Notes under the pieces: generated by a model
What the model was told of the DNA's origin: nothing
Database searches by the model: none
Seen by the model: only the letters and a program-made list of their open reading frames with translations
Assembly (NCBI RefSeq): GCF_004353825.1
Contig: NZ_SMNA01000003.1
Coordinates: 310,001-374,000 of the forward strand
Direction: 5' to 3'
Source of the DNA: Occultella glacieicola
Lineage (GTDB): Bacteria; Actinomycetota; Actinomycetes; Actinomycetales; Beutenbergiaceae
Length of the DNA stretch: 64,000 bases
Position numbers and translations under genes: made by a program
Shown here: positions 1-64,000 of the stretch, piece after piece
How positions within the stretch are numbered: the first letter of the stretch is position 1
Layout of the letters: each line of letters starts with the position of its first letter

Positions 1-171
1 GACCCGGGACTCGCTGCTGCATCTGGATCTGGCCGCCCTGGGGCTCACCGGCCAGGACGCGTTCGCTGCCCACGACGAGCTCTCCGGCGAGACCTATTCG
101 TGGGGCGCGAACCCGTTCGTACGCCTGGATCCGTGGGGCCGCTCGGCGCACATCGTCCAGGTGAGGCCGTC

Positions 172-175
<4 letters not shown>
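1..175 (+). CDS. glgE: GlgE maltosyltransferase, C-terminal end only
   Basis: Partial gene: only the last 57 codons are inside the window, read in the frame that begins at base 2. The translated tail ends in a beta-rich stretch (YSWGANPFVRLDP, then AHIVQV) typical of the C-terminal domain of GlgE, the alpha-1,4-glucan:maltose-1-phosphate maltosyltransferase. The stop overlaps the treS start as ATGA, so the two are translationally coupled. GlgE uses maltose-1-phosphate, which the downstream TreS and maltokinase would make. The assignment rests on a short tail plus this operon context, so it is strong but not absolute. Confidence 0.8.
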
Positions 176-2132
<1,957 letters not shown>

Positions 2133-2136
<4 letters not shown>

Positions 2137-5100
2137 CCGAGCCCGTGCCGTCGCTGCTGATCGAGCTGCTGGAGCCATGGGTCCGGGCCCAGCGCTGGTT
2201 CCCGGCCAAGGACGAGCCCGCTGCCGACATCCGCCTGCTGAGCTCGGTGGACCTGCCCGACCCGGCCGGGACCGTCGCGTGCACGGTGCTCGTCCTGGCG
2301 GTCGACCGAAGCCTGGGCACCACGCTCGTGCAGGTACCGGTGGCCACCGTCGCCGCGCGCCAGGACGGCACCGAGCCGCCCGGGCTGATCGCAACCCTGG
2401 CCGGTGATCGGGCCCTCGTGGACGGACCGCACCACCCGGCGTTCGTGCGCGCCTGGCTGGCCGCGGCCGAGTACGGCGACAACGCCGACGACATCTCCGA
2501 CCCGGCGGCGGCGGTGGGGGCCCGGGTGCTGACCGGCGAGCAGTCGAACACCTCGGTGCTGCTGCCCACGGTGGGCGCGATCCTCAAGGTCTTCCGGGTA
2601 CTCGCCCCCGGCCCGAACCCGGACATCGACGTCACCCGCGCCCTGCATCACTCCGGCTGGTCGCAGGTTCCGGCCCCGCTGGCCTGGACGGTCGGCGGCT
2701 GGCCGGACCCGGGCGGCTCCGGGGCGCCGCAGCAGGGCTACCTGGGCGTGCTCACGGCCTTCGTCCCGCACGCGCGCGACGGCTTCGAACTCCTCTGCGA
2801 CCGCGCGGCCACGGGCGCGGACGTCACCGGCCTGGTGCACGACCTCGGCGTCACGATCGCGGACATGCACGAACACCTGCGCACCGCCCTACCGGTCCAC
2901 GACCCACGCAGCGCGTCCGCCCGCGCCGGCGACCTGGCCGCGGCCATGCGCCAGCGGGCGACCTGGGCGGTGGGCGCCGTGCCGGACCTGGCACCGTTCA
3001 CGGCCGCGATCGACGAACTGATCACCGGCGTCGCAGCCCTCGAGTCGGTGCCGAGCATGCAGCGGATCCACGGAGACCTGCACCTCGGCCAGACGCTGCG
3101 CTCCGAGGCGCGCGGGAGCGGGTCGGGCTCCGACGGGTCCGAGCCCGTCGCCCCGACCTGGTACGTGATCGACTTCGAGGGCGAACCGCTGCGCCCGCTG
3201 GCGGAGCGGACCCGGCCGGACCAACCGCTGCGTGACCTGGCCGGCATGCTGCGCTCGTTGGACTACGCGGCCGCCGTCGGACGGGCCCCGAGCGAGGAAT
3301 GGACCCGTACGGCGCGCACCGCGCTCGTCGCCGGCTACATCGAGGGCGGCAACAACTCCGCCGCCCAGACCGAGGCCACCGACGACGAACGTGACCTCCG
3401 CACCGGAGGCACGCTCGTCCGTGCCCTCGAACTGGACAAGGCCCTCTACGAGGCCGTGTACGAGTACCAGAACCGCCCGGACTGGCTGTCGATCCCTGTG
3501 GGTGGGATCCGACGGATCATTGAGGAGCACGTCATGACCGACAAGCCCGAGGACACGACCGCCGGCGCCCCGCTGAGCACCCCGGTCGAGGCGATGCTCG
3601 ACGCGCCACCGGCCGCGGTGCCCGGCACGGCGGCCGGCGACACCGGCGACACCGGCGACAGCGGCGACGACGACCTCGACGGCGAGCCGACGCCGTCGTC
3701 CATCAACCGCGACCTGCTCGGGGTGGTCGCCCACGGCGAGCACTACGCCCCGCACGACGTGCTCGGTCCCCACCTCGACGACGACCACGGCCTGGTGACC
3801 ATCCGGACGGTGCGCCACCTGGCCACCGGCGTCACCATCGTGACGCCCGAGGGCCGGCACGACGCCCGGCACGAGGACTTCGGCGTCTGGGTGGTGGCCC
3901 TGCCCGCCGACGAGGTGCCCGACTACCGCGTCGAGGTCACCTACGAGTCCGGCACGGTCACGACGGACGACCCGTACCGGTTCCTGCCCACGCTCGGCGA
4001 GGTCGACCAGCACCTCATCCGCGAGGGCCGGCACGAACGGTTGTGGGAGGTGCTCGGGGCGCACCCTCGCTCGTTCGCCTCGGTGCTCGGCGAGGTCGAC
4101 GGGGTCTCGTTCTCGGTGTGGGCGCCGAACGCGCGTGCCGTCCGGGTGGTCGGCGACTTCAACGGCTGGGACGGGCGGTCGTCCTCGATGCGCTCCCTCG
4201 GTGCGAGCGGCGTCTGGGAGGTGTTCCTGCCGGACGTCACGGTCGGGTCCCGGTACAAGTTCGAGATCTGCTACGCGGACGGCTCGTGGCACACGAAGGC
4301 GGACCCGATGGCCCGCGCCGCCGAGGTCCCGCCGGCGACCGCGTCGGTGGTCACCGCCTCCGAGTACACCTGGGCCGACGAGGAGTGGATGGCGGCCCGG
4401 GCCGCCGCCGATCCGCACGCCGGGCCGATGAGCGCGTACGAGGTGCACCTCGGCTCCTGGCGTCCGGGCCTGAGCTACGTCGAACTCGCCGATCAGCTCG
4501 TGGAGTACGTGTCCTGGATGGGCTTCACCCACGTCGAGCTGATGCCGGTGGCCGAGCACCCGTTCGGCGGGTCCTGGGGGTACCAGGTCACGTCCTACTA
4601 CGCGCCCACGTCGCGGTTCGGCAGCCCGGACGAGTTCCGGCACCTGGTGGACGCGCTGCACCGGGCCGGCATCGGCGTGATCCTGGACTGGGTCCCGGCG
4701 CACTTCCCGAAGGACGAGTGGGCCCTGGCCCGCTTCGACGGGACCGCCCTGTACGAACACCCGGACCCGATGCGTGGCGAGCAGAAGGACTGGGGCACCC
4801 TGGTCTTCAACTTCGGGCGCAACGAGGTCCGCAACTTCCTGGTCGCGAACGCCCTGTACTGGCTGACCGAGTTCCACATCGACGGGCTGCGCGTGGACGC
4901 GGTCGCGTCGATGCTCTACCTGGACTACTCCCGTGAGCCGGGCCAGTGGCGGCCCAACGAGCGGGGCGGCCGGGAGAACCTGGAGGCCATCCAGTTCCTG
5001 CAGGAGACCAACGCGACCGCCTACCGGGTGGCCCCCGGGATCGTCATGATCGCCGAGGAGTCCACCGCATGGCCGGGGGTGTCGGCGCCGACCGAGCTCG

Positions 5101-5861
5101 GCGGCCTCGGCTTCGGGCTGAAGTGGAACATGGGCTGGATGAACGACACCCTGCGCTACCTGGCGGAGGAGCCGATCAACCGGCGCTACCACCACGGAGA
5201 GCTCACGTTCTCACTGGTGTACGCGTTCTCCGAACGGTTCGTGTTGCCGCTCAGCCATGACGAGGTCGTACACGGCAAGGGCTCACTCTGGCAGAAGATG
5301 CCGGGCGACCTGTGGCAGAAGCTGGCCGGGGTGCGCGCGTTGTTCGCCTACCAGTGGTCCCACCCCGGAAAGAACCTGCTGTTCATGGGCGGGGAGTTCG
5401 CGCAGAACCGGGAGTGGAACGAGGGCGCCGGCCTGGAGTGGGGCCTGAGCGACACCGCCCCGCACGCCGGCGTCCGACTCGCGCTGCGGGCGCTCAACCA
5501 GGTGTACCGGGACAACCCGGCGCTGTGGGGGGAGGACCACTCCCACCACGGGTTCGAGTGGCTCGAGGCGAACGACGGTGACCACAACGTCCTGGCCTAC
5601 CTGCGCAAGTCCGGTGACGACCACGTCGCGGCGGTGATCAACTTCGCCGGCACCGGGCATCAGTCCTACCGGCTCGGCCTCCCGCACGGCGGGGACTGGA
5701 CGGAGATCCTGAACACCGACGATCCCTCGTTCGGCGGCTCCGGCGTGCTGAACGAGGGCACCCTGACCGCCGAGGACACGCCCTGGCATGGCCGCGGCCA
5801 CTCGGTGGTCATCGACGTGCCACCGCTCGGCGCGATCTTCCTCAAGCCCACCACAACCTGA
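2133..5861 (+). CDS. glgB: Maltokinase-GlgB branching enzyme fusion
   Basis: A 1242-residue bifunctional protein. Residues 1-465 are a maltokinase (Mak/Pep2): HGDLHLGQ at 313-320 has the catalytic Asp, followed by the metal-binding VIDFEGEP. It would phosphorylate TreS-made maltose to the maltose-1-phosphate used by GlgE. A Gly/Asp/Thr-rich linker (about 470-530) joins it to a complete 1,4-alpha-glucan branching enzyme. That part has an N-terminal carbohydrate-binding domain, a CBM48 ([20 protein letters not shown]) and a GH13 barrel with nucleophile D922 (GLRVDAV), acid/base in AEEST (975-976) and [13 protein letters not shown]. In many relatives these are separate genes, or Mak is fused to TreS. 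The GTG start overlaps the treS stop. An internal ribosome-binding site and in-frame ATG at the junction could also make GlgB alone. Confidence 0.93.
3522..3536 (+). promoter_or_regulatory. Internal Shine-Dalgarno and in-frame ATG at the Mak/GlgB junction
   Basis: GAGGAG at 3522-3527 lies six bases before an ATG at 3534 that is in frame with the fusion (Met468). The position is exactly where the maltokinase fold ends and the GlgB linker begins. It looks like the retained start of an ancestral separate glgB, which may still allow independent translation of GlgB. What is seen is the motif and frame; its use is inferred. Confidence 0.6.
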
Positions 5862-5863
5862 CG

Positions 5864-5927
5864 CGAGTGCGAGGTTGTTGGCCCTCCGGGCTCGGGGAGA
5901 GCCGAGAACCTCGCCTTCGACGCGAGT
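5864..5927. repeat. Hairpin repeat, left copy (terminator-like)
   Basis: The 17-base CGAGTGCGAGGTTGTTG at 5864-5880 recurs exactly at 6948-6964. GCGAGGTT (5869-5876) can pair with AACCTCGC (5907-5914), and the unit ends with CGCGAGT. It lies between the glgB stop and the convergent AbiEi/DUF559 stop, so it may serve as a bidirectional terminator. With the copy at 6948-7017 it brackets that gene as direct repeats. Confidence 0.6.
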
Positions 5928-6892
5928 CAGGCGGCGAGGGCGCGGCGGACCTGGTCGGGAATGACCCCGCCCCTCAAGACCTCGCGGCCAGTGAACCGCA
6001 GGAGAACGGCGTCGGAGCGCGTCGCGATCGCGTTCTGCCGGTCCCGGTCGGCGAAGAGGGCGGCCGGGTTGGAGTGGACGTCACGACCATCCACCTCCAC
6101 CAGCACCCAGCGACCGTCCCGGCGGCGCCAGCCCAGGTCGGCCCGCGCCACGAACATCCCGCGTGCGTCACGCACCTCCACCTGTAGATCGTCCGGGGGC
6201 ACGCCGTGGTCGAGGCAGTCGAGCCGAGCGAGGGACTCCATCGGTGACTCGGCCCGTCCGTCCACCAGTTCGAGCCACCCGCGCACGGTCCTGGCGCCGC
6301 GTCGACCACGAAGTCGCGCGGCGATCCATTCCAGGTCTCGCTCGCGCAGCAGTCCCTGATGCAGACCGGAATCCAGCATCGCGACGGCGGTGTCCCGCGA
6401 CAACGCAGGCAGCGCGTGTACGAAGGACCCGCGCACGGACGTGAGCAGCGGAGACCTCACCGGCGAACCCCCGGCCGGCTCGGACCTCAGTCGCACGACC
6501 TCCAGGGGCGGGCCGTAGCGGCGGATCGTCACTCCGGTGGACCCGGGCGCACCCCGGCGTCCCGGGAGCGTCACCTCCGCCGGGATCCGTCGAGGCAGCC
6601 CTTGGACGCCGTGCAGGGCAAGCGCGCTCAACCCCACCACGATCGCGTCGGCCGGGGCCGCGAGGACCGCCAGCCAGGCCGACTTCAGACGTCCACGATC
6701 GAGCGGATGGACCGCCGGGTCCGCCTGGCCCGTGTCGTAGACGCCGCGCGTGACCCGGACCCAGAGCCCGGACCGAACCAGATTCGAGAGCCGACGGTCA
6801 CAGATTCCGAGTTCGCGGCATTGACCCCGGCCAACGAGCCCAGCCTGCGCGCCCGCGAGCGCGCGAACCCGCGGTTCCGGTTGAATCGCCAT
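5927..6892 (-). CDS. AbiEi antitoxin-like HTH protein with C-terminal DUF559 nuclease-like domain
   Basis: A 321-residue protein. The N-terminal 80 residues (GLVGRGQCRELGI, then SGLWVRVTRGVYDTG) match the winged-helix domain shared with AbiEi-type type IV antitoxins. The C-terminal 110 residues (LGWRRRDGRWVLVEVDGRDVH, then RDRQNAI and VLLRFTGREVL) match DUF559, a small endonuclease-like fold related to Vsr. Such proteins are common and scattered in Actinobacteria; their role is not established. No AbiEii-type toxin lies next to it, so it is a solitary gene. It is flanked on both sides by a near-identical hairpin repeat, which suggests it arrived as a cassette. The ATG at 6892 has only a weak ribosome-binding site, so the start is uncertain. 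Confidence 0.75.
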   Translation of the reverse strand: MAIQPEPRVRALAGAQAGLVGRGQCRELGICDRRLSNLVRSGLWVRVTRGVYDTGQADPAVHPLDRGRLKSAWLAVLAAPADAIVVGLSALALHGVQGLPRRIPAEVTLPGRRGAPGSTGVTIRRYGPPLEVVRLRSEPAGGSPVRSPLLTSVRGSFVHALPALSRDTAVAMLDSGLHQGLLRERDLEWIAARLRGRRGARTVRGWLELVDGRAESPMESLARLDCLDHGVPPDDLQVEVRDARGMFVARADLGWRRRDGRWVLVEVDGRDVHSNPAALFADRDRQNAIATRSDAVLLRFTGREVLRGGVIPDQVRRALAA

Positions 6893-6947
6893 CCCTCATG
6901 GGACCGCGATCTGCCCTCCCCTCGCCCGAGCCCTGTGGACGGTCCGA

Positions 6948-7017
6948 CGAGTGCGAGGTTGTTGTCCCCGCCCGCGAAGTTGAGGCCAACAACCTCGCAC
7001 TGGCTTCCAGCGCGAGT
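6948..7017. repeat. Hairpin repeat, right copy (strong inverted repeat)
   Basis: GTGCGAGGTTGTTG (6951-6964) and CAACAACCTCGCAC (6987-7000) form a perfect 14-bp stem with a 22-base loop, followed by CGCGAGT at 7011-7017. It is homologous to the copy at 5864-5927. It lies just downstream of the thioredoxin/TPR gene, which stops at 7020 on the minus strand, and so probably terminates that transcript. Confidence 0.7.
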
Positions 7018-7019
7018 GG

Positions 7020-7949
7020 CTAGTAGAGCGCGACGGCGAGGTCGCGGCGTGCCTTGAGGAGTTCGGGTGCGTCGTCGGGGGCGAGCAGGAACAGGTCGAG
7101 CAGGCGCAGCCGCGCCTCGTCCCGCTCCTGGCCGGCGGTGACCCGGATCACCCCGATGATCCGGGCGAACCCGGCCGCGAGCTGCCCGGCGCCGATCTCC
7201 ACGTCGGCGGCCGTGAGCTGCACCGGCACGTCCCCGGCGGCGGCGTCCCGCGCGGCATTCAGGGCGCCGATCGCGTCGACCCCGTTCAGGCGGCGCAGCA
7301 GGTTGACCTGGGCCAGCCCGGCCTTCGCCTCGGCGTCCGCCGGGTTCTCCTTGAGGGCCTGCTCGAAGGCCGCCGCAGCGCCGTCGAGGTCGTCCGCCTC
7401 GATGGCGTCGTAGGCGGCCTGGATCAGCGGGGGCAGCTCCGGCTCGGGCGCCTCCGCCGGCTCCTCGACCGAGGCGTCCACCTGGCCGGAGACGCCGTTC
7501 TCGGCGGCGACCCGGAGCAGTTCGTCGAGGACCTGACGGATCTGTTCGGCCGGGTAGGCACCCTGGAACAGCGGCAGCGGCTGACCCTTCATCACGGCCA
7601 GCACGGACGGGACCGCCTGCACCTGGAACGCCTGGGCGATCCGCGGACTCGTGGCCACGTCCACCCGGGCGAGCAGGAACCGACCGGCGTAGGAGCCGGC
7701 GAGCTCGGTCAGGACCGGCATCAACTGGTCGCTGTTGGCCTCGGCGTTCTGGTAGAGCGCCACCACCACCGGCACCTGCGCGGACTTCTGGACCACGTCG
7801 TTGAACGTGGCCTCGGTGACGTCGATCACGGCCCCGCCACCACCGCTGGGGCCTGCGGCGGCCGCGGGCTGCTTCCCGGGCGGCGGCCCGGCCAGTGCCG
7901 AGAGGTCGACGGCGCCGTGCAGATTCAACGAGGAGGGAGGTTGACTCAT
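7020..7949 (-). CDS. YbbN/CnoX-like thioredoxin-TPR protein (no cysteines)
   Basis: A 309-residue cytoplasmic protein. It has a Gly/Pro/Ala-rich N-terminus, then a thioredoxin fold (about 40-150, FNDVVQKSAQVPVVVALYQNAEANSDQ), and C-terminal tetratricopeptide-like helices (about 170-309, including AFEQALKENPADAEAKAGLAQV). This is the architecture of the YbbN/CnoX co-chaperone family. The position of the usual CxxC or SxxC motif reads QNAEANSD, and I see no cysteine anywhere, so it cannot be a thiol oxidoreductase. A holdase or scaffold role is more likely. It lies 24 bases after the lipoprotein gene and is probably co-transcribed with it. A thioredoxin gene also lies near glgB in M. tuberculosis (Rv1324), so this neighbourhood is partly conserved. 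Confidence 0.8.
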   Translation of the reverse strand: MSQPPSSLNLHGAVDLSALAGPPPGKQPAAAAGPSGGGGAVIDVTEATFNDVVQKSAQVPVVVALYQNAEANSDQLMPVLTELAGSYAGRFLLARVDVATSPRIAQAFQVQAVPSVLAVMKGQPLPLFQGAYPAEQIRQVLDELLRVAAENGVSGQVDASVEEPAEAPEPELPPLIQAAYDAIEADDLDGAAAAFEQALKENPADAEAKAGLAQVNLLRRLNGVDAIGALNAARDAAAGDVPVQLTAADVEIGAGQLAAGFARIIGVIRVTAGQERDEARLRLLDLFLLAPDDAPELLKARRDLAVALY

Positions 7950-7973
7950 GGTCGAAATCCTAACCGGCCCGGG

Positions 7974-8987
7974 TCAGCGCTTGGCCACCGCGCTGAGGAC
8001 GTGCTCGCCGCCGAGGACGGTGATCTGCGCACCCTCGGCCGCGGGCGGGACGTAGAACGCCACCATCTGCTCGTAGGCCGCGGTCAGGGTGTTGTCGACC
8101 TCGCCGTCGCCGCCGGCGAGTACCGCGAGCCGGCCGCTGACCTCAAGGGTCGCGTCCTCGATGGTCTTCGTGAACACCTGGCCCATGACCATCGACCCGA
8201 TCACGATGGCCCCGCCGTCCTCGGTGGCCAGGGTGAGCACCGGGTCCGTGGAAGCGGTGACCGTATTGGCCACGGTCCCGGCCTCCTCCACCGCGGTGGA
8301 CAGCGCGGTGAGTTCGGCCGTGAGCGCGCTGCGCAGGTTGTCCTCGGCGAACGAGGCGGCGTACTGGCTGTCCGCGTTGCTGAGCACGTCGGCGTAGGCG
8401 GCCACGACCTGACCGGGTGGCAGCACCAGGCCCTCGGCGTCCAGGGGCACCTGCGGGCTGCCGATCGACCCGATCGTCGTCGCCGGCATGGTGACGGCGG
8501 GGAACAGGCGGATCCAGTTCGTCATCACGAACTCATCCCGGGGGGTGGCCTGCTCGAGGGTCAGCAGCAACGGCACGTTCGCACCGTCGGGGATCTCGGT
8601 GACGACCATGACCGTGTGCGGCCAGGCCTCGGTGTTGGAGATGATCTCGACGTCGGCGAGCCCGGTCAGCGGCTGCACCGCGTACGGCGTCTCGGTGCTG
8701 GCCGTCGCCGCGGCGAGCGCGTACTCGGCGGTCCGCACCCGCAGCGCCGCACCGGACACCCGGGGCTCGAGAAGGCTGGCGTCACCGGCCTCGTCGGCCG
8801 CCGCGATGGTCTCCTCGAGTGAGGTGAGGACCCGCTCGAGGCGGGACTCGTCCAACACGGGGACCGGGTCGGTGGGCGCCGGGTCGGCGTCGACCTCGGG
8901 GACCGGGATGGCGCAGGAGGCCAGGATGGCGCCGAGGGCGGTCGCCGCGGCGAATGCCTGCAGGCGACGGCGGAGCGTCTGCCTCAT
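7974..8987 (-). CDS. Putative lipoprotein of unknown function
   Basis: A 337-residue protein with an Arg-rich N-terminus (MRQTLRRRLQ), a hydrophobic stretch and a lipobox ending at LASC (GAILASCAIP). It should be exported and lipid-anchored. A short acidic Pro-rich linker follows, then a mixed alpha/beta domain without a motif I recognise (segments WPHTVMVVTEIP and MTNWIRLFPAVTMP). The start overlaps the stop of the upstream membrane-protein gene as ATGA, so the two are coupled and probably act together at the membrane. Confidence 0.75.
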   Translation of the reverse strand: MRQTLRRRLQAFAAATALGAILASCAIPVPEVDADPAPTDPVPVLDESRLERVLTSLEETIAAADEAGDASLLEPRVSGAALRVRTAEYALAAATASTETPYAVQPLTGLADVEIISNTEAWPHTVMVVTEIPDGANVPLLLTLEQATPRDEFVMTNWIRLFPAVTMPATTIGSIGSPQVPLDAEGLVLPPGQVVAAYADVLSNADSQYAASFAEDNLRSALTAELTALSTAVEEAGTVANTVTASTDPVLTLATEDGGAIVIGSMVMGQVFTKTIEDATLEVSGRLAVLAGGDGEVDNTLTAAYEQMVAFYVPPAAEGAQITVLGGEHVLSAVAKR

Positions 8988-10600
8988 GAGTCATCCTCCG
9001 TTCGCTGGTCGGTAGGTCGGTCGTCGGCCGGCTCGATGGGCTCGATCACGCCGGTGCTCTCGGCATCGGCGGCCGTGGGCGCGCCGAGGCCCCAGGTCTG
9101 ACGCCAGGAGGCGCCGGACGCCTGCGGGTTCGCCTCGGCCGGTGGTTCGGGCTCGGGTCCGGCCGGCGGTTCGGGCACGTCGGCGGCGGCCGCACCGGCG
9201 GCACCGGTGGTCGGAGCACCCCAACGGTCAGGGCGCCAACCGCGCCGGCGCCGGCCGCCGTCATCCTCCGAGGGCGAGGACTCACCTTCGGCGGTCGACG
9301 CGCCGTCGGTCGTGGTGTCGGTCGCGGGAGTGCGACGCCACCACGGGCGGCGCGTCGTGGACTCCGCCTCGGGTTGGTCGTCGGCGGACGCGGGCAGACC
9401 CGCGCCCGGTGCGTCGGAGGCGTAGGTCTCGATCGGTGCCGCCTCGGCACCCGGGCGGCCACTGCTGACCCAGTCGGCGAGGTCGCCGGCACCGGCCTGC
9501 TGGTCCTCGGGCCCGGCGCTGCCGGTGGCCGCGTCCCGGTCCGGACCGGTCGTGGCGGTCTCCTCCGGTGCCGCGGCGGCACCGGTGACCGCCGCTCCGT
9601 CGGCGACCACGGTCGCCTCTTCCGGGGAGGCTGCGGAGTCGCGGCGGCGCGGGTTGCGGCGCTCCTGCTCGGCCCGGGCCTCGGCCTCGCGGATCTGGCG
9701 GCGGGTGAGCGGGGCACCGTCGGTCCCGACGGTCGCCACTGTCGACCCTGTCGACTCGGAGACTGCCTCATCGGCGGCCGTGCCGGCGGCCGCGGCGCGC
9801 AGCCGGGCCCGCTTGGTCTCACGGTCCACGAGCAACGTCATGATGCCCAGCACAAGGCCGATCAGAACGAGCACGCCACCGACGATCACGCCGGGGACCA
9901 CGAACGGGGTCTCGACCTCACGCGTCCAGGTCAGCCCGAGCTGCGGGGCCGGGGTGGTCCCGTCCGTGGCGACGAGCAACATCCAGCGGCCCTCGACGGC
10001 GGTCCAGTCGTAGGTGAGTTCGCCGGTGCCGGTCAACTCCTCGATCCAGAGGTCGGACCCGGCCGGGTTCGGCACGGTGGCAGCCTCGTCCGGGGCGTCG
10101 GTCGGCGACGCCGAGGGGTCGCTCGCCGCGTCATCGGTCGCCGCATCCGTCGCCGCATCGTCGGTCGTGGGCTCGTCGGTCGCAGTGCCGTCGGTGCCGT
10201 CGGTGCCGTCGGTGCCGTCGGTGCCGTCGGTGCTGTCGGTCGCGTCGTCGCTCGGCTCGTCGATCGCCGGTCCGTCGACCACGGTGAGGGTCTCCCAGTC
10301 CGTGAGGCCGGTGACCTCCAGGTGCGGGGAGTCGGCCACCCAGGCGCGGACGTCGGACTCACGGCCCATCGCCAGCACCAGAGGAGTCTCGGCGGAGGCG
10401 CCGGTCACGGTGACCGTCACGTCGGGGTTCACCACGTCCAGCACGCCGGGCGCCGTGACCACGACCGGTACCTCCGGGTCCGCGGGGAGGGTGGCGGTGA
10501 CCACCTCGTCGGGTCGCCACACGGTGCCTGAGGCGATCGCTGCACCCGCCGTGCCCAATCCGAGCACGATGAGCAGGACCGCTAAGATCCGTCGAAGCAC
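8984..10600 (-). CDS. Two-TM membrane protein with long disordered cytoplasmic tail
   Basis: A 538-residue protein of unknown function. TM1 is at about 4-25, an extracytoplasmic domain at 26-228, TM2 at about 228-256, and a charged low-complexity tail runs from 257 to 538. The outer domain has a Thr/Asp/Ala-rich segment with a six-copy TDG repeat near residues 121-138. I chose the GTG at 10600 because it follows GGAGGG and puts the first TM at the N-terminus. An upstream in-frame start would add about 97 residues of unlikely sequence. It is the first gene of a run with the lipoprotein and the thioredoxin/TPR gene. The tail is rich in Ala, Pro, Asp and Arg and could be a binding platform. Confidence 0.75.
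   Translation of the reverse strand: MLRRILAVLLIVLGLGTAGAAIASGTVWRPDEVVTATLPADPEVPVVVTAPGVLDVVNPDVTVTVTGASAETPLVLAMGRESDVRAWVADSPHLEVTGLTDWETLTVVDGPAIDEPSDDATDSTDGTDGTDGTDGTDGTATDEPTTDDAATDAATDDAASDPSASPTDAPDEAATVPNPAGSDLWIEELTGTGELTYDWTAVEGRWMLLVATDGTTPAPQLGLTWTREVETPFVVPGVIVGGVLVLIGLVLGIMTLLVDRETKRARLRAAAAGTAADEAVSESTGSTVATVGTDGAPLTRRQIREAEARAEQERRNPRRRDSAASPEEATVVADGAAVTGAAAAPEETATTGPDRDAATGSAGPEDQQAGAGDLADWVSSGRPGAEAAPIETYASDAPGAGLPASADDQPEAESTTRRPWWRRTPATDTTTDGASTAEGESSPSEDDGGRRRRGWRPDRWGAPTTGAAGAAAADVPEPPAGPEPEPPAEANPQASGASWRQTWGLGAPTAADAESTGVIEPIEPADDRPTDQRTEDDS
10185..10238. repeat. Nine-base tandem repeat, six copies
   Basis: The unit GTGCCGTCG occurs five times exactly, then once with one change (GTGCTGTCG). 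On the minus strand it encodes repeated Thr-Asp-Gly in the outer domain of the membrane protein. Copy number could change by slippage without a frameshift, because the unit is a multiple of three. Confidence 0.85.
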
Positions 10601-10816
10601 GAGCTGAGAGCCCTCCGTTTGTCCACAGCCGGCCCTACACCGACGACCTACCAGGGTACGTGACCTTTCCGTGATCTCGCGCATCGGGACCGACCGAGGG
10701 GCCTGGTGACCACCCCGGACCGTGGGGTTAGGCTGAGGCGTGGCGGGGGCCTTCGCGGCCGAACGGTTCGCACCAGGGCCCGCTACACCCCTGTGACGTT
10801 CTTCCGAGGAGATCCC
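10601..10816. promoter_or_regulatory. Divergent intergenic region with candidate plus-strand promoter
   Basis: This 216-base region separates the membrane-protein gene (minus) from the DivIVA-like gene (plus). On the plus strand, GTGACC (10706-10711) and TAGGCT (10729-10734) are 17 bases apart. They fit the loose actinobacterial sigma-A pattern and would give a leader of about 75 bases. I did not find a convincing minus-strand promoter. Confidence 0.4.
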
Positions 10817-12496
10817 GTGGCCGACGACCCTTCGACCTTCCCTGTCGTGATGCGTGGATACGACCGCGCGCAGGTCGACCAGCACGTGCACTCCCTGGAA
10901 CGCAAGCTTGCCGAGGCACGCTCCCAGGTGGAGTCCCTGGACGCGTCGAACATGCAGATTTCCGGGCAGTTGTCGGAGGCCCAGGTGCAGTTGCGCGAGG
11001 CCGAGAAGCCGAGCTACTCGGGTCTGGGTTCACGCATCGAGATGCTGCTGCGCTCCGCCGAGGAACAGTCCACGGACGTCCTCGCCCAGGCGAACCAGCA
11101 GGCCCGCGACGTCGTGTCCCGCGCCGAGGCCCAGGCCGAACAACTCACCAGCCAGGCCGAGAACGACGCCGCCGAACGTCTCGCGAACGCGCGACGTGAC
11201 GCAGAGCACACCACCGCCTCGGCCGCGAGCGCGACCGACGGCGTGATGGTCGCCGCGCAGCGCCGGGCCGAGGAGCTCGTCGGTTCGGCCGAGCGGGAGG
11301 CGGCCCGCATCGCGAGCTTCGCCGCCACCGAGCAGAGCGAGCGCAAGGCCAGCCTGGAGCGGGACCTGGGCACCCTCCGCGCGACCACGGAGCAGGAGAT
11401 CACCCAGGCCCGGGTCGAGTCGGAGCGGATCGCGCGCGAGCTGCGCGTCACGAGCGAGGCCGAGGCCGAGGACCTGCGCACCGGTGCCAAGGCCGAGGCC
11501 GAGGCCGTGCGCGAGGACGCCCGGCGGGAGGCCCAGGCCGCGCTCGCCACCGCCCAGCAGGAGGCCGCGGAGATCCTGCGTGCCGCCACCAGTGAGGCCG
11601 AGACGGTCAGGCAGTCGGTCGCCGAACTGCGCGAGGAGGCCGACCTCGAGATCGCGGCCCGGCGCGCGGCCGCCGAGGAGTCCGACGCCGCCCTGCACGC
11701 CCAGGCGAAGGCGGACACCGACCAGATGATCGCCGACGCGCAGGCCCACGCCCAGGACGCCGAGGCGCGGGTCGCGGCTGCCCTCGAGAAGGCCGAGGAA
11801 CTGCGTGCGGGCGCCGAGGAGCTCTCGGCCCAGATGGTCGCCGACGCCCGCTCGAGCGCCGAGCGGATCGTGCACGAGGCCCGTCAGAGCGCCGACCTGC
11901 TGCGCACCGACACCGCGGCCCAGACGGACCGCGACCGGCGGACCGCCCAGCGCCAGGTCGACGACCTGAACCGCCAGCGCGAGTCCATCACCGGCTACCT
12001 CGACGAGCTGCGCGCCCTGCTCGGCGCCGGCAACGTGGCGCAGGCCGCGGCCCTGGCCGAGACCGAGCCCGAAGTCGCCGCTGTGGACGAGGAGGCCGAG
12101 GAGGAGGTCCTCGCGGACGGGTCGTCCGCCGACCCGACGGTCGAGGACCAGTCCGTCCAGGACGAGGACCTCCTGACCCTCGCCGCAGCCGAGCAGGCCG
12201 ACGTGACCGAGGTCGACGCGGCCGCGGCAACCGAGGACGAGGCGGACACGCCCGACGCCGTCTCGGACGAGCCCGAGGTGGACGCCACCGACAGCGACGC
12301 CCCGGATGCCACTGACGCCACGGACGCCACTGACGCCACGGAGTCGACGGAGTCGACGGACGAGCCGGGGGCGGCGGACCCGGCCGATGCCGACGCCGCC
12401 GACGCCGCCGACGCGGCCGAGACGGTCGACGAGGCAGCGACCTCGGCGGCGTCCGGCGACACCGAGGTTCTCTCGGCGACCGGCCGGCGTCGCTGA
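10817..12496 (+). CDS. DivIVA-domain coiled-coil protein with acidic C-terminal tail
   Basis: A 559-residue protein. Its N-terminus (FPVVMRGYDRAQVDQHV) is a DivIVA-type domain. It is followed by about 350 residues of almost unbroken Ala/Glu/Arg-rich coiled coil (repeated AEA, REEA and QAE patterns), then an acidic tail (about 415-559) with repeated TDA and DAAD units. DivIVA-like coiled-coil proteins mark curved membrane or form cytoskeletal assemblies such as Scy and FilP in Streptomyces. This one is a paralogue of that kind rather than canonical DivIVA/Wag31, because of its length and tail. GTG at 10817 was chosen for the GAGGAG six bases upstream and because the DivIVA motif then lies at the N-terminus. 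Confidence 0.8.
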   Translation: MADDPSTFPVVMRGYDRAQVDQHVHSLERKLAEARSQVESLDASNMQISGQLSEAQVQLREAEKPSYSGLGSRIEMLLRSAEEQSTDVLAQANQQARDVVSRAEAQAEQLTSQAENDAAERLANARRDAEHTTASAASATDGVMVAAQRRAEELVGSAEREAARIASFAATEQSERKASLERDLGTLRATTEQEITQARVESERIARELRVTSEAEAEDLRTGAKAEAEAVREDARREAQAALATAQQEAAEILRAATSEAETVRQSVAELREEADLEIAARRAAAEESDAALHAQAKADTDQMIADAQAHAQDAEARVAAALEKAEELRAGAEELSAQMVADARSSAERIVHEARQSADLLRTDTAAQTDRDRRTAQRQVDDLNRQRESITGYLDELRALLGAGNVAQAAALAETEPEVAAVDEEAEEEVLADGSSADPTVEDQSVQDEDLLTLAAAEQADVTEVDAAAATEDEADTPDAVSDEPEVDATDSDAPDATDATDATDATESTESTDEPGAADPADADAADAADAAETVDEAATSAASGDTEVLSATGRRR

Positions 12497-12532
12497 ACCG
12501 GTCACCGTCCGCACCCTGCCCCGGCCGAACCC

Positions 12533-12985
12533 GTGACCTCCTCCAACTGGGCCGCCCAGCGCACCGAGGCCGCGCGTGAGCACGAGCGCCGGCTGAAGGC
12601 CCGCAAGGCCGCCGAGAACGCACGTGCCGGCGCGATGCTCCGGGAGTTCGCGGCGGCGGCGACCTCGGCGGACCTGCCCGCGGAGGACCTGATGGTCCGC
12701 GGGTACGGCGGCCGGGGCTCGGCGCGCAGCTCGGTGCGCGGCTGGTACCTGCGCCTGGACCGCACCGCCGGCGTGGGCACCGACGGTGCGTTCTACGTCC
12801 TCACCGCGCCGTTGAGCGTGCTCGACCGGGTCCGCGGAGTGCGGCTGTCCCCGTCGCCCGCGCCACTCGTGCTCGGTGCCGGCGGCCGCGACGGCGACTC
12901 CATCGACCTGAGCGCCGCCCTGGACCGGCTCCTGCCGGGGTGGTCGGATGCAAGTTCCGGCGACACCGGCTCGGACGCGGGGTAG
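12533..12985 (+). CDS. Hypothetical protein, 150 aa
   Basis: Starts at GTG 12533, 36 bases after the DivIVA-like gene, and is probably co-transcribed. It has a charged helical N-terminus (REHERRLKARKAAENARAG), a short loop, then a compact beta-rich domain (VRGWYLRLDRTAGVGTDG, then FYVLTAPLSVL) ending in SIDLSAALDRLLPGW. There is no signal peptide, membrane segment or catalytic motif that I can see. I do not recognise the family. The position suggests a partner of the coiled-coil protein, which is only an inference. Confidence 0.65.
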   Translation: MTSSNWAAQRTEAAREHERRLKARKAAENARAGAMLREFAAAATSADLPAEDLMVRGYGGRGSARSSVRGWYLRLDRTAGVGTDGAFYVLTAPLSVLDRVRGVRLSPSPAPLVLGAGGRDGDSIDLSAALDRLLPGWSDASSGDTGSDAG

Positions 12986-12995
12986 CGAGCCGGGA

Positions 12996-13032
12996 CGGCC
13001 CCGACACGACCGTCGCCACATGGACGGGGCCG
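12996..13032. terminator. Convergent terminator hairpin
   Basis: CGGCCCCG (12996-13003) pairs perfectly with CGGGGCCG (13025-13032) across a 21-base loop. It sits between the stops of the convergent genes ending at 12985 and 13062 and has no T-run, as is usual in GC-rich Actinobacteria. Confidence 0.5.
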
Positions 13033-13061
13033 CACGGGCGTGCGCCCAGTCCGCAAGGGCG

Positions 13062-13586
13062 TCAGGGCCGCACTTCCATGGACGGAGCGTCCCGCGACGC
13101 CTCGGACCCGGACTCACCGCGAGCCTCCCGCAGCTGCCAGACAGCCCAGAGGGCCCGCACCAGAGTGACGCCCAGAAGCACCGTGACGAGGTGGACCGCT
13201 TGGCTCCGACCACCGAACTGCACCCAGCCCTCCCAGCCGACGGCGAAGGACGCCGGTCGCGCCAGGTGGTCAGCATCGCTGGTCGCTGACCACGCGATCA
13301 GCGAGACACAGGCCACCAGGGCACCACAGACGAGCCCAACGTCTGCTGGCGACCTGCGCGACCCAGCGCGATACACGAGTCCGTAGACCATGGCGGCACC
13401 CGCGGCGGCACTCAAGGCGAACGGCAGGATGGGAAAACGGGGATCCGTGATCGCGACGATCTGGTTGTCGAGGTCCACGATCGCACCGGCACGCACTGCC
13501 TCGGCACGTATCGCGAGCAAACCACACGTCAGCACGTAGACGGTTCCGGCAAGCAACCCGGCCACGAGCCCAGCTACGAACCTCAC
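13062..13586 (-). CDS. Small polytopic membrane protein, unknown
   Basis: A 174-residue protein with four likely membrane segments (FVAGLVAGLLAGTVYVL; FALSAAAGAAMVYGLVY; VGLVCGALVACVSLIAW; VHLVTVLLGVTLVRALW). I chose the GTG at 13586, just after GAGGGGAG, because it places the first membrane segment near the start; the longer reading adds 24 Arg/Pro-rich residues. I do not recognise the family. It stands alone, convergent with the 12533 gene and followed upstream by a gene-free stretch. Confidence 0.65.
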   Translation of the reverse strand: MRFVAGLVAGLLAGTVYVLTCGLLAIRAEAVRAGAIVDLDNQIVAITDPRFPILPFALSAAAGAAMVYGLVYRAGSRRSPADVGLVCGALVACVSLIAWSATSDADHLARPASFAVGWEGWVQFGGRSQAVHLVTVLLGVTLVRALWAVWQLREARGESGSEASRDAPSMEVRP

Positions 13587-14038
13587 GATTCTCCCCTCGA
13601 TCGTCGGTGATCGTGGCCTCGACGGTACCCGACCGGTCCGACGTGGCTGGTGCGACATCGGGCCAGAGGGTGTGCGTCAGGTGTGTGGTGGTGCCATCAG
13701 ATGACACACACCCACCTCGACCCTGGCACGCCGCACCCCAGGCCCCACCCTCCTCCTCGCTCGCCCCAGGACCGCGACACCGTAACGGTGCGACAACGAC
13801 GCGCCCGACACGTCGCGATCACACCACAAGGGACCAGAACGGGCGGGCACCGGCCGAGGGTGAAGCGGAGTGTGGCGCTGCGAGCGCGCACCACACCACC
13901 CCCTTATCGGGCCGAACGCACCCAGCGCCCACGACGGGTCTGATCGTGCACAGCACGCCAGAGACACTCGCTGACCCGCACCAACGCGCTGACACCACAT
14001 CCATGGCGCACACCCCGGGCCAGACGTGGCCGGTGGCG
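13587..14038. other. Gene-free stretch of about 450 bases
   Basis: No reading frame here has convincing coding character: frames on both strands lack a ribosome-binding site and give Cys/Trp/Arg/Pro-rich translations. The stretch is slightly less GC-rich than its neighbours, with CA/TG-rich tracts. It holds a 13-base palindrome (CACCGTAACGGTG, 13778-13790). It may carry the promoter of the membrane protein at 13586, or be remnant DNA. Confidence 0.5.
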
Positions 14039-14845
14039 TCAGTACGAGACGGTGTGCCGAAGGGCCGCGAGCGCGTGCGCCACCGGCTGCGGGGTCTCCA
14101 CCGCCGAGAGGTGTCCCGACTCCGGGACCTCGCTCACGTCGACCCCGAGCGCCCGTGCCATCCGCTCGTGGTCATCGGCCGACGCCATGGTGTCCTCGGT
14201 GCCGCGCAGCACCAGAGCGGGCACGCGGCGCCCGGCGAGCCCCTCCAGTGCCGCGTGCCGGTCCGGGCGCACCGCCATCGACTCCTGGGCCCAGGCGATC
14301 GCCGCCGGCGGTGCCTGCGCGAGCCAGTCCTTGACCTCGCGGACCACCTCGGGCCGGTGCGCTCGTGTGGTGTCGCCGAGCACGGTCGCCAGCATCGGGG
14401 CGACGACGGCCGCACCGGCGGCGCCGTCAGCACCGGCAGCGCCCCGGGCCGCCCGGGCGACCTCGAGGCGCTTGGCCCTGCCGGCCTCGTCGTCGGAGCT
14501 CGCCTTGCTGTCCAGCAGGGCGATCCCGGCCAGCAGGTCCGGGTGCCGCTCGGCGAGAGCGAGCGCGACGTAACCACCCATCGACAAGCCGGCGACGACC
14601 GCGCGGGTGATACCCACGCCCGCCAACGACGAGGCGACCTCGTCCGCGAAGGCCTCCAGGCCGCCGTCGGGCAGGGCCGGTGAGGCCCCGAACCCCGGCG
14701 CGTCCACCGCGACCACCGGGACCAACGGCAGCGACGTGACCACGTAGGACCACATCCTGGAGTCGAACGGGAACCCGTGCAGCAGGACCAGGGGAATGCC
14801 GGCGTCGGCCTCCGGGCCGTACCGGTGCAGGGCGAGTGCGCTCAT
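14039..14845 (-). CDS. Alpha/beta-fold hydrolase (Ser nucleophile)
   Basis: A 268-residue soluble hydrolase with the oxyanion-hole motif LLHGFPFDSRMW, the nucleophile elbow GLSMGG (Ser), a cap region rich in Ala (about 125-190), and a terminal catalytic His in PESGHLSAVETP. The acid is probably the Asp in RGTEDTM. It resembles the MhpC/BioH-type esterases. The substrate cannot be read from the sequence. The ATG at 14845 follows GGGAGG; an upstream start is possible but adds 18 basic residues. It is divergent from the glutamate-cysteine ligase-like gene. Confidence 0.8.
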   Translation of the reverse strand: MSALALHRYGPEADAGIPLVLLHGFPFDSRMWSYVVTSLPLVPVVAVDAPGFGASPALPDGGLEAFADEVASSLAGVGITRAVVAGLSMGGYVALALAERHPDLLAGIALLDSKASSDDEAGRAKRLEVARAARGAAGADGAAGAAVVAPMLATVLGDTTRAHRPEVVREVKDWLAQAPPAAIAWAQESMAVRPDRHAALEGLAGRRVPALVLRGTEDTMASADDHERMARALGVDVSEVPESGHLSAVETPQPVAHALAALRHTVSY

Positions 14846-14984
14846 GGTTGACCTCCCGCACCCGACCCTACCCATCGCCCTACCCATCGACCGCTGCAAC
14901 GACCTGTGGCGGCGCGGGACGGATCCTGGTTTGCTTCAGGGACGCCGCCGATCCGGCGGCGATCACCGGCACCGGGAGGCAGTT

Positions 14985-16460
14985 GTGGGTGATGAGATCT
15001 CCTCTCCGACGTTCACCCGGGAGCAGCGCCAGCGCTACCGGGAGAAGGTCCGCCGATGCCTGGACGTGTTCGAGCGGATGCTCGCGACCGAGATGTTCGA
15101 GGCGGACCGGCCGCTGACCGGTCTGGAGATCGAGCTCAACCTGGTCGACGACGAGCGGCGCCCGGCGATGGCGAACGCGCAGGTGCTGGCCGCGATCGCG
15201 GACCCGGCGTTCCAGACCGAGCTGGCGCGCTACAACATCGAACTGAACGTGCCACCGCAGTCCCTGCCCGGCGACGCCGTGCTGGACCTCGAGACCAGCC
15301 TGCGTGCCTCCCTCGATCACGCGGACGAACGGGCCGCCCGCTCCGGCTCAGCGATCGTCATGGTCGGGATCCTGCCGACCCTCACGCCCGAGCACCTCAC
15401 CGGGGACTGGATGAGCGCGAACCCGCGCTACCAGGCCCTGGAGGAGGCGGTGTTCGCGGCCCGGCGGGAGAACATCCAACTCGACATCGCCGGCGTCGAG
15501 CACCTGCGGATGCTGACCGCGACGATCGCCCCGGAGTCCGCCTGCACGTCGGTGCAGCTGCATCTGCAGGTCAACCCCGGCGACTTCGCCGCGAACTGGA
15601 ACGCGGCCCAGCTGCTGGCCGGGCCGCAGCTCGCGGTCGGGGCCAACTCCCCGTTCCTGTTCGGCCGCCAGCTCTGGGCCGAGACCAGGATCGAGCTGTT
15701 CCTGCAGGCCACGGACACTCGCTCCCCCGAACTGCGCAACCAGGGGGTGCGCCCGCCGGTGTTCTTCGGGGACCGCTGGATCACGTCGATCTTCGACCTG
15801 TTCGAGGAGAACGTGCGGTACTTCCCGGCGCTGCTGCCGGAGACCACCGAGGAGGATCCGGAGGCCGAGCTCGCCGCCGGGCGGGCGCCGCGGCTGCAGG
15901 AACTGCGTCTGCACAACGGCACCGTGTACCGGTGGAACCGCCCCGTCTACGACGTGGTCGACGGCGTCCCGCACCTACGCGTGGAGAACCGGGTGCTGCC
16001 GGCCGGGCCGACCGTCGTGGACGTGCTCGCGAACGCCGCGTTCTACTACGGCGCCCTGCAGATGCTCGCCACCGAGGACCGCCCGGCCTGGACGAAGATG
16101 TCCTTCGACGGCGCCCGGGCCAACTTCGAGACGGCGGCCCGCGACGGCGTCGACTCGGTGCTGTACTGGCCCGGCTACGGCGAGGTGCCCTGGGACGAGC
16201 TAGTGCTGCGCCACCTGCTCCCCCTCGCCGCGGAGGGACTGCGCCGACGGCACGTGTCCACGTCGGTCATCGATCGGTACCTCGGCGTGATCGAGGCCCG
16301 GGCGAAGTTGCGCCGCAACGGAGCGTGGTGGCAGGTCGAGACCGTGGCCGCGCTCGAGCGGTCCGGCCTCGACCGCGAGGCCGCCCTGAACGAGATGCTC
16401 CGCCGGTACATGCACGGCATGCACGCCAACGAGCCGGTGCACACCTGGGACCTCCCCTGA
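14985..16460 (+). CDS. Glutamate-cysteine ligase-like enzyme (GCS2 superfamily)
   Basis: A 491-residue cytoplasmic ATP-grasp-like carboxylate-amine ligase. The early acidic motif GLEIELNLVDDERRPAM and later blocks (YNIELNVPPQ, then HLQVNPGDFAANWN and LRVENRVLPAGPTVVDVLAN) are those of the GCS2 glutamate-cysteine ligase family in Actinobacteria. The family forms gamma-glutamyl amides; whether this member makes gamma-glutamylcysteine or another gamma-glutamyl compound is not shown by sequence. No glutathione synthetase or ergothioneine gene lies beside it. GTG at 14985 was chosen for GGGAGG five bases upstream. Confidence 0.75.
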   Translation: MGDEISSPTFTREQRQRYREKVRRCLDVFERMLATEMFEADRPLTGLEIELNLVDDERRPAMANAQVLAAIADPAFQTELARYNIELNVPPQSLPGDAVLDLETSLRASLDHADERAARSGSAIVMVGILPTLTPEHLTGDWMSANPRYQALEEAVFAARRENIQLDIAGVEHLRMLTATIAPESACTSVQLHLQVNPGDFAANWNAAQLLAGPQLAVGANSPFLFGRQLWAETRIELFLQATDTRSPELRNQGVRPPVFFGDRWITSIFDLFEENVRYFPALLPETTEEDPEAELAAGRAPRLQELRLHNGTVYRWNRPVYDVVDGVPHLRVENRVLPAGPTVVDVLANAAFYYGALQMLATEDRPAWTKMSFDGARANFETAARDGVDSVLYWPGYGEVPWDELVLRHLLPLAAEGLRRRHVSTSVIDRYLGVIEARAKLRRNGAWWQVETVAALERSGLDREAALNEMLRRYMHGMHANEPVHTWDLP

Positions 16461-16464
16461 CGGC

Positions 16465-16770
16465 TCAACTCGGCCTGCGGCGGTCCCTGGCCTTCCAGCA
16501 TGCGGTGTGCCAGTGCCGACGCTCGGAGAGTGCGGCCTCGGCACCGAACAGGTGGTCCTCGCCCCACGCCACCACATGGGCCACCCCGGGCGGGATCTCC
16601 TGCGCGCAGCCCGGGCAGCGGTAGGCCTTCGCGCCGCCGGAGACCGGCCGCACCGACCACTGCGACCCGTCGGCCCGGGTCTCGGTCCGGGCCCGCCCGC
16701 GCAGCACCGACTCCACGTCGAGCTCGGGGTGCGGCTCGTCGTAGGGGCGGCGGCGGGACTTGCGGGCCAT
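16465..16770 (-). CDS. Small zinc-ribbon-like protein
   Basis: A 101-residue basic protein starting MARKSRRRPYDEPHPELD. A CPGC pair followed by a late HWHTACW gives four Cys/His ligands for a metal-binding ribbon. It belongs to a small family widespread in Actinobacteria, usually annotated vaguely, and I know no function. It lies convergent with the ligase-like gene, ending four bases after it. A decayed copy of its 5' end lies at 17749-17834, on the far side of the next hydrolase gene. Confidence 0.7.
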   Translation of the reverse strand: MARKSRRRPYDEPHPELDVESVLRGRARTETRADGSQWSVRPVSGGAKAYRCPGCAQEIPPGVAHVVAWGEDHLFGAEAALSERRHWHTACWKARDRRRPS

Positions 16771-16868
16771 GGCGCCATTCTCCCCCAGAATTGCCGACAT
16801 GCCCGGGCCTGCGGATGTCGGTAGCCTGACTGCGGTACCGTGCCGCCGACCCCTCGAGGCAGGACGCG

Positions 16869-17744
16869 ATGCAGACGATCCGGAAGGTGCGCCACCGACG
16901 GGCCGATGTCGACGGGCTCGAGGTGTTCTACCGCGAGGCCGGCAGCCCGGACGGGCCGGCGGTGCTGTTGCTGCACGGGTTCCCGAGTTCGTCGCACACG
17001 TTCCACCAGGTCATGCCGCAGGTGGCCGAGGTGGCGTATGTGATCGCGCCCGACCTTCCCGGGTTCGGGCTCTCCTCGGCACCGACCGTCGACGCCTACG
17101 ACTACACCTTCGAGAACCTCTCCCGGACGGTCGAGAGGCTGCTCGACACACTTGGGGTTGAGCGCTTCTTCCTCTATCTCCACGACTTCGGCGCACCGGT
17201 CGGCTACCACCTGGCCACCCGCTCCCCTGAGCGTGTGGCCGGGCTGATCGTCCAGAACGGCAACGCCCATGCCGAGGGCCTTGGCACCCAGTGGGACGCC
17301 GCCAGGGAGTACTGGGCGGAGCCGACGGACGGCAACCGCGCCGAACTCGGGGACTGGCTGAACTTCGCCGGCACCCGCGACCAGTACCTCGCCGGGCTGC
17401 CCGACCATCTGCGTGAGTTGCACCCGCCCGAGTCCTGGCACCTCGACTGGGAGCGGATGAGGCGGCCCGGCAACATCGAGGCCCAGTTCGCATTGTTCAC
17501 CGACTACGCCAGCCACGTCGCCCGCTTCGACGAGCTCGCCGCGTACCACAGCGCCCACCAGCCCCCGGCGCTCGTGCTGTGGGGCAGCCGTGACGTCTAC
17601 TTCGACCTCGATGAGGTGCTCGCCTACCACCGGGCCCTGCAGCGCGTCGACTCACACCTCTACGACGCCGGGCACTTCCTGCTGGCGACCCACGCCGTCG
17701 AGTGCGCCGAGCTCATGCGGGCGTTCGTGCTCGACCACGCCTGA
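16869..17744 (+). CDS. Alpha/beta-fold hydrolase, epoxide hydrolase/haloalkane dehalogenase-like (Asp nucleophile)
   Basis: A 291-residue hydrolase with LLLHGFPSSSHTF and a nucleophile elbow reading LHDFGAP, so the nucleophile is Asp, as in epoxide hydrolases and haloalkane dehalogenases. The catalytic His is in DAGHFLLATHA, and WGSRDVYFDLDE holds the likely acid. A cap domain fills residues about 130-215. The substrate is unknown. It starts at ATG 16869 and is isolated: it sits between the zinc-ribbon gene and a degenerate copy of that gene's 5' end, an arrangement that suggests insertion. Confidence 0.8.
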   Translation: MQTIRKVRHRRADVDGLEVFYREAGSPDGPAVLLLHGFPSSSHTFHQVMPQVAEVAYVIAPDLPGFGLSSAPTVDAYDYTFENLSRTVERLLDTLGVERFFLYLHDFGAPVGYHLATRSPERVAGLIVQNGNAHAEGLGTQWDAAREYWAEPTDGNRAELGDWLNFAGTRDQYLAGLPDHLRELHPPESWHLDWERMRRPGNIEAQFALFTDYASHVARFDELAAYHSAHQPPALVLWGSRDVYFDLDEVLAYHRALQRVDSHLYDAGHFLLATHAVECAELMRAFVLDHA

Positions 17745-17748
17745 CGTC

Positions 17749-17834
17749 CAGCACCGACTCGACGCCGAGCTCGGGGTGCGGCTCGTCGCACGGGCGGCGG
17801 CGTGGCTCGCGGGCCAGGCTCCGATTTCTCCCCG
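17749..17834 (-). pseudogene. Decayed partial copy of the 5' end of the zinc-ribbon gene
   Basis: About 70 bases from 17749 match 16702-16772 at roughly 85% identity by eye, in the same orientation. Translated on the minus strand it reads REPRRRPCDEPHPELGVESVL, against RKSRRRPYDEPHPELDVESVL in the intact gene, with the start ATG changed to CTG. It ends within the first 30 codons, so it cannot be functional. Confidence 0.75.
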
Positions 17835-17856
17835 CACGTCGGGTCGGGCAGCAGAG

Positions 17857-17893
17857 CGGGCCCGTCGTCACCGCACCGGTGGCGACGGGCCCG
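17857..17893. terminator. Strong bidirectional terminator hairpin
   Basis: CGGGCCCGTCGTCACC (17857-17872) pairs with GGTGGCGACGGGCCCG (17878-17893), giving a 16-bp stem with one wobble and a five-base loop. It lies between the convergent hydrolase and subtilase genes. Confidence 0.75.
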
Positions 17894-17902
17894 TGGTGAC
17901 TG

Positions 17903-20900
17903 CTAGACCGGCTTCGGGACGCCGTGCTGCCACGGCCAGCGCCAGTCGGTCTTGATGTCGATCGACGCCGAGCCCGGATCACCGACGTCGTACGCGTCCC
18001 GGTCGAGGACCGTCAGCGTGAGCGTGCGCCGATAGATGATCGGCAGCCAGCGGTCGATGACGTCCACCGTCTCCGTGGCGGTGGCGGCCCCGGCGGCGAA
18101 GGTGACCATACCGTCCAGGCGCACGTAGTCGATCCCCGGGATTGCTCGCCAGGTGGGCTCCGCGCGGTAGCGCACCGTGAGCGGCTCGGAGAGGTCACCG
18201 GTCCGCGTGAAGGTGAACTGCCCGTCGGTACGCGGCTCCTGCGCGTTGCGCGTGCCCTCGATCGTGACGACCGGGATCTCGTAGACGCCCTCGACCGTCA
18301 CGCCGACGCCGGTGGTCACCGGTTGCGCGCCCGGGTTGTCCGTCACGTGGGTGACCTCGTTGGTCAGCACGTCACCGTTGCCGAGGCCCGAGTCGTCGAC
18401 GGTGGCCTGGTAGGTGATCGTCACCGGGTCGAACGTCGGGCCCTGGTAGTCGAAGCACACGACGGTGTCGTTCGCGACGACGCCCGCACCCGAGGCGTTG
18501 TTCACGAGCGCCTGGCCCGAGGTGCCCGGCACGTTCTCGGCTCCGATCGTCAGCGGTCCCGCCACCGAACCGGTGACGTTGTCGTAGGCGACGTAGAACT
18601 CGTACTGGCCGGCCGTGTCGTCCTGGCCGCGGAGGGCGAAGATCTCCACGTCGTAGGTGCTGTCCGGGTCGCCGTAGAGCTGGACGTCGTCGTACTCGAT
18701 GACCAGCAGGCTGCCCGCACCGGTGCCGCCCAGGTTGACCAGGGTCACACCCTTGTTCGTGGCCTGGTCGTAGACGATCTCCATGTCCTGCCAGAGCATG
18801 GCCAGCAGGTTGTTCGGCAGCGCCGCGTCGGGCACGGCCTGCGGTGCCCACGGGCTGCCGCCGTAGTTCGAGGCACCGTCGAAGATCACGAACCCGTCGT
18901 CGGTCAGCGAGATCGCGTCGTAGGCGATGCCGTAGAAGCTGAACGGAGCGACCGTGCTGGAGACCGTGAACGCCGCCGTGTCACCCGAGATCCCAGGGTT
19001 CGTCGCGAAGTTCCCGAGACTGGCCAGGTCGACGTAACCGCCGCCGTCGAACGGGTTGGCACACGTCGGGTTCTCACCACTGCTCGTGACGGCGTAGGTG
19101 CCCTCGGCACCGACGGCGGTGGGCAGGGTCCCCTGCCAGGAGAGGACGCCGTCGGTCACCGTCGCACCACCGGTCGCCGAGCCCTCGACGTAGGTCAGGC
19201 CCGCCGGGATCGTGTCCGTGAGCGTGTACTCGAGATCGGTGTCGGTGACGTTCGGCTCCACGGTGAGCGTGTACGTCACCGTGTCGCCCGGCGAGGCCAC
19301 CTCGACGTCGGCCGTCTTCGTGACGTCGTCGGCGAACCTGTTCAGCGTCACCGGCAGGATCCCGATGTCACCGGGCGAGCCCGGCGAGGAGCCCAGGCTG
19401 ATCGCGCCGAACCAGCGCTGGCCCTCCTCCAGTGCCGGTTCGTCGTAGAACACCCGCAGGTCGAACGGGGTGCCGCCCGGGTTGGACGTCGGCCCCTCCA
19501 CGCTCAGGTTGCCGGCGTCGCCGGCCACGACCGCGACGCCGAGCGTGACCGTGTCGGTCGCGTCGGGGGCGGACGCCTCCCAGTTCTGCAGCACCACCCA
19601 CCAGGTGCCGGCCTCGGGTGCGCCGACGTCGCACCGCTCGATCGCGCCCGCCGTCGTGCTGGCGCAGACCTCGGTCGCGGCGCTCGGGGTCGTCCCCTGC
19701 CCGACGAAGAGGTCGATGTCGGTCGCCGTGGACGCCGTCACGTCGGTCACGAACCTCGCGGCCCCTTCGGGCACGTCGAACGTCAGGACGACCGTTCCGG
19801 TCGCGTTGTCGTAGGGGTCGGGGTTGGTCGGGTCCTGAGGCACCGAGTACTCGGTCGCCACGGACGGCGTGAGACCGGCCACCTCGGCGTGCAGGTCGCT
19901 GATCTCGATGGACTCGAGGCCCTCGGCGAGCGTCGAGCCCGCGTCCCGCCGGGTGTCGATGACCACCTCGTCCGGAAGGACACCGGTCGAGGGCAGCACC
20001 GCCACCGGCAGGGCAGCGGTCGGGACGCCCTCGGTCGAGGGGGTCAGTGTGACCTCCCCGAAGAGCCAGGTGCCCGCCTCGGCGCCGGAGACGTCCGCGG
20101 TGACGGTGATCTCCTGCGTCTGCCCCTCGGCAAGGGTGAACGTGGACGGTTCCACGGTCAGCGACATCCCCTCGGCGGCGGCGGCGGCCGCCGTCCAGGC
20201 GAGGCTGCCGTCGGCGGAGCCGGTGACCGTCCTCGTCCACGAGCAGGTCTGCAGGCACTGACCGTCGGCCATGCTGGCCACGTTCAGCGACCTCGGGTCG
20301 CCGCCGAGGCCCGGGTCGGCCGCCAGATAGTCGGCGATCGTCTCGTCGAGCAGGAGCCCGGCATTGGCGGCGGCCTGCAGGTCCACGCGACCCGAGCCCA
20401 TGTCGAACGGGTCCGCCGGCGTCGTGCCGTCCTCCTTCGTGACGTTCGCGGTGCTGGCCGTCGTCATCAGGGCCGACTGGATCTCGGCGGGCGTCCAGGT
20501 CGGCTCGAGCGCGGACAGGAGTGCACCGGCCCCGGCGACGTGCGGGCTCGCCATCGAGGTGCCGGAGACGAAGTTCCACGTCGGCGCCACCTCCGCCTCG
20601 ACCGTCGACGCGCCGTAGGCGGCGAGGATGTCGGTGCCGGGGGCGGTGACGCTCGGCGAGACGAGATCGATCGCCCGGTTCGGACCGCGGCTCGAGCTCG
20701 CGGACGTCACGTCGCCGTTCTCGGGCCGGATGTCGAGCGACGCGCCGGCGATGGACCCGACGTGTCCGTCGCCCTCGGCGAGCCAGGTCTTGAGCGAGAC
20801 ACCGTCGGCATAGGTGATGTGGACCGCGGGCAGGACGTGCGCGTCACCGGTCAGCGATGAGCCGCTGGCCTCGTCGTTGGCGAGGACCATGCCGCCCGCA

Positions 20901-22393
20901 CCAGCGGCCAGGACCACCTGTCCCTTCTCGACGCGACCGTTCTCGCCGCGGTCGCACACCACGATCTGGCCGTCGAAAGTACCCTCCGGGAAGATCCCGG
21001 CCAGGCACAGCGGGTTGCCGTGGTCGCCCGCGTAGACGACGGGCGCCGGCCCGTAGCCGACGGTGAATCCGAGCCCGGAGATGTCGGGGTGGGGGACGCC
21101 GTCGGTGCGGTTCAGACCGGTCGCCGCGTTCACGTACCGGCGGTCGTGCGTGGAGTTCGCGACGCTGGTGAGCCAGGGCGCGTCGGCCGGCGAGCCCAGG
21201 GTCGCGGCGCCCGGGCCGTCGTTGCCCGCCGACGTCGCGACGAAGACGCCGGCCGCGCGGGCGTTCAGGAAGCCCAGGGTGTCGGGATCGGCCCACACGC
21301 TCGACGGCGTGTCCGAGCCGATCGAGTAGTTGATGACGTCGACGCCGTCGTCGATCGCCTGGTCGATCGCGGCCGTGATAGCGGCCGTCGAGCAGCCGGT
21401 GGTGCAGACGTCATAGGTGATCAGGTTCGCGTGCGGGGCAACGCCCTGGATGCGGCGGGTCTCGCTGATGCCGGAGGGGCCCTCCACGACCGCGTCCACC
21501 TGGTTGCCGGCGACCGTGCTGGCCGTGTGCGAGCCGTGGCCGTCGGTGTCGAACGGACCGTCACCCACGAAGTCCCAGGCGCCGATCAGCTTGTCGTTGC
21601 ACACGAACCGTGGGTCGTACTGCTCGGTGTTCGCGGGGTCGCACATCCCGACGAAACCCGGCCTCGGGTTCGTGTGGTCGTAGCCGTCTCCCCCGGCGGA
21701 CGCGGGCACCGAGTCCGCGAAGGACGGGTTCGACGGGTTCACACCGGTATCGAGGACGCCGGCGACGATGCCCTCGCCCCGAGTGCCGGCCACGCCGGTG
21801 GCGCTGCCGTCCCAGATCGACGGGGCACCGATCCACGCCGGGCCGTTGTCGGTCTGCAGCTGACGCTCGACATCGACGACGACCGACGTGACGCCGCTCA
21901 GCCGCGCGACCGCCGCCGCCTCGTCGGTGGTCAGCTCCAGCGCGATGCCGTTGAGGGCGTAGGTGTAGGAGAAGCTCACGTCGGGGGTCCGGCCGATCTC
22001 GGCCTCGATCGCCTGGGTGAGCTCGCCCTGCTCGTCGGCGAGGTAGGACCGGTAGTCCTGGACCGGCGCCGAGGACGGGTCCAGCCGCTCCCCCGCGTCC
22101 GGCCTGGTCGCCTGCAGTGCGTGGATGCCACCCTCGTACGCGGAGACGGTCGGCGCCTCGAGCTGGACGATGTACAGCTCGGCGGTCGCGGCCGTGCCGA
22201 GCCTGAGCACGGTGCCGCGGTCGCGCGCGAGCGATGTCGAGCCCGAGACGTCGGCGGACTCCAGGGAGGAGGTGTCGGCATCGGGCGGGTCGGTCCGCTC
22301 CGTGGGCACGTGCGCGCTCGCGGCCGGGGCGAACCCCAGGGCCAGAGCGGCAGTCGCAAGCAGGGCAACAAGGCGTGATCGTGTCTTGGACAC
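17903..22393 (-). CDS. Secreted subtilisin-like serine protease (S8), multidomain
   Basis: About 1496 residues. A signal peptide (basic start, hydrophobic core, cleavage near PAASA) is followed by an I9-type propeptide (about 70-180). The S8 domain has D215 (LDTGVNPS), H286 (DGHGSHT) and S613 (GTSMASPHVAG), with a protease-associated insert at about 430-545. Behind it lie a fibronectin-like module, a DUF11 domain (VEVASPGDTVTYTLTVEPN), a beta domain and a C-terminal Calx-beta repeat (DYVRLDGMVTFAAGAATATE). There is no cell-wall anchor. The start is uncertain: GTG 22393 gives a compact signal peptide, while ATG 22441 would add 16 residues; neither has a strong ribosome-binding site. It is monocistronic between two terminators. 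Confidence 0.9.
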   Translation of the reverse strand: MSKTRSRLVALLATAALALGFAPAASAHVPTERTDPPDADTSSLESADVSGSTSLARDRGTVLRLGTAATAELYIVQLEAPTVSAYEGGIHALQATRPDAGERLDPSSAPVQDYRSYLADEQGELTQAIEAEIGRTPDVSFSYTYALNGIALELTTDEAAAVARLSGVTSVVVDVERQLQTDNGPAWIGAPSIWDGSATGVAGTRGEGIVAGVLDTGVNPSNPSFADSVPASAGGDGYDHTNPRPGFVGMCDPANTEQYDPRFVCNDKLIGAWDFVGDGPFDTDGHGSHTASTVAGNQVDAVVEGPSGISETRRIQGVAPHANLITYDVCTTGCSTAAITAAIDQAIDDGVDVINYSIGSDTPSSVWADPDTLGFLNARAAGVFVATSAGNDGPGAATLGSPADAPWLTSVANSTHDRRYVNAATGLNRTDGVPHPDISGLGFTVGYGPAPVVYAGDHGNPLCLAGIFPEGTFDGQIVVCDRGENGRVEKGQVVLAAGAGGMVLANDEASGSSLTGDAHVLPAVHITYADGVSLKTWLAEGDGHVGSIAGASLDIRPENGDVTSASSSRGPNRAIDLVSPSVTAPGTDILAAYGASTVEAEVAPTWNFVSGTSMASPHVAGAGALLSALEPTWTPAEIQSALMTTASTANVTKEDGTTPADPFDMGSGRVDLQAAANAGLLLDETIADYLAADPGLGGDPRSLNVASMADGQCLQTCSWTRTVTGSADGSLAWTAAAAAAEGMSLTVEPSTFTLAEGQTQEITVTADVSGAEAGTWLFGEVTLTPSTEGVPTAALPVAVLPSTGVLPDEVVIDTRRDAGSTLAEGLESIEISDLHAEVAGLTPSVATEYSVPQDPTNPDPYDNATGTVVLTFDVPEGAARFVTDVTASTATDIDLFVGQGTTPSAATEVCASTTAGAIERCDVGAPEAGTWWVVLQNWEASAPDATDTVTLGVAVVAGDAGNLSVEGPTSNPGGTPFDLRVFYDEPALEEGQRWFGAISLGSSPGSPGDIGILPVTLNRFADDVTKTADVEVASPGDTVTYTLTVEPNVTDTDLEYTLTDTIPAGLTYVEGSATGGATVTDGVLSWQGTLPTAVGAEGTYAVTSSGENPTCANPFDGGGYVDLASLGNFATNPGISGDTAAFTVSSTVAPFSFYGIAYDAISLTDDGFVIFDGASNYGGSPWAPQAVPDAALPNNLLAMLWQDMEIVYDQATNKGVTLVNLGGTGAGSLLVIEYDDVQLYGDPDSTYDVEIFALRGQDDTAGQYEFYVAYDNVTGSVAGPLTIGAENVPGTSGQALVNNASGAGVVANDTVVCFDYQGPTFDPVTITYQATVDDSGLGNGDVLTNEVTHVTDNPGAQPVTTGVGVTVEGVYEIPVVTIEGTRNAQEPRTDGQFTFTRTGDLSEPLTVRYRAEPTWRAIPGIDYVRLDGMVTFAAGAATATETVDVIDRWLPIIYRRTLTLTVLDRDAYDVGDPGSASIDIKTDWRWPWQHGVPKPV

Positions 22394-22537
22394 TGGAACC
22401 GTCCCCGAGTAGATGGACTCGCAACGCCGCGAGTGAGCCATGTCTAGCCGTTCGGGAACCAGCACGTCAAGGGCCCCTCGGGGTGCGCTGGAGGCACGCC
22501 GGTCATCGTCACCGGCCGAGGTGATCGGCAGGTCGAT

Positions 22538-22577
22538 GGTCCGGTCGCCCCAGCCCGCGGGCGGGCGCGACCGGACC
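22538..22577. terminator. Terminator hairpin after the GH1 gene
   Basis: GGTCCGGTCGC (22538-22548) pairs perfectly with GCGACCGGACC (22567-22577) around an 18-base loop that itself contains CCCGCGGG. It starts seven bases downstream of the GH1 stop and would end the GH42-GH31-GH1 transcript. Confidence 0.7.
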
Positions 22578-22583
22578 CCCGGC

Positions 22584-24032
22584 TCAGAGGGTGCGGGTGG
22601 CGATCAGATCGGCGTACCAGCGCGCGGAGTCCTTCGGGGTTCGGGCCTGGGTGTCGTAGTCCACCCGGACGATGCCGAACCGGCGGTCGTAGCCGAACGC
22701 CCACTCGAAGTTGTCGAACAGGGACCAGACGAAGTACCCACGCACATCGGCGCCCGCCTCGACCGCCCGGGCGACGGCGTCCAGGTGGCCGTGCAGGTAG
22801 GAGACGCGGTCGGCGTCGTGCACCACGCCGTCCGGACCCACCTCGTCGTCGAACGCGGCGCCGTTCTCGGTGATCATCAGCGGCGTGTCCGGATGCTCGT
22901 CGCGCAGCCGCAGCAGCAGTTCCAGGAGACCGTCCGGGTCGATGTTCCAGCCCATCGCGGTGAACGGGCCGGGCATCTCGAGGAACTCCACGGTGTCCGC
23001 GCCCACCCAGGGGCTCGCCCCCTCGCCGTGGCCGTCGGCCCGCTCCGGCTCCCCCTCGCCCGCGTGCCGGCGGGCCCGGGACGTCGAGTAGTAGTTCACG
23101 CCGAGGGAGTCGAGCGGGACCTTGATGAGCTCGCCGTCACCGGGCTGCACGAAGGACCAGTCGGTCAGGTGTGCGGTGTCCGCGAGCAGGTCGGCCGGAT
23201 AGGTGCCGTGGAACAGGGGATCCAGCCAGATCCGGTTGCCGACCGCGTCGAGCTGCCGGACGGCGTCGACGTCGGCGGGCGAGTCCGGGTCCACCGGACG
23301 CGTGACGTGCAGGTTCAGGGTGATCGAGATCGGGGTGCCGGAGCCGAGCTCGTCCCGGATCGCGCGGGCGGCCAGCCCGTGGGCCAGGTTCAGGTGGTGC
23401 GCCGCCTGCAGGGCCGCCACCGGTTCGGTCCGACCGGGGGCGTGCACGCCCGCGGCGTAGCCGAGGAAGGCCGCACACCACGGCTCGTTCAAGGTGGTCC
23501 ACAGACTCACCCGGTCACCGAGCTCGGCGGCGACGATCCGGGCGTAGTCGGCGAATGCGTAGGCGGTGGCCCGGTTCGTCCAGCCCCCGGCCTCCTCCAG
23601 CTCGGCCGGAAGGTCCCAGTGGTACAGCGTGACCACGGGCGCGATGCCGGCGGCGATCAGCTCGTCGACGAGCCGGGAGTAGAACGCCAGGCCCTCGGGG
23701 TTCGCCGGGCCGGACCCGCCGGGCTGCACCCGAGGCCAGGAGATCGAGAACCGATACGCGCCGAGCCCGAGGGACCTCATCAGGGCGACGTCCTCGCCGA
23801 CCCGGTGGTAGTGGTCGATCGCGACGTCGCCGGTGTCGCCGTTCAGGGTCTTGCCGGGAGTGTGCGAGAACGTGTCCCAGATCGAGGGCCCGCGGCCACC
23901 CTCGGTGGCGGCGCCCTCCACCTGGTACGCAGCGGTGGCCGAGCCCCAGAGGAAGGCGGGGTCGAAGCGGCGCCCCTGGGTCGCCGTCGCGGCCGTGTCG
24001 GTGGTCACTGCGTTGGTCTCAAGACTGGTCAC
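22584..24032 (-). CDS. GH1 beta-glucosidase
   Basis: A 482-residue cytoplasmic family 1 glycosidase without a signal peptide. The acid/base is E183 in TLNEPW and the nucleophile E389 in [14 protein letters not shown] and YHWDLP are also typical. It would release beta-linked glucose (or galactose/xylose) from the non-reducing end of oligosaccharides. The GTG at 24032 overlaps the end of the GH31 gene by 14 bases; a second in-frame GTG at 24008 is an alternative. As third gene of the GH42-GH31-GH1 operon, it fits removal of backbone glucose from xyloglucan oligosaccharides once side chains are gone. Confidence 0.92.
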
Positions 24033-26343
24033 GAGCTGCTCCGTCGGTGTCGAGCCCCGCCCACGCCGGCGGGACGTCCAGTGAGAGGGTATCCCCGCTC
24101 GCGCGGTGCTCGGCGCCGCCGACCAGGACCGACCAGGGGCGGTCCGTCCCGGCGGCGCGCACGTCGAGGCGGTGACCGGCGCGGGTCACCGTGAACGTCG
24201 CCGCGGTGCCCGAGGCGTCCGCCGTCGGAATGCTCACGGTGGCGACCTCGCCGTCGGCGAACTCGAACACCGCCAGCCGCACCCCGTCGGCGTAGTCGTA
24301 GTCCGGGCGGTCGGTGCGCGACCCGAGCGGCAGCACGGTGCCGGGCCGCACGAGCACCGGCAGGGTGTCGAAGCCGTGCCGCTGGCGCACCCACCGCGGG
24401 CCGGTCAGCCGCTCGTCGGTGAGCAGGTTCGTCCAGGTGCCCTCCGGCACGTAGAACTCCACCTCGCCGTCGACGTCGAAGACCGGGGCCACCAGCAACG
24501 AGTCGCCGAGCAGGTACTGGGTGTCCGCCGCGGCCGCGCTGCGGTCACGGGGGAACTCCAGGACCATCGGCCGCATCACCGGCACCCCCTCGTCGGTGGC
24601 GATCTGGCCGGCCCGGGCCAGGTAGGGCATCAGCTCGTGCTTCAGGTGGATGAACCGGCGGGCCACGTCCACCGCCTCGTCGTCGAACGCCCACGGCACC
24701 CGGTAGGAGGACGACCCGTGCAGGCGGCTGTGCGAGGACAGCATCCCGAACGCGAGCCACCGCTTGAACACGGCCGCCTCCGGCATCCCCTCGAAGCCGC
24801 CGATGTCATGGCTCCAGAACCCGAAACCGGACATCGCCAGGGACAGCCCCCCGCGCAGCGACTCCGCCATCGAGGCGAACGTGGACTCGCAGTCCCCACC
24901 CCAGTGCACCGGGAACTGCTGCCCGCCCGCGGTCGCGGACCGGGCGAACAGCACCGCCTCTCCGGTCCCCCGCTCCTTCTGGAGCAGTTCGAAGACGCAC
25001 GCGTTGTACAGGTGCGTGTAGTAGTTGTGCATCCGCTCCGGGTCGGAACCGTCGTGCCAGACGACCTCGGTGGGGATCCGCTCGCCGAAGTCCGTCTTGA
25101 ACGCGTCCACGCCCTGGCGCAGCAGCACTCTGAGCTTGTCCTGGTACCAGGTCCACGCGCCGGGGTTGGTGAAGTCCACGAGTGCCATCCCGGCCTGCCA
25201 CATGTCCCACTGCCACACGTCCCCCGTGGGCGTCGTGACCAGGTAGCCGAGCTCGGCGGCCTCCGCGAACAGGTGCGAGCGCTGGGCGATGTAGGGGTTG
25301 ATCCACACCGACACCTTGAGGTCGCGCTCGTGGAGCCGCCTCAGCATGCCCTCCGGGTCGCCGAACGTGGCCGGGTCCCACACGAAGTCGCACCAGTGGA
25401 ACTGGCGCATCCAGAAGCAGTCGAAGTGGAACACCGACAGCGGCAGGTCCCGCTGCGCCATGCCGTCGATGAAGGAGGTGACCGTCTCCTCGTCGTAGTC
25501 GGTGGTGAACGAGGTGGACAGCCACAGCCCGTAGGACCAGGTGGGCACCCGCGCCGGGCGGCCGGTCAGGGCCGTGTACCGGCGCAGCACCTCCTTCGGG
25601 TCGGACCCGCCGATGACGTAGTACTGCAGCACCTGACCCGGCACCGAGAACTGGGTGCGGGAGACCACCTCGGTGCCGACCTCGAAGGAGACCCGCTCCG
25701 GGTGGTCCACGAACACCCCGTAGCCGCGGTCGGAGACGTAGAAGGGGACGTTCTTGTACGCCTGGTCCGACGCGGTGCCGCCGTCCTCGTTCCAGATGTC
25801 GATCGACTGACCGTTCTTGACCAGCGGCCCGAACCGCTCACCGAGTCCGTACAGGTGCTCGGCGACGCCGATGTCCAGTTGCTCGCGGACGTAGTGGGAG
25901 CCGTCGTCGGTGGAGATGATCCCGACGCCGCGGTCCTGGGAGCCGGTCAGGACCCGGCCGCCGGCGTCCGTGAACTCCAGCCGCCAGGGCCCCTCGGTCG
26001 CGACGGTCGCGGTGAGGTCGCCCGCGGTGAACGTGGCCGGCTCGCCGCCCGCCTCGGGCCGGTCGATCCGCACGACCGGGGGCGCGGACTCCAGCTCGAA
26101 CGCCGGACGCCGCTCCCGGCCGCCCCGGAAGTGCTCGATCCGCACCCCGATCACCCCGTCCAGGGGTGAGTCGAGCGTGATCGTCACCATCGGCCGGTTC
26201 AGCGTGTCCCCGCGGCGGGTGAGCGGCGCGGTGGCCGCGTACACGGTCAGCGAGTCACCGCCGTCCTCGACCGACTCCACGTGCCGGGGGCGCAGGATCT
26301 CCACGCCCGGCAGCACGTTCCAGTAGCCGTCGGTGAACTTCAT
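24019..26343 (-). CDS. yicI: GH31 alpha-xylosidase (YicI-like)
   Basis: A 774-residue family 31 enzyme with nucleophile D418 (KTDFGERIP) and acid/base D484 (WGGDCEST), within two residues of E. coli YicI (D416 and D482). The Cys-Phe pair of FDCFWM (309-310) and the Phe of [10 protein letters not shown] (279) match YicI positions linked to xylose over glucose preference, so alpha-xylosidase is much more likely than alpha-glucosidase. No signal peptide. The ATG at 26343 overlaps the GH42 stop as ATGA, so the two are coupled. It would remove alpha-1,6-xylose from xyloglucan oligosaccharides. Confidence 0.93.
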
Positions 26344-28346
26344 GGTTGCCTCTCGATCAGGACGACGCTGCCGTCGGCCGGGACGGGTGCGGTGTGCGGG
26401 TGGTCGGTGCCGGTCAGGACGTCCCGGCAGGCCCGCGTCAGCGGTACCGCGACGGGCGTGCGGGTGTGGTTCAGCAGGAACGTGTGGTCGCCACGGACGG
26501 CGACCTCCACTCCGGGTGGTGGCTGCGCCACCTGGCCCGACGGCGTCACACCGGCCTGCTCGAGGCAGGTCGCCACCCAGGCCTCGAGCAGGTCGTCGCC
26601 GCCGACGGCGGCGAGGTAGAGCAGCCGGCCGTCCGGCGAACGCACGGCTGCGGGCGCGCCGTCCAGGTCCGCACCGGCGAACCTGCCGAGGACGACGGCG
26701 GAGCTCGCCTCGAGCCGTTCCGCCCAGGTGTGCACGGGGTAGCGGTGACCGTCCAGATCGAGGTGCGCGCCGCCGTCGGGCAGCGGGCACCACTCCTGGC
26801 CGCCGGCGCCCAGCAGGTCCGTGAACGGCGCCGGGAACTCCCCGGTGCGGATCGCGGTGTTCGCGTCGGCGACGGCGCTGAACGGCCCGAGTGCGAGGGT
26901 GCCGCCGGCCGCGGTGAAGGCGCGCAGGTTCGCCACCGCGGCGTCGGTGACCAGGTGCAGCTGGGGAGCGAGGACCAGGTCGTAGCCGGTCAGGTCCGCC
27001 TCCGGGTGGACCAGGTCGACGGCCAGCCCGCGCCGCCACAGCGGCCGGTACCAGGACAGCACCTGCGGCAGCACCCGCAGCCGCGCGCTCGGTCCGCCCG
27101 GCTCCTCCGCGGCCCACCAGCTGGACCAGTCGAACGCGATCGCGACCCGGGCCCGGATCTCCGACCCCGCGACGGGGGCGAGGGCGGCCAGGTCCGTGCC
27201 GAGCTCACGGACGCTGCGGTGCAGGCGGGTGCGCACACCGGCGTGCGGCAGCATCGCGGAGTGGAACCGCTCGGCGCCGGCGCGCGACGCCCGCCACTGG
27301 AACGAGAGCACCCCGTCGGAGCCGTGCGCGATCGCGCGCAGGGCGTCGGCGCGCATCCGCCCCGGCGTCTTCGGCGGGTTGTGCTCGCGCCAGTTCACGG
27401 CGCCGACGGCCTGCTCCATGAGCAGCCAGGGGCCGCCTGCGAGGGACCGCATCAGGTCGTGGGTGAGCGCGGCCAGGACCGGGGCGTCGGGGTCGACCGG
27501 GTCGGGGTAGGAGTCGTCGGAGATGACGTCGAGCGCACCCGCCCAGGACCAGTAGTCCACGTGCGGGAAGAAGCCCATGAAGTTGGTCGTCACCGGAACG
27601 GCCGGGGCGGCCGCGCGGATCACGTCCCGCTGCGCCGTGTACAGCTCCAGGAGGGTGTCGGAGCAGAACCGGCGGTAGTCCAGCCGCTGGGTCGGGTTGA
27701 TCAGGTACGGCGCCGCCCGGGGCGGCACGATCTCCTCCCAGCGCGAGTAGGCCTGGGACCAGAAGGTCGTGGCCCAGGCGGCGTTCAGGCCGGCGACGTC
27801 GCCGTACCGGGCCCGCAGCCAGGCCCGGAACCCGGCCGCACACGCGTCGCAGTGGCAGACTTGACCGAACTCGTTGCCGACGTGCCACATGACGACGGCC
27901 GGGTGGTCGGCGTACCGGGCCACGACGTCCGAGGCGATCGCGAGCGCGTGGGCACGGTAGGTCGGCGAGCTCGGGCAGAAGTGGTTGCGGGAACCCTGGC
28001 TCAGGCGCACGCCGTCCGCGGTGACCGGCAGGGTATCGGGATGGTCGTGGGCCAGCCATGGTGGTGGGCTCGCGGTCGGGGTGGCCAGGTCCACGGCGAT
28101 GCCGGCCCCGGCCAGCAGGTCCAGGACCCGGTCCAGCCAGGCGAAGTCCCGCTCCCCCGGGCGAGGCTCGATCCGGCTCCACGCGAACACGCCGACGGTC
28201 ACCAGGTTCACGCCGGCCGCGACCATCAGGTCGACGTCCTCGGCCCAGACCTCGGCGGTCCACTGCTCCGGGTTGTAGTCGCCGCCGTAGAGCAGCCCCC
28301 GGGTAGCGGTGAGGTCCCGTAGCCCCGGGCCCGTGCTGCCGGTCAT
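26340..28346 (-). CDS. GH42 beta-galactosidase
   Basis: A 668-residue family 42 enzyme. The GGDYNPEQW start motif, acid/base E159 (HVGNEFG), nucleophile E311 (LLMEQAVGAVNW), a Cys cluster (CHCDACAAGF) that binds zinc in GH42 trimers, and a C-terminal trimerisation domain (about 400-590) are all present. It has no signal peptide and acts in the cytoplasm. I chose ATG 28346, which follows GGGAGG, over an upstream start that adds 47 residues reaching across the promoter. First gene of the operon, behind a TTTACA-TAGGGT promoter with an operator-like palindrome. In this locus it should remove galactose from the Gal-beta-1,2-Xyl side chain. Confidence 0.92.
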   Translation of the reverse strand: MTGSTGPGLRDLTATRGLLYGGDYNPEQWTAEVWAEDVDLMVAAGVNLVTVGVFAWSRIEPRPGERDFAWLDRVLDLLAGAGIAVDLATPTASPPPWLAHDHPDTLPVTADGVRLSQGSRNHFCPSSPTYRAHALAIASDVVARYADHPAVVMWHVGNEFGQVCHCDACAAGFRAWLRARYGDVAGLNAAWATTFWSQAYSRWEEIVPPRAAPYLINPTQRLDYRRFCSDTLLELYTAQRDVIRAAAPAVPVTTNFMGFFPHVDYWSWAGALDVISDDSYPDPVDPDAPVLAALTHDLMRSLAGGPWLLMEQAVGAVNWREHNPPKTPGRMRADALRAIAHGSDGVLSFQWRASRAGAERFHSAMLPHAGVRTRLHRSVRELGTDLAALAPVAGSEIRARVAIAFDWSSWWAAEEPGGPSARLRVLPQVLSWYRPLWRRGLAVDLVHPEADLTGYDLVLAPQLHLVTDAAVANLRAFTAAGGTLALGPFSAVADANTAIRTGEFPAPFTDLLGAGGQEWCPLPDGGAHLDLDGHRYPVHTWAERLEASSAVVLGRFAGADLDGAPAAVRSPDGRLLYLAAVGGDDLLEAWVATCLEQAGVTPSGQVAQPPPGVEVAVRGDHTFLLNHTRTPVAVPLTRACRDVLTGTDHPHTAPVPADGSVVLIERQP

Positions 28347-28389
28347 CGACCGCCTCCCTGCTGTCCGCGCTGACTGATCGACCGGATTG

Positions 28390-28403
28390 TCGAAGCGGTT
28401 CAA
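28390..28403. promoter_or_regulatory. LacI-family operator 1
   Basis: TCGAAGCGGTTCAA is an imperfect palindrome centred on CG, the layout of LacI/GalR operators. It starts one base after the -10 box of the GH42 promoter, so bound repressor would cover the start point. GTCGAAGCGGTTC (28389-28401) recurs exactly at 36712-36724. The likely ligand is the LacI protein encoded at 30955. Confidence 0.7.
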
Positions 28404-28404
28404 C

Positions 28405-28433
28405 ACCCTAGCGAGGGCCTGGTCGTGTGTAAA
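28405..28433 (-). promoter_or_regulatory. Promoter of the GH42-GH31-GH1 operon
   Basis: On the minus strand TTTACA (28433-28428) and TAGGGT (28410-28405) are 17 bases apart, close to the sigma-A consensus. The leader to the GH42 ATG would be about 55 bases. Operator 1 lies immediately downstream. No equally clear plus-strand promoter for the fucosidase was found; TAAAGT at 28430 overlaps this -35 box. Confidence 0.6.
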
Positions 28434-28480
28434 GTGGCGTGCGCGAGGCTCTGGCAAGTCCCGCTGATCGGAGTGGATCC

Positions 28481-30961
28481 ATGACAACGACCGCGCTTCT
28501 CCCGTTCTTCGAGGCCCCCGAGGACGACCCCGCTACGCTGCTCTGGTACCACGGTGGAGCGTCGAGCTTCGTCGAATCGCTTCCGGTCGGCAACGGACAC
28601 GCCGCCGCCATGGTCGCCGGCCGTCCCGGCGGCGAGGTCCTGCAGCTGAACGAGGGGTCGGCGTGGTCCGGCCCGAGCGCCGTGGCCGACCCCGAGCTCG
28701 AGCCGGCCGAGGGCCCGGGGCTGCTCGCCCGGATCCGGGAGCACCTGGCCGACGGCGACGTGCGGGCGGCCGAGGCCCTGCAGAGGGCGTTCCAGGGCGG
28801 GCACTCGCAGGCCTACCTGCCGTTCGCGCAGGTGCGGGTCGCCGTCCGGCCGACGGCCACCGATTCCTCGGATGCCCCCGCCCCCGCCCGTTGGCTGGAC
28901 CTGCGCACGGCCTCGGCGGGACACCGCTACCTCGCGGGCGGCATCCGGGTGGCGCACCACACCTACGCCTCGCACCCGGCCGGTCTGATCGTGCACGAGG
29001 TCCACGCCGAGTCCGGTGTGGATCTGGACGTCCGGTTGGACCCCGACCAGGTCCGTGAGCTCACCCGCGATGCGCGGGCCGAGATCGTCGGCACCGCGCG
29101 TCTGCTCCTCGAGCTCCTGCTGCCGGCCGACGTCCCGGCCATCCGGGAGCACGCCGACCCGCCGGCCAGGTACACCGGCGACTCACGCACCGGCCTCGTC
29201 CACGTCGCCATCGAGACCGACGGTGAGGTGACCACCGACGACGCCGGTGCCCACGTGCGCGGCGCCCGGATGACACGCCTGCTGATCGGGACCGGGACCG
29301 TGCTCCCCGAGCCGCGGACGGGGCCGCACCGGCACGCGAACACCGCCAGCACTCTCGAGGCCCTGCACGACCTGCTCGCCGACCGGATCGAGGCGGCCCA
29401 CGCCGTCGCGCCGGAGCAGCTGTACGCCGAGCACGTCGCGGACCACCGCGAGCTCTTCGACCGGGTCCGGCTCGACCTCGGCCCGATCACAGCGGAGCCG
29501 ACGGACGAGCGGATCCGGGCCGCGAACGCCCCGGGCGCCGACCGGGACCCGGCCGGCCTCACCGGGCTGATCGCGCTCGCGTTCCACTACGGCCGCTACC
29601 TGCTGATCGCGTCGTCCCGGCCGGGCGGGTACCCGGCCAACCTGCAGGGCATCTGGAACGGCGAACTGCCCGCGCCCTGGAGCTCGAACTACACGATCAA
29701 CATCAACACCGAGATGAACTACTGGCCGGCGCTGACCACGAACCTGGCGTCCTGCCAGGCGCCGCTGCTGGACCTGGTGGACACCCTGGCGGGGACCGGG
29801 CGCGCCGCGGCCGAGCTCTACGGCGCCCGCGGCTGGCTGGCGCACCACAACACCGATCCCTGGGGCTATCCGTACGCAGCCGGGGCGGGCGCCGGGGACC
29901 CGGCCTGGTCGGCCTGGCCGATGGGCGGCATCTGGCTGTGCCGGTCGGTGTGGGACCACCTGGAGTTCACCGGTGACCTGGCCCGGGCCCGCCGGTCCTG
30001 GCCGGCGATCGAGGGAGCCTGCCGGTTCGCCCTGGACTGGATCGTGCGGACCGGTCCGGGACCCGCCCGGACGTCCCCGTCGACGTCGCCGGAGAACCGG
30101 TTCGTCGCCGCCGACGGCGCGCCCGCCGCACTGTCGGTCTCCACGACCATGGACGTGGCGCTGCTGCGCGACCTGGCCGCCCGGGCGGCCGCGATCGCAT
30201 CCCGGATCGGCGCGGACGCACCGTGGCTCGCCGACCTGACCGACGCCGTCGCCGCGCTGCCGGACCCGAGGGTCGGCGAGCGCGGCGAACTGCTCGAGTG
30301 GTCCGCACCGCTGGCCGAGTACGAACCCGAACACCGGCACACCTCGCACCTGGTCGGCCTGTTCCCGCTCGGGCTGTGGACCTGTGACGGCACGCCCGAC
30401 CTCGCCGCCGCGGCGGCCCGGACCCTGGACCTGCGGGGCCAGGAGTCCACCGGCTGGGCGCTCGGGTGGCGGCTGTCGCTGTGGGCCCGGCTGCGCCGCG
30501 GGGACCGGCTCGACGAGGTGCTCGCCCTCGCCCTGCGGGCGGCCGACGACGGCGCCGGTCAGCGCGGCGGGGTCTACCCGAACCTGTTCAGTGCCCACCC
30601 GCCGTTCCAGATCGACGGGAATTTCGGGATCGTCGCGGGGATCGCCGAGGCGCTCCTGCAGTCCCACGAGGGCGTGATCGATCTGCTCCCGGCCCTGCCG
30701 CCGGCCTGGCCGGCCGGCTCCGTGCGTGGCCTGCTCGCCCGCGGCGGCGTCGTGGTCGACCTGAGCTGGGACGACGGCGGACACCTCACCGAGGCGAGCC
30801 TGCGCGTCGCGGCCACCGGTGCCGGGGAGAATGGCACGGGCGAGCCGACCGAGCACCTGGTCCGGTGGCCGGGCGGCACCGAGCGGGTCCGGATCGGCGC
30901 CGGGGCGGCTGCCGTCGTGCGGCCGCTCGCTCACCAGCGAACAGGAGCCGGCAGATGGTGA
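28481..30961 (+). CDS. GH95 alpha-L-fucosidase
   Basis: An 826-residue family 95 enzyme with the usual beta-sandwich start ([19 protein letters not shown]) and an alpha/alpha barrel. The Asn pair N407/N409 ([11 protein letters not shown]), the Glu of TSPENRF and the Asp of FQIDGNFG match the residues reported as catalytic in Bifidobacterium AfcA. GH95 enzymes mainly release alpha-1,2-fucose, the linkage capping galactose in xyloglucan. No signal peptide, so it acts in the cytoplasm. ATG 28481 follows GGAG; the longer reading from 28439 starts inside the promoter region. The stop overlaps the LacI start by seven bases. Confidence 0.92.
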
Positions 30962-31956
30962 CGATCAACGACGTGGCCCGCCGGGCCGGGGTCTCGGTCT
31001 CCACCGTGTCCTACACCCTCAGCGGGAAGCGGACGATCTCGGCGAGCACCCGGGCGCGGGTCGAGAAGGCGATCGCCGAGCTCGGCTACCACCCGCACGC
31101 CGGTGCCCGGGCGCTGGCCTCGGCCCGGACGAACATCCTCGCCCTGATGGCGCCGCTGCGCCCCGACGTCGACGTCAGCGTCATCATGCAGTTCGTGACC
31201 GGCGTGGTCACGCGGGCGCGGACGGCGGACTACGACGTGCTCCTGCTCACCCAGGACGAGGACAACGGTGTGGGGCGGGTGGGCTCCGGCTCGCTCGTGG
31301 ACGCGCTGATCCTGATGGACGTCGAGTCCGACGACCCGCGGATCCCGCAGGTCGCCGCGCTCCGGCAGCCCACCGTGCTGATCGGCCTGCCGGAGGACGC
31401 CCGCGGGGTGAGTTGCGTCGACTTCGACTTCGAGGCGGCGGCACGGCTCTCGCTGCGGCACCTGACCAGGCTCGGTCACCGCGACGTCGCGCTGATCGGG
31501 CCGCCGCCGGCAGTGATCGCACGGCACACCTCCTACGCGGACCGGCTGCTGCGCGGCTACCGTGCCCAGGCCACGCACGACGGCGTCGCGTGCGTCATCG
31601 AGCCGACCGGTACGTCGCGCGCGGAAGCGATCGCGGCCCTGGACGCCGTGCTGGACCAGGTCCCGGGCCTCACCGGACTGGTCGTGCACAACGAGGCCGC
31701 ACTCCCGGTGATCCTCGGTGGTCTGCGCCGTCGCGGCCTGAAGGTCCCCGAGGACGTCTCCGTGGTGGCGCTCGCCCCGGCGGACGTGGCCGATGCCCAG
31801 CCGGTCCCGATCACGGCCATGGACATCCCGGCGCTGAACATCGGGCAGGTCGCCGTGGACATGGTGCTGGCCAGGCTCGCCGGCTCCGACACCGTGGAGA
31901 CCCGCCTGATCGCTCCCACCCTGCACGAGCGGGCGAGCACCGCACCGCCGCGCTGA
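30955..31956 (+). CDS. LacI-family transcriptional regulator
   Basis: A 333-residue regulator with an N-terminal LacI helix-turn-helix and hinge ([20 protein letters not shown], then ARALAS), followed by a periplasmic-binding-protein-like sensor domain. Its ATG lies inside the last codons of the fucosidase gene, so it is translationally coupled to it. Three LacI-type palindromes lie just after the -10 boxes of the GH42 operon, the importer operon and the GH3 gene, and this is the only regulator nearby. I infer that it represses the whole locus until a fucose-, galactose- or xylose-containing sugar binds. Confidence 0.92.
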
Positions 31957-31967
31957 CCCGGGACCTC

Positions 31968-31985
31968 CGGCCCAGGCCTGGGCCG
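31968..31985. terminator. Perfect palindrome between lacI and usp
   Basis: CGGCCCAGGCCTGGGCCG is a perfect 18-base palindrome 12 bases after the lacI stop. It can form a stem of about seven pairs and probably ends the fucosidase-lacI transcript. No T-run follows. Confidence 0.5.
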
Positions 31986-32007
31986 AGCCGCGGCGGGAGG
32001 ATGGCGT

Positions 32008-32859
32008 ATGGACATTCCCCGAGGTGCTGTCATCGTCGGATACGACGGCTCGCCGGACGCCGATCTGGCCGTGGAGTGGGCGGACCGGGCCGCTGCGGAG
32101 CAGTCCGTTCCCCTGCATCTGATCTGCTCGGTCTTCGACGCCTCCGCCGTGTCCTACTCGGCCTCGGCCGCCTGGTACGACCTACGGCTGACGTCGCTGC
32201 GCGACTCGCTGGAGCGACGCCTGGAGGGCCTCACCGCCCGGGCGGTCACCTCCGAGATCATCACCGGGCCGCCGGTCCCGGCCCTGGTGGAAGCCTCCCG
32301 CGGCGCCGCCATGGTGGTGGTCGGGGCGCGCGGCCACAGCCTCGCCGGCGGTCTCCTGCTCGGCTCGGTGAGCCAGCACGTCAGCCGCCACGCCGAATCC
32401 CCCGTCGTGGTGGTCAGAGCTCCTGCCGATCCGCACGCCACCCGGATCGTGGTGGGGGTCGACGGCTCAGGAGGCTCCGGGGCCGCGCTGGACTTCGCGT
32501 TCGCGCATGCGGCTCGCACCGGCGCACCGCTGCGCGCGGTCTACGGGTGGTGGCACACCCGGGCCGGGCGGGTGGAGGGGCTCGGCGCCCCGATCAATGA
32601 CATCGGCGCCGCAATCGCCTCCGGCGAGCGGATCCTCGCCCAGGCGATGGCCGGGCAGCGCACGGCCGAACCCGACGTGGTCGTGGAGACGATCGTGCTG
32701 CCCACACCCCCGTCGGTGCTGCTCGCCGAGGAGTCCTCGACCGCCGCACTCGTCGTGGTCGGGTCCAGGGGGCGAGGGGCGTTCAAGGGCATGCTGCTCG
32801 GCTCGGTCAGCCAGGACGTGCTGCGGACCGCGCGGTGCCCGGTCGCGGTGGTCCGGTAG
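32008..32859 (+). CDS. Tandem universal stress protein (UspA family)
   Basis: A 283-residue cytoplasmic protein with two Usp domains (about 5-140 and 148-283). Both keep the ATP-binding signature GxRGxxxxxGxxLGSVS (ARGHSLAGGLLLGSVSQ and SRGRGAFKGMLLGSVSQ), so both should bind nucleotide. Proteins of this type respond to energy stress, hypoxia or dormancy in Actinobacteria. The start follows GGGAGG. It lies within the sugar locus but behind a palindrome, so it is probably a separate transcript, and I see no functional link to xyloglucan. Confidence 0.92.
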   Translation: MDIPRGAVIVGYDGSPDADLAVEWADRAAAEQSVPLHLICSVFDASAVSYSASAAWYDLRLTSLRDSLERRLEGLTARAVTSEIITGPPVPALVEASRGAAMVVVGARGHSLAGGLLLGSVSQHVSRHAESPVVVVRAPADPHATRIVVGVDGSGGSGAALDFAFAHAARTGAPLRAVYGWWHTRAGRVEGLGAPINDIGAAIASGERILAQAMAGQRTAEPDVVVETIVLPTPPSVLLAEESSTAALVVVGSRGRGAFKGMLLGSVSQDVLRTARCPVAVVR

Positions 32860-32938
32860 GCCGGGCCGTTCCGGCCCGAGAGAGCGCAAGCGGCAGCCAC
32901 AACAGCGCACTCACCGGGATGCGTCGAAGGTGCCGGTC

Positions 32939-32977
32939 GTGAGAGTGCGGAGGTGGCGACCACTTCCGCACTCTCAC
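32939..32977. terminator. Strong bidirectional terminator hairpin
   Basis: GTGAGAGTGCGGAGGTGG (32939-32956) pairs with CCACTTCCGCACTCTCAC (32960-32977), an 18-bp stem with one G-T wobble and a three-base loop. It lies eight bases past the permease stop at 32985, between the convergent usp and importer genes. Confidence 0.8.
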
Positions 32978-32984
32978 CGGGGTG

Positions 32985-33989
32985 TCAGCCCTTGATCGCG
33001 CCGAAGATGACTCCCTTCGTGAAGTGGCGCTGCACGAACGGGTAGACGACCAGCACCGGGATGATCGCGAGGACCATCACGGCCATCTTGACCGGCAGCC
33101 CGGTCACGGCGCCCGTCGCGACATCCACCTGACCGACCCCGGAACCGGGGAGGGTGACGCCCTGCAGCACGTACGAGCGCAGCACCAGCTGCAGGGGCCA
33201 CTTCGCGTTGTCGTTGATGTAGAGCATCGCGTTGAAGAACGCGTTCCAGTAGCCGACCCCGTAGAACAGGGCGACCACCGCCGTCACGGCCTTCGACATC
33301 GGCAGCACGATCTGGCCGAGCACCCGCCACTCCCCCGCGCCGTCGATCCGCGCGGCATCGGTGATGCCGGGGTCGATGCCCATGAAGAAGTTGCGCAGCA
33401 GGAGCACGTTGAACGCCGAGACCGCACCGGGCAGGATCAGCGACCAGTAGGTGTCGATCAGGCCGAGGTTGCTCACGAGCAGGTAGGTCGGGATCATGCC
33501 GGCCCCGAAGAACATGGTGATCAGCAGCACGAACAGGATCGGGCGGTGCCCGAACGAGGTCGGCCTGGACAGCCCGTAGGCGCACAGGATCGAGACCGTC
33601 GTGGACAGCAGGGTGCCGACCGCGGTGATGCCGATGCTCACCAGCGTCGCCCTGGTCACGATGCCGCCGGCGAGGATCTGCCGGTAGGCGGCCGTGGTGA
33701 CCTCGGTCGGCACGGTGACCAGCCCGCCAGCCTGGGTGACCGCCGCGGTCGTGGACAGCGAGGTGATGATCACGGTGTACAGCGGATACACGACGGCGAG
33801 CACGATCAGGGCGAGCACGATCACCTTCGCGCCGGTCCCCAGCGCGGTGGGTCTCTCCTCCCAGACCGGGCGGTGCTTGGAACGGCGGGGACGACGGCGC
33901 GGGTCGGGCCGGGCAGAACCGGCGGCGGCCGCGTCGACGGGCGGGTGGGTGGCGGTGGCGGCCCCGTCGGGTCCGAGTGCGGTACTCAT
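32985..33989 (-). CDS. Carbohydrate ABC transporter permease (LplC/YtcP-like)
   Basis: A 334-residue inner-membrane protein with six predicted TM helices and the ATPase-docking EAA loop (DAARIDGAGEWRVLGQIVLP). The C-terminus HFTKGVIFGAIKG is typical of the LplC/YtcP group that imports oligosaccharides. A basic, Arg-rich cytoplasmic N-terminus precedes TM1. ATG 33989 overlaps the stop of the partner permease as ATGA. No ABC ATPase is in the window; many Actinobacteria share one ATPase (MsiK) among sugar importers. Confidence 0.92.
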   Translation of the reverse strand: MSTALGPDGAATATHPPVDAAAAGSARPDPRRRPRRSKHRPVWEERPTALGTGAKVIVLALIVLAVVYPLYTVIITSLSTTAAVTQAGGLVTVPTEVTTAAYRQILAGGIVTRATLVSIGITAVGTLLSTTVSILCAYGLSRPTSFGHRPILFVLLITMFFGAGMIPTYLLVSNLGLIDTYWSLILPGAVSAFNVLLLRNFFMGIDPGITDAARIDGAGEWRVLGQIVLPMSKAVTAVVALFYGVGYWNAFFNAMLYINDNAKWPLQLVLRSYVLQGVTLPGSGVGQVDVATGAVTGLPVKMAVMVLAIIPVLVVYPFVQRHFTKGVIFGAIKG

Positions 33990-35005
33990 GCGCGCTTGTA
34001 CACCCCAGCTTCTCCGAAGACATGGGCAATCTTGTTGGCGCCGAGCACCAGGATCAGGCTCACGATGCCCTTGACGAGCCCCGCGGCGGCGGCGAAGCTC
34101 CAGTCGCCGTTGATCACGCCCTGGTAGTAGACGAACGTGTCGAGCACCTCCGCCACGCCGGCACCGACGGCGCCGCGCTGCAGGATCAACTGCTCGAAGC
34201 CGACGGTCAGGGCGTCGCCGAGCCGCAGGATGAGCAGCAGGATGATGACCGGGCGCAGCGCCGGCAGGGTGATGTGCCACATCCGTCGCCATCGGTTCGC
34301 GCCGTCCATCACCGAGGCCTCGTACAGCGCCGGGTCCACGGTGGACAGGGCCGCGAGGAAGATGATGATGCCCCAGCCCGCGTCCTTCCACACCGACTGC
34401 GCGGTGATCAGCAGCAGGAACGTGTCCGGGTTCGTCATGATGTCGAACCCGGAGAAGCCCGCTCCCTCGAGGATCCGGTGCAGCTGCCCGGCGCCGCCGA
34501 GCAACTGCTGGAAGATCGTGACCACGAGCACCCAGGAGAAGAAGTGCGGCAGATACACGACCGACTGGATCGTGGTGCGGATCGCCGGGGTGATCACGCT
34601 GTTCAGCAGCAGGGCGAGCGCGATCGGGATCGGGAAGAAGAACACGAGCTGGAACGCCGTGATGACCAGCGTATTGCGGACCGCGTCCCAGAACAGCGGG
34701 TTCGTGAAGACGCGCTCGAAGTTCCACCAGCCCACGAACGGGGAGTCGAGGATGCCCACGTAGGGCGAGTAGTCCTGCCAGGCGATCACGTTGCCGAGCA
34801 TCGGCACGTACGCGAACACCCCGAGCAGGACGATCACCGGGACGGTCATCAGCAGCAGCGACCGGTCCCGCTTGATCCGGGTCCAGACGCTCCGGCGGCG
34901 TGGTCGCGGCGGGCCGGTCGGGGCGGGCCCGGCGCCGCCGGGCCCGGACCGGTCGACGGGTTCGGCGTGGTCGGTCACGTCGGTGGGCACCGTCCGGGTC
35001 GTCAC
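33986..35005 (-). CDS. Carbohydrate ABC transporter permease (LplB-like)
   Basis: A 339-residue six-TM permease of the LplB group, with the EAA loop EASVMDGANRWRRMWHITLP and the end motif GEAGVYKRA. It pairs with the LplC-like permease downstream; the reading frames overlap at both ends (GTGA with the binding-protein gene, ATGA with the other permease). LplB/LplC systems usually import complex oligosaccharides, which fits the glycosidase set here. Confidence 0.92.
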   Translation of the reverse strand: MTTRTVPTDVTDHAEPVDRSGPGGAGPAPTGPPRPRRRSVWTRIKRDRSLLLMTVPVIVLLGVFAYVPMLGNVIAWQDYSPYVGILDSPFVGWWNFERVFTNPLFWDAVRNTLVITAFQLVFFFPIPIALALLLNSVITPAIRTTIQSVVYLPHFFSWVLVVTIFQQLLGGAGQLHRILEGAGFSGFDIMTNPDTFLLLITAQSVWKDAGWGIIIFLAALSTVDPALYEASVMDGANRWRRMWHITLPALRPVIILLLILRLGDALTVGFEQLILQRGAVGAGVAEVLDTFVYYQGVINGDWSFAAAAGLVKGIVSLILVLGANKIAHVFGEAGVYKRA

Positions 35006-36651
35006 TGCGCGTCCAGGATGTCGGTGTAGAAGGCGCGCAGTTCCTCACCGCCCGAGGTCTTCCAGGTCTCGATGGCGGCGTCCAGGTCCGCCATCGACTT
35101 GCGGCCGCGGGAGATGTCCTTCTCGAGGTCTTCGAACGGCTGGGCCAGGGACGCGTACTGGGTCGGCTCGGTGATCTGCATCCCGAAGAACGCCGGGTCG
35201 TTCACGTACTGGGCGGCGTCGGCCATCCAGGTGCAGAACGCCTCGACGAACCCCGGATACTGCACCTTGGCGTTCACCACGGGCGGGTCGGTCAGGAAGA
35301 TGTAGGTGGGCTGCACCTCGGTGGCGGCCAGTTCGGTGGCCACCGGCAGGCCGTTCGCGTCCACGCTGAAGTGCAGGTCCTCGAGCCCGAAGTTGATCAG
35401 TTCGAACTCGGTGGTGCCGAACGGAGAGGCGAGGAAGTCGGCGACCGCGAGCAGTTCCTCGATCTTCGCAGGATCGGAGTTCTTCTTGAGGAACGAGAAG
35501 ATGTTGGCCGGGTTCCCCTTCCACAGGACCGGGGTGCCGCCGTCGGCCGCGAACGGGGTGAACGGACGCTGGGAGTACGTCGGGTTGGACGCCAGCTGCC
35601 GGCCGAGCGCCTCGTGCCAGCCGCCGACGCCGTCGTTGCTGATCAGGACCTGGCCGGACTCGAATCGGGTCTTGGCATCCCCGGAGTTGTCCGCGACCGC
35701 ATCCGGGTGCACGGAGCCCTGCGCGAACAGCGCGGCGTTCCACTCCAGCGCGGCCCGGTACTCGTCGGTCTCGACGCGGTGGGTGAGCGTGCCGTCGTCG
35801 TTGATCCGCCACTTCGGAACCACGCCGTGGATGATCACCGAGGAGTTCCACAGGTCGTTGGCCGCCCACCGGTCGCCGCCGGTCAGTTCCTTGGCCAGGT
35901 CGAGCAGCTCCTGACCGTTCGCCGGCTGGCCGGTGTACCCCTCCGCCTCGAGGACGTCGTCGCGGTAGAAGATCGCGTCGGTGATGATCTCGCCCGGGAA
36001 CGGGAGCGCCTTGAGCTGGCCGTCGAAGACGCAGAACTTCCAGACGTCGGTGGGGATGTTCGCCAGGTTCGGGTACTTCTCCACGGCCGAGCCGGCCAGG
36101 AACGGGGTGAGGTCCTCGAACAGGGCCTCGACGGCCTGGTCGAACCGCGGCGGGATGTTCCAGGTGGGGATCGAGACCCAGTCCGGCACGTCCCGCTCGG
36201 AGGCGAGCACGGCCGCGAGCTTGTCGCCGTAGGCGTTGCCGTCACTGATCTGGAACTGGATCGTGGAGCCGATGGCCGCGTTCACGGCGTCGAAGTACTG
36301 GTTGCCCTCGGTGGGCGGGATCGCGCCCCAGAGCGGCGTCATCGCGGTGAACTCCGACCCGGATCCGGGCGGAGCGTCGAACACCTGCACCAGGTCCGTC
36401 GGGATCGTCGCGTACCCGGCCGTGGAGCCGTTCACACTCGGGAAGTCCGGTTCCACGTAGTCGATCGGGATGTAGTCGGGCAGCGCGCTCGTCACGTCGC
36501 CGCCGCTCGGGTCGCCGGCACCGCCGGGTGCTTCCGAGCTGCAGCCGGCGAGGACGGCCGGGGTTGCCGCACCAACGCCGAGGAGGGTCAGGAACGAGCG
36601 CCGGTTCAACGGCAGCACTCGGGTCGCGTCTGAGTCCAGGTTCATGTTCAT
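35002..36651 (-). CDS. Tat-exported lipoprotein, oligosaccharide-binding subunit of the importer
   Basis: A 549-residue extracellular solute-binding protein of the LplA type. The N-terminus has a twin-arginine motif (NRRSFLTLL) and a lipobox (LAGC), so it should be exported folded and lipid-anchored. The mature domain (about 40-549) is large, as in binders of long oligosaccharides. I chose ATG 36651. AAGGAG lies 11 bases upstream of it but directly abuts the upstream GTG at 36663, which therefore cannot use it. First gene of the importer operon, behind a TTGCCA-TACCAT promoter and operator 2. Transported ligand inferred: xyloglucan-derived oligosaccharide. Confidence 0.9.
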   Translation of the reverse strand: MNMNLDSDATRVLPLNRRSFLTLLGVGAATPAVLAGCSSEAPGGAGDPSGGDVTSALPDYIPIDYVEPDFPSVNGSTAGYATIPTDLVQVFDAPPGSGSEFTAMTPLWGAIPPTEGNQYFDAVNAAIGSTIQFQISDGNAYGDKLAAVLASERDVPDWVSIPTWNIPPRFDQAVEALFEDLTPFLAGSAVEKYPNLANIPTDVWKFCVFDGQLKALPFPGEIITDAIFYRDDVLEAEGYTGQPANGQELLDLAKELTGGDRWAANDLWNSSVIIHGVVPKWRINDDGTLTHRVETDEYRAALEWNAALFAQGSVHPDAVADNSGDAKTRFESGQVLISNDGVGGWHEALGRQLASNPTYSQRPFTPFAADGGTPVLWKGNPANIFSFLKKNSDPAKIEELLAVADFLASPFGTTEFELINFGLEDLHFSVDANGLPVATELAATEVQPTYIFLTDPPVVNAKVQYPGFVEAFCTWMADAAQYVNDPAFFGMQITEPTQYASLAQPFEDLEKDISRGRKSMADLDAAIETWKTSGGEELRAFYTDILDAQ

Positions 36652-36712
36652 GTTCGCGTTCACTCCTTCGTGGATGGCGGCCGCTCACACGCTGCGCCTC
36701 TGTGCGCCGTCG

Positions 36713-36726
36713 TCGAAGCGGTTCGA
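36713..36726. promoter_or_regulatory. LacI-family operator 2
   Basis: TCGAAGCGGTTCGA is a near-perfect palindrome around CG (six of seven positions symmetric). It lies eight bases past the -10 box of the importer promoter, over the expected start point, and shares its 13-base core with operator 1. Confidence 0.7.
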
Positions 36727-36734
36727 ACGCCTCG

Positions 36735-36764
36735 ATGGTAGGGCACCGTGCACAGACCTGGCAA
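36735..36764 (-). promoter_or_regulatory. Promoter of the importer operon
   Basis: On the minus strand TTGCCA (36764-36759) and TACCAT (36740-36735) are 18 bases apart. The start point would fall inside or next to operator 2, and the leader to ATG 36651 would be about 75 bases. Confidence 0.55.
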
Positions 36765-36883
36765 CCGCCTGGATCGTGGACGTCCGGCGGCTGGATCGTC
36801 GACGGGCGAACCGCCATAATGAAACGAGATGACCGCACCTCAGACCGCCCACGAGAAGCGCTCGAAGCCGCCGATGGCGGCGG

Positions 36884-36905
36884 TACCTTCATCGAACCGA
36901 TTCGA
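36884..36905 (+). promoter_or_regulatory. GH3 promoter -10 box and LacI-family operator 3
   Basis: TACCTT (36884-36889) fits a -10 box; the -35 region (about 36861, CTCGAA) is weak. Two bases further, TCGAACCGATTCGA (36892-36905) is a palindrome symmetric at six of seven positions, related to operators 1 and 2 (TCGAA-N4-TTCGA with central CG). Confidence 0.55.
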
Positions 36906-36947
36906 ACCCGGATCGCTCTCACGACGTCAGGCAAAGGAGCACCGACG

Positions 36948-39803
36948 GTGCCGCAGTCGAACCCGGCAGAACCCCCCGCGGACGCGAGCGGCGTCCGTTC
37001 CCGCGACTCCCTCGACTCCCTCGTCCATGACCTGCTCGCCCGGCTCACCGACGACGAGAAGGTGGCCATGCTGCACCAGGCGAGTCCCGCCGTCGGGCGC
37101 CTCGGCCTGTTGCCGTTCCACACCGGCGCGGAGGCCCTGCACGGGGTCGCCTGGCTCGGTCGGGCCACGTTGTACCCGCAGCCCGTCGGCCTCGCCGCGA
37201 GCTGGGACCCGGATCTGCTGCGCCGGATCGGGGACCAGGTCGGCACCGAGCTGCGCGCCAAGCACGCCGCCGACCCGACGGTCAGCCGGAATGTGTGGGC
37301 GCCGGTGGTGAACCCGTTGCGGCACCCACTCTGGGGCCGCAACGAGGAGGGCTACTCCGAGGATCCGCACCTGACCGCCGACCTCGGCACCGCCTACGCC
37401 CGCGGGCTGCGGGGTGAGGACACCCGGATCTGGCGCACCGTGCCGACGCTCAAGCACTTCCTCGCCTACAACAACGAGACCGACCGTGCGGTCACCTCCT
37501 CGCAGTTGCGCCCGCGTGTGCTGCACGAGTACGAGTTGCCGGCGTACCGGGGCCCGATCGAGGCCGGGGTGGTGGGAGCGGTGATGCCCTCCTACAACCT
37601 GGTCAACGGTCGGCCGAACCATGTCGCGCGCGAGTTGCTGGAGCTGTTGCGGTCCTGGACCGAGGAGTCGGTGCTGGTGGTCTCCGACGCCGGCGCGCCC
37701 ACGAACCTGAGTGTCGCCGAGCGCTACCACCCGGACCCGGTCGTGGCGCACGCGGCGGCACTCGTGGCCGGGGTGGACTCGTTCACGGACAACGGGCCGG
37801 ACCCGGCGCCCACGATCGCCCTGATCAGGCAGGCGCTCGAGCGGGGCCTGATCACGATGGCCGACGTCGACCGCGCCGTCACCCGGGTGCTGACCGTACG
37901 CGCCAACTCCGGTGAGTTCGACACCGAGGACCCCTACGACGCCATCACCGCCGAGCACCTCGACCTGCCTACGCACCGTGAGCTCGCCAGGGAGGCCGCC
38001 GGGCGGGCCGTGGTGGTGCTGCGCAACACGGGGGTGCTGCCGCTCGCGCCGGTGGGCTCGGTGGCGGTGATCGGGCCGCTCGCGGGCCGGGTGCTGCCGG
38101 ACTGGTACGCGGGCACCCCGCCGTACACGGTGAGCCTCGCCGACGCTGTCCGGGCGCGCTGGGGCGCGACCGATCCCGGGGACGTCAGCGTGCTGGACGG
38201 CTCGGACCGGGTCGCGCTGCGCTCGGTCGGCACCGGCGCCTACCTGCGGGCCGGTGCCGACCGGGTCCTGGTCGCCGACGCCGCCGACGTCGCCGCGAGG
38301 GCCGGCGAGGACGTGCTCTGGGACGTCACCGACTGGGGGCACGGGGTGCTCACCCTGGCCGGTGCGACCACCGGCCTGCTCCTGCGTGCGGACGGCGAGC
38401 GGGTCCTGGCCGATGCGACCCGGCCCCAGGGCTGGGTGGTGGGCGAGTCCTGGCGGGCGCACCGGCACCCCGACGACACCTGGTCCCTCCAGCACCTCGG
38501 CACCGGCCGGTGGCTGCGCGCGGACGCGTATGGCAGTGGGGTCGGCGCCACCGCCGCGAGCGTGGACGAGGCCGAGCGGTTCGTCCGCCGGCTCGTGCGC
38601 TCAGGCGCCGAAGAGGCCGCCGCCGCCGCCGTTGACGCGGACGTGGTGCTGTGCGCCGTCGGCAACGACCCGCACCTGCTCGGCCGGGAGACGCAGGACC
38701 GGCCCGCCCTCGACCTGCCGGCGCCGATGGCCGAACTGTGGCGCACCGTCCGGGAGGCGAACCCGGCCGCGGTGCTGGTCCTGGTCTCGAGCTACCCGTA
38801 CGCGCTCGACGCCGCCGCCCGCGACGCCGCCGCGATCGTGTGGACCGGCCACGGCGGCCAGGAGGCCGGCAACGGGCTGCTGGACGTGCTCCTCGGCGAG
38901 GTCGAGCCGAGCGGCCGGCTCCCGCAGACCTGGTGGCGCAGCGAGGCCGACGCGGGCGACCTGCTCGACTACGACATCCTCGGTGCGGGCACCACCTATT
39001 GGTACTGCGACGCCGAACCGCAGTTCGCGTTCGGGCACGGGCTCACCTACGCCCAGGTGTGCTACGACGCCCTGTCGGTGGAACCGGACGGCGACGGCGT
39101 GCTCGCCCGGGTGAGCGTGTCGAACACCGGGGACCGGCCGGCCACCGAGGTGGTCCAGGTCTACACCGACTCCCCCGACCACCCGGTGCGGTTCCCGCGC
39201 CGCCTCGCCGCCCATGCCCGGGTCCCGCTCGCGCCCGGTGAGCACCGCACCGTGTCCCTGCGGGTCCCCGCCGAGCGGTTCGCGGTCTGGGACACCACCC
39301 GCCACGCCATGACGGTCCTGGCCGCCGACTACCGGGTGCTGGCCGGACCGAGCGCCGCCGACACCCCCCTACGCGCACGCCTCACGCTCGACGGCGAGCC
39401 GGCTGCCCCGCACCGGCTGCCGCTGCGCGCGGTCGACTTCGACACCCACCACGGCACCCGGATCGAGGAGGCCACCCTGGCCACGGGCGAGGTGATCACC
39501 GCGCCGTCGGGCTCGGGATGGCTGGAGTTCACCGCCGTCGAGGGTCTCGCCGAGGCGGCCGTGGTCACCGTCGCCCGCACGGCGCCGGGACCGGCCTCGG
39601 TGACCCTGGAGACGGTCGCCGACGGCGGAGCGCGCCCGTTCGCGCGGGCGGCGGTCCCCGAGGGGCTGGGTCGGCACGACCTCACCGAGGTGGTGCTGGA
39701 ACCCGTACGGTCCATCGGGCGGCCGGTCACGGGACGGACGCCGGGCCTGCGGGTGGTGCTGACCGGCCCGGTGCGCCTGGCCGGGTTCGGCGTCGGGCGA
39801 TGA
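36948..39803 (+). CDS. GH3 beta-glycosidase with inserted beta-trefoil domain
   Basis: A 951-residue cytoplasmic family 3 enzyme (beta-glucosidase or beta-xylosidase). The N-terminal barrel has nucleophile D247 (VVSDAGAP) and KHFLAYNNE. The C-terminal sandwich has GRETQDR (E581, a candidate acid/base) and GHGGQEAGNGLLDVL, followed by a fibronectin-like domain. Between the two catalytic domains, at about 419-550, lies an insert with three visible fascin/ricin-like beta-trefoil repeats (GTGAYLRAG, TTGLLLRAD, GTGRWLRAD), a possible sugar-binding module. GTG 36948 was chosen for AAAGGAG eight bases upstream. It is divergent from the importer operon and preceded by operator 3. Glucose or xylose specificity is not decided by sequence. 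Confidence 0.88.
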   Translation: MPQSNPAEPPADASGVRSRDSLDSLVHDLLARLTDDEKVAMLHQASPAVGRLGLLPFHTGAEALHGVAWLGRATLYPQPVGLAASWDPDLLRRIGDQVGTELRAKHAADPTVSRNVWAPVVNPLRHPLWGRNEEGYSEDPHLTADLGTAYARGLRGEDTRIWRTVPTLKHFLAYNNETDRAVTSSQLRPRVLHEYELPAYRGPIEAGVVGAVMPSYNLVNGRPNHVARELLELLRSWTEESVLVVSDAGAPTNLSVAERYHPDPVVAHAAALVAGVDSFTDNGPDPAPTIALIRQALERGLITMADVDRAVTRVLTVRANSGEFDTEDPYDAITAEHLDLPTHRELAREAAGRAVVVLRNTGVLPLAPVGSVAVIGPLAGRVLPDWYAGTPPYTVSLADAVRARWGATDPGDVSVLDGSDRVALRSVGTGAYLRAGADRVLVADAADVAARAGEDVLWDVTDWGHGVLTLAGATTGLLLRADGERVLADATRPQGWVVGESWRAHRHPDDTWSLQHLGTGRWLRADAYGSGVGATAASVDEAERFVRRLVRSGAEEAAAAAVDADVVLCAVGNDPHLLGRETQDRPALDLPAPMAELWRTVREANPAAVLVLVSSYPYALDAAARDAAAIVWTGHGGQEAGNGLLDVLLGEVEPSGRLPQTWWRSEADAGDLLDYDILGAGTTYWYCDAEPQFAFGHGLTYAQVCYDALSVEPDGDGVLARVSVSNTGDRPATEVVQVYTDSPDHPVRFPRRLAAHARVPLAPGEHRTVSLRVPAERFAVWDTTRHAMTVLAADYRVLAGPSAADTPLRARLTLDGEPAAPHRLPLRAVDFDTHHGTRIEEATLATGEVITAPSGSGWLEFTAVEGLAEAAVVTVARTAPGPASVTLETVADGGARPFARAAVPEGLGRHDLTEVVLEPVRSIGRPVTGRTPGLRVVLTGPVRLAGFGVGR

Positions 39804-39865
39804 CCGGTCGGCTGCCCGAGCACCGGATCCGGGTGCCGCTGGACGTGCATGCGGGGAATCGCTGA
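39800..39865 (+). other. Tiny 21-codon reading frame overlapping the GH3 stop
   Basis: ATG 39800 overlaps the GH3 stop as ATGA and opens 21 codons ending at 39865. The geometry mimics the coupled starts elsewhere in the window. The peptide has no recognisable motif; it may be the stub of a lost downstream gene or chance. Confidence 0.2.
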
Positions 39866-39944
39866 CGTTCTTTCGCCCCGCTGGTGAACTTCCGGATCGG
39901 GGCACCACGACTCGTCTGAGCCCAAGACCGCCGTCCGGTTGCGG

Positions 39945-40979
39945 CTACCGGGCCAGCCGCTCGACGATCGCCCCGTACAGCGGCGGGACCCGGGCCGCGA
40001 CCGGCACGATGGCAGCGCGCCCGGGTGAGGTGGCCCAGCGCACCAGGCCACTGGTGAGCAGCCGGTAGTCCCGGGTCGCCCGGGCCCAGGCCCGTTCGTA
40101 CGCCTCGGGGCCGTCGTCGAGGGTCGCCACCGCGGCCCGGGCCTGGGCCAGGCCGACGCTCAGGCCCTCACCGGTCAGCGCGTCGACGTAGCCGGACGCG
40201 TCTCCGACGAGCCGGATCCGCCCTGCCACCCGTCGGCGGGAGCGTTGCTGCAACGGACCGGCTCCGCGGACCGGTCCGAGCGGCTCCGTGCCGCGCAGCC
40301 GGGCCCGGATCTCGGGGAACGTGGCGAGGGCGTCCATGTAGTCGACGCCGGCCGGACCGAGCAACGCCACCCCGACCGTGTCATCGGCGACGGGCGTCAC
40401 GTAGGCCTCCACCCCAGCGCCCCAGTGCACCTCGACGAGGTCGGTCCAGGCAGCCACCCGGAAGTGCCGACGCAGTCCGAACCGGCGGCGGTCCCGCGCT
40501 CCTCGGGGCGCGACCGCCAGGCCGGCGGCGCGACGGATGGTGGAGTGCAGGCCGTCGCACCCGATCAGGAACCGTGCCGCGACCCCCGCCGCCCGCACGC
40601 CGTCGGGCGACTGGCTGATCCGGTCCGCCCGGGCCCGCACATGCTCCACACCGAGGTCGATGCTGCGCGCGTACAGCGCCTCGTGCAACGTGGTGCGGCG
40701 AACCCCGCGACCGGGCCCGGTGACGAACAGGTGGTCCACGTGCCGGCGACGGTCCCGGTAACTGATGCCGGTCAGGGCGTGTCCGGCCGGGTCGACACCG
40801 AGCCGGTGCAGGCCCGCGAGCGCGCCGGGCATCAGACCCTCGCCGCATGCCTTGTCGATGGGAGCGGTGCGCGGCTCGACGACCACCACCTCACGGCCGG
40901 CCAGCCGGGCCTCGATCGCGACGGCCAGCCCTACCGGACCGCCCCCGACGACGAGGATGTCGGTGCTCGCCCGGCTCAC
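39945..40979 (-). CDS. FAD-dependent oxidoreductase (SrsC-like) of the type III PKS cluster
   Basis: A 344-residue flavoprotein. It has a dinucleotide-binding fold (ILVVGGGPVGLAVAIEARLAG), an EP and Arg motif for FAD, a central GCDGLHS and the second FAD motif GDASGYVDALTGEGLS; the family includes geranylgeranyl reductases and aromatic hydroxylases. In Streptomyces griseus the analogous SrsC hydroxylates methylated alkylresorcinols toward quinones. The GTG at 40979 overlaps the methyltransferase stop as GTGA. Hydroxylation of a polyketide phenol is the preferred role, but reduction of a prenyl chain cannot be excluded. Confidence 0.85.
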   Translation of the reverse strand: MSRASTDILVVGGGPVGLAVAIEARLAGREVVVVEPRTAPIDKACGEGLMPGALAGLHRLGVDPAGHALTGISYRDRRRHVDHLFVTGPGRGVRRTTLHEALYARSIDLGVEHVRARADRISQSPDGVRAAGVAARFLIGCDGLHSTIRRAAGLAVAPRGARDRRRFGLRRHFRVAAWTDLVEVHWGAGVEAYVTPVADDTVGVALLGPAGVDYMDALATFPEIRARLRGTEPLGPVRGAGPLQQRSRRRVAGRIRLVGDASGYVDALTGEGLSVGLAQARAAVATLDDGPEAYERAWARATRDYRLLTSGLVRWATSPGRAAIVPVAARVPPLYGAIVERLAR

Positions 40980-41536
40980 TGGCCCGTTCCTGCGGACGCG
41001 TGGCCGCCGGACCGGGTCGCCTCCGCGAGGGCGCGTTCCTCGGCCGGGATCCGGAACCTCAGCAGCAGCACGGCGTTGAGCACGGTGAACACCACGGCGG
41101 TGATCCACGACGTGTGGATCAGCGGGAGGGCGAGTCCCTCCACGACCACGGCGACGTAGTTCGGGTGGCGCAGCCACCGGTAGGGGCCCGCGTGGACGAG
41201 CGGAAGGCCGGGAACGACGATGATCCGGGTGTTCCATCGCCGGCCGAGCGTAGCGATGCACCACCAGCGAAGTGCCTGGCTGGCCAGGACCGCGGCCAGC
41301 GCCGTCCAGCCGAGGACCGGCAGGAACGGGCGGTCCGCGAACCACGCCTCGACCACGCACGCGACCAGCAGCGCGGTGTGCAGGGCGACCATGGCCGGGA
41401 AGTGACCGCGCCCCCGCTCCACTCCGCCGTGATCGAATGCCCACCGGGCGTGCCGGGCCGAGACGACCAGTTCGAGCAGCCGCTCGAGCGCGGTCGCGGC
41501 GACCACCACGACGAACAGCACGAAGGTCGGGCTCAC
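40976..41536 (-). CDS. Isoprenylcysteine carboxyl methyltransferase-like protein (SrsB-like)
   Basis: A 186-residue membrane methyltransferase with four or five TM segments. The ICMT-family C-terminal motif is clear: GPYRWLRHPNYVAVVVEGLALPL, followed by RIPAEERAL. Relatives beside bacterial type III PKS genes, such as SrsB, O-methylate alkylresorcinols using S-adenosylmethionine. The GTG start overlaps the PKS stop as GTGA and its stop overlaps the oxidoreductase start, so all three are translationally coupled. Confidence 0.87.
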   Translation of the reverse strand: MSPTFVLFVVVVAATALERLLELVVSARHARWAFDHGGVERGRGHFPAMVALHTALLVACVVEAWFADRPFLPVLGWTALAAVLASQALRWWCIATLGRRWNTRIIVVPGLPLVHAGPYRWLRHPNYVAVVVEGLALPLIHTSWITAVVFTVLNAVLLLRFRIPAEERALAEATRSGGHASAGTGQ

Positions 41537-42612
41537 TGCGGCACCCCCCACCGCAGCAGGACGAGTTCCGCGCACACGCCCGGCCCGAACGCCAACAGCA
41601 CTCCGTAGGCCCCGGGGGCCGGCCCGTTGCGCTCGAGGGTATCGGCCAGGACGTGCAGGACCGATGAGGATGACAGGTTGCCCACGGCGGCGAGGCAGTC
41701 GCGGCTCACCTGCAGGTCGCGGTCGTCCAGGTCGAGTGCGCCGGCGACGGCGTCGAAGATGCGTGGGCCGCCCGCGTGCACCACCCACGTGCCGACGTTC
41801 TCGCGGGCGAGCGAATGCTCGTCGAGCAGGGTCGCCAGGTCGCCGGCGAGGTTCTCGGCGATCACTTCCGGCAGTCCGGCCGAGAGCATGATGGCGAAGC
41901 CGGTGTCCCTGATGTGCCAGCCGAGCTGGTCTGCGGTACCCGGGTAGAGCGAGCTACGACTGCCCAACACCTCCGGGCCGGGAGGCCCGACCCGACCGGC
42001 CGGGTGGCTCTCCCCCACCAGCACCACGGCGGCGGCACCGTCGCCGAACAGGGCGCTCGAGACGAGGTTCGCCGTCGAGTCGTCGTCCCGCTGGAACGTC
42101 AGCGAGCACAGTTCCACCGAGACCAGCAGACCGACGTGCTCCGGGTGGCCGGCCAGATAGTCGTGCACCCGCGCGATCCCGGCGGCGCCCGCCACGCAGC
42201 CCAGACCGAACGACGGCATCCGCCGGACGTCGCTGCGCAGCCCGAGCCGGTCGACCAGCGCGGCGTCGATGGATGGCGCCGAGATCCCGGTGACGGACGT
42301 GAACAGCAGGAAGTCGACCTCGGCCGCCGCGATACCGGCTCGGCTCAGTGCCCTGCGACACGCCTCCTCCGCGAGCGTCGTGCCCTCGGAGATGAACAGG
42401 TCGTTGGCGCGGCCGAACGACGTCAGCGCACCGTACTCCTCGAGTGGGAGCGTCAGGTGCCGGGTACGCACCCCGCTGGAGCGCTGTAGCCGGGCCAGGG
42501 CGGCCCGCCGCGCCGGATTCGTGCTGAGCAGTGGACCGATCGTGTCGATGATGTCCTGTTGGGGATGCGCGCGCCCGGGAAGCGCGGTTCCGACGGCAAG
42601 AAGGCGCGACAT
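41533..42612 (-). CDS. Type III polyketide synthase (alkylresorcinol/alkylpyrone type)
   Basis: A 359-residue chalcone synthase-fold enzyme with the complete catalytic triad C139 (GLGCVAGAAG), H279 (VVHAGGP) and N312 (AVGNLSSSS). It resembles bacterial enzymes such as SrsA that extend long-chain acyl starters with malonyl- or methylmalonyl-CoA. With the next two genes it would make methylated, oxidised phenolic lipids in the membrane. The ATG at 42612 has no clear ribosome-binding site, so translation may be leaderless. The product is inferred from gene context, not from substrate-pocket residues. Confidence 0.93.
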   Translation of the reverse strand: MSRLLAVGTALPGRAHPQQDIIDTIGPLLSTNPARRAALARLQRSSGVRTRHLTLPLEEYGALTSFGRANDLFISEGTTLAEEACRRALSRAGIAAAEVDFLLFTSVTGISAPSIDAALVDRLGLRSDVRRMPSFGLGCVAGAAGIARVHDYLAGHPEHVGLLVSVELCSLTFQRDDDSTANLVSSALFGDGAAAVVLVGESHPAGRVGPPGPEVLGSRSSLYPGTADQLGWHIRDTGFAIMLSAGLPEVIAENLAGDLATLLDEHSLARENVGTWVVHAGGPRIFDAVAGALDLDDRDLQVSRDCLAAVGNLSSSSVLHVLADTLERNGPAPGAYGVLLAFGPGVCAELVLLRWGVPQ

Positions 42613-42689
42613 CGTGGCATCGTGTCACGCAGGGGACTCGTCGGCAGCGCCAGCCGCTGACGTGCGGGGCGGTGCGAGGAGGAGAACAC
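42613..42689. promoter_or_regulatory. Divergent control region between type III PKS and UbiA genes
   Basis: Only 77 bases separate the two starts, so both promoters must be here or be leaderless. I found no convincing -10/-35 pair. UbiA has a strong GAGGAG site; the PKS has none. Confidence 0.4.
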
Positions 42690-43544
42690 GTGAGTTCCTG
42701 GACCCGGACCGCCCGTGGTCTGCGCTCCGCCAGCCATCCTGGCCCGACGGCCGTCGTGACCGTGCTGGCCGCGGCGTTCGCCCTCGGTGTCGGCGCCAGT
42801 GCGTCGCGAGCCGTCCTCGTCACACTCGCGGTGCTCGCCGGGCAACTCTCGGTCGGTTGGTCCAACGACTGGATCGACGCGGGACGTGACGCCGCCGTCG
42901 CGCGTGGGGACAAGCCCGTCGTTGCCGGCACGGTCTCGATCGGGCTGCTGCGCCGGGTGGCATTACTGGCGTTGGCTGCCTGCGTCGTCCTGTCCCTGGC
43001 CACGGGCTGGGCAGCCGGGGCCGTGCACCTGGCCGCGGTGGCCAGTGCGTGGTCCTACAACCTCGTCCTGAAGTCCACGCCGCTGTCCTGGGTGCCGTAC
43101 GCCGTCTCGTTCGGACTGCTGCCCATCTTCGTCGTGATGGCCTGCGTGCCAGGCGCATCCGCCGCACCGTGGGCAGTCATCGCGACGGCACTGCTCGGGG
43201 TCGGCGCGCACGTGGCGAACACGCTGCCGGACCTGGAGGACGACCGGCGAACGGGCGTCCGGGGGCTGCCGCACCGGATCGGGCGGGCCGGGTCGAGCCT
43301 GCTCGCGCCGCTTGTCCTGATGCTCGCGACCGTCGTCGTCGTCCTGGGCCCGGACCGTCCGCCGGGCCCGGGCGCCTGGGCCGGCACCGTCGCCGCCCTC
43401 GTCCTCGTCCTCGCTGCCTCGGCCGGTGTCGTCGCCAGGATCCGTACGCGCAGCCGGCTCCCGTTCGCGCTGAGCATGGCGGTCGCCGTCGTCTGCGTCG
43501 TGCTGCTGGTGATGGCCGCGCCGGAACTCGTGGTGCCCGCCTGA
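42690..43544 (+). CDS. UbiA-family prenyltransferase
   Basis: A 284-residue integral membrane prenyltransferase with about eight TM helices. The first Asp-rich motif is NDWIDAGRD (N59, D60, D63, D67); the second is PDLEDDRRTG. These bind Mg-prenyl diphosphate in UbiA and MenA enzymes. The neighbour is a type III PKS cluster, which makes an aromatic phenol the likely acceptor, but menaquinone- or geranylgeranyl-lipid roles are possible. GTG 42690 follows GAGGAG. It is divergent from the PKS operon and ends 16 bases from the convergent SGNH esterase gene. Confidence 0.88.
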   Translation: MSSWTRTARGLRSASHPGPTAVVTVLAAAFALGVGASASRAVLVTLAVLAGQLSVGWSNDWIDAGRDAAVARGDKPVVAGTVSIGLLRRVALLALAACVVLSLATGWAAGAVHLAAVASAWSYNLVLKSTPLSWVPYAVSFGLLPIFVVMACVPGASAAPWAVIATALLGVGAHVANTLPDLEDDRRTGVRGLPHRIGRAGSSLLAPLVLMLATVVVVLGPDRPPGPGAWAGTVAALVLVLAASAGVVARIRTRSRLPFALSMAVAVVCVVLLVMAAPELVVPA

Positions 43545-43560
43545 ACCCCGGATCGGAAGA

Positions 43561-44547
43561 TCAGCCCCGCAGCGGGCCGAGCGCCGCCGCGAGCCGCTCA
43601 CCCATCAGGCGATACCCGTCGGCCGTGGGGTGCACCTCGTCGGAGAGCAGATGCCGGTCCTGGTGACCGATGATGGTCGGTCCGTCGATGAGGTGCAGCC
43701 GGTCGTCGTCGGTGCCCGCGAGCACGTCGGCGATGGCCTCACGCATCCACTCGAGGGTGACCCCGACCGCGTTCGGCGTGGTCTCCAGCGGCGCGGACAC
43801 GATCGGGGTGATGACGGCGATCGCCGCCGCCGGATGTCCGGCGCGCACCTGGTCGATCAACCCCGCGACCTGCGGGCCGAACGTGCGCTGCGACATCGTT
43901 GCGCCGCCCTGCACGTTGATGCCAAGGCACAGGCTGACGACGTCCGCCGGAATCCCAGTGATCGTGCGGACAGCGACCGGGTCGAGGTGACATTGGCCGC
44001 CGAATCCGAGGCAGGTGAGGTCCCAGTCGAGGGCTCGGGCGACGAGCGCCGGCCACGTCTCGCTCGGTCCGCCTGCGGCGCTGCACTGGGTGATCGAGGA
44101 TCCGTAAGCGGTCCAGCGTGTGGCTGGGTCCGGGCCCGCCTGCGCCGAGCCGGTGAGCCGCACCGACCTGATCCAGGTCTCGCCGTCCTGCGGCAGCCAC
44201 ACTTGCAACCGGTGCTCGCCGGCGGGCAACGGTACGTGGATGGTGAACGGTCCCGCATCGATGTCGACCCGCCGGTGCAGCACGCCATCGACCACCACGT
44301 CCACGCGCGTGTCACGGATGACGTCGAGCACGAGCTCGCCGTCGAGCTCGACGCTCTCGGCGTCGGTGACGACCTCGAGACGCACGCCCGCGGACTGACG
44401 TGCCATGGCGACCAGCTCCGGCGCGAACGCCCGGTCCACCAGGCCCGGCAGCAGCCGCCAGACCCGCAGCGCGCCGTCACGGGCCTCCCAGCCGACCGCG
44501 CCGCGCCAGGCCTCGGGTCGGACATCGGGTCGCAGTTCCACGGTCAC
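43561..44547 (-). CDS. SGNH/GDSL-family esterase
   Basis: A 328-residue protein with an N-terminal jelly-roll domain (about 20-130) and a C-terminal SGNH hydrolase. Block I is YGSSITQC (Ser), then the Gly of GFGGQ, the Asn of LGINVQGG and the catalytic pair DEVHPT (Asp, His). This arrangement resembles bacterial carbohydrate esterases acting on acetylated sugars. No signal peptide, so the substrate is probably intracellular. It might deacetylate imported plant oligosaccharides, but there is no operon link to the sugar locus. The start may be the GTG at 44547 or the next GTG at 44541. Confidence 0.82.
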   Translation of the reverse strand: MTVELRPDVRPEAWRGAVGWEARDGALRVWRLLPGLVDRAFAPELVAMARQSAGVRLEVVTDAESVELDGELVLDVIRDTRVDVVVDGVLHRRVDIDAGPFTIHVPLPAGEHRLQVWLPQDGETWIRSVRLTGSAQAGPDPATRWTAYGSSITQCSAAGGPSETWPALVARALDWDLTCLGFGGQCHLDPVAVRTITGIPADVVSLCLGINVQGGATMSQRTFGPQVAGLIDQVRAGHPAAAIAVITPIVSAPLETTPNAVGVTLEWMREAIADVLAGTDDDRLHLIDGPTIIGHQDRHLLSDEVHPTADGYRLMGERLAAALGPLRG

Positions 44548-44627
44548 GGTCGCACCCTACCGTCGCCCCGGGGAGGCGGTCTGCGACCGCGCGACGAAGG
44601 TTGGATCCGAGCGTGGGCAGCGCCCGA

Positions 44628-45878
44628 TCAGGTGGCGACGATGGGCTCCGCCACGTCCACACCGTCGCGGAAGACCTGCTGCACCCGCAGGTCTGCGTCG
44701 GTGACGACGACGTCGGCCCGGTTCCCCACCCGCAAGGCACCGAGGTCCGCCGTGCCGAGCACCGTGGCCGGGGTGGCGGAGGCGGCCAGGACCGCCTCGC
44801 GCAGGCCAACACCGCCGTCGACGGTGGTCCGCACCACGTCGATCAGGTGCGCGGTGCCACCGGCGATCGAACCGCCCTCGACGAGCCGGGCCACGCCCGA
44901 GGTGACCTGCACGGCCAGGCCGCCGAGCCGGTACTGCCCGTCGGCCATGCCGGTGGCGGCCATCGCGTCGGTGACCAGCGCGATGTGCTCCGCGCCGACC
45001 AGGTCGAAGACCTCCCGGACCAGGTCGGCGGACAGGTGGGTGCCGTCCCCGATCAGTTCGACCACGACCTGTCCCAGCCGGGCCAGCGCCAGCGCCGGCG
45101 GCACCGGACCCGGGTCGCGGTGGTGGATCGGTCGCATCCCGTTGAACAGGTGGGTCACGGTGGGTCGGCTCCGGGCGCCGCCGGCCATCGCCGTCACGGC
45201 CTCGACCAGGGCCGCACGCATGGCCGGCGCTGCCGCATCCGTGTGGCCGAACGAGGGCACCGCGCCCCCGGCGATCAGGGTCTGCGCCACGCCCCCGGGC
45301 CCGACCACGCCCGGCGAGTCGGGGGCGATCGTCATCGACACCACATGACCCCGGCCGAGGGCGAGCAGCTCCGCGGTGAGGACCGGGTCACCGTCGATGA
45401 GCAACGTCGGGTCGTGGGCGCCGCGGCGCTCGGCGTTCAGGAACGGACCCTCCAGGTGGATCCCGAGGATTTCACCGGTGTCCGCCAATTCCGCGAGGGT
45501 GGCCACCCGGGCCCGCAACGTATCCGGTGCGGCCGTGACGAGGGAGGCGACCATGCGGGTCGTGCCATGTGCCAGGTGCTCGGCGACGCCTCGGCGGGCG
45601 GACCCGGCGTCGGCGGCATCCGGGAAGCCGACCCCGGCCCCACCGTGGTTGTGCAGGTCGACCAGCCCGGGCAGGATCGTCCGGTCGGAGGCCGCCCGGG
45701 CGCCCGCCGCCACTGCGGCGGGCGGTGCGCCCGCCTCCGCCCGCGCGTCGGCGACCGGACCCACCCAGGTGATGCGACCGCCGTCGAGCACCACGACGCC
45801 GTCGGCCAGGACCGCCTCCGGCGTCACCACCCGTCCACGCAGCGCGATCGGTTCCGGGGCGGGCGTGAGCGGTGACAT
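44628..45878 (-). CDS. nagA: N-acetylglucosamine-6-phosphate deacetylase
   Basis: A 416-residue amidohydrolase with metal and active-site motifs in order: DLHNHGGAG, HLEGPFLN, FGHTDA, THLFNGM and LVTDAMAATG (the catalytic Asp). It deacetylates GlcNAc-6-phosphate in cytoplasmic amino-sugar and cell-wall recycling. No nagB or PTS gene is adjacent. ATG 45878 was chosen because the conserved beta strand (IALRGRVVTPEAVL) begins 11 residues later; the longer reading adds 23 residues without similarity. Confidence 0.9.
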   Translation of the reverse strand: MSPLTPAPEPIALRGRVVTPEAVLADGVVVLDGGRITWVGPVADARAEAGAPPAAVAAGARAASDRTILPGLVDLHNHGGAGVGFPDAADAGSARRGVAEHLAHGTTRMVASLVTAAPDTLRARVATLAELADTGEILGIHLEGPFLNAERRGAHDPTLLIDGDPVLTAELLALGRGHVVSMTIAPDSPGVVGPGGVAQTLIAGGAVPSFGHTDAAAPAMRAALVEAVTAMAGGARSRPTVTHLFNGMRPIHHRDPGPVPPALALARLGQVVVELIGDGTHLSADLVREVFDLVGAEHIALVTDAMAATGMADGQYRLGGLAVQVTSGVARLVEGGSIAGGTAHLIDVVRTTVDGGVGLREAVLAASATPATVLGTADLGALRVGNRADVVVTDADLRVQQVFRDGVDVAEPIVAT

Positions 45879-45959
45879 GGACCCATTGTGTCCGATCGCC
45901 GGCGGTCGGCTCACCCCGTGCAGGTCAGTCCGCTCGCCGACGGGCACCCGTACGACCGG

Positions 45960-46655
45960 TCAGAACAGGCGCGAGTCCACGTCGTCGATGCCGCGCATGG
46001 CGTCGTAGTCCAGCACCACGCAGCGGATCCCACGGTCGGTGGCGAGCACGCGTGCCTGCGGCTTGATCTCCTGGGCCGCGAACACCCCGTCCACGGGCGC
46101 GAGCAGCGGGTCGCGGTTCAACAGCTCGAGGTAGCGGGTCAACTGCTCGACGCCGTCGATGTCACCGCGGCGTTTGATCTCCACGGCCACGGAGGCCCCG
46201 CCGGCCGACTTCGCCAGGATGTCCACGGGGCCGATCGCCGTCGGGTACTCCCGCCGGACCAGCGTGTGCCCGTCGCCGAGGAGGGTGATCTGCTCGGCGA
46301 GCAGCTTCTGCAGGTGCGCCTCCACGCCGTCCTTGACCAGGCCGGGGTCCACGCCGAGCTCGGTGCTGGTGTCCGAGAGCACCTCGTGCAGCGAGACCAC
46401 CAGACGGTCGTCGGTCTTCGTGTTCTGGACCGTCCAGACGCCGGTGACGCCCGCCTGCGCCTGAGCCTCGTCGGGCTCCGCCTCGGTGAGCCGGCACGGC
46501 GGCGACATCCAGTTCAGTGGCTTGTACGAGCCGCCGTCGGAGTGCACCAGCACCGAGCCGTCCGCCTTGACCATGAGCACCCGGCGGGCCAGCGGCAGGT
46601 GCGCCGTCAGCCGTCCCGAGTAGTCGACCGAGCAGTCGGCGATGACGATCCGCAT
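45960..46655 (-). CDS. nucS: Mismatch-specific endonuclease NucS (EndoMS)
   Basis: A 231-residue nuclease that cuts DNA at mismatches and replaces MutS/MutL repair in most Actinobacteria. The RecB-like active-site core is [10 protein letters not shown] and [20 protein letters not shown], with its Glu-x-Lys. The C-terminus ends DSRLF, resembling the sliding-clamp-binding tail of NucS proteins. The N-terminus [16 protein letters not shown] is typical and fixes ATG 46655. It lies close to the ATP synthase operon, as in mycobacteria. Confidence 0.95.
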
Positions 46656-46738
46656 GCGTGCGTTCCTTTCCGGACCGGGCCGGGCCGAACCGCGGGCGCG
46701 GTCGCCCGATCGGTCACCGGCGCTCGAACGGGGTGTCC

Positions 46739-47152
46739 TCAGACGATACGGGACGTGTTCGGGTCCGGCGGCGCCGCCTCCAGCCAGGACCGCAGACCGT
46801 CGAGGGCCTGATCGTTCGCCGCGAGCAGGAACTCGCTGCCGGCGTAGACGCACCGGGCCTCGCTGACGCTGCTCAGGCGCCCGTCGACCTCACGCCGGGA
46901 CCGGTCGAGGATGTCGAGCTCGCGCCGTTCCCATCGCGTGGTCGGGCGCAGGGACAGCGAGACCACCTCGTACCAGTCGAGGTGGTCCCGGGTGTAGCTG
47001 GCGATTCCGGCCAGCCAGTGGTTGCCGGTGTTCTTCGCGCACTCGAACGAGCCGACCCGGCGGGTGAGGGCACGCAGGCGCCACAGGAAGAGGCCGACCA
47101 GCACCAGGGCGAACGCGATCGCGACGACTCCGACGGCGATCGCTATCCTCAT
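46739..47152 (-). CDS. DUF2550-family membrane protein
   Basis: A 137-residue protein with an N-terminal membrane segment ([20 protein letters not shown]) followed by a basic cytoplasmic domain ([29 protein letters not shown]). It is the conserved DUF2550 protein found just after atpC in many Actinobacteria (Rv1312 in M. tuberculosis). Function unknown. It lies 10 bases after atpC and probably belongs to the ATP synthase transcript. Confidence 0.85.
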
Positions 47153-47162
47153 TCCGGGTGGC

Positions 47163-47441
47163 TCAGTTCTCTCCGGACGTCCGGTCCTCGCCGGTGGTGG
47201 GGTCGACCACGATCGTCACCGAGTCCTGGTCGACCGAGATGAACCCGCCGTCCACGTCCATCGTGACCGGCTCCCCGGAGGTCGGACGGACCCGGACCAC
47301 ACCCGGGCGCAGCACGGCCAGCACGGGCTGGTGCCCGGTCAGGATGCCGAGGTCGCCGTCGGCCGCGGGCGCGCCGACGCTCACCGCCTCGCCGGACCAC
47401 CAGGTGCGGTCCGGGGACACAATCTCCACGTTGAGCGGCAC
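47163..47441 (-). CDS. atpC: ATP synthase epsilon subunit (short form)
   Basis: A 92-residue subunit of the F1 central stalk. It holds the N-terminal beta-sandwich (VSPDRTWWSGEA, GDLGILTGHQPVLAVL, GGFISVD) and ends after about 10 further residues, so the C-terminal helical domain that inhibits ATP hydrolysis in E. coli is missing. Short epsilon subunits also occur in other Micrococcales. Start GTG 47441. The 84-base gap to atpD contains a GC-rich hairpin. Confidence 0.93.
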   Translation of the reverse strand: MPLNVEIVSPDRTWWSGEAVSVGAPAADGDLGILTGHQPVLAVLRPGVVRVRPTSGEPVTMDVDGGFISVDQDSVTIVVDPTTGEDRTSGEN

Positions 47442-47472
47442 GCCGCCCTCCTTCGTTCGATCGTCCGGTGGG

Positions 47473-47510
47473 CCGATCGGCGGCGCCGCGGGGGGCGCCG
47501 GCCGGATCGG
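47473..47510 (-). other. Hairpin between atpD and atpC
   Basis: GGCGCC (47482-47487) can pair with GGCGCC (47494-47499), and the outer CCGATC (47473-47478) with GATCGG (47505-47510). It could attenuate or stabilise the message before atpC and so set the epsilon level; this is an inference. Confidence 0.4.
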
Positions 47511-47525
47511 CCTACCGTGGTGAGG

Positions 47526-49912
<2,387 letters not shown>

Positions 49913-49915
49913 CGA

Positions 49916-51544
49916 TCAGCCCCGCTTCTGCCGGACGATCTGCTCCTGGTCGATGTCCACGTCCTCGTCCGTCGCCTCGGTGCCGACCGCACTCGCGCCG
50001 TCGGAGCCGAGGAAGGTGGTGCGGAACTTGTCCGCGGCCTCCTCGAGTGCCTTCGTGTTGACGTCGTCCAGCTTGCCGGTGGACACGATCGCGTCCAGCA
50101 CGTCGGTGTGACGGCGGACGTGGTCGATCAGCTCCCGCTCGAAGCGGCGCACATCGTGCAGCTCGACCTTGTCGAAGTAGCCGTTCGTGCCGGCCCAGAC
50201 CGAGACGACCTGCTCCTCGACCGGGTACGGCGAGTACTGGGGCTGCTTCAGCAGCTCCATGAGGCGCGCACCCCGGGTGAGCTGCTGGCGCGAGGCGGGG
50301 TCCAGGTCGGAGGCGAACATCGCGAACGCCTCGAGCGAGCGGTACTGGGCCAGGTCGATCTTCAGCGTCCCGGACACCGACTTCATCGCCTTCACCTGCG
50401 CGTCGCCACCCACACGGGAGACGGAGATACCCACGTCGACGGCGGGGCGCTGGTCGGCGTTGAACAGGTCCGACTGGAGGAAGATCTGACCGTCGGTGAT
50501 CGAGATGACGTTCGTCGGGATGTACGCCGACACGTCGTTCGCCTTGGTCTCGATGATCGGCAGGCCGGTCATCGAGCCACCGCCGAGCTCGTCGGAGAGC
50601 TTGGCGCAACGCTCGAGCAGGCGGGAGTGCAGGTAGAACACGTCACCGGGGTACGCCTCGCGGCCCGGGGGGCGGCGCAGCAGCAGGGACACCGCACGGT
50701 AGGCCTCGGCCTGCTTGGACAGGTCGTCGAAGACGATCAGGACGTGCTTGCCGTCGTACATCCAGTGCTGGCCGATGGCCGAGCCGGTGTACGGGGCGAT
50801 GTACTTGAAGCCGGCCGGGTCGGACGCGGGAGCGGCCACGATGGTCGTGTACTCCAGCGCCCCGGCGTCCTCGAGCGCACTGCGCACCGAGGCGATCGTG
50901 GAGCCCTTCTGGCCGATGGCGACGTAGATGCAGCGGACCTGCTTGGTGGGGTCGCCGCTGTCCCAGTTGGACTTCTGGTTGATGATCGTGTCCAGCGCGA
51001 TCGCGGTCTTGCCGGTCTGCCGGTCGCCGATGATCAGCTGACGCTGGCCGCGTCCGATCGGGATCATCGCGTCGATGGCCTTGAGGCCGGTCTGCAGCGG
51101 CTCGTGCACCGACTTACGGGCCATCACGCCCGGGGCCTGGAGCTCGAGGGCGCGGCGACCCTCCGTGGCGATCTCGCCGAGACCGTCGATCGGCTGACCG
51201 AGCGGGTCGACCACGCGGCCGAGGTAGCCGTCGCCGACCGCCACCGAGAGCACCTCGCCGGTGCGGCGCACCGGCTGGCCCTCCTCGATGCCGCTGAACT
51301 CACCGAGCACCACCACACCGATGGACCGCACGTCGAGGTTCAGCGCGAGGCCGAGAGTGCCGTCCTCGAACTTGAGCAGCTCGTTCGCCATGACCCCGGG
51401 AAGACCCTCGACCTGGGCGATACCGTCCGCCGCGAGGGTGACGGTGCCGACCTCCTCGGCCGCGCTACCGCTGGGCTCGTAGGAGTTCACGAAGCTGTCC
51501 AGCGCAGCCCGGATCTCCTCGGGCTTGATCGTCAGTTCAGCCAT
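49916..51544 (-). CDS. atpA: ATP synthase alpha subunit
   Basis: A 542-residue non-catalytic F1 subunit with Walker [16 protein letters not shown], the [16 protein letters not shown] block and the arginine-finger region [10 protein letters not shown]. It has an acidic C-terminal extension past residue 510, common in Actinobacteria. The 115-base gap to atpH holds no gene. Confidence 0.98.
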
Positions 51545-51659
51545 CTCTACGTCCTTCTTCTCTGACCGCCTCGTGGCGATCGGTTCGTCTCATCAAGTGT
51601 GCGGGTGTTCGGCCCCGGTGGGAACCGGCGGCCTGGCCGGATCCTGTGGGACCGGGCGG

Positions 51660-52474
51660 CTAGCCGGCCAGCCGTCGGTGTGCCTCGTCGAGGCGGGAGA
51701 GCATCGTGGCGTCGATGACCTCGTCACCGAGCTGGATCCGCAGACCCCCCACGACCGCGGGGTCCAGGGCCACATTGACCTGCACGGCGCGACCGTACGC
51801 GCGGGCGAGGATCGTGCCGAGTCGGGCGACCTGGGCCTGGGACAGCGGGTTCGCCGCCGTGACCACGGCCACGAGCTGCTGCCGGCGCGCGGCGGCGGCC
51901 TCGTTGAGGCGGACCAGGGCCGCCGTCAGCGTAGGCGCCCGGTGCGTGCTCAGCGCCCGCTCGAGCAGGGCGGCGGTCTCCGGTGCGACCCGGGCACCGA
52001 ACAGCGTCGTGAGGAGAGCCTGCCGGTCCGCGACGGAACGGTCGACGTCCGCCAGGGCGAGCCGCAGTTCCCGGTTGTCGGCGAGCAGCCGGATGGTCCG
52101 GAACAGCTCGTCCTCGACCCGGATGAGTTCACCGCGCGACTCGGCGCTGGCGAGCAGCGAAGACGTGCCCAACTGCTCGAGCGAGTCCGCCAGGTCACCC
52201 TCGGCCGACCACCGGGACCGGACCAGGCCGGCCAGCAGGTCCGCGACGGCGCCGCTGACCTTGGCGCCGAAGATGCCGGCCACCACCGCGGCCTTGTCCT
52301 CACCGGACCGGGACGGGTCGGTGAGGGCGCGCCGCAGCGCGGCCGAGCCGTCCAGGACGTCGACCACGCCGTACAGCTCGGTGCCGTACGTGAACGCGTC
52401 GGCGCCCGCTGCCCCGATGACCGCCTCCCAGCGGTCGGTGGCGGCGGTCAGTGATCCCTGGCTGCTCGCCCGCA

Positions 52475-52475
<1 letters not shown>
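51660..52475 (-). CDS. atpH: ATP synthase delta subunit
   Basis: A 271-residue subunit linking F1 to the peripheral stalk. It is longer than the roughly 180 residues of E. coli delta, as usual in Actinobacteria. The C-terminal block (VNVALDPAVVGGLRIQLGDEVID) is the conserved delta signature. The ATG at 52475 overlaps the atpF stop by one base. Confidence 0.95.
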
Positions 52476-54204
<1,729 letters not shown>

Positions 54205-54345
54205 GATTCTCTCCCCAGGAGCTTCGGGCTCGGGCCCGGTCGCTGTACGGAGGCAGCGTCGCAGGAACCGAACTGAGGTGGGCTGGAAGTGACTGCGCTC
54301 AGACTACCTGATGGCGCTTGGTGGTTGTGACGGCGGTGTGAAGCC
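54205..54345. promoter_or_regulatory. atpI-atpB intergenic region with atpB ribosome-binding site
   Basis: GGGGAG (54216-54211, minus) serves the CTG start of atpB. Upstream, TAGTCT (54306-54301, minus) fits an actinobacterial -10 box, with only a weak -35 candidate. This 141-base gap is the largest in the ATP synthase cluster and could hold a dedicated promoter. Confidence 0.4.
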
Positions 54346-54960
54346 TCAGGCCCCGTCGCCGCCGCTGCGCGGCGAGGATCCGTCCGTCGCCCCGGGGTCC
54401 TCGGCGGGGCCGTTTTCGCCTGCTGAGCCACTCCCGGAGGGCGAGCCAGACTCGACATCGGCACCATCCGCCGTCGGGCCGTCTGGATCGGCTTGTGTCG
54501 CTTCTGTGGACGCCGTGGCCTCGGGGGTGACGTAGGGGATCCTCGCGGTGACGACCGTGTACAGCTCGACCACCACCGCCACGATGACCTGCACGAAGAG
54601 CGTGACGAGGAACACAGGCAGGGAGTAGAAGTCCTGCTCCCGGAGCCAGAGCAGGACCAGCGCGAGCAGGCCCATCTTGACGATCCAGCCGCCGAGGAGG
54701 ACCACCTGCAGCAGCTCGGGCCCACGGCCGGCGACCAGGTACAGCGCGGCCACCGTGGTCGCGGTGAAGACCAGCCCGATCGCCACGGCGACGAGCGCCC
54801 CCCACAGCCCCGGCAGGCCGGCCGCGATCAGGCCGACCACCGCGCCGACCACGGCGATCGCCGCGCCCGCGAGCAGCAGCCGCTTCAGGACCCTCCTGAT
54901 GAGGTCGAGCACCGCCGAGGTGCGGATGTACTTGTCGTTCAGGAAGGTCGGTTCACTCAC
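54346..54960 (-). CDS. atpI: AtpI-like membrane protein of the ATP synthase cluster
   Basis: A 204-residue protein with four membrane helices (LLLAGAAIAVVGAVVGLIAA; LVAVAIGLVFTATTVAALYL; VVLLGGWIVKMGLLALVLLW; FLVTLFVQVIVAVVVELYTV). An acidic Ser/Gly-rich tail follows from about residue 145. Position and topology match AtpI, a helper for rotor-ring assembly (Rv1303 in M. tuberculosis). The GTG start overlaps the wecA stop as GTGA. Confidence 0.8.
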   Translation of the reverse strand: MSEPTFLNDKYIRTSAVLDLIRRVLKRLLLAGAAIAVVGAVVGLIAAGLPGLWGALVAVAIGLVFTATTVAALYLVAGRGPELLQVVLLGGWIVKMGLLALVLLWLREQDFYSLPVFLVTLFVQVIVAVVVELYTVVTARIPYVTPEATASTEATQADPDGPTADGADVESGSPSGSGSAGENGPAEDPGATDGSSPRSGGDGA

Positions 54961-56108
54961 GGGACTCTCTCGGTCTGCTGGTCCGGAAGGGTGTCGGTCG
55001 GTGGGCCGCTGCGGCGTGGCCGCAGCCGGGCGAACGGCAGTCGCACCACGGTGATGACGGTGGCCAGGAGCACCCCGGCCACGAGGCACGCCAGCACCAC
55101 CCAGACCGGGAACACGATCAGGGCGGCCGCGCTGAAGGCGACCACCGCGGTCCACGCGTACATGATCAGGACCGCGCGCCGGTGGGAGTGGCCGTGGTCG
55201 AGGAGCTTGTGGTGCAGGTGGGTACGGTCCGCGTGGAACGGTGACTTGCCGGTGAGCAGCCGGCGGCCGGCGGTCACGGTCACGTCCATCAGCGGCAGCA
55301 GCAGCACGGCGACCGGCAGCACGATCGGCACGAACGCGGGCAGCGCCTGTCGGGTCTCGAGGACCGCCGGGTCGATCTGGCCGGTGACCATGATGCCCGC
55401 CGCCGCGACGGTGAGGCCGAGCAGCATCGCCCCGGAGTCCCCCATGAAGATCCGCGCCGGGTGGAAGTTGTGCGGCAGGAAGCCCAGGCACACCCCCACC
55501 ACCGAGGCCATCAGCACGGTCGCCAGGTTCGAGAAGTCGGTCGGGTTGTTGTTCACGGTGAGCAGGTAGGTGTACCCGAAGAACGCGATGCCACCGATCG
55601 CCACGACCCCGGCCGCGAGCCCGTCGAGACCGTCCACCCAGTTCACCGCGTTCACGGCGAGCACCACGATCAGGACCGTCACCACCAGGGACAGCCGGGA
55701 GGACCCGATGGTCAGCCCGAAGATCGGGAACGAGATCAGCTGGACGCCCTGCCAGGCCATCAGCCCCGCGATCAGCACCTGCCCGACGAGCTTGGTGATC
55801 CAGTCGAGGTCCCAGATGTCGTCCGCCGCCCCGAGCAGGCACACCAGGGCGCCACAGCCGAGGATCGCCCACGGCACCGTGTCCGCGAAGACGTTCTCCA
55901 GGAACGGCATCCGGGAGGCCATCACGAACGCGACCGCGAGGCCGGCGAACATCGCCAGGCCACCCATCCGTGGTGTCGGGACCGCGTGCACGTCGCGGTC
56001 GCGCACCGGCGTCACCGCACCAGTGCGCTGGGCGATCAGCCGGGCGAGCGGGGTCGCCAGATAGGTCGCCGCCGCGGCGATCACCATGATGAGGAGGTAG
56101 AGCCTCAC
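54957..56108 (-). CDS. wecA: WecA-like undecaprenyl-phosphate GlcNAc-1-phosphate transferase
   Basis: A 383-residue polytopic membrane enzyme of the MraY/WecA family, with about 11 TM helices. Signature blocks are LLGAADDIWDLDW, NAVNWVDGLDGLAAG, FMGDSGAM and the His-rich HLHHKLLDHGHSHRR. It starts a cell-wall linker or teichoic-acid-like polymer by moving GlcNAc-1-phosphate to the lipid carrier (Rfe/Rv1302 in mycobacteria). The GTG at 56108 overlaps the sua5 stop. Confidence 0.92.
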   Translation of the reverse strand: MRLYLLIMVIAAAATYLATPLARLIAQRTGAVTPVRDRDVHAVPTPRMGGLAMFAGLAVAFVMASRMPFLENVFADTVPWAILGCGALVCLLGAADDIWDLDWITKLVGQVLIAGLMAWQGVQLISFPIFGLTIGSSRLSLVVTVLIVVLAVNAVNWVDGLDGLAAGVVAIGGIAFFGYTYLLTVNNNPTDFSNLATVLMASVVGVCLGFLPHNFHPARIFMGDSGAMLLGLTVAAAGIMVTGQIDPAVLETRQALPAFVPIVLPVAVLLLPLMDVTVTAGRRLLTGKSPFHADRTHLHHKLLDHGHSHRRAVLIMYAWTAVVAFSAAALIVFPVWVVLACLVAGVLLATVITVVRLPFARLRPRRSGPPTDTLPDQQTERVP

Positions 56109-56977
56109 GGCCGGGCGGCACCAGGGTCGGTCGGCGGCTCGACGGCGTCGCCCACCTCGGGCTCGACCGGCTCGGCCTCAGTGGTCTCGGACTCGCTCGG
56201 CTCGACCGCGTCACCCACCTCGGGCTCGCTCGCCTCGGGCTCAGCCGACTCGGGCTCGCCGCCCGCGGCCTCGGTCTCGTCACCCTCGACGGCGGCGCCC
56301 ACCTCCGCCTCGACGGTGGCGAGCTCCTCGTCGTCGAGGATCTCGGGCACGACCGCGCCGAGGTCCTCGCGGCTCAGCGCCCCCTCGCGCACGATCCGCA
56401 GCTGGTCGCCGGTGGCGTCCACGATGGTGGACGGCACGCTCCCCCGCGCCGGTCCGCCGTCGAGGTAGACCTTCACGGTGCGCAGCAGCTCGCTGTGCGC
56501 CTCGGCCGCGGTCAGCGCCGCCGGGTTGCCGGTCCGGTTCGCGCTGGAGACCGCGAGCGGGCCGGTCCGGCGCAGCAGGTCGAGGGCGATCTCGTCGTCC
56601 GGCATCCGCAGCGCAACGGTGCCGTTCGTGTCACCCAGGTCCCAGTGCAGGCTGGGCTGGGCGCGCAGGATCACCGTCAGCGGGCCCGGCCAGAACTCCT
56701 CGACGAGTTCACGCACCGAGTCCGGGACCTCGGTCGCGAGACCGTCGAGGGTGAGCACGTCGCCGACGAGCACGGGCGGCGGCATCTGCCTACCCCGACC
56801 CTTGGCTCGCAACAGGGCGGCGACCGCCTTCGGGGTGAAGGCGTCCGCGGCGATCCCGTAGACGGTGTCGGTGGGCAGCACCACCAGGCGGCCGGCGGCG
56901 AGGGCCTCGACGGCGGCGTCCAGGTGCGGTCCACGCTGTGCCGGGTCCGTACAGTCCCTCAGTTCTTCGTCACTCAC
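56105..56977 (-). CDS. tsaC: Threonylcarbamoyl-AMP synthase (Sua5/TsaC)
   Basis: A 290-residue protein. The YrdC domain (about 15-215) has the PTDTVYGIAADAF motif, KGRGRQMPPPVLV and SSANRTGNP, and makes threonylcarbamoyl-AMP for the t6A tRNA modification. The last 80 residues are an acidic Glu/Pro/Ser tail with EPEVGDAVEP repeated twice, not a Sua5 domain. GTG 56977 was chosen because earlier codons are Arg/Gly-rich and unlike the family. Its promoter must lie in the short gap shared with the divergent VanZ gene. Confidence 0.92.
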   Translation of the reverse strand: MSDEELRDCTDPAQRGPHLDAAVEALAAGRLVVLPTDTVYGIAADAFTPKAVAALLRAKGRGRQMPPPVLVGDVLTLDGLATEVPDSVRELVEEFWPGPLTVILRAQPSLHWDLGDTNGTVALRMPDDEIALDLLRRTGPLAVSSANRTGNPAALTAAEAHSELLRTVKVYLDGGPARGSVPSTIVDATGDQLRIVREGALSREDLGAVVPEILDDEELATVEAEVGAAVEGDETEAAGGEPESAEPEASEPEVGDAVEPSESETTEAEPVEPEVGDAVEPPTDPGAARP

Positions 56978-57063
56978 GCGGGCGAGTCTTTCACGTCCGG
57001 CGGCCCGACGGCACCGACGCCGATCGACGACACGACCGGCGCCGCGCGTGCGAGGGTGTTCCG

Positions 57064-57441
57064 GTGACCGCCACCACCCGCCCACGCCTGTCGACCGTGC
57101 TGATCCGGGTCCTGTTCGTGGCGACCGTGATCATCCAGGTCGTGGCGCTGTACTGGCCGAGGATCGAGACCCCGGACACGGGCGTGCCGAGCGCGGACAA
57201 GGTGGCGCACGCCCTCATCTTCGCCGCCGTGATGGCCACCGGCTGCCTCGCCGGCATCCCGGCCCGCTGGCTCGCGCTCGGGCTCGCCGCCCACGCGGTC
57301 CTCAGCGAACTCATCCAGCACGTCGTGCTCCCCGACCGGACCGGCGACCCGCTCGACCTGCTCGCCGACCTGGCCGGCATCGCGCTCGGCTGGTATGTGG
57401 CAACCTACGTCCGCCGCCACCGCACCACCCCCACCTCCTGA
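57064..57441 (+). CDS. VanZ-like membrane protein
   Basis: A 125-residue protein with about four TM segments and the VanZ signature (SADKVAHALIFAAVM, then DPLDLLADLAGIALGW). VanZ relatives affect sensitivity to teicoplanin or phenolic compounds in some bacteria; the mechanism is unsettled. It lies on the opposite strand inside the otherwise conserved prmC-sua5 junction, so it appears to be an insertion. GTG 57064 is chosen because sequence before it overlaps the sua5 start. Confidence 0.8.
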   Translation: MTATTRPRLSTVLIRVLFVATVIIQVVALYWPRIETPDTGVPSADKVAHALIFAAVMATGCLAGIPARWLALGLAAHAVLSELIQHVVLPDRTGDPLDLLADLAGIALGWYVATYVRRHRTTPTS

Positions 57442-57450
57442 CTCCCTAGC

Positions 57451-57519
57451 CCCCTGACCCCCAGCCGCGCCCCGATGGCCGCCGCGCCCCGATGGCCGGC
57501 CGCGGGGGTGGGTCAGGGG
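57451..57519. terminator. Convergent terminator with a 17-base tandem repeat in its loop
   Basis: CCCCTGACCC (57451-57460) pairs perfectly with GGGTCAGGGG (57510-57519), the latter overlapping the prmC stop. The loop holds GCCGCGCCCCGATGGCC twice in exact tandem (57464-57480 and 57481-57497). It separates the convergent vanZ and prmC genes. Confidence 0.6.
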
Positions 57520-58553
57520 CGGCGGGTCGCGACGACCATCCGGTCGCGGCCGGTCAGGTCCACCACGGTGTGGATGTCGGTGAACGCACCGGTTGCGGCC
57601 ACGTCGGCGCGCACGGCCGCGGCCTGGACCTCCGCGTGCTCCATCACGAACGTGCCGCCCGGGCGCAGCAGGCGGACCGCCGCCCGGACGACGGCGCGGG
57701 GAACCTCGAGCCCGTCCGCGCCCCCGCCGTAGAGGGCGAGGTCCGGGTCGTGATCGCGGACCTCGGGATCGATCGGCACGGCGTCCGGCGGGATGTAGGG
57801 CGGGTTCGAGACGAGCACGTCGACGGCGCCGTCGAGCTCGGCGAGCAGGCTCGCCTCGCGCACGTCCCCGGTCAGGACCCGCACCGCGAGGCCGAGGCGG
57901 TCGGCGTCGCCGCGGGCGAGGGCCACCCCCTCCGGGGAGAGTTCCACCGCGGTGACCCACGCGCCCGGGACCTCGTCGGCGACCGACAGCGCGATGGCGC
58001 CGCCACCGGTACAGAGGTCCACCACGACCGCACCCGGCGAGTCCACGACCGCACCAGACGAGTCCACGACCGCGGCGGCGCCGGCCGAGCGGGTCGGGTC
58101 CGATGGTTCCAGGATCGAGGCGACCGCACTCGCTCCCGCCAGGGCCCGGGCCGCGTCGATCGCCACCTGGGCCACGGTCTCCGTCTCGGGCCGGGGCACG
58201 AACACGCCGGGCCGCACGGTCAGGTCGAGGTGCCGGAACGCGGTTGTGCCGGTGATGTGCTGCAACGGCTCGCGCAGCCGGCGGCGTTCCACGAGGGCGG
58301 CGTACCGGGCGGAGAAGTCCGGGGGCAGTGGCGGCGCCATCGCGAGCACCAGGTTCGGCACCCCGAGCGCGTGCCCGGCGAGCGCGACCGCGTCCACACG
58401 CGGCGAGAGCACGCCGGCCTCGGCGAGCACCGCCGTCGCCCCGGCCACCAGGGCGCGCAGGTCCGGCAGGCCCCGCGAGCCGGCCGAAGCCTGCGGGCCG
58501 GGCGGATCCTGAGGGCCGGGCGGATCCTGCGGGTCCGGCACGGGCTCAGCCAC
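57513..58553 (-). CDS. prmC: Release factor N5-glutamine methyltransferase PrmC (HemK)
   Basis: A 346-residue S-adenosylmethionine-dependent methyltransferase that modifies the GGQ glutamine of release factors. The N-terminal helical domain (about 30-110) is followed by the SAM fold with [13 protein letters not shown] and the catalytic NPPYIP. Two low-complexity additions are odd: a Pro/Gln/Gly repeat before residue 27 and a roughly 35-residue insert just before motif I, made of AVVDSSG-like repeats. The GTG overlaps the prfA end by three bases plus the stop region, next to its substrate RF1. Confidence 0.93.
58018..58080. repeat. 21-base imperfect tandem repeat inside prmC
   Basis: About three copies of a 21-base unit (core GTCCACGACCGC) lie in the region of prmC that codes for [19 protein letters not shown]. 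The unit is a multiple of three, so copy changes keep the frame. Confidence 0.7.
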
Positions 58554-59628
58554 CCGCAGCGGCCAACCGCTCGGCCTCGTCCAGCTCGACGGCGGAGGCG
58601 ATGACCGGGCCGAGGTCGCCGTCGAGCACCTGGTCGAGGTTGTACGCCTTGTACCCGGTCCGGTGGTCGGCCACCCGGTTCTCGGGGAAGTTGTAGGTCC
58701 GGATCCGTTCGCTGCGGTCCACCGTGCGCACCTGGGAGCGGCGCACCTGCGCGGCCTCGGCGGCCGCGGCCTCGGCCCGGGCGGCGAGCAGCCGGGCCCG
58801 CAGCACCCGCATCGCCTGCTCGCGGTTCTGCAGCTGCGACTTCTCGTTCTGCATCGAGACCACGATCCCGGTGGGTTCGTGCGTGATCCGCACGGCGGAG
58901 TCGGTCGTGTTCACGCTCTGCCCGCCCGGCCCGGAGGACCGGTACACGTCGATGCGCAGGTCGTTCGGGTCGATCTCGATCTCCCCGGCGTCCTCGACCT
59001 CGGGCAACACCAGCACACCCGCCGCGGAGGTGTGGATCCGGCCCTGCGACTCGGTGACCGGGACCCGCTGGACCCGGTGCACGCCACCCTCGTACTTCAG
59101 GTGCGCCCAGACCCCCTCGGCGGGGTCGCTCGCGCGCGACTTCACCGCGACCGAGACGTCCTTGTAGCCGCCGAGGTCGGACTCGGTGGCGCTGATCACC
59201 TGGGTGGACCAACCCCGCCGCTCGGCGTAGCGCAGGTACATACGCAGCAGGTCGCCGGCGAACAGCGCGGACTCCTCGCCGCCCTCGCCGGCCTTGACCT
59301 CGAGGATGACGTCGCGGCCGTCGTCGGGGTCGCGGGGCACGAGCACGTGGCGCAGGGTCTCGGCGGCCGCCGTCGCGGCCTCCCGCAGCGGCACCACCTC
59401 GTCGGCGAAGGCCGGGTCCTCGGCGGCGAGCTCCGCGGCGGCCTCGGCGTCCTCCTCGGCGGCCCGCCAGGCCCGGTGGGCCGAGACGATCCGGCCGAGC
59501 TCGGCGTACCGGCGGCCGAGCGAGCGCGCCCGGGCCTGGTCCGCGTGCACGGCCGGGTCGGCGAGCGCAGCCTCGATCTCGGCGTACTCGGCCAGCAACG
59601 GCCCGACGACCGTGAAGTCCTCGCTCAC
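58546..59628 (-). CDS. prfA: Peptide chain release factor 1
   Basis: A 360-residue class I release factor for UAA and UAG stops. The ribosomal GGQ motif lies in [18 protein letters not shown], and the stop-recognition region follows the usual RF1 pattern. GTG 59628. Order rho-prfA-prmC is conserved in Actinobacteria, but rpmE, found between rho and prfA in M. tuberculosis, is absent here. Confidence 0.97.
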
Positions 59629-59682
59629 TGGTGTTCCTCCTGCTCGGTCACTCCCCTGGCGTCTGCGGAACCGCCCGGGGCG

Positions 59683-61785
59683 CTAACTGAGCTCGGAGGA
59701 GGCGCTGGGGTGGCCCGGCGTCGTCTTCTGCACCGTCAGCAGGAACTCCGCGTTCGAGCCGGAGTCACGCAGCTTGGACTGCAGCAGCTCGATCGCCTGC
59801 TGCTGGTCGAGTCCGCCCATGACCCGGCGGAGCTTCCAGATGATCTTCAGCTCCTCGGCCGAGACCAGGATCTCCTCGCGACGGGTGCCCGAGGCGTTCA
59901 CGTCCACGGCCGGGAAGATCCGCTTGTCGGCGAGCTGTCGGGACAACCGCAGCTCCATGTTCCCGGTGCCCTTGAACTCCTCGAAGATCACCTCGTCCAT
60001 CTTCGATCCGGTCTCCACGAGGGCGGAGGCGAGGATGGTCAGCGACCCGCCGTGCTCGATGTTGCGCGCGGCCCCGAAGAACCGCTTCGGCGGGTACAGC
60101 GCGGAGGCGTCCACGCCGCCGGAGAGGATCCGCCCGGAGGCGGGTGCGGCGAGGTTGTAGGCGCGGGAGAGCCGGGTCAGCGAGTCCAGCAGCACCACGA
60201 CGTCCTGGCCCAGCTCGACCAGGCGCTTGGCCCGCTCGATCGCGAGCTCCGCGACGATCGTGTGGTCGGAGGCCGGCCGGTCGAACGTGGAGGAGACCAC
60301 CTCGCCCTTGACCGTGCGCTCCATGTCGGTGACCTCTTCGGGTCGCTCGTCCACCAGCACCACCATCAGGTGCACCTCGGGGTTGTTGGTGGTGATGGCG
60401 TTCGCGATCTGCTGCATGATGATCGTCTTGCCGGCCTTGGGCGGCGCGACGATGAGGCCGCGCTGGCCCTTTCCGATCGGGGCGACCAGGTCGATGATCC
60501 GGGCCGTGATCAGGTTCGGGCGGGTCTCCAGGCGGAGCCGCTCCTGCGGGTACAGCGGCGTCAGCTTGCTGAACTCGGGCCGCTCGAGGGCCTCCTCGGC
60601 GGGCGCTCCGTTGACCGTGTCCAGGCGTACGAGCGCGTTGAACTTCTGCCGCTGGTTGCCGGAGTTCTCGCCCTCGCGGGGCTGACGCACGGCGCCGGTG
60701 ATCGCGTCACCGCGGCGCAGGCCGTTCTTCTTGACCTGGCCGAGGGAGACGTAGACGTCGTTCGCACCGGGCAGGTAGCCGCTGGTCCGCACGAACGCGT
60801 AGTTGTCGAGGATGTCCAGGATCCCGGCGACGGGCAGCAGCACGTCGTCCTCGGCGATCTCGACCTCGTCCTCGCCGGCGGACTCCCCGGTCCGGGTCGG
60901 ACGGCGCTTGCGGTCCCGGTCGCGGAAGCGGTCCCGGCCGCGTCGCCGGCGCGAACCCCGGTCCTCGTCGTCGTCGGAGCCGCCGTGGTCACCGTCGCCC
61001 TGGTTGTCCACCCGCCGCCCCTCGGGCAACTGGATGTCGTCCAGGGAAGGCCGGCGCTGAGCCTGGCCACGGCCCTGATCCGACTGCCCGTTGCGGCTCG
61101 GCGCGTCCTCGGTGCGCTCGGGCACGAGCGAGGACAGGTCCAACTGCGGCTGACCGCTGCCCGAGTCGGCGCCACGGCCGCGCTGGCGGCTGCCCTGCGC
61201 ACGCGCAGGCTGGTCGGGCTGGCTCTGGGAGCCCTCGCCCTCGGCGCGCTCGGGCTGGCGCGAGGTGTCGCGCTGTGGTGCGGTGGCACGGCGGCTGCGG
61301 GTGGATCGCTGCGGGGCGCCCGAGCCCGACGGCGTCGCCTCGGTGGGCTGTTCGGCCTGCGGCGCGCGCGTGGTGCCGGCGCCGTCCGCGTCACCGGAGC
61401 GGGTGGCCGAGCCTGATCGGCTCGCGTCACCGGAGCCGCGCCGGGCCGGCCCGCGGAGGGTGGTCCGGTCGCCACCGTCGGCGGCCGTCCCGTCGGTGCT
61501 CCCGGCGGCGGGCGCCTCCGGCGTCTGCGCGGCCGGCGCTTCCGGCGCCTGCGCGGCGGGCCGGCTCCCACGGGTGCTGCGGGCCGGGCGGGTCGCCGGC
61601 TCGCCGGCGGCGCCATCGCCACCGGACCGGGCCGCGCGGATGGCGGTGACGAGGTCGCTCTTGCGCATCTTCGCGGTGCCCTTGAGCCCCAGCTCGGCAG
61701 CGAGCGCCTGGAGTTCGGGCAGACGCAGCGAAGACAGTGCGCCGCCTCGACCGGAACCGGTCGAGGTGTTGATCGTTTCGGTCAC
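59683..61785 (-). CDS. rho: Transcription termination factor Rho
   Basis: A 700-residue hexameric RNA helicase. The N-terminal SAP-like part (LRLPELQALAAELGLKGTAK) is separated from the RNA-binding fold by about 270 residues of disordered Arg/Gly/Ser/Gln-rich sequence, as in other actinobacterial Rho proteins. The RNA-binding domain (GYLPGANDVYVS) and ATPase (VAPPKAGKTIIMQQIA) follow. GTG 61785 was chosen for GGAAGGAA just upstream. A 244-base gap to thrB implies a long leader. Confidence 0.96.
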   Translation of the reverse strand: MTETINTSTGSGRGGALSSLRLPELQALAAELGLKGTAKMRKSDLVTAIRAARSGGDGAAGEPATRPARSTRGSRPAAQAPEAPAAQTPEAPAAGSTDGTAADGGDRTTLRGPARRGSGDASRSGSATRSGDADGAGTTRAPQAEQPTEATPSGSGAPQRSTRSRRATAPQRDTSRQPERAEGEGSQSQPDQPARAQGSRQRGRGADSGSGQPQLDLSSLVPERTEDAPSRNGQSDQGRGQAQRRPSLDDIQLPEGRRVDNQGDGDHGGSDDDEDRGSRRRRGRDRFRDRDRKRRPTRTGESAGEDEVEIAEDDVLLPVAGILDILDNYAFVRTSGYLPGANDVYVSLGQVKKNGLRRGDAITGAVRQPREGENSGNQRQKFNALVRLDTVNGAPAEEALERPEFSKLTPLYPQERLRLETRPNLITARIIDLVAPIGKGQRGLIVAPPKAGKTIIMQQIANAITTNNPEVHLMVVLVDERPEEVTDMERTVKGEVVSSTFDRPASDHTIVAELAIERAKRLVELGQDVVVLLDSLTRLSRAYNLAAPASGRILSGGVDASALYPPKRFFGAARNIEHGGSLTILASALVETGSKMDEVIFEEFKGTGNMELRLSRQLADKRIFPAVDVNASGTRREEILVSAEELKIIWKLRRVMGGLDQQQAIELLQSKLRDSGSNAEFLLTVQKTTPGHPSASSELS

Positions 61786-62029
61786 GGGGTTCCTTCCCCC
61801 TCGATGTGCCGGGCGAGGCCCGGCGAGTACTGACTCCGGGTCTCGGACCCGGGTGGTTTCCGCCACGCGCCGACGCGACCGGGCAGGCGCTCGGGCGCGG
61901 GGTTCGGGGCGGAGTCATCACGTGGGCCGTGCGGGTACGCATCAGGCCCGTCGATGCGCGGCCAGCCTATCACCGCGGATCCGCGCGGCCCACGACATTC
62001 CGGAGCCCGGGGTGCCACGCCCACCGGGC
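61786..62029 (-). promoter_or_regulatory. rho leader region with candidate promoter
   Basis: TAGGCT (61969-61964, minus) with TGGGCC (61992-61987) 17 bases away is a possible promoter, giving a leader of about 170 bases. CGTGGGCCG (61921-61929) and CGGCCCACG (61986-61994) are perfect inverted arms spanning it. A long structured leader would fit the known self-control of rho in other bacteria. Confidence 0.35.
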
Positions 62030-62031
62030 TC
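62003..62031 (-). terminator. Terminator hairpin at the end of thrB
   Basis: GAGCCCGG (62003-62010) pairs perfectly with CCGGGCTC (62024-62031), overlapping the thrB stop. No T-run. It may end the thrC-thrB transcript. Confidence 0.45.
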
Positions 62032-62920
62032 AGCCGGCCAGGATCTGGGCCCCGTCACGATCGATCCGGGGGTGCAGCACCCGCCACCGGTCGGTCAGTT
62101 CCGTCTCGATCTCCGGTCCCAGGTCGGCGAGCACGAGGACGCTCGGCCCCGCGCCGGAGATCACGGCCGGCATGCCCCGGTCGCGCAGGTTGTGCACGAG
62201 CGCGACGCTCGCCATCATCGCGTCCGCCCGGTGGTCCTGGTGCAGCCGGTCCTCGGTCGCCGCCATGAGCAGGTCCGGCCGGGTCAGCAGCGCGAGCGTG
62301 AGCAGCCCGGACCGGCCGGCGTTGAAGGCGGCGTCGGTGTGTGCCACGGTCCGCGGGAGCGCGGCCCGGGCGCGGCGGGTGGCCAGCCGCTCGCCCGGGA
62401 TGAGCACGGTGGCCGTGATCGAGGGGTGCACCTCGATCCGGGCGGCCCGGGCCTCCGGCCCCATCCACGCGATCGTGGCCCCGCCGAGCAGGGCCGGCGC
62501 GGCGTTGTCCGGATGCCCCTCGAACTCGGTGGCGAGTTCCAGGACCGCCTGGTCGGAGAGGGCGTCCGGATCGCCGATCAGCCCGCGTGCGGCGACCAGC
62601 CCAGCCACCACGGCGCCGGCGCTGGAGCCCATGCCGCGTCCATGCGGGATCGCGTTCAGACACCGCAGGTGCAGGCCCGCCTGCGGTGCCCCGGCGTACT
62701 CCAGACCGGCCCGCAGCGCCCTGACCACGAGGTGCTCCTCGCCGTCGGGCACCTCCCCGGACCCCTCCCCGGTGACCTCGACGGCGGTCGCGCCGGTGGT
62801 GGCGCGAACGTGGACCACATCGTGGATCCGGTGGGCCAGACCGAAGGCGTCGAAGCCGGGACCGAGGTTGGCGCTGGTCGCGGGGACGCGCACCGAGACC
62901 TGGTCGTACAGCAGGCGCAT
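62030..62920 (-). CDS. thrB: Homoserine kinase
   Basis: A 296-residue GHMP-family kinase that phosphorylates homoserine before ThrC in threonine synthesis. It has the N-terminal VRVPATSANLGPGFD and the ATP-binding loop PHGRGMGSSAGAVVAG, plus the third motif ISGAGPSVLVL. It lies four bases after thrC and is probably co-translated. Confidence 0.97.
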   Translation of the reverse strand: MRLLYDQVSVRVPATSANLGPGFDAFGLAHRIHDVVHVRATTGATAVEVTGEGSGEVPDGEEHLVVRALRAGLEYAGAPQAGLHLRCLNAIPHGRGMGSSAGAVVAGLVAARGLIGDPDALSDQAVLELATEFEGHPDNAAPALLGGATIAWMGPEARAARIEVHPSITATVLIPGERLATRRARAALPRTVAHTDAAFNAGRSGLLTLALLTRPDLLMAATEDRLHQDHRADAMMASVALVHNLRDRGMPAVISGAGPSVLVLADLGPEIETELTDRWRVLHPRIDRDGAQILAG

Positions 62921-62924
62921 GGCG

Positions 62925-63986
62925 TCAGTTCAGCCCGAGGGCACGGGCGGCGTCGTCGACGTCCGCACCGATCACCTGCGGCTCGATGACGGTGTCACCG
63001 AGTGCGGTCGCGGTGTCCTTGAGGCCGTTCCCGGTCACGGTGCAGACCACCTGGGCCCCCTCGGGCACGTCCCCGGCCTCGGCCCGCTCGAGCAGGCCGG
63101 CCACGCTGGCCGCGGAGGCGGGTTCCACGAACACGCCGACCTCACGGGCGATCAGGGCCTGCGCGTCCAGGATCTGGGCGTCGGTGACGGCGTCGATGCG
63201 CCCGCCGGAGTCGTCCCGGGCGGCCACGGCCAGGTCCCAGGAGGCCGGGTTGCCGATCCGGATCGCGGTCGCGACGGTCTCGGGGTACTCGATGGGCTCA
63301 CCCTTGACGAACGGTGCGGATCCTTCGGCCTGCACGCCCCACATCCTGGGGGTGCGGGAGGCGAGGCCGTCCGCGGCGTACTCGCGGTAGCCCATCCAGT
63401 AGGCGGAGATGTTGCCCGCGTTCCCGACCGGCAGCACGTGGATCTGCGGGGCGTCGCCGAGCGCGTCGACGACCTCGAACGCGGCCGTCTTCTGCCCCTG
63501 CAGGCGGTAGGGGTTCACGGAGTTCACGAGCGCCACGGGGTAGCTCTCGGCGAGCGCCCGCACGATCCGCAGGCAGTCGTCGAAGTTCCCGTCCACGGCG
63601 AGCAGCGTGGCCCCGTGGACGATCGCCTGCGCGAGTTTGCCTGCGGCGATCTTGCCCTGCGGGAGGACCACGGCGCAGCCGAGGCCGGCGCGCACCGCGT
63701 ACGCGGCGGCGGAGGCGGAGGTGTTCCCGGTGGAGGCACACACGACGACCTCGGTGCCGGTGCCGGCGACCTTGCTCATCGCCATCGTCATGCCGCGGTC
63801 CTTGAACGACCCGGTGGGGTTCGCCCCCTCCACCTTGAGGTGCACCTGGGCACCGGTGGCCGCGGACAGCGACGGCGAGTGCACCAGCGGGGTGCCGCCC
63901 TCGCCGAGGCTGATGACGGGGTCCCCGTCCTCGATCGGCAGGCGGTCTGCGTACTCGGCGATCACGCCGCGCCACGGCTTGGCCAT
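62925..63986 (-). CDS. thrC: Threonine synthase
   Basis: A 353-residue PLP enzyme converting O-phosphohomoserine to threonine. The PLP lysine is in [11 protein letters not shown], the phosphate-binding loop is [13 protein letters not shown] and the serine/asparagine loop is [18 protein letters not shown] 63986 is almost at the window edge; the upstream gene (often hom) lies outside. Confidence 0.97.
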
Positions 63987-64000
63987 CAGATTCCTTCCAC

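Follow-up and report, generated by a model that had tools for sequence, protein, structure and literature searches.

Which substrate does a cluster of glycoside hydrolase, importer and regulator genes in the actinobacterium Occultella glacieicola serve, and how is it controlled? We examined this cluster in a 64,000-nucleotide stretch of contig NZ_SMNA01000003.1 (the window; positions are counted from its first letter). A preliminary description had proposed a cytoplasmic set for dismantling fucosylated xyloglucan oligosaccharides. Our analysis indicates that the cluster is likely a LacI-controlled locus for xyloglucan-oligosaccharide utilisation.

Gene content of the locus

We compared the predicted proteins with Pfam and NCBIfam profiles. 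The results showed that all the parts named in that description (GH1, GH31, GH42, GH95 and GH3 enzymes, a LacI regulator and an ABC importer with a lipoprotein and two permeases) are present between 22584 and 39803, by profile matches and, for the binding protein, by other means including its lipobox. The predicted features are as follows.

22584..24032, minus strand: GH1 beta-glucosidase, last of three genes in the GH42-GH31-GH1 unit (PF00232, E 7.2e-155; NCBIfam TIGR03356 BGL, 583.3 against a cut-off of 478.5 bits)
24019..26343, minus strand: GH31 alpha-xylosidase, YicI type (NCBIfam PRK10658, 1220.8 against 606 bits)
26340..28346, minus strand: GH42 beta-galactosidase, heading the GH42-GH31-GH1 unit (PF02449, E 1.1e-143; PF08532)
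28390..28403, no strand: operator-like site TCGAAGCGGTTCAA between the divergent GH42 and GH95 genes (palindrome search; counterparts in relatives)
28481..30961, plus strand: GH95 alpha-L-fucosidase or alpha-L-galactosidase (PF22124, E 4.5e-140)
30955..31956, plus strand: LacI-family regulator, overlapping the GH95 stop (PF00356, PF13377; start read from the sequence)
32008..32859, plus strand: universal stress protein (PF00582)
32985..33989, minus strand: LplC-type ABC permease (PF00528)
33986..35005, minus strand: LplB-type ABC permease (PF00528)
35002..36651, minus strand: LplA-type lipoprotein solute-binding protein, putative oligosaccharide receptor (RR then LAGC lipobox, homologues, predicted fold)
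36713..36726, no strand: operator-like site TCGAAGCGGTTCGA upstream of the binding-protein gene (exact site)
36892..36905, no strand: operator-like site TCGAACCGATTCGA before GH3 (exact site; counterparts in relatives)
36948..39803, plus strand: GH3 beta-glucosidase/beta-xylosidase-like protein (PF00933, PF01915, PF14310)

The five enzymes had been described as lacking signal peptides, and none was visible at their N-termini by eye or in a crude hydropathy scan, which gave one hydrophobic stretch (2.11) within the first 60 residues of GH42, distant from the very start. The cytoplasmic location of GH42, GH31 and GH3 means here the absence of a visible signal peptide. Among 35 relatives, the universal-stress-protein gene, absent from the earlier description, sits in this locus in 3, and these belong to the window's own genus, the only one to have it there.

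The firmest assignment in the locus is that of the GH31 protein as a predicted YicI-type alpha-xylosidase. Its closest PDB matches are YicI chains, and it scored below the cut-off of the NCBIfam alpha-glucosidase models MalA and PRK10426. The reported Cys-Phe pair was confirmed in DCFWM, and KTDFGE and HWGGD are present as well, aligned to YicI chains, in which these motifs supply the Cys-Phe pair, the nucleophile and the acid/base. DCFWM, KTDFGE, WGGD and HDIGG were each found in the window protein and in 27 of 27 GH31 homologues of at least 600 residues. The start of the GH1 gene overlaps the end of GH31. An extra domain of roughly 140 residues is inserted in the window's GH3 protein, as in all the others of the 25 GH3 proteins that we aligned. 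The top NCBIfam models of the window protein are beta-xylosidases, every NCBIfam match lying far under its cut-off.

The binding protein gave no Pfam or NCBIfam match at E<=0.001. Its predicted fold (pLDDT 86.9) was closest, among the matches listed, to AlgQ1/AlgQ2, FusA and a chondroitin-disaccharide receptor, and its mass of about 60 kDa together with the AlgQ1, AlgQ2 and FusA fold is that of Cluster G. The fold says little about the ligand, because it is equally near the chondroitin-disaccharide receptor, N-glycan and milk-oligosaccharide receptors are also close, and the genome holds 11 additional matches to this protein. In the available text of a preprint, the xyloglucan receptor Athe_2052 is likened by its authors to the large-pocket Cluster G proteins AlgQ1, AlgQ2 and FusA (PMC12710961); the matches listed in our fold comparison did not include the Athe_2052 structure, 9PMY, which excludes nothing. 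Three MalK-type ATPase domains were found in the genome.

A shared operator-like palindrome and its distribution

The genes had been presented as a single set. They fall into four transcription units, united by common operator-like sites: a palindrome, TCGAAnCGnTTCGA, new here, lies upstream of GH42/GH95, of the binding protein and of GH3, and the only two exact sites in the genome are both in the binding-protein/GH3 gap. In the window alone, with two mismatches allowed, 17 of 100 shuffles equalled or exceeded the palindrome count, which is not significant. In the loci of 35 relatives we counted 113 sites with one mismatch or none, 71 of them exact; none of 200 permuted palindromes reached either number (mean 1.1 and largest 24 with at most one mismatch; largest 3 exact), in a control that ignores descent. 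All 122 sites in 38 loci fall outside matched genes. These palindromes are predicted to be bound by the window LacI, and the whole gene set is apparently governed by one genetic switch.

The locus and its palindrome recur in 35 other actinobacteria, including many Cellulomonas-like genomes, and, with the same arrangement in all 35, chance is a very unlikely explanation. The contigs of 32 relatives extend to GH31, and in these covered loci GH31 and LacI were each present in 32 of 32 and GH42 in 30 of 32; among all 35, LacI was found in 33, the two exceptions being short contigs. The loci divide into a conserved core, made up of the importer, GH31 and GH3 and in most cases GH42 and GH1, and an optional GH95 module, present in 12 of the 32 at three positions within the locus.

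Genome-wide, 18 near-operator sites (at most one mismatch) were found, against 2 for the reversed pattern. Fifteen lie outside the window, seven within predicted reading frames and eight not. At least three of these eight adjoin sugar-related genes, namely an importer unit on contig C22, a LacI/ThuA pair, and a GH2 gene whose neighbour encodes a family-5 binding protein; other sites adjoin Ku, LysR/MFS or MFS genes. Only the C22 unit is considered here as a possible regulon member. It encodes a second receptor, 52% identical to the window's, two permeases and a GH151-fold hydrolase, and the site GCGAACCGCTTCGA lies between its genes in all four examined genomes of the genus. No LacI-type motif was found near it in 20 kb stretches of three genomes. 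The hydrolase fold gave 6TVK as top match (E 3.9e-34, TM 0.81 by target length), which fits a GH151 alpha-L-fucosidase; we did not place it in GH151 because the Asp154 nucleophile position of ALfuk2 is Asn in the C22 hydrolase, invariant in 17 of 17 (assuming that the numbering of chain and paper differs by 29 residues). The enzyme may perhaps act on xyloglucan side chains. A tentative proposal is that a single LacI in Occultella controls a xyloglucan regulon with two importers, comprising the window locus and the C22 receptor, permeases and divergent GH151-fold hydrolase.

Proposed substrate and rival readings

From the genes, their arrangement and the palindromes observed in the sequence, we infer the substrate, cleavage order and inducer of the following route. 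Xyloglucan oligosaccharides would be cut outside the cell, probably by other organisms, bound by the lipoprotein and taken up through the two permeases, powered by an ATPase whose gene lies outside the locus. Where a side chain ends in L-fucose (or L-galactose), GH95 would take off that sugar; GH42 would take off galactose, and GH31 xylose from the non-reducing end; GH3 and GH1 would take the exposed glucose, and the rounds would repeat. Without substrate, LacI would sit on the TCGAAnCGnTTCGA sites before the units, and the imported sugar or a breakdown product would release it. The importer and the five cytoplasmic enzymes are compatible with the stepwise dismantling suggested earlier. In favour of this reading stand the GH31 score and motifs, the enzyme families and transporter make-up in common with the Ruminiclostridium cellulolyticum system, the Cluster G likeness of the binding protein, the recurrence of locus and palindrome in relatives, the three MalK-type ATPase domains and a xylose isomerase encoded in the genome (651.8 against 447 bits). 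Against it, GH42 and GH1 are broad families, the GH3 protein is nearest to beta-xylosidase models, and no L-fucose isomerase was found.

No endo-xyloglucanase had been seen in the locus, and the same held genome-wide for exported ones in GH5, GH9, GH12, CBM2 and PF15902, an indirect GH74 probe. These profile searches found no GH9, GH12, CBM2 or PF15902 protein. PF15902 was positive in 4 of 14 control genomes, including Thermotoga maritima, which we take to carry a GH74. The genome's one GH5, on contig C4, was rejected as the missing enzyme, its translated start showing no signal peptide by eye. With no exported endo-enzyme found in these families, the cell is probably a scavenger of oligosaccharides.

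The word "fucosylated" fared less well. GH95 is present with its TININ and SPE motifs aligned to solved GH95 chains, and its catalytic Asn pair, the Glu of SPE and the Asp of QIDG are invariant in 11 of 11 aligned proteins; the available part of PMC4491172 gives the roles of the Asn pair and the general acid Glu. However, sequence does not tell L-fucose-acting GH95 proteins from L-galactose-acting ones, so L-fucose stays a presumed target. All 11 have Thr at the His419 position of AfcA, a Thr known, in the available sources, from both an L-galactosidase and an L-fucosidase. We dropped this position as a discriminator because XacAfc95 contradicts it: this enzyme from a xyloglucan locus, described in the source text as an alpha-L-fucosidase specific for L-fucose, has the same Thr, and the T395H change left its preference unaltered. 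XacAfc95 also speaks against a rather unlikely sub-variant, in which the core serves galactosylated, non-fucosylated xyloglucan oligosaccharides and GH95 is an add-on for L-galactose-bearing or other side chains. Such an add-on would agree with the 20 of 32 covered loci that show no GH95, with the failure of a profile search to find an L-fucose isomerase (FucI, PF07881) in the genome, and with GH95 genes on two plasmids that adjoin GH43 or pectin-active genes, because of which the family alone is no marker of xyloglucan. Against it, GH95 sits at three places inside the locus, each a supported clade in the tree. The mutual branching of these clades, with Nonomuraea among them, does not show three acquisitions.

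Two further readings depart from xyloglucan oligosaccharides. GH31 might act on imported isoprimeverose or small alpha-xylosides, the other enzymes serving unrelated beta-galactosides and beta-glucosides. Isoprimeverose is an assay substrate of Ruminiclostridium cellulolyticum Xyl31A in the available text, and two of the 32 covered loci are without GH42, but the units are tied by common palindromes, the receptor fold resembles receptors of larger oligosaccharides, and the same text reports no isoprimeverose binding by the R. cellulolyticum receptor; we consider this improbable. Glycans of host or milk origin (2'-fucosyllactose, for example), used through GH95, GH42 and the importer as in bifidobacteria, are a very improbable target: the alpha-xylosidase is present in 32 of 32 covered loci against 12 of 32 for GH95, and we know of no task for an alpha-xylosidase on such glycans.

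Relation to known systems

The contrast drawn earlier with surface degradation in Bacteroidetes is correct, but it is not new. According to the available text of PMC4780118, import-then-degrade through an ABC transporter and cytoplasmic GH42, GH31 and GH3 was shown in 2016 in R. cellulolyticum, whose authors noted a cytoplasmic GH95 and similar clusters in other Gram-positives; alpha-fucosidase genes are named in the legend of the related-cluster figure. The two loci share a binding protein with two permeases and no ATPase, and cytoplasmic GH42, GH31 and GH3 in sequence; a cytoplasmic GH95 is encoded in the R. cellulolyticum genome (PMC4780118). They differ in that this Firmicute locus adjoins a two-component AraC-type system, while the window locus has LacI and no such regulator among the genes identified in 22584-39803; its genome supplies cellulosomal endo-xyloglucanases, and the available text notes no GH1 for the locus (PMC4780118). 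Anaerocellum bescii Athe_2052-2054 is alike in its CUT1-type importer, 551-residue receptor, nearby putative alpha-xylosidase and ATPase elsewhere, but belongs to a thermophilic Firmicute, with no GH95 or LacI noted for the importer in the preprint text available (PMC12710961). In the available part of PMC8245568, a Xanthomonas locus strips the same side chains with GH95, GH31 and a beta-galactosidase, but it uses TonB-dependent transporters and GH35 instead of GH42, and contains GH74 and an acetylesterase.

Our literature search, which covered the text of mainly open-access papers, turned up nothing that we recognised as an actinobacterial xyloglucan locus. Streptomyces xyloglucanase and alpha-xylosidase variants have been linked to tomato loci (PMC9203511, available part), and Figure 12b of PMC4780118, which depicts clusters in further prokaryotes, may already include an actinobacterial example. 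We rate the window locus as a LacI-type actinobacterial variant of the known import-then-degrade strategy.

The locus probably represents the actinobacterial equivalent of the clostridial route, and it adds a predicted operator. Carriers without endo-enzymes would depend on neighbours as oligosaccharide scavengers, and the presence or absence of the optional GH95 module should indicate whether a strain can handle side chains that carry L-fucose or L-galactose. Through the palindrome the regulon is open to direct testing, and further members may come to light.

Layout of the locus and its enzymes

We examined the 5.34 Mb genome, in 23 contigs, that carries the window; NCBI classifies Occultella in the Ruaniaceae, Micrococcales. 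The closest named relatives in a scan with the binding protein, the LplA-type receptor of the locus, were Occultella aeris (91%) and O. gossypii (90%). The locus falls into four transcription-direction units that face each other.

Transcription units of the locus and the GH3 insert
22584-39803, both strands: the four units
leftward: GH42-GH31-GH1
rightward: GH95-LacI, then a universal stress protein
leftward: binding protein-LplB-LplC
rightward: GH3
36948-39803: GH3, with a repeat-like insert at about residues 414-550

The coordinates give a four-base overlap for each of GH42/GH31, LplC/LplB and LplB/binding protein, and one of seven bases for GH95/LacI. A large subtilase gene (17903-22465; 1520 aa, with PA, fn3, DUF11 and PPC domains) adjoins the locus.

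On the NCBIfam model for alpha-xylosidases, whose cut-off is 606 bits, GH31 reached 1220.8 bits; it fell under the cut-off of two alpha-glucosidase models, and YicI chains were its best solved relatives. Family membership was clear for GH42, GH95, GH1 and GH3. Every NCBIfam match of GH3 lay far below cut-off, the best being beta-xylosidase Xyl3A. The insert of about 140 residues lies in its C-terminal domain and was present in 25/25 aligned proteins of the locus; by eye, its repeats look fascin-like.

Importer and operator-like palindrome

The binding protein carries a lipobox and had no family match at E<=0.001 in Pfam or NCBIfam. The best matches to its predicted model (pLDDT 86.9, pTM 0.83) were AlgQ1, AlgQ2, FusA and a receptor for chondroitin disaccharide, with a tie among those at the top. 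In the excerpted text of a preprint, the xyloglucan receptor of A. bescii is likened to AlgQ1, AlgQ2 and FusA (Cluster G), and the chondroitin-type receptor is placed outside that cluster. The gene cluster contains no ATPase gene; three MalK-type ATPase domains were found elsewhere in the genome.

Comparison of the two divergent gaps yielded the palindromes TCGAAGCGGTTCAA (28390, GH42/GH95 gap), TCGAAGCGGTTCGA (36713) and TCGAACCGATTCGA (36892). In the window alone, with two mismatches allowed, the four matches were not significant (17/100 shuffles reached four). Genome-wide, the only two exact sites lie in the binding protein/GH3 gap, and one mismatch gave 18 sites versus 2 for the reversed pattern. 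Allowing no more than one mismatch, the 35 homologous loci (674,454 bases) held 113 sites, of which 71 were exact; none of 200 permuted palindromes reached either number (their mean was 1.1 and their highest count 24, or 3 for exact sites), a comparison that ignores kinship. All 122 of 122 sites in 38 loci from 34 organisms lay outside the genes matched by ten reference proteins, and some Cellulomonas carry an extra site before GH1.

A second unit lies on another contig, C22.

Second unit
C22:21107-25126: GHL6/GH151-fold hydrolase and second receptor

This receptor is 52% identical to the window's and is accompanied by two permeases and the divergent hydrolase; the gap holds the operator-like site GCGAACCGCTTCGA, kept in 4/4 genomes examined from the genus. 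A motif search that did recover the window's LacI detected no LacI-type motif in 20 kb stretches from three of these four genomes, and we hypothesize that the window's LacI controls the C22 unit in trans. The first match of the hydrolase family profile was 6TVK, a GH151 fucosidase (E 1.5e-28), and the hydrolase model was also closest to this structure, identified as ALfuk2 in the excerpted text of PMC10154630. The GH151 nucleophile position is Asn in 17/17 homologues.

Distribution among relatives

One scan of genome contigs with the binding protein returned 30 loci. Within the same family, 19 of 24 genomes had a match, the own genome included, 12 of them at >=56% identity. After removal of duplicates, 35 organisms besides the window formed the basis of the gene counts.

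Gene presence in 35 organisms (contig or stretch ends cut away GH1 or GH3 in some loci; a GH95 farther downstream would escape the count)
binding protein 35, LplC 35, LplB 34, LacI 33
GH31 32, GH3 32, GH42 30, GH1 25, GH95 12, stress protein 3

Three contigs end before GH31, and the 32 covered loci contained GH31 and LacI in 32/32, GH42 in 30/32 and GH95 in 12/32. Three positions were seen for GH95: LacI and GH42 flank it in the first, and it follows LplC in the second and GH31 in the third. In a tree of 23 rows, each position forms a single supported clade, with support not extending to the branching among clades. Between LacI and GH31, the spot of GH42 in others, Promicromonospora sp. AC04 has three genes (L076 14598-18055), one of them a second solute-binding-protein gene.

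Beyond GH3, amidohydrolase, NucS and ATP synthase genes adjoin directly in Oerskovia merdavium; the window has them too, separated from GH3 by an insertion, and in Cellulomonas sp. Root930 a gene of ATP synthase epsilon type lies near GH3. These shared flanking genes suggest that the place of the locus may be old and vertically inherited. The intervening window genes (39945-44547) encode a geranylgeranyl-reductase-like flavoprotein, a type III polyketide synthase, a UbiA prenyltransferase and a GDSL esterase, and look like an inserted prenylated-polyketide gene set.

Substrate and chain cutting

According to the excerpted text of PMC4780118, xyloglucan oligosaccharides enter R. cellulolyticum via a receptor and two permeases and are degraded by cytoplasmic GH42, GH31 and GH3; its authors also mentioned a GH95 in the cytoplasm and comparable clusters among other Gram-positives. 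The window locus would operate in the same way, and xyloglucan oligosaccharides are probably its substrate; that they are fucosylated is favoured with less confidence. Unlike the R. cellulolyticum system as described there, which uses a two-component system, the window locus has LacI with palindromes and includes GH95 and GH1 within the cluster, and its genome apparently lacks endo-enzymes of its own.

Own-genome searches found no GH9, GH12, CBM2 or PF15902 (an indirect GH74 probe) and one GH5 protein with no signal peptide visible by eye. Chain cutting is therefore probably done by other organisms. Two Cellulomonas strains that carry GH74-CBM2 reached higher optical density with xyloglucan, as stated in the excerpted text of PMC3544764.

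The same searches found a xylose isomerase and no L-fucose isomerase. On a Curtobacterium plasmid, GH95 lies beside importer, amidohydrolase and fumarylacetoacetate-hydrolase genes, a neighbourhood suggestive of an oxidative fucose route.

The binding protein had 11 further matches in its own genome. With the window's own gene these make twelve LplA-type receptor matches, the weakest partial (E 1.7e-6), and suggest that the organism may scavenge oligosaccharides broadly.
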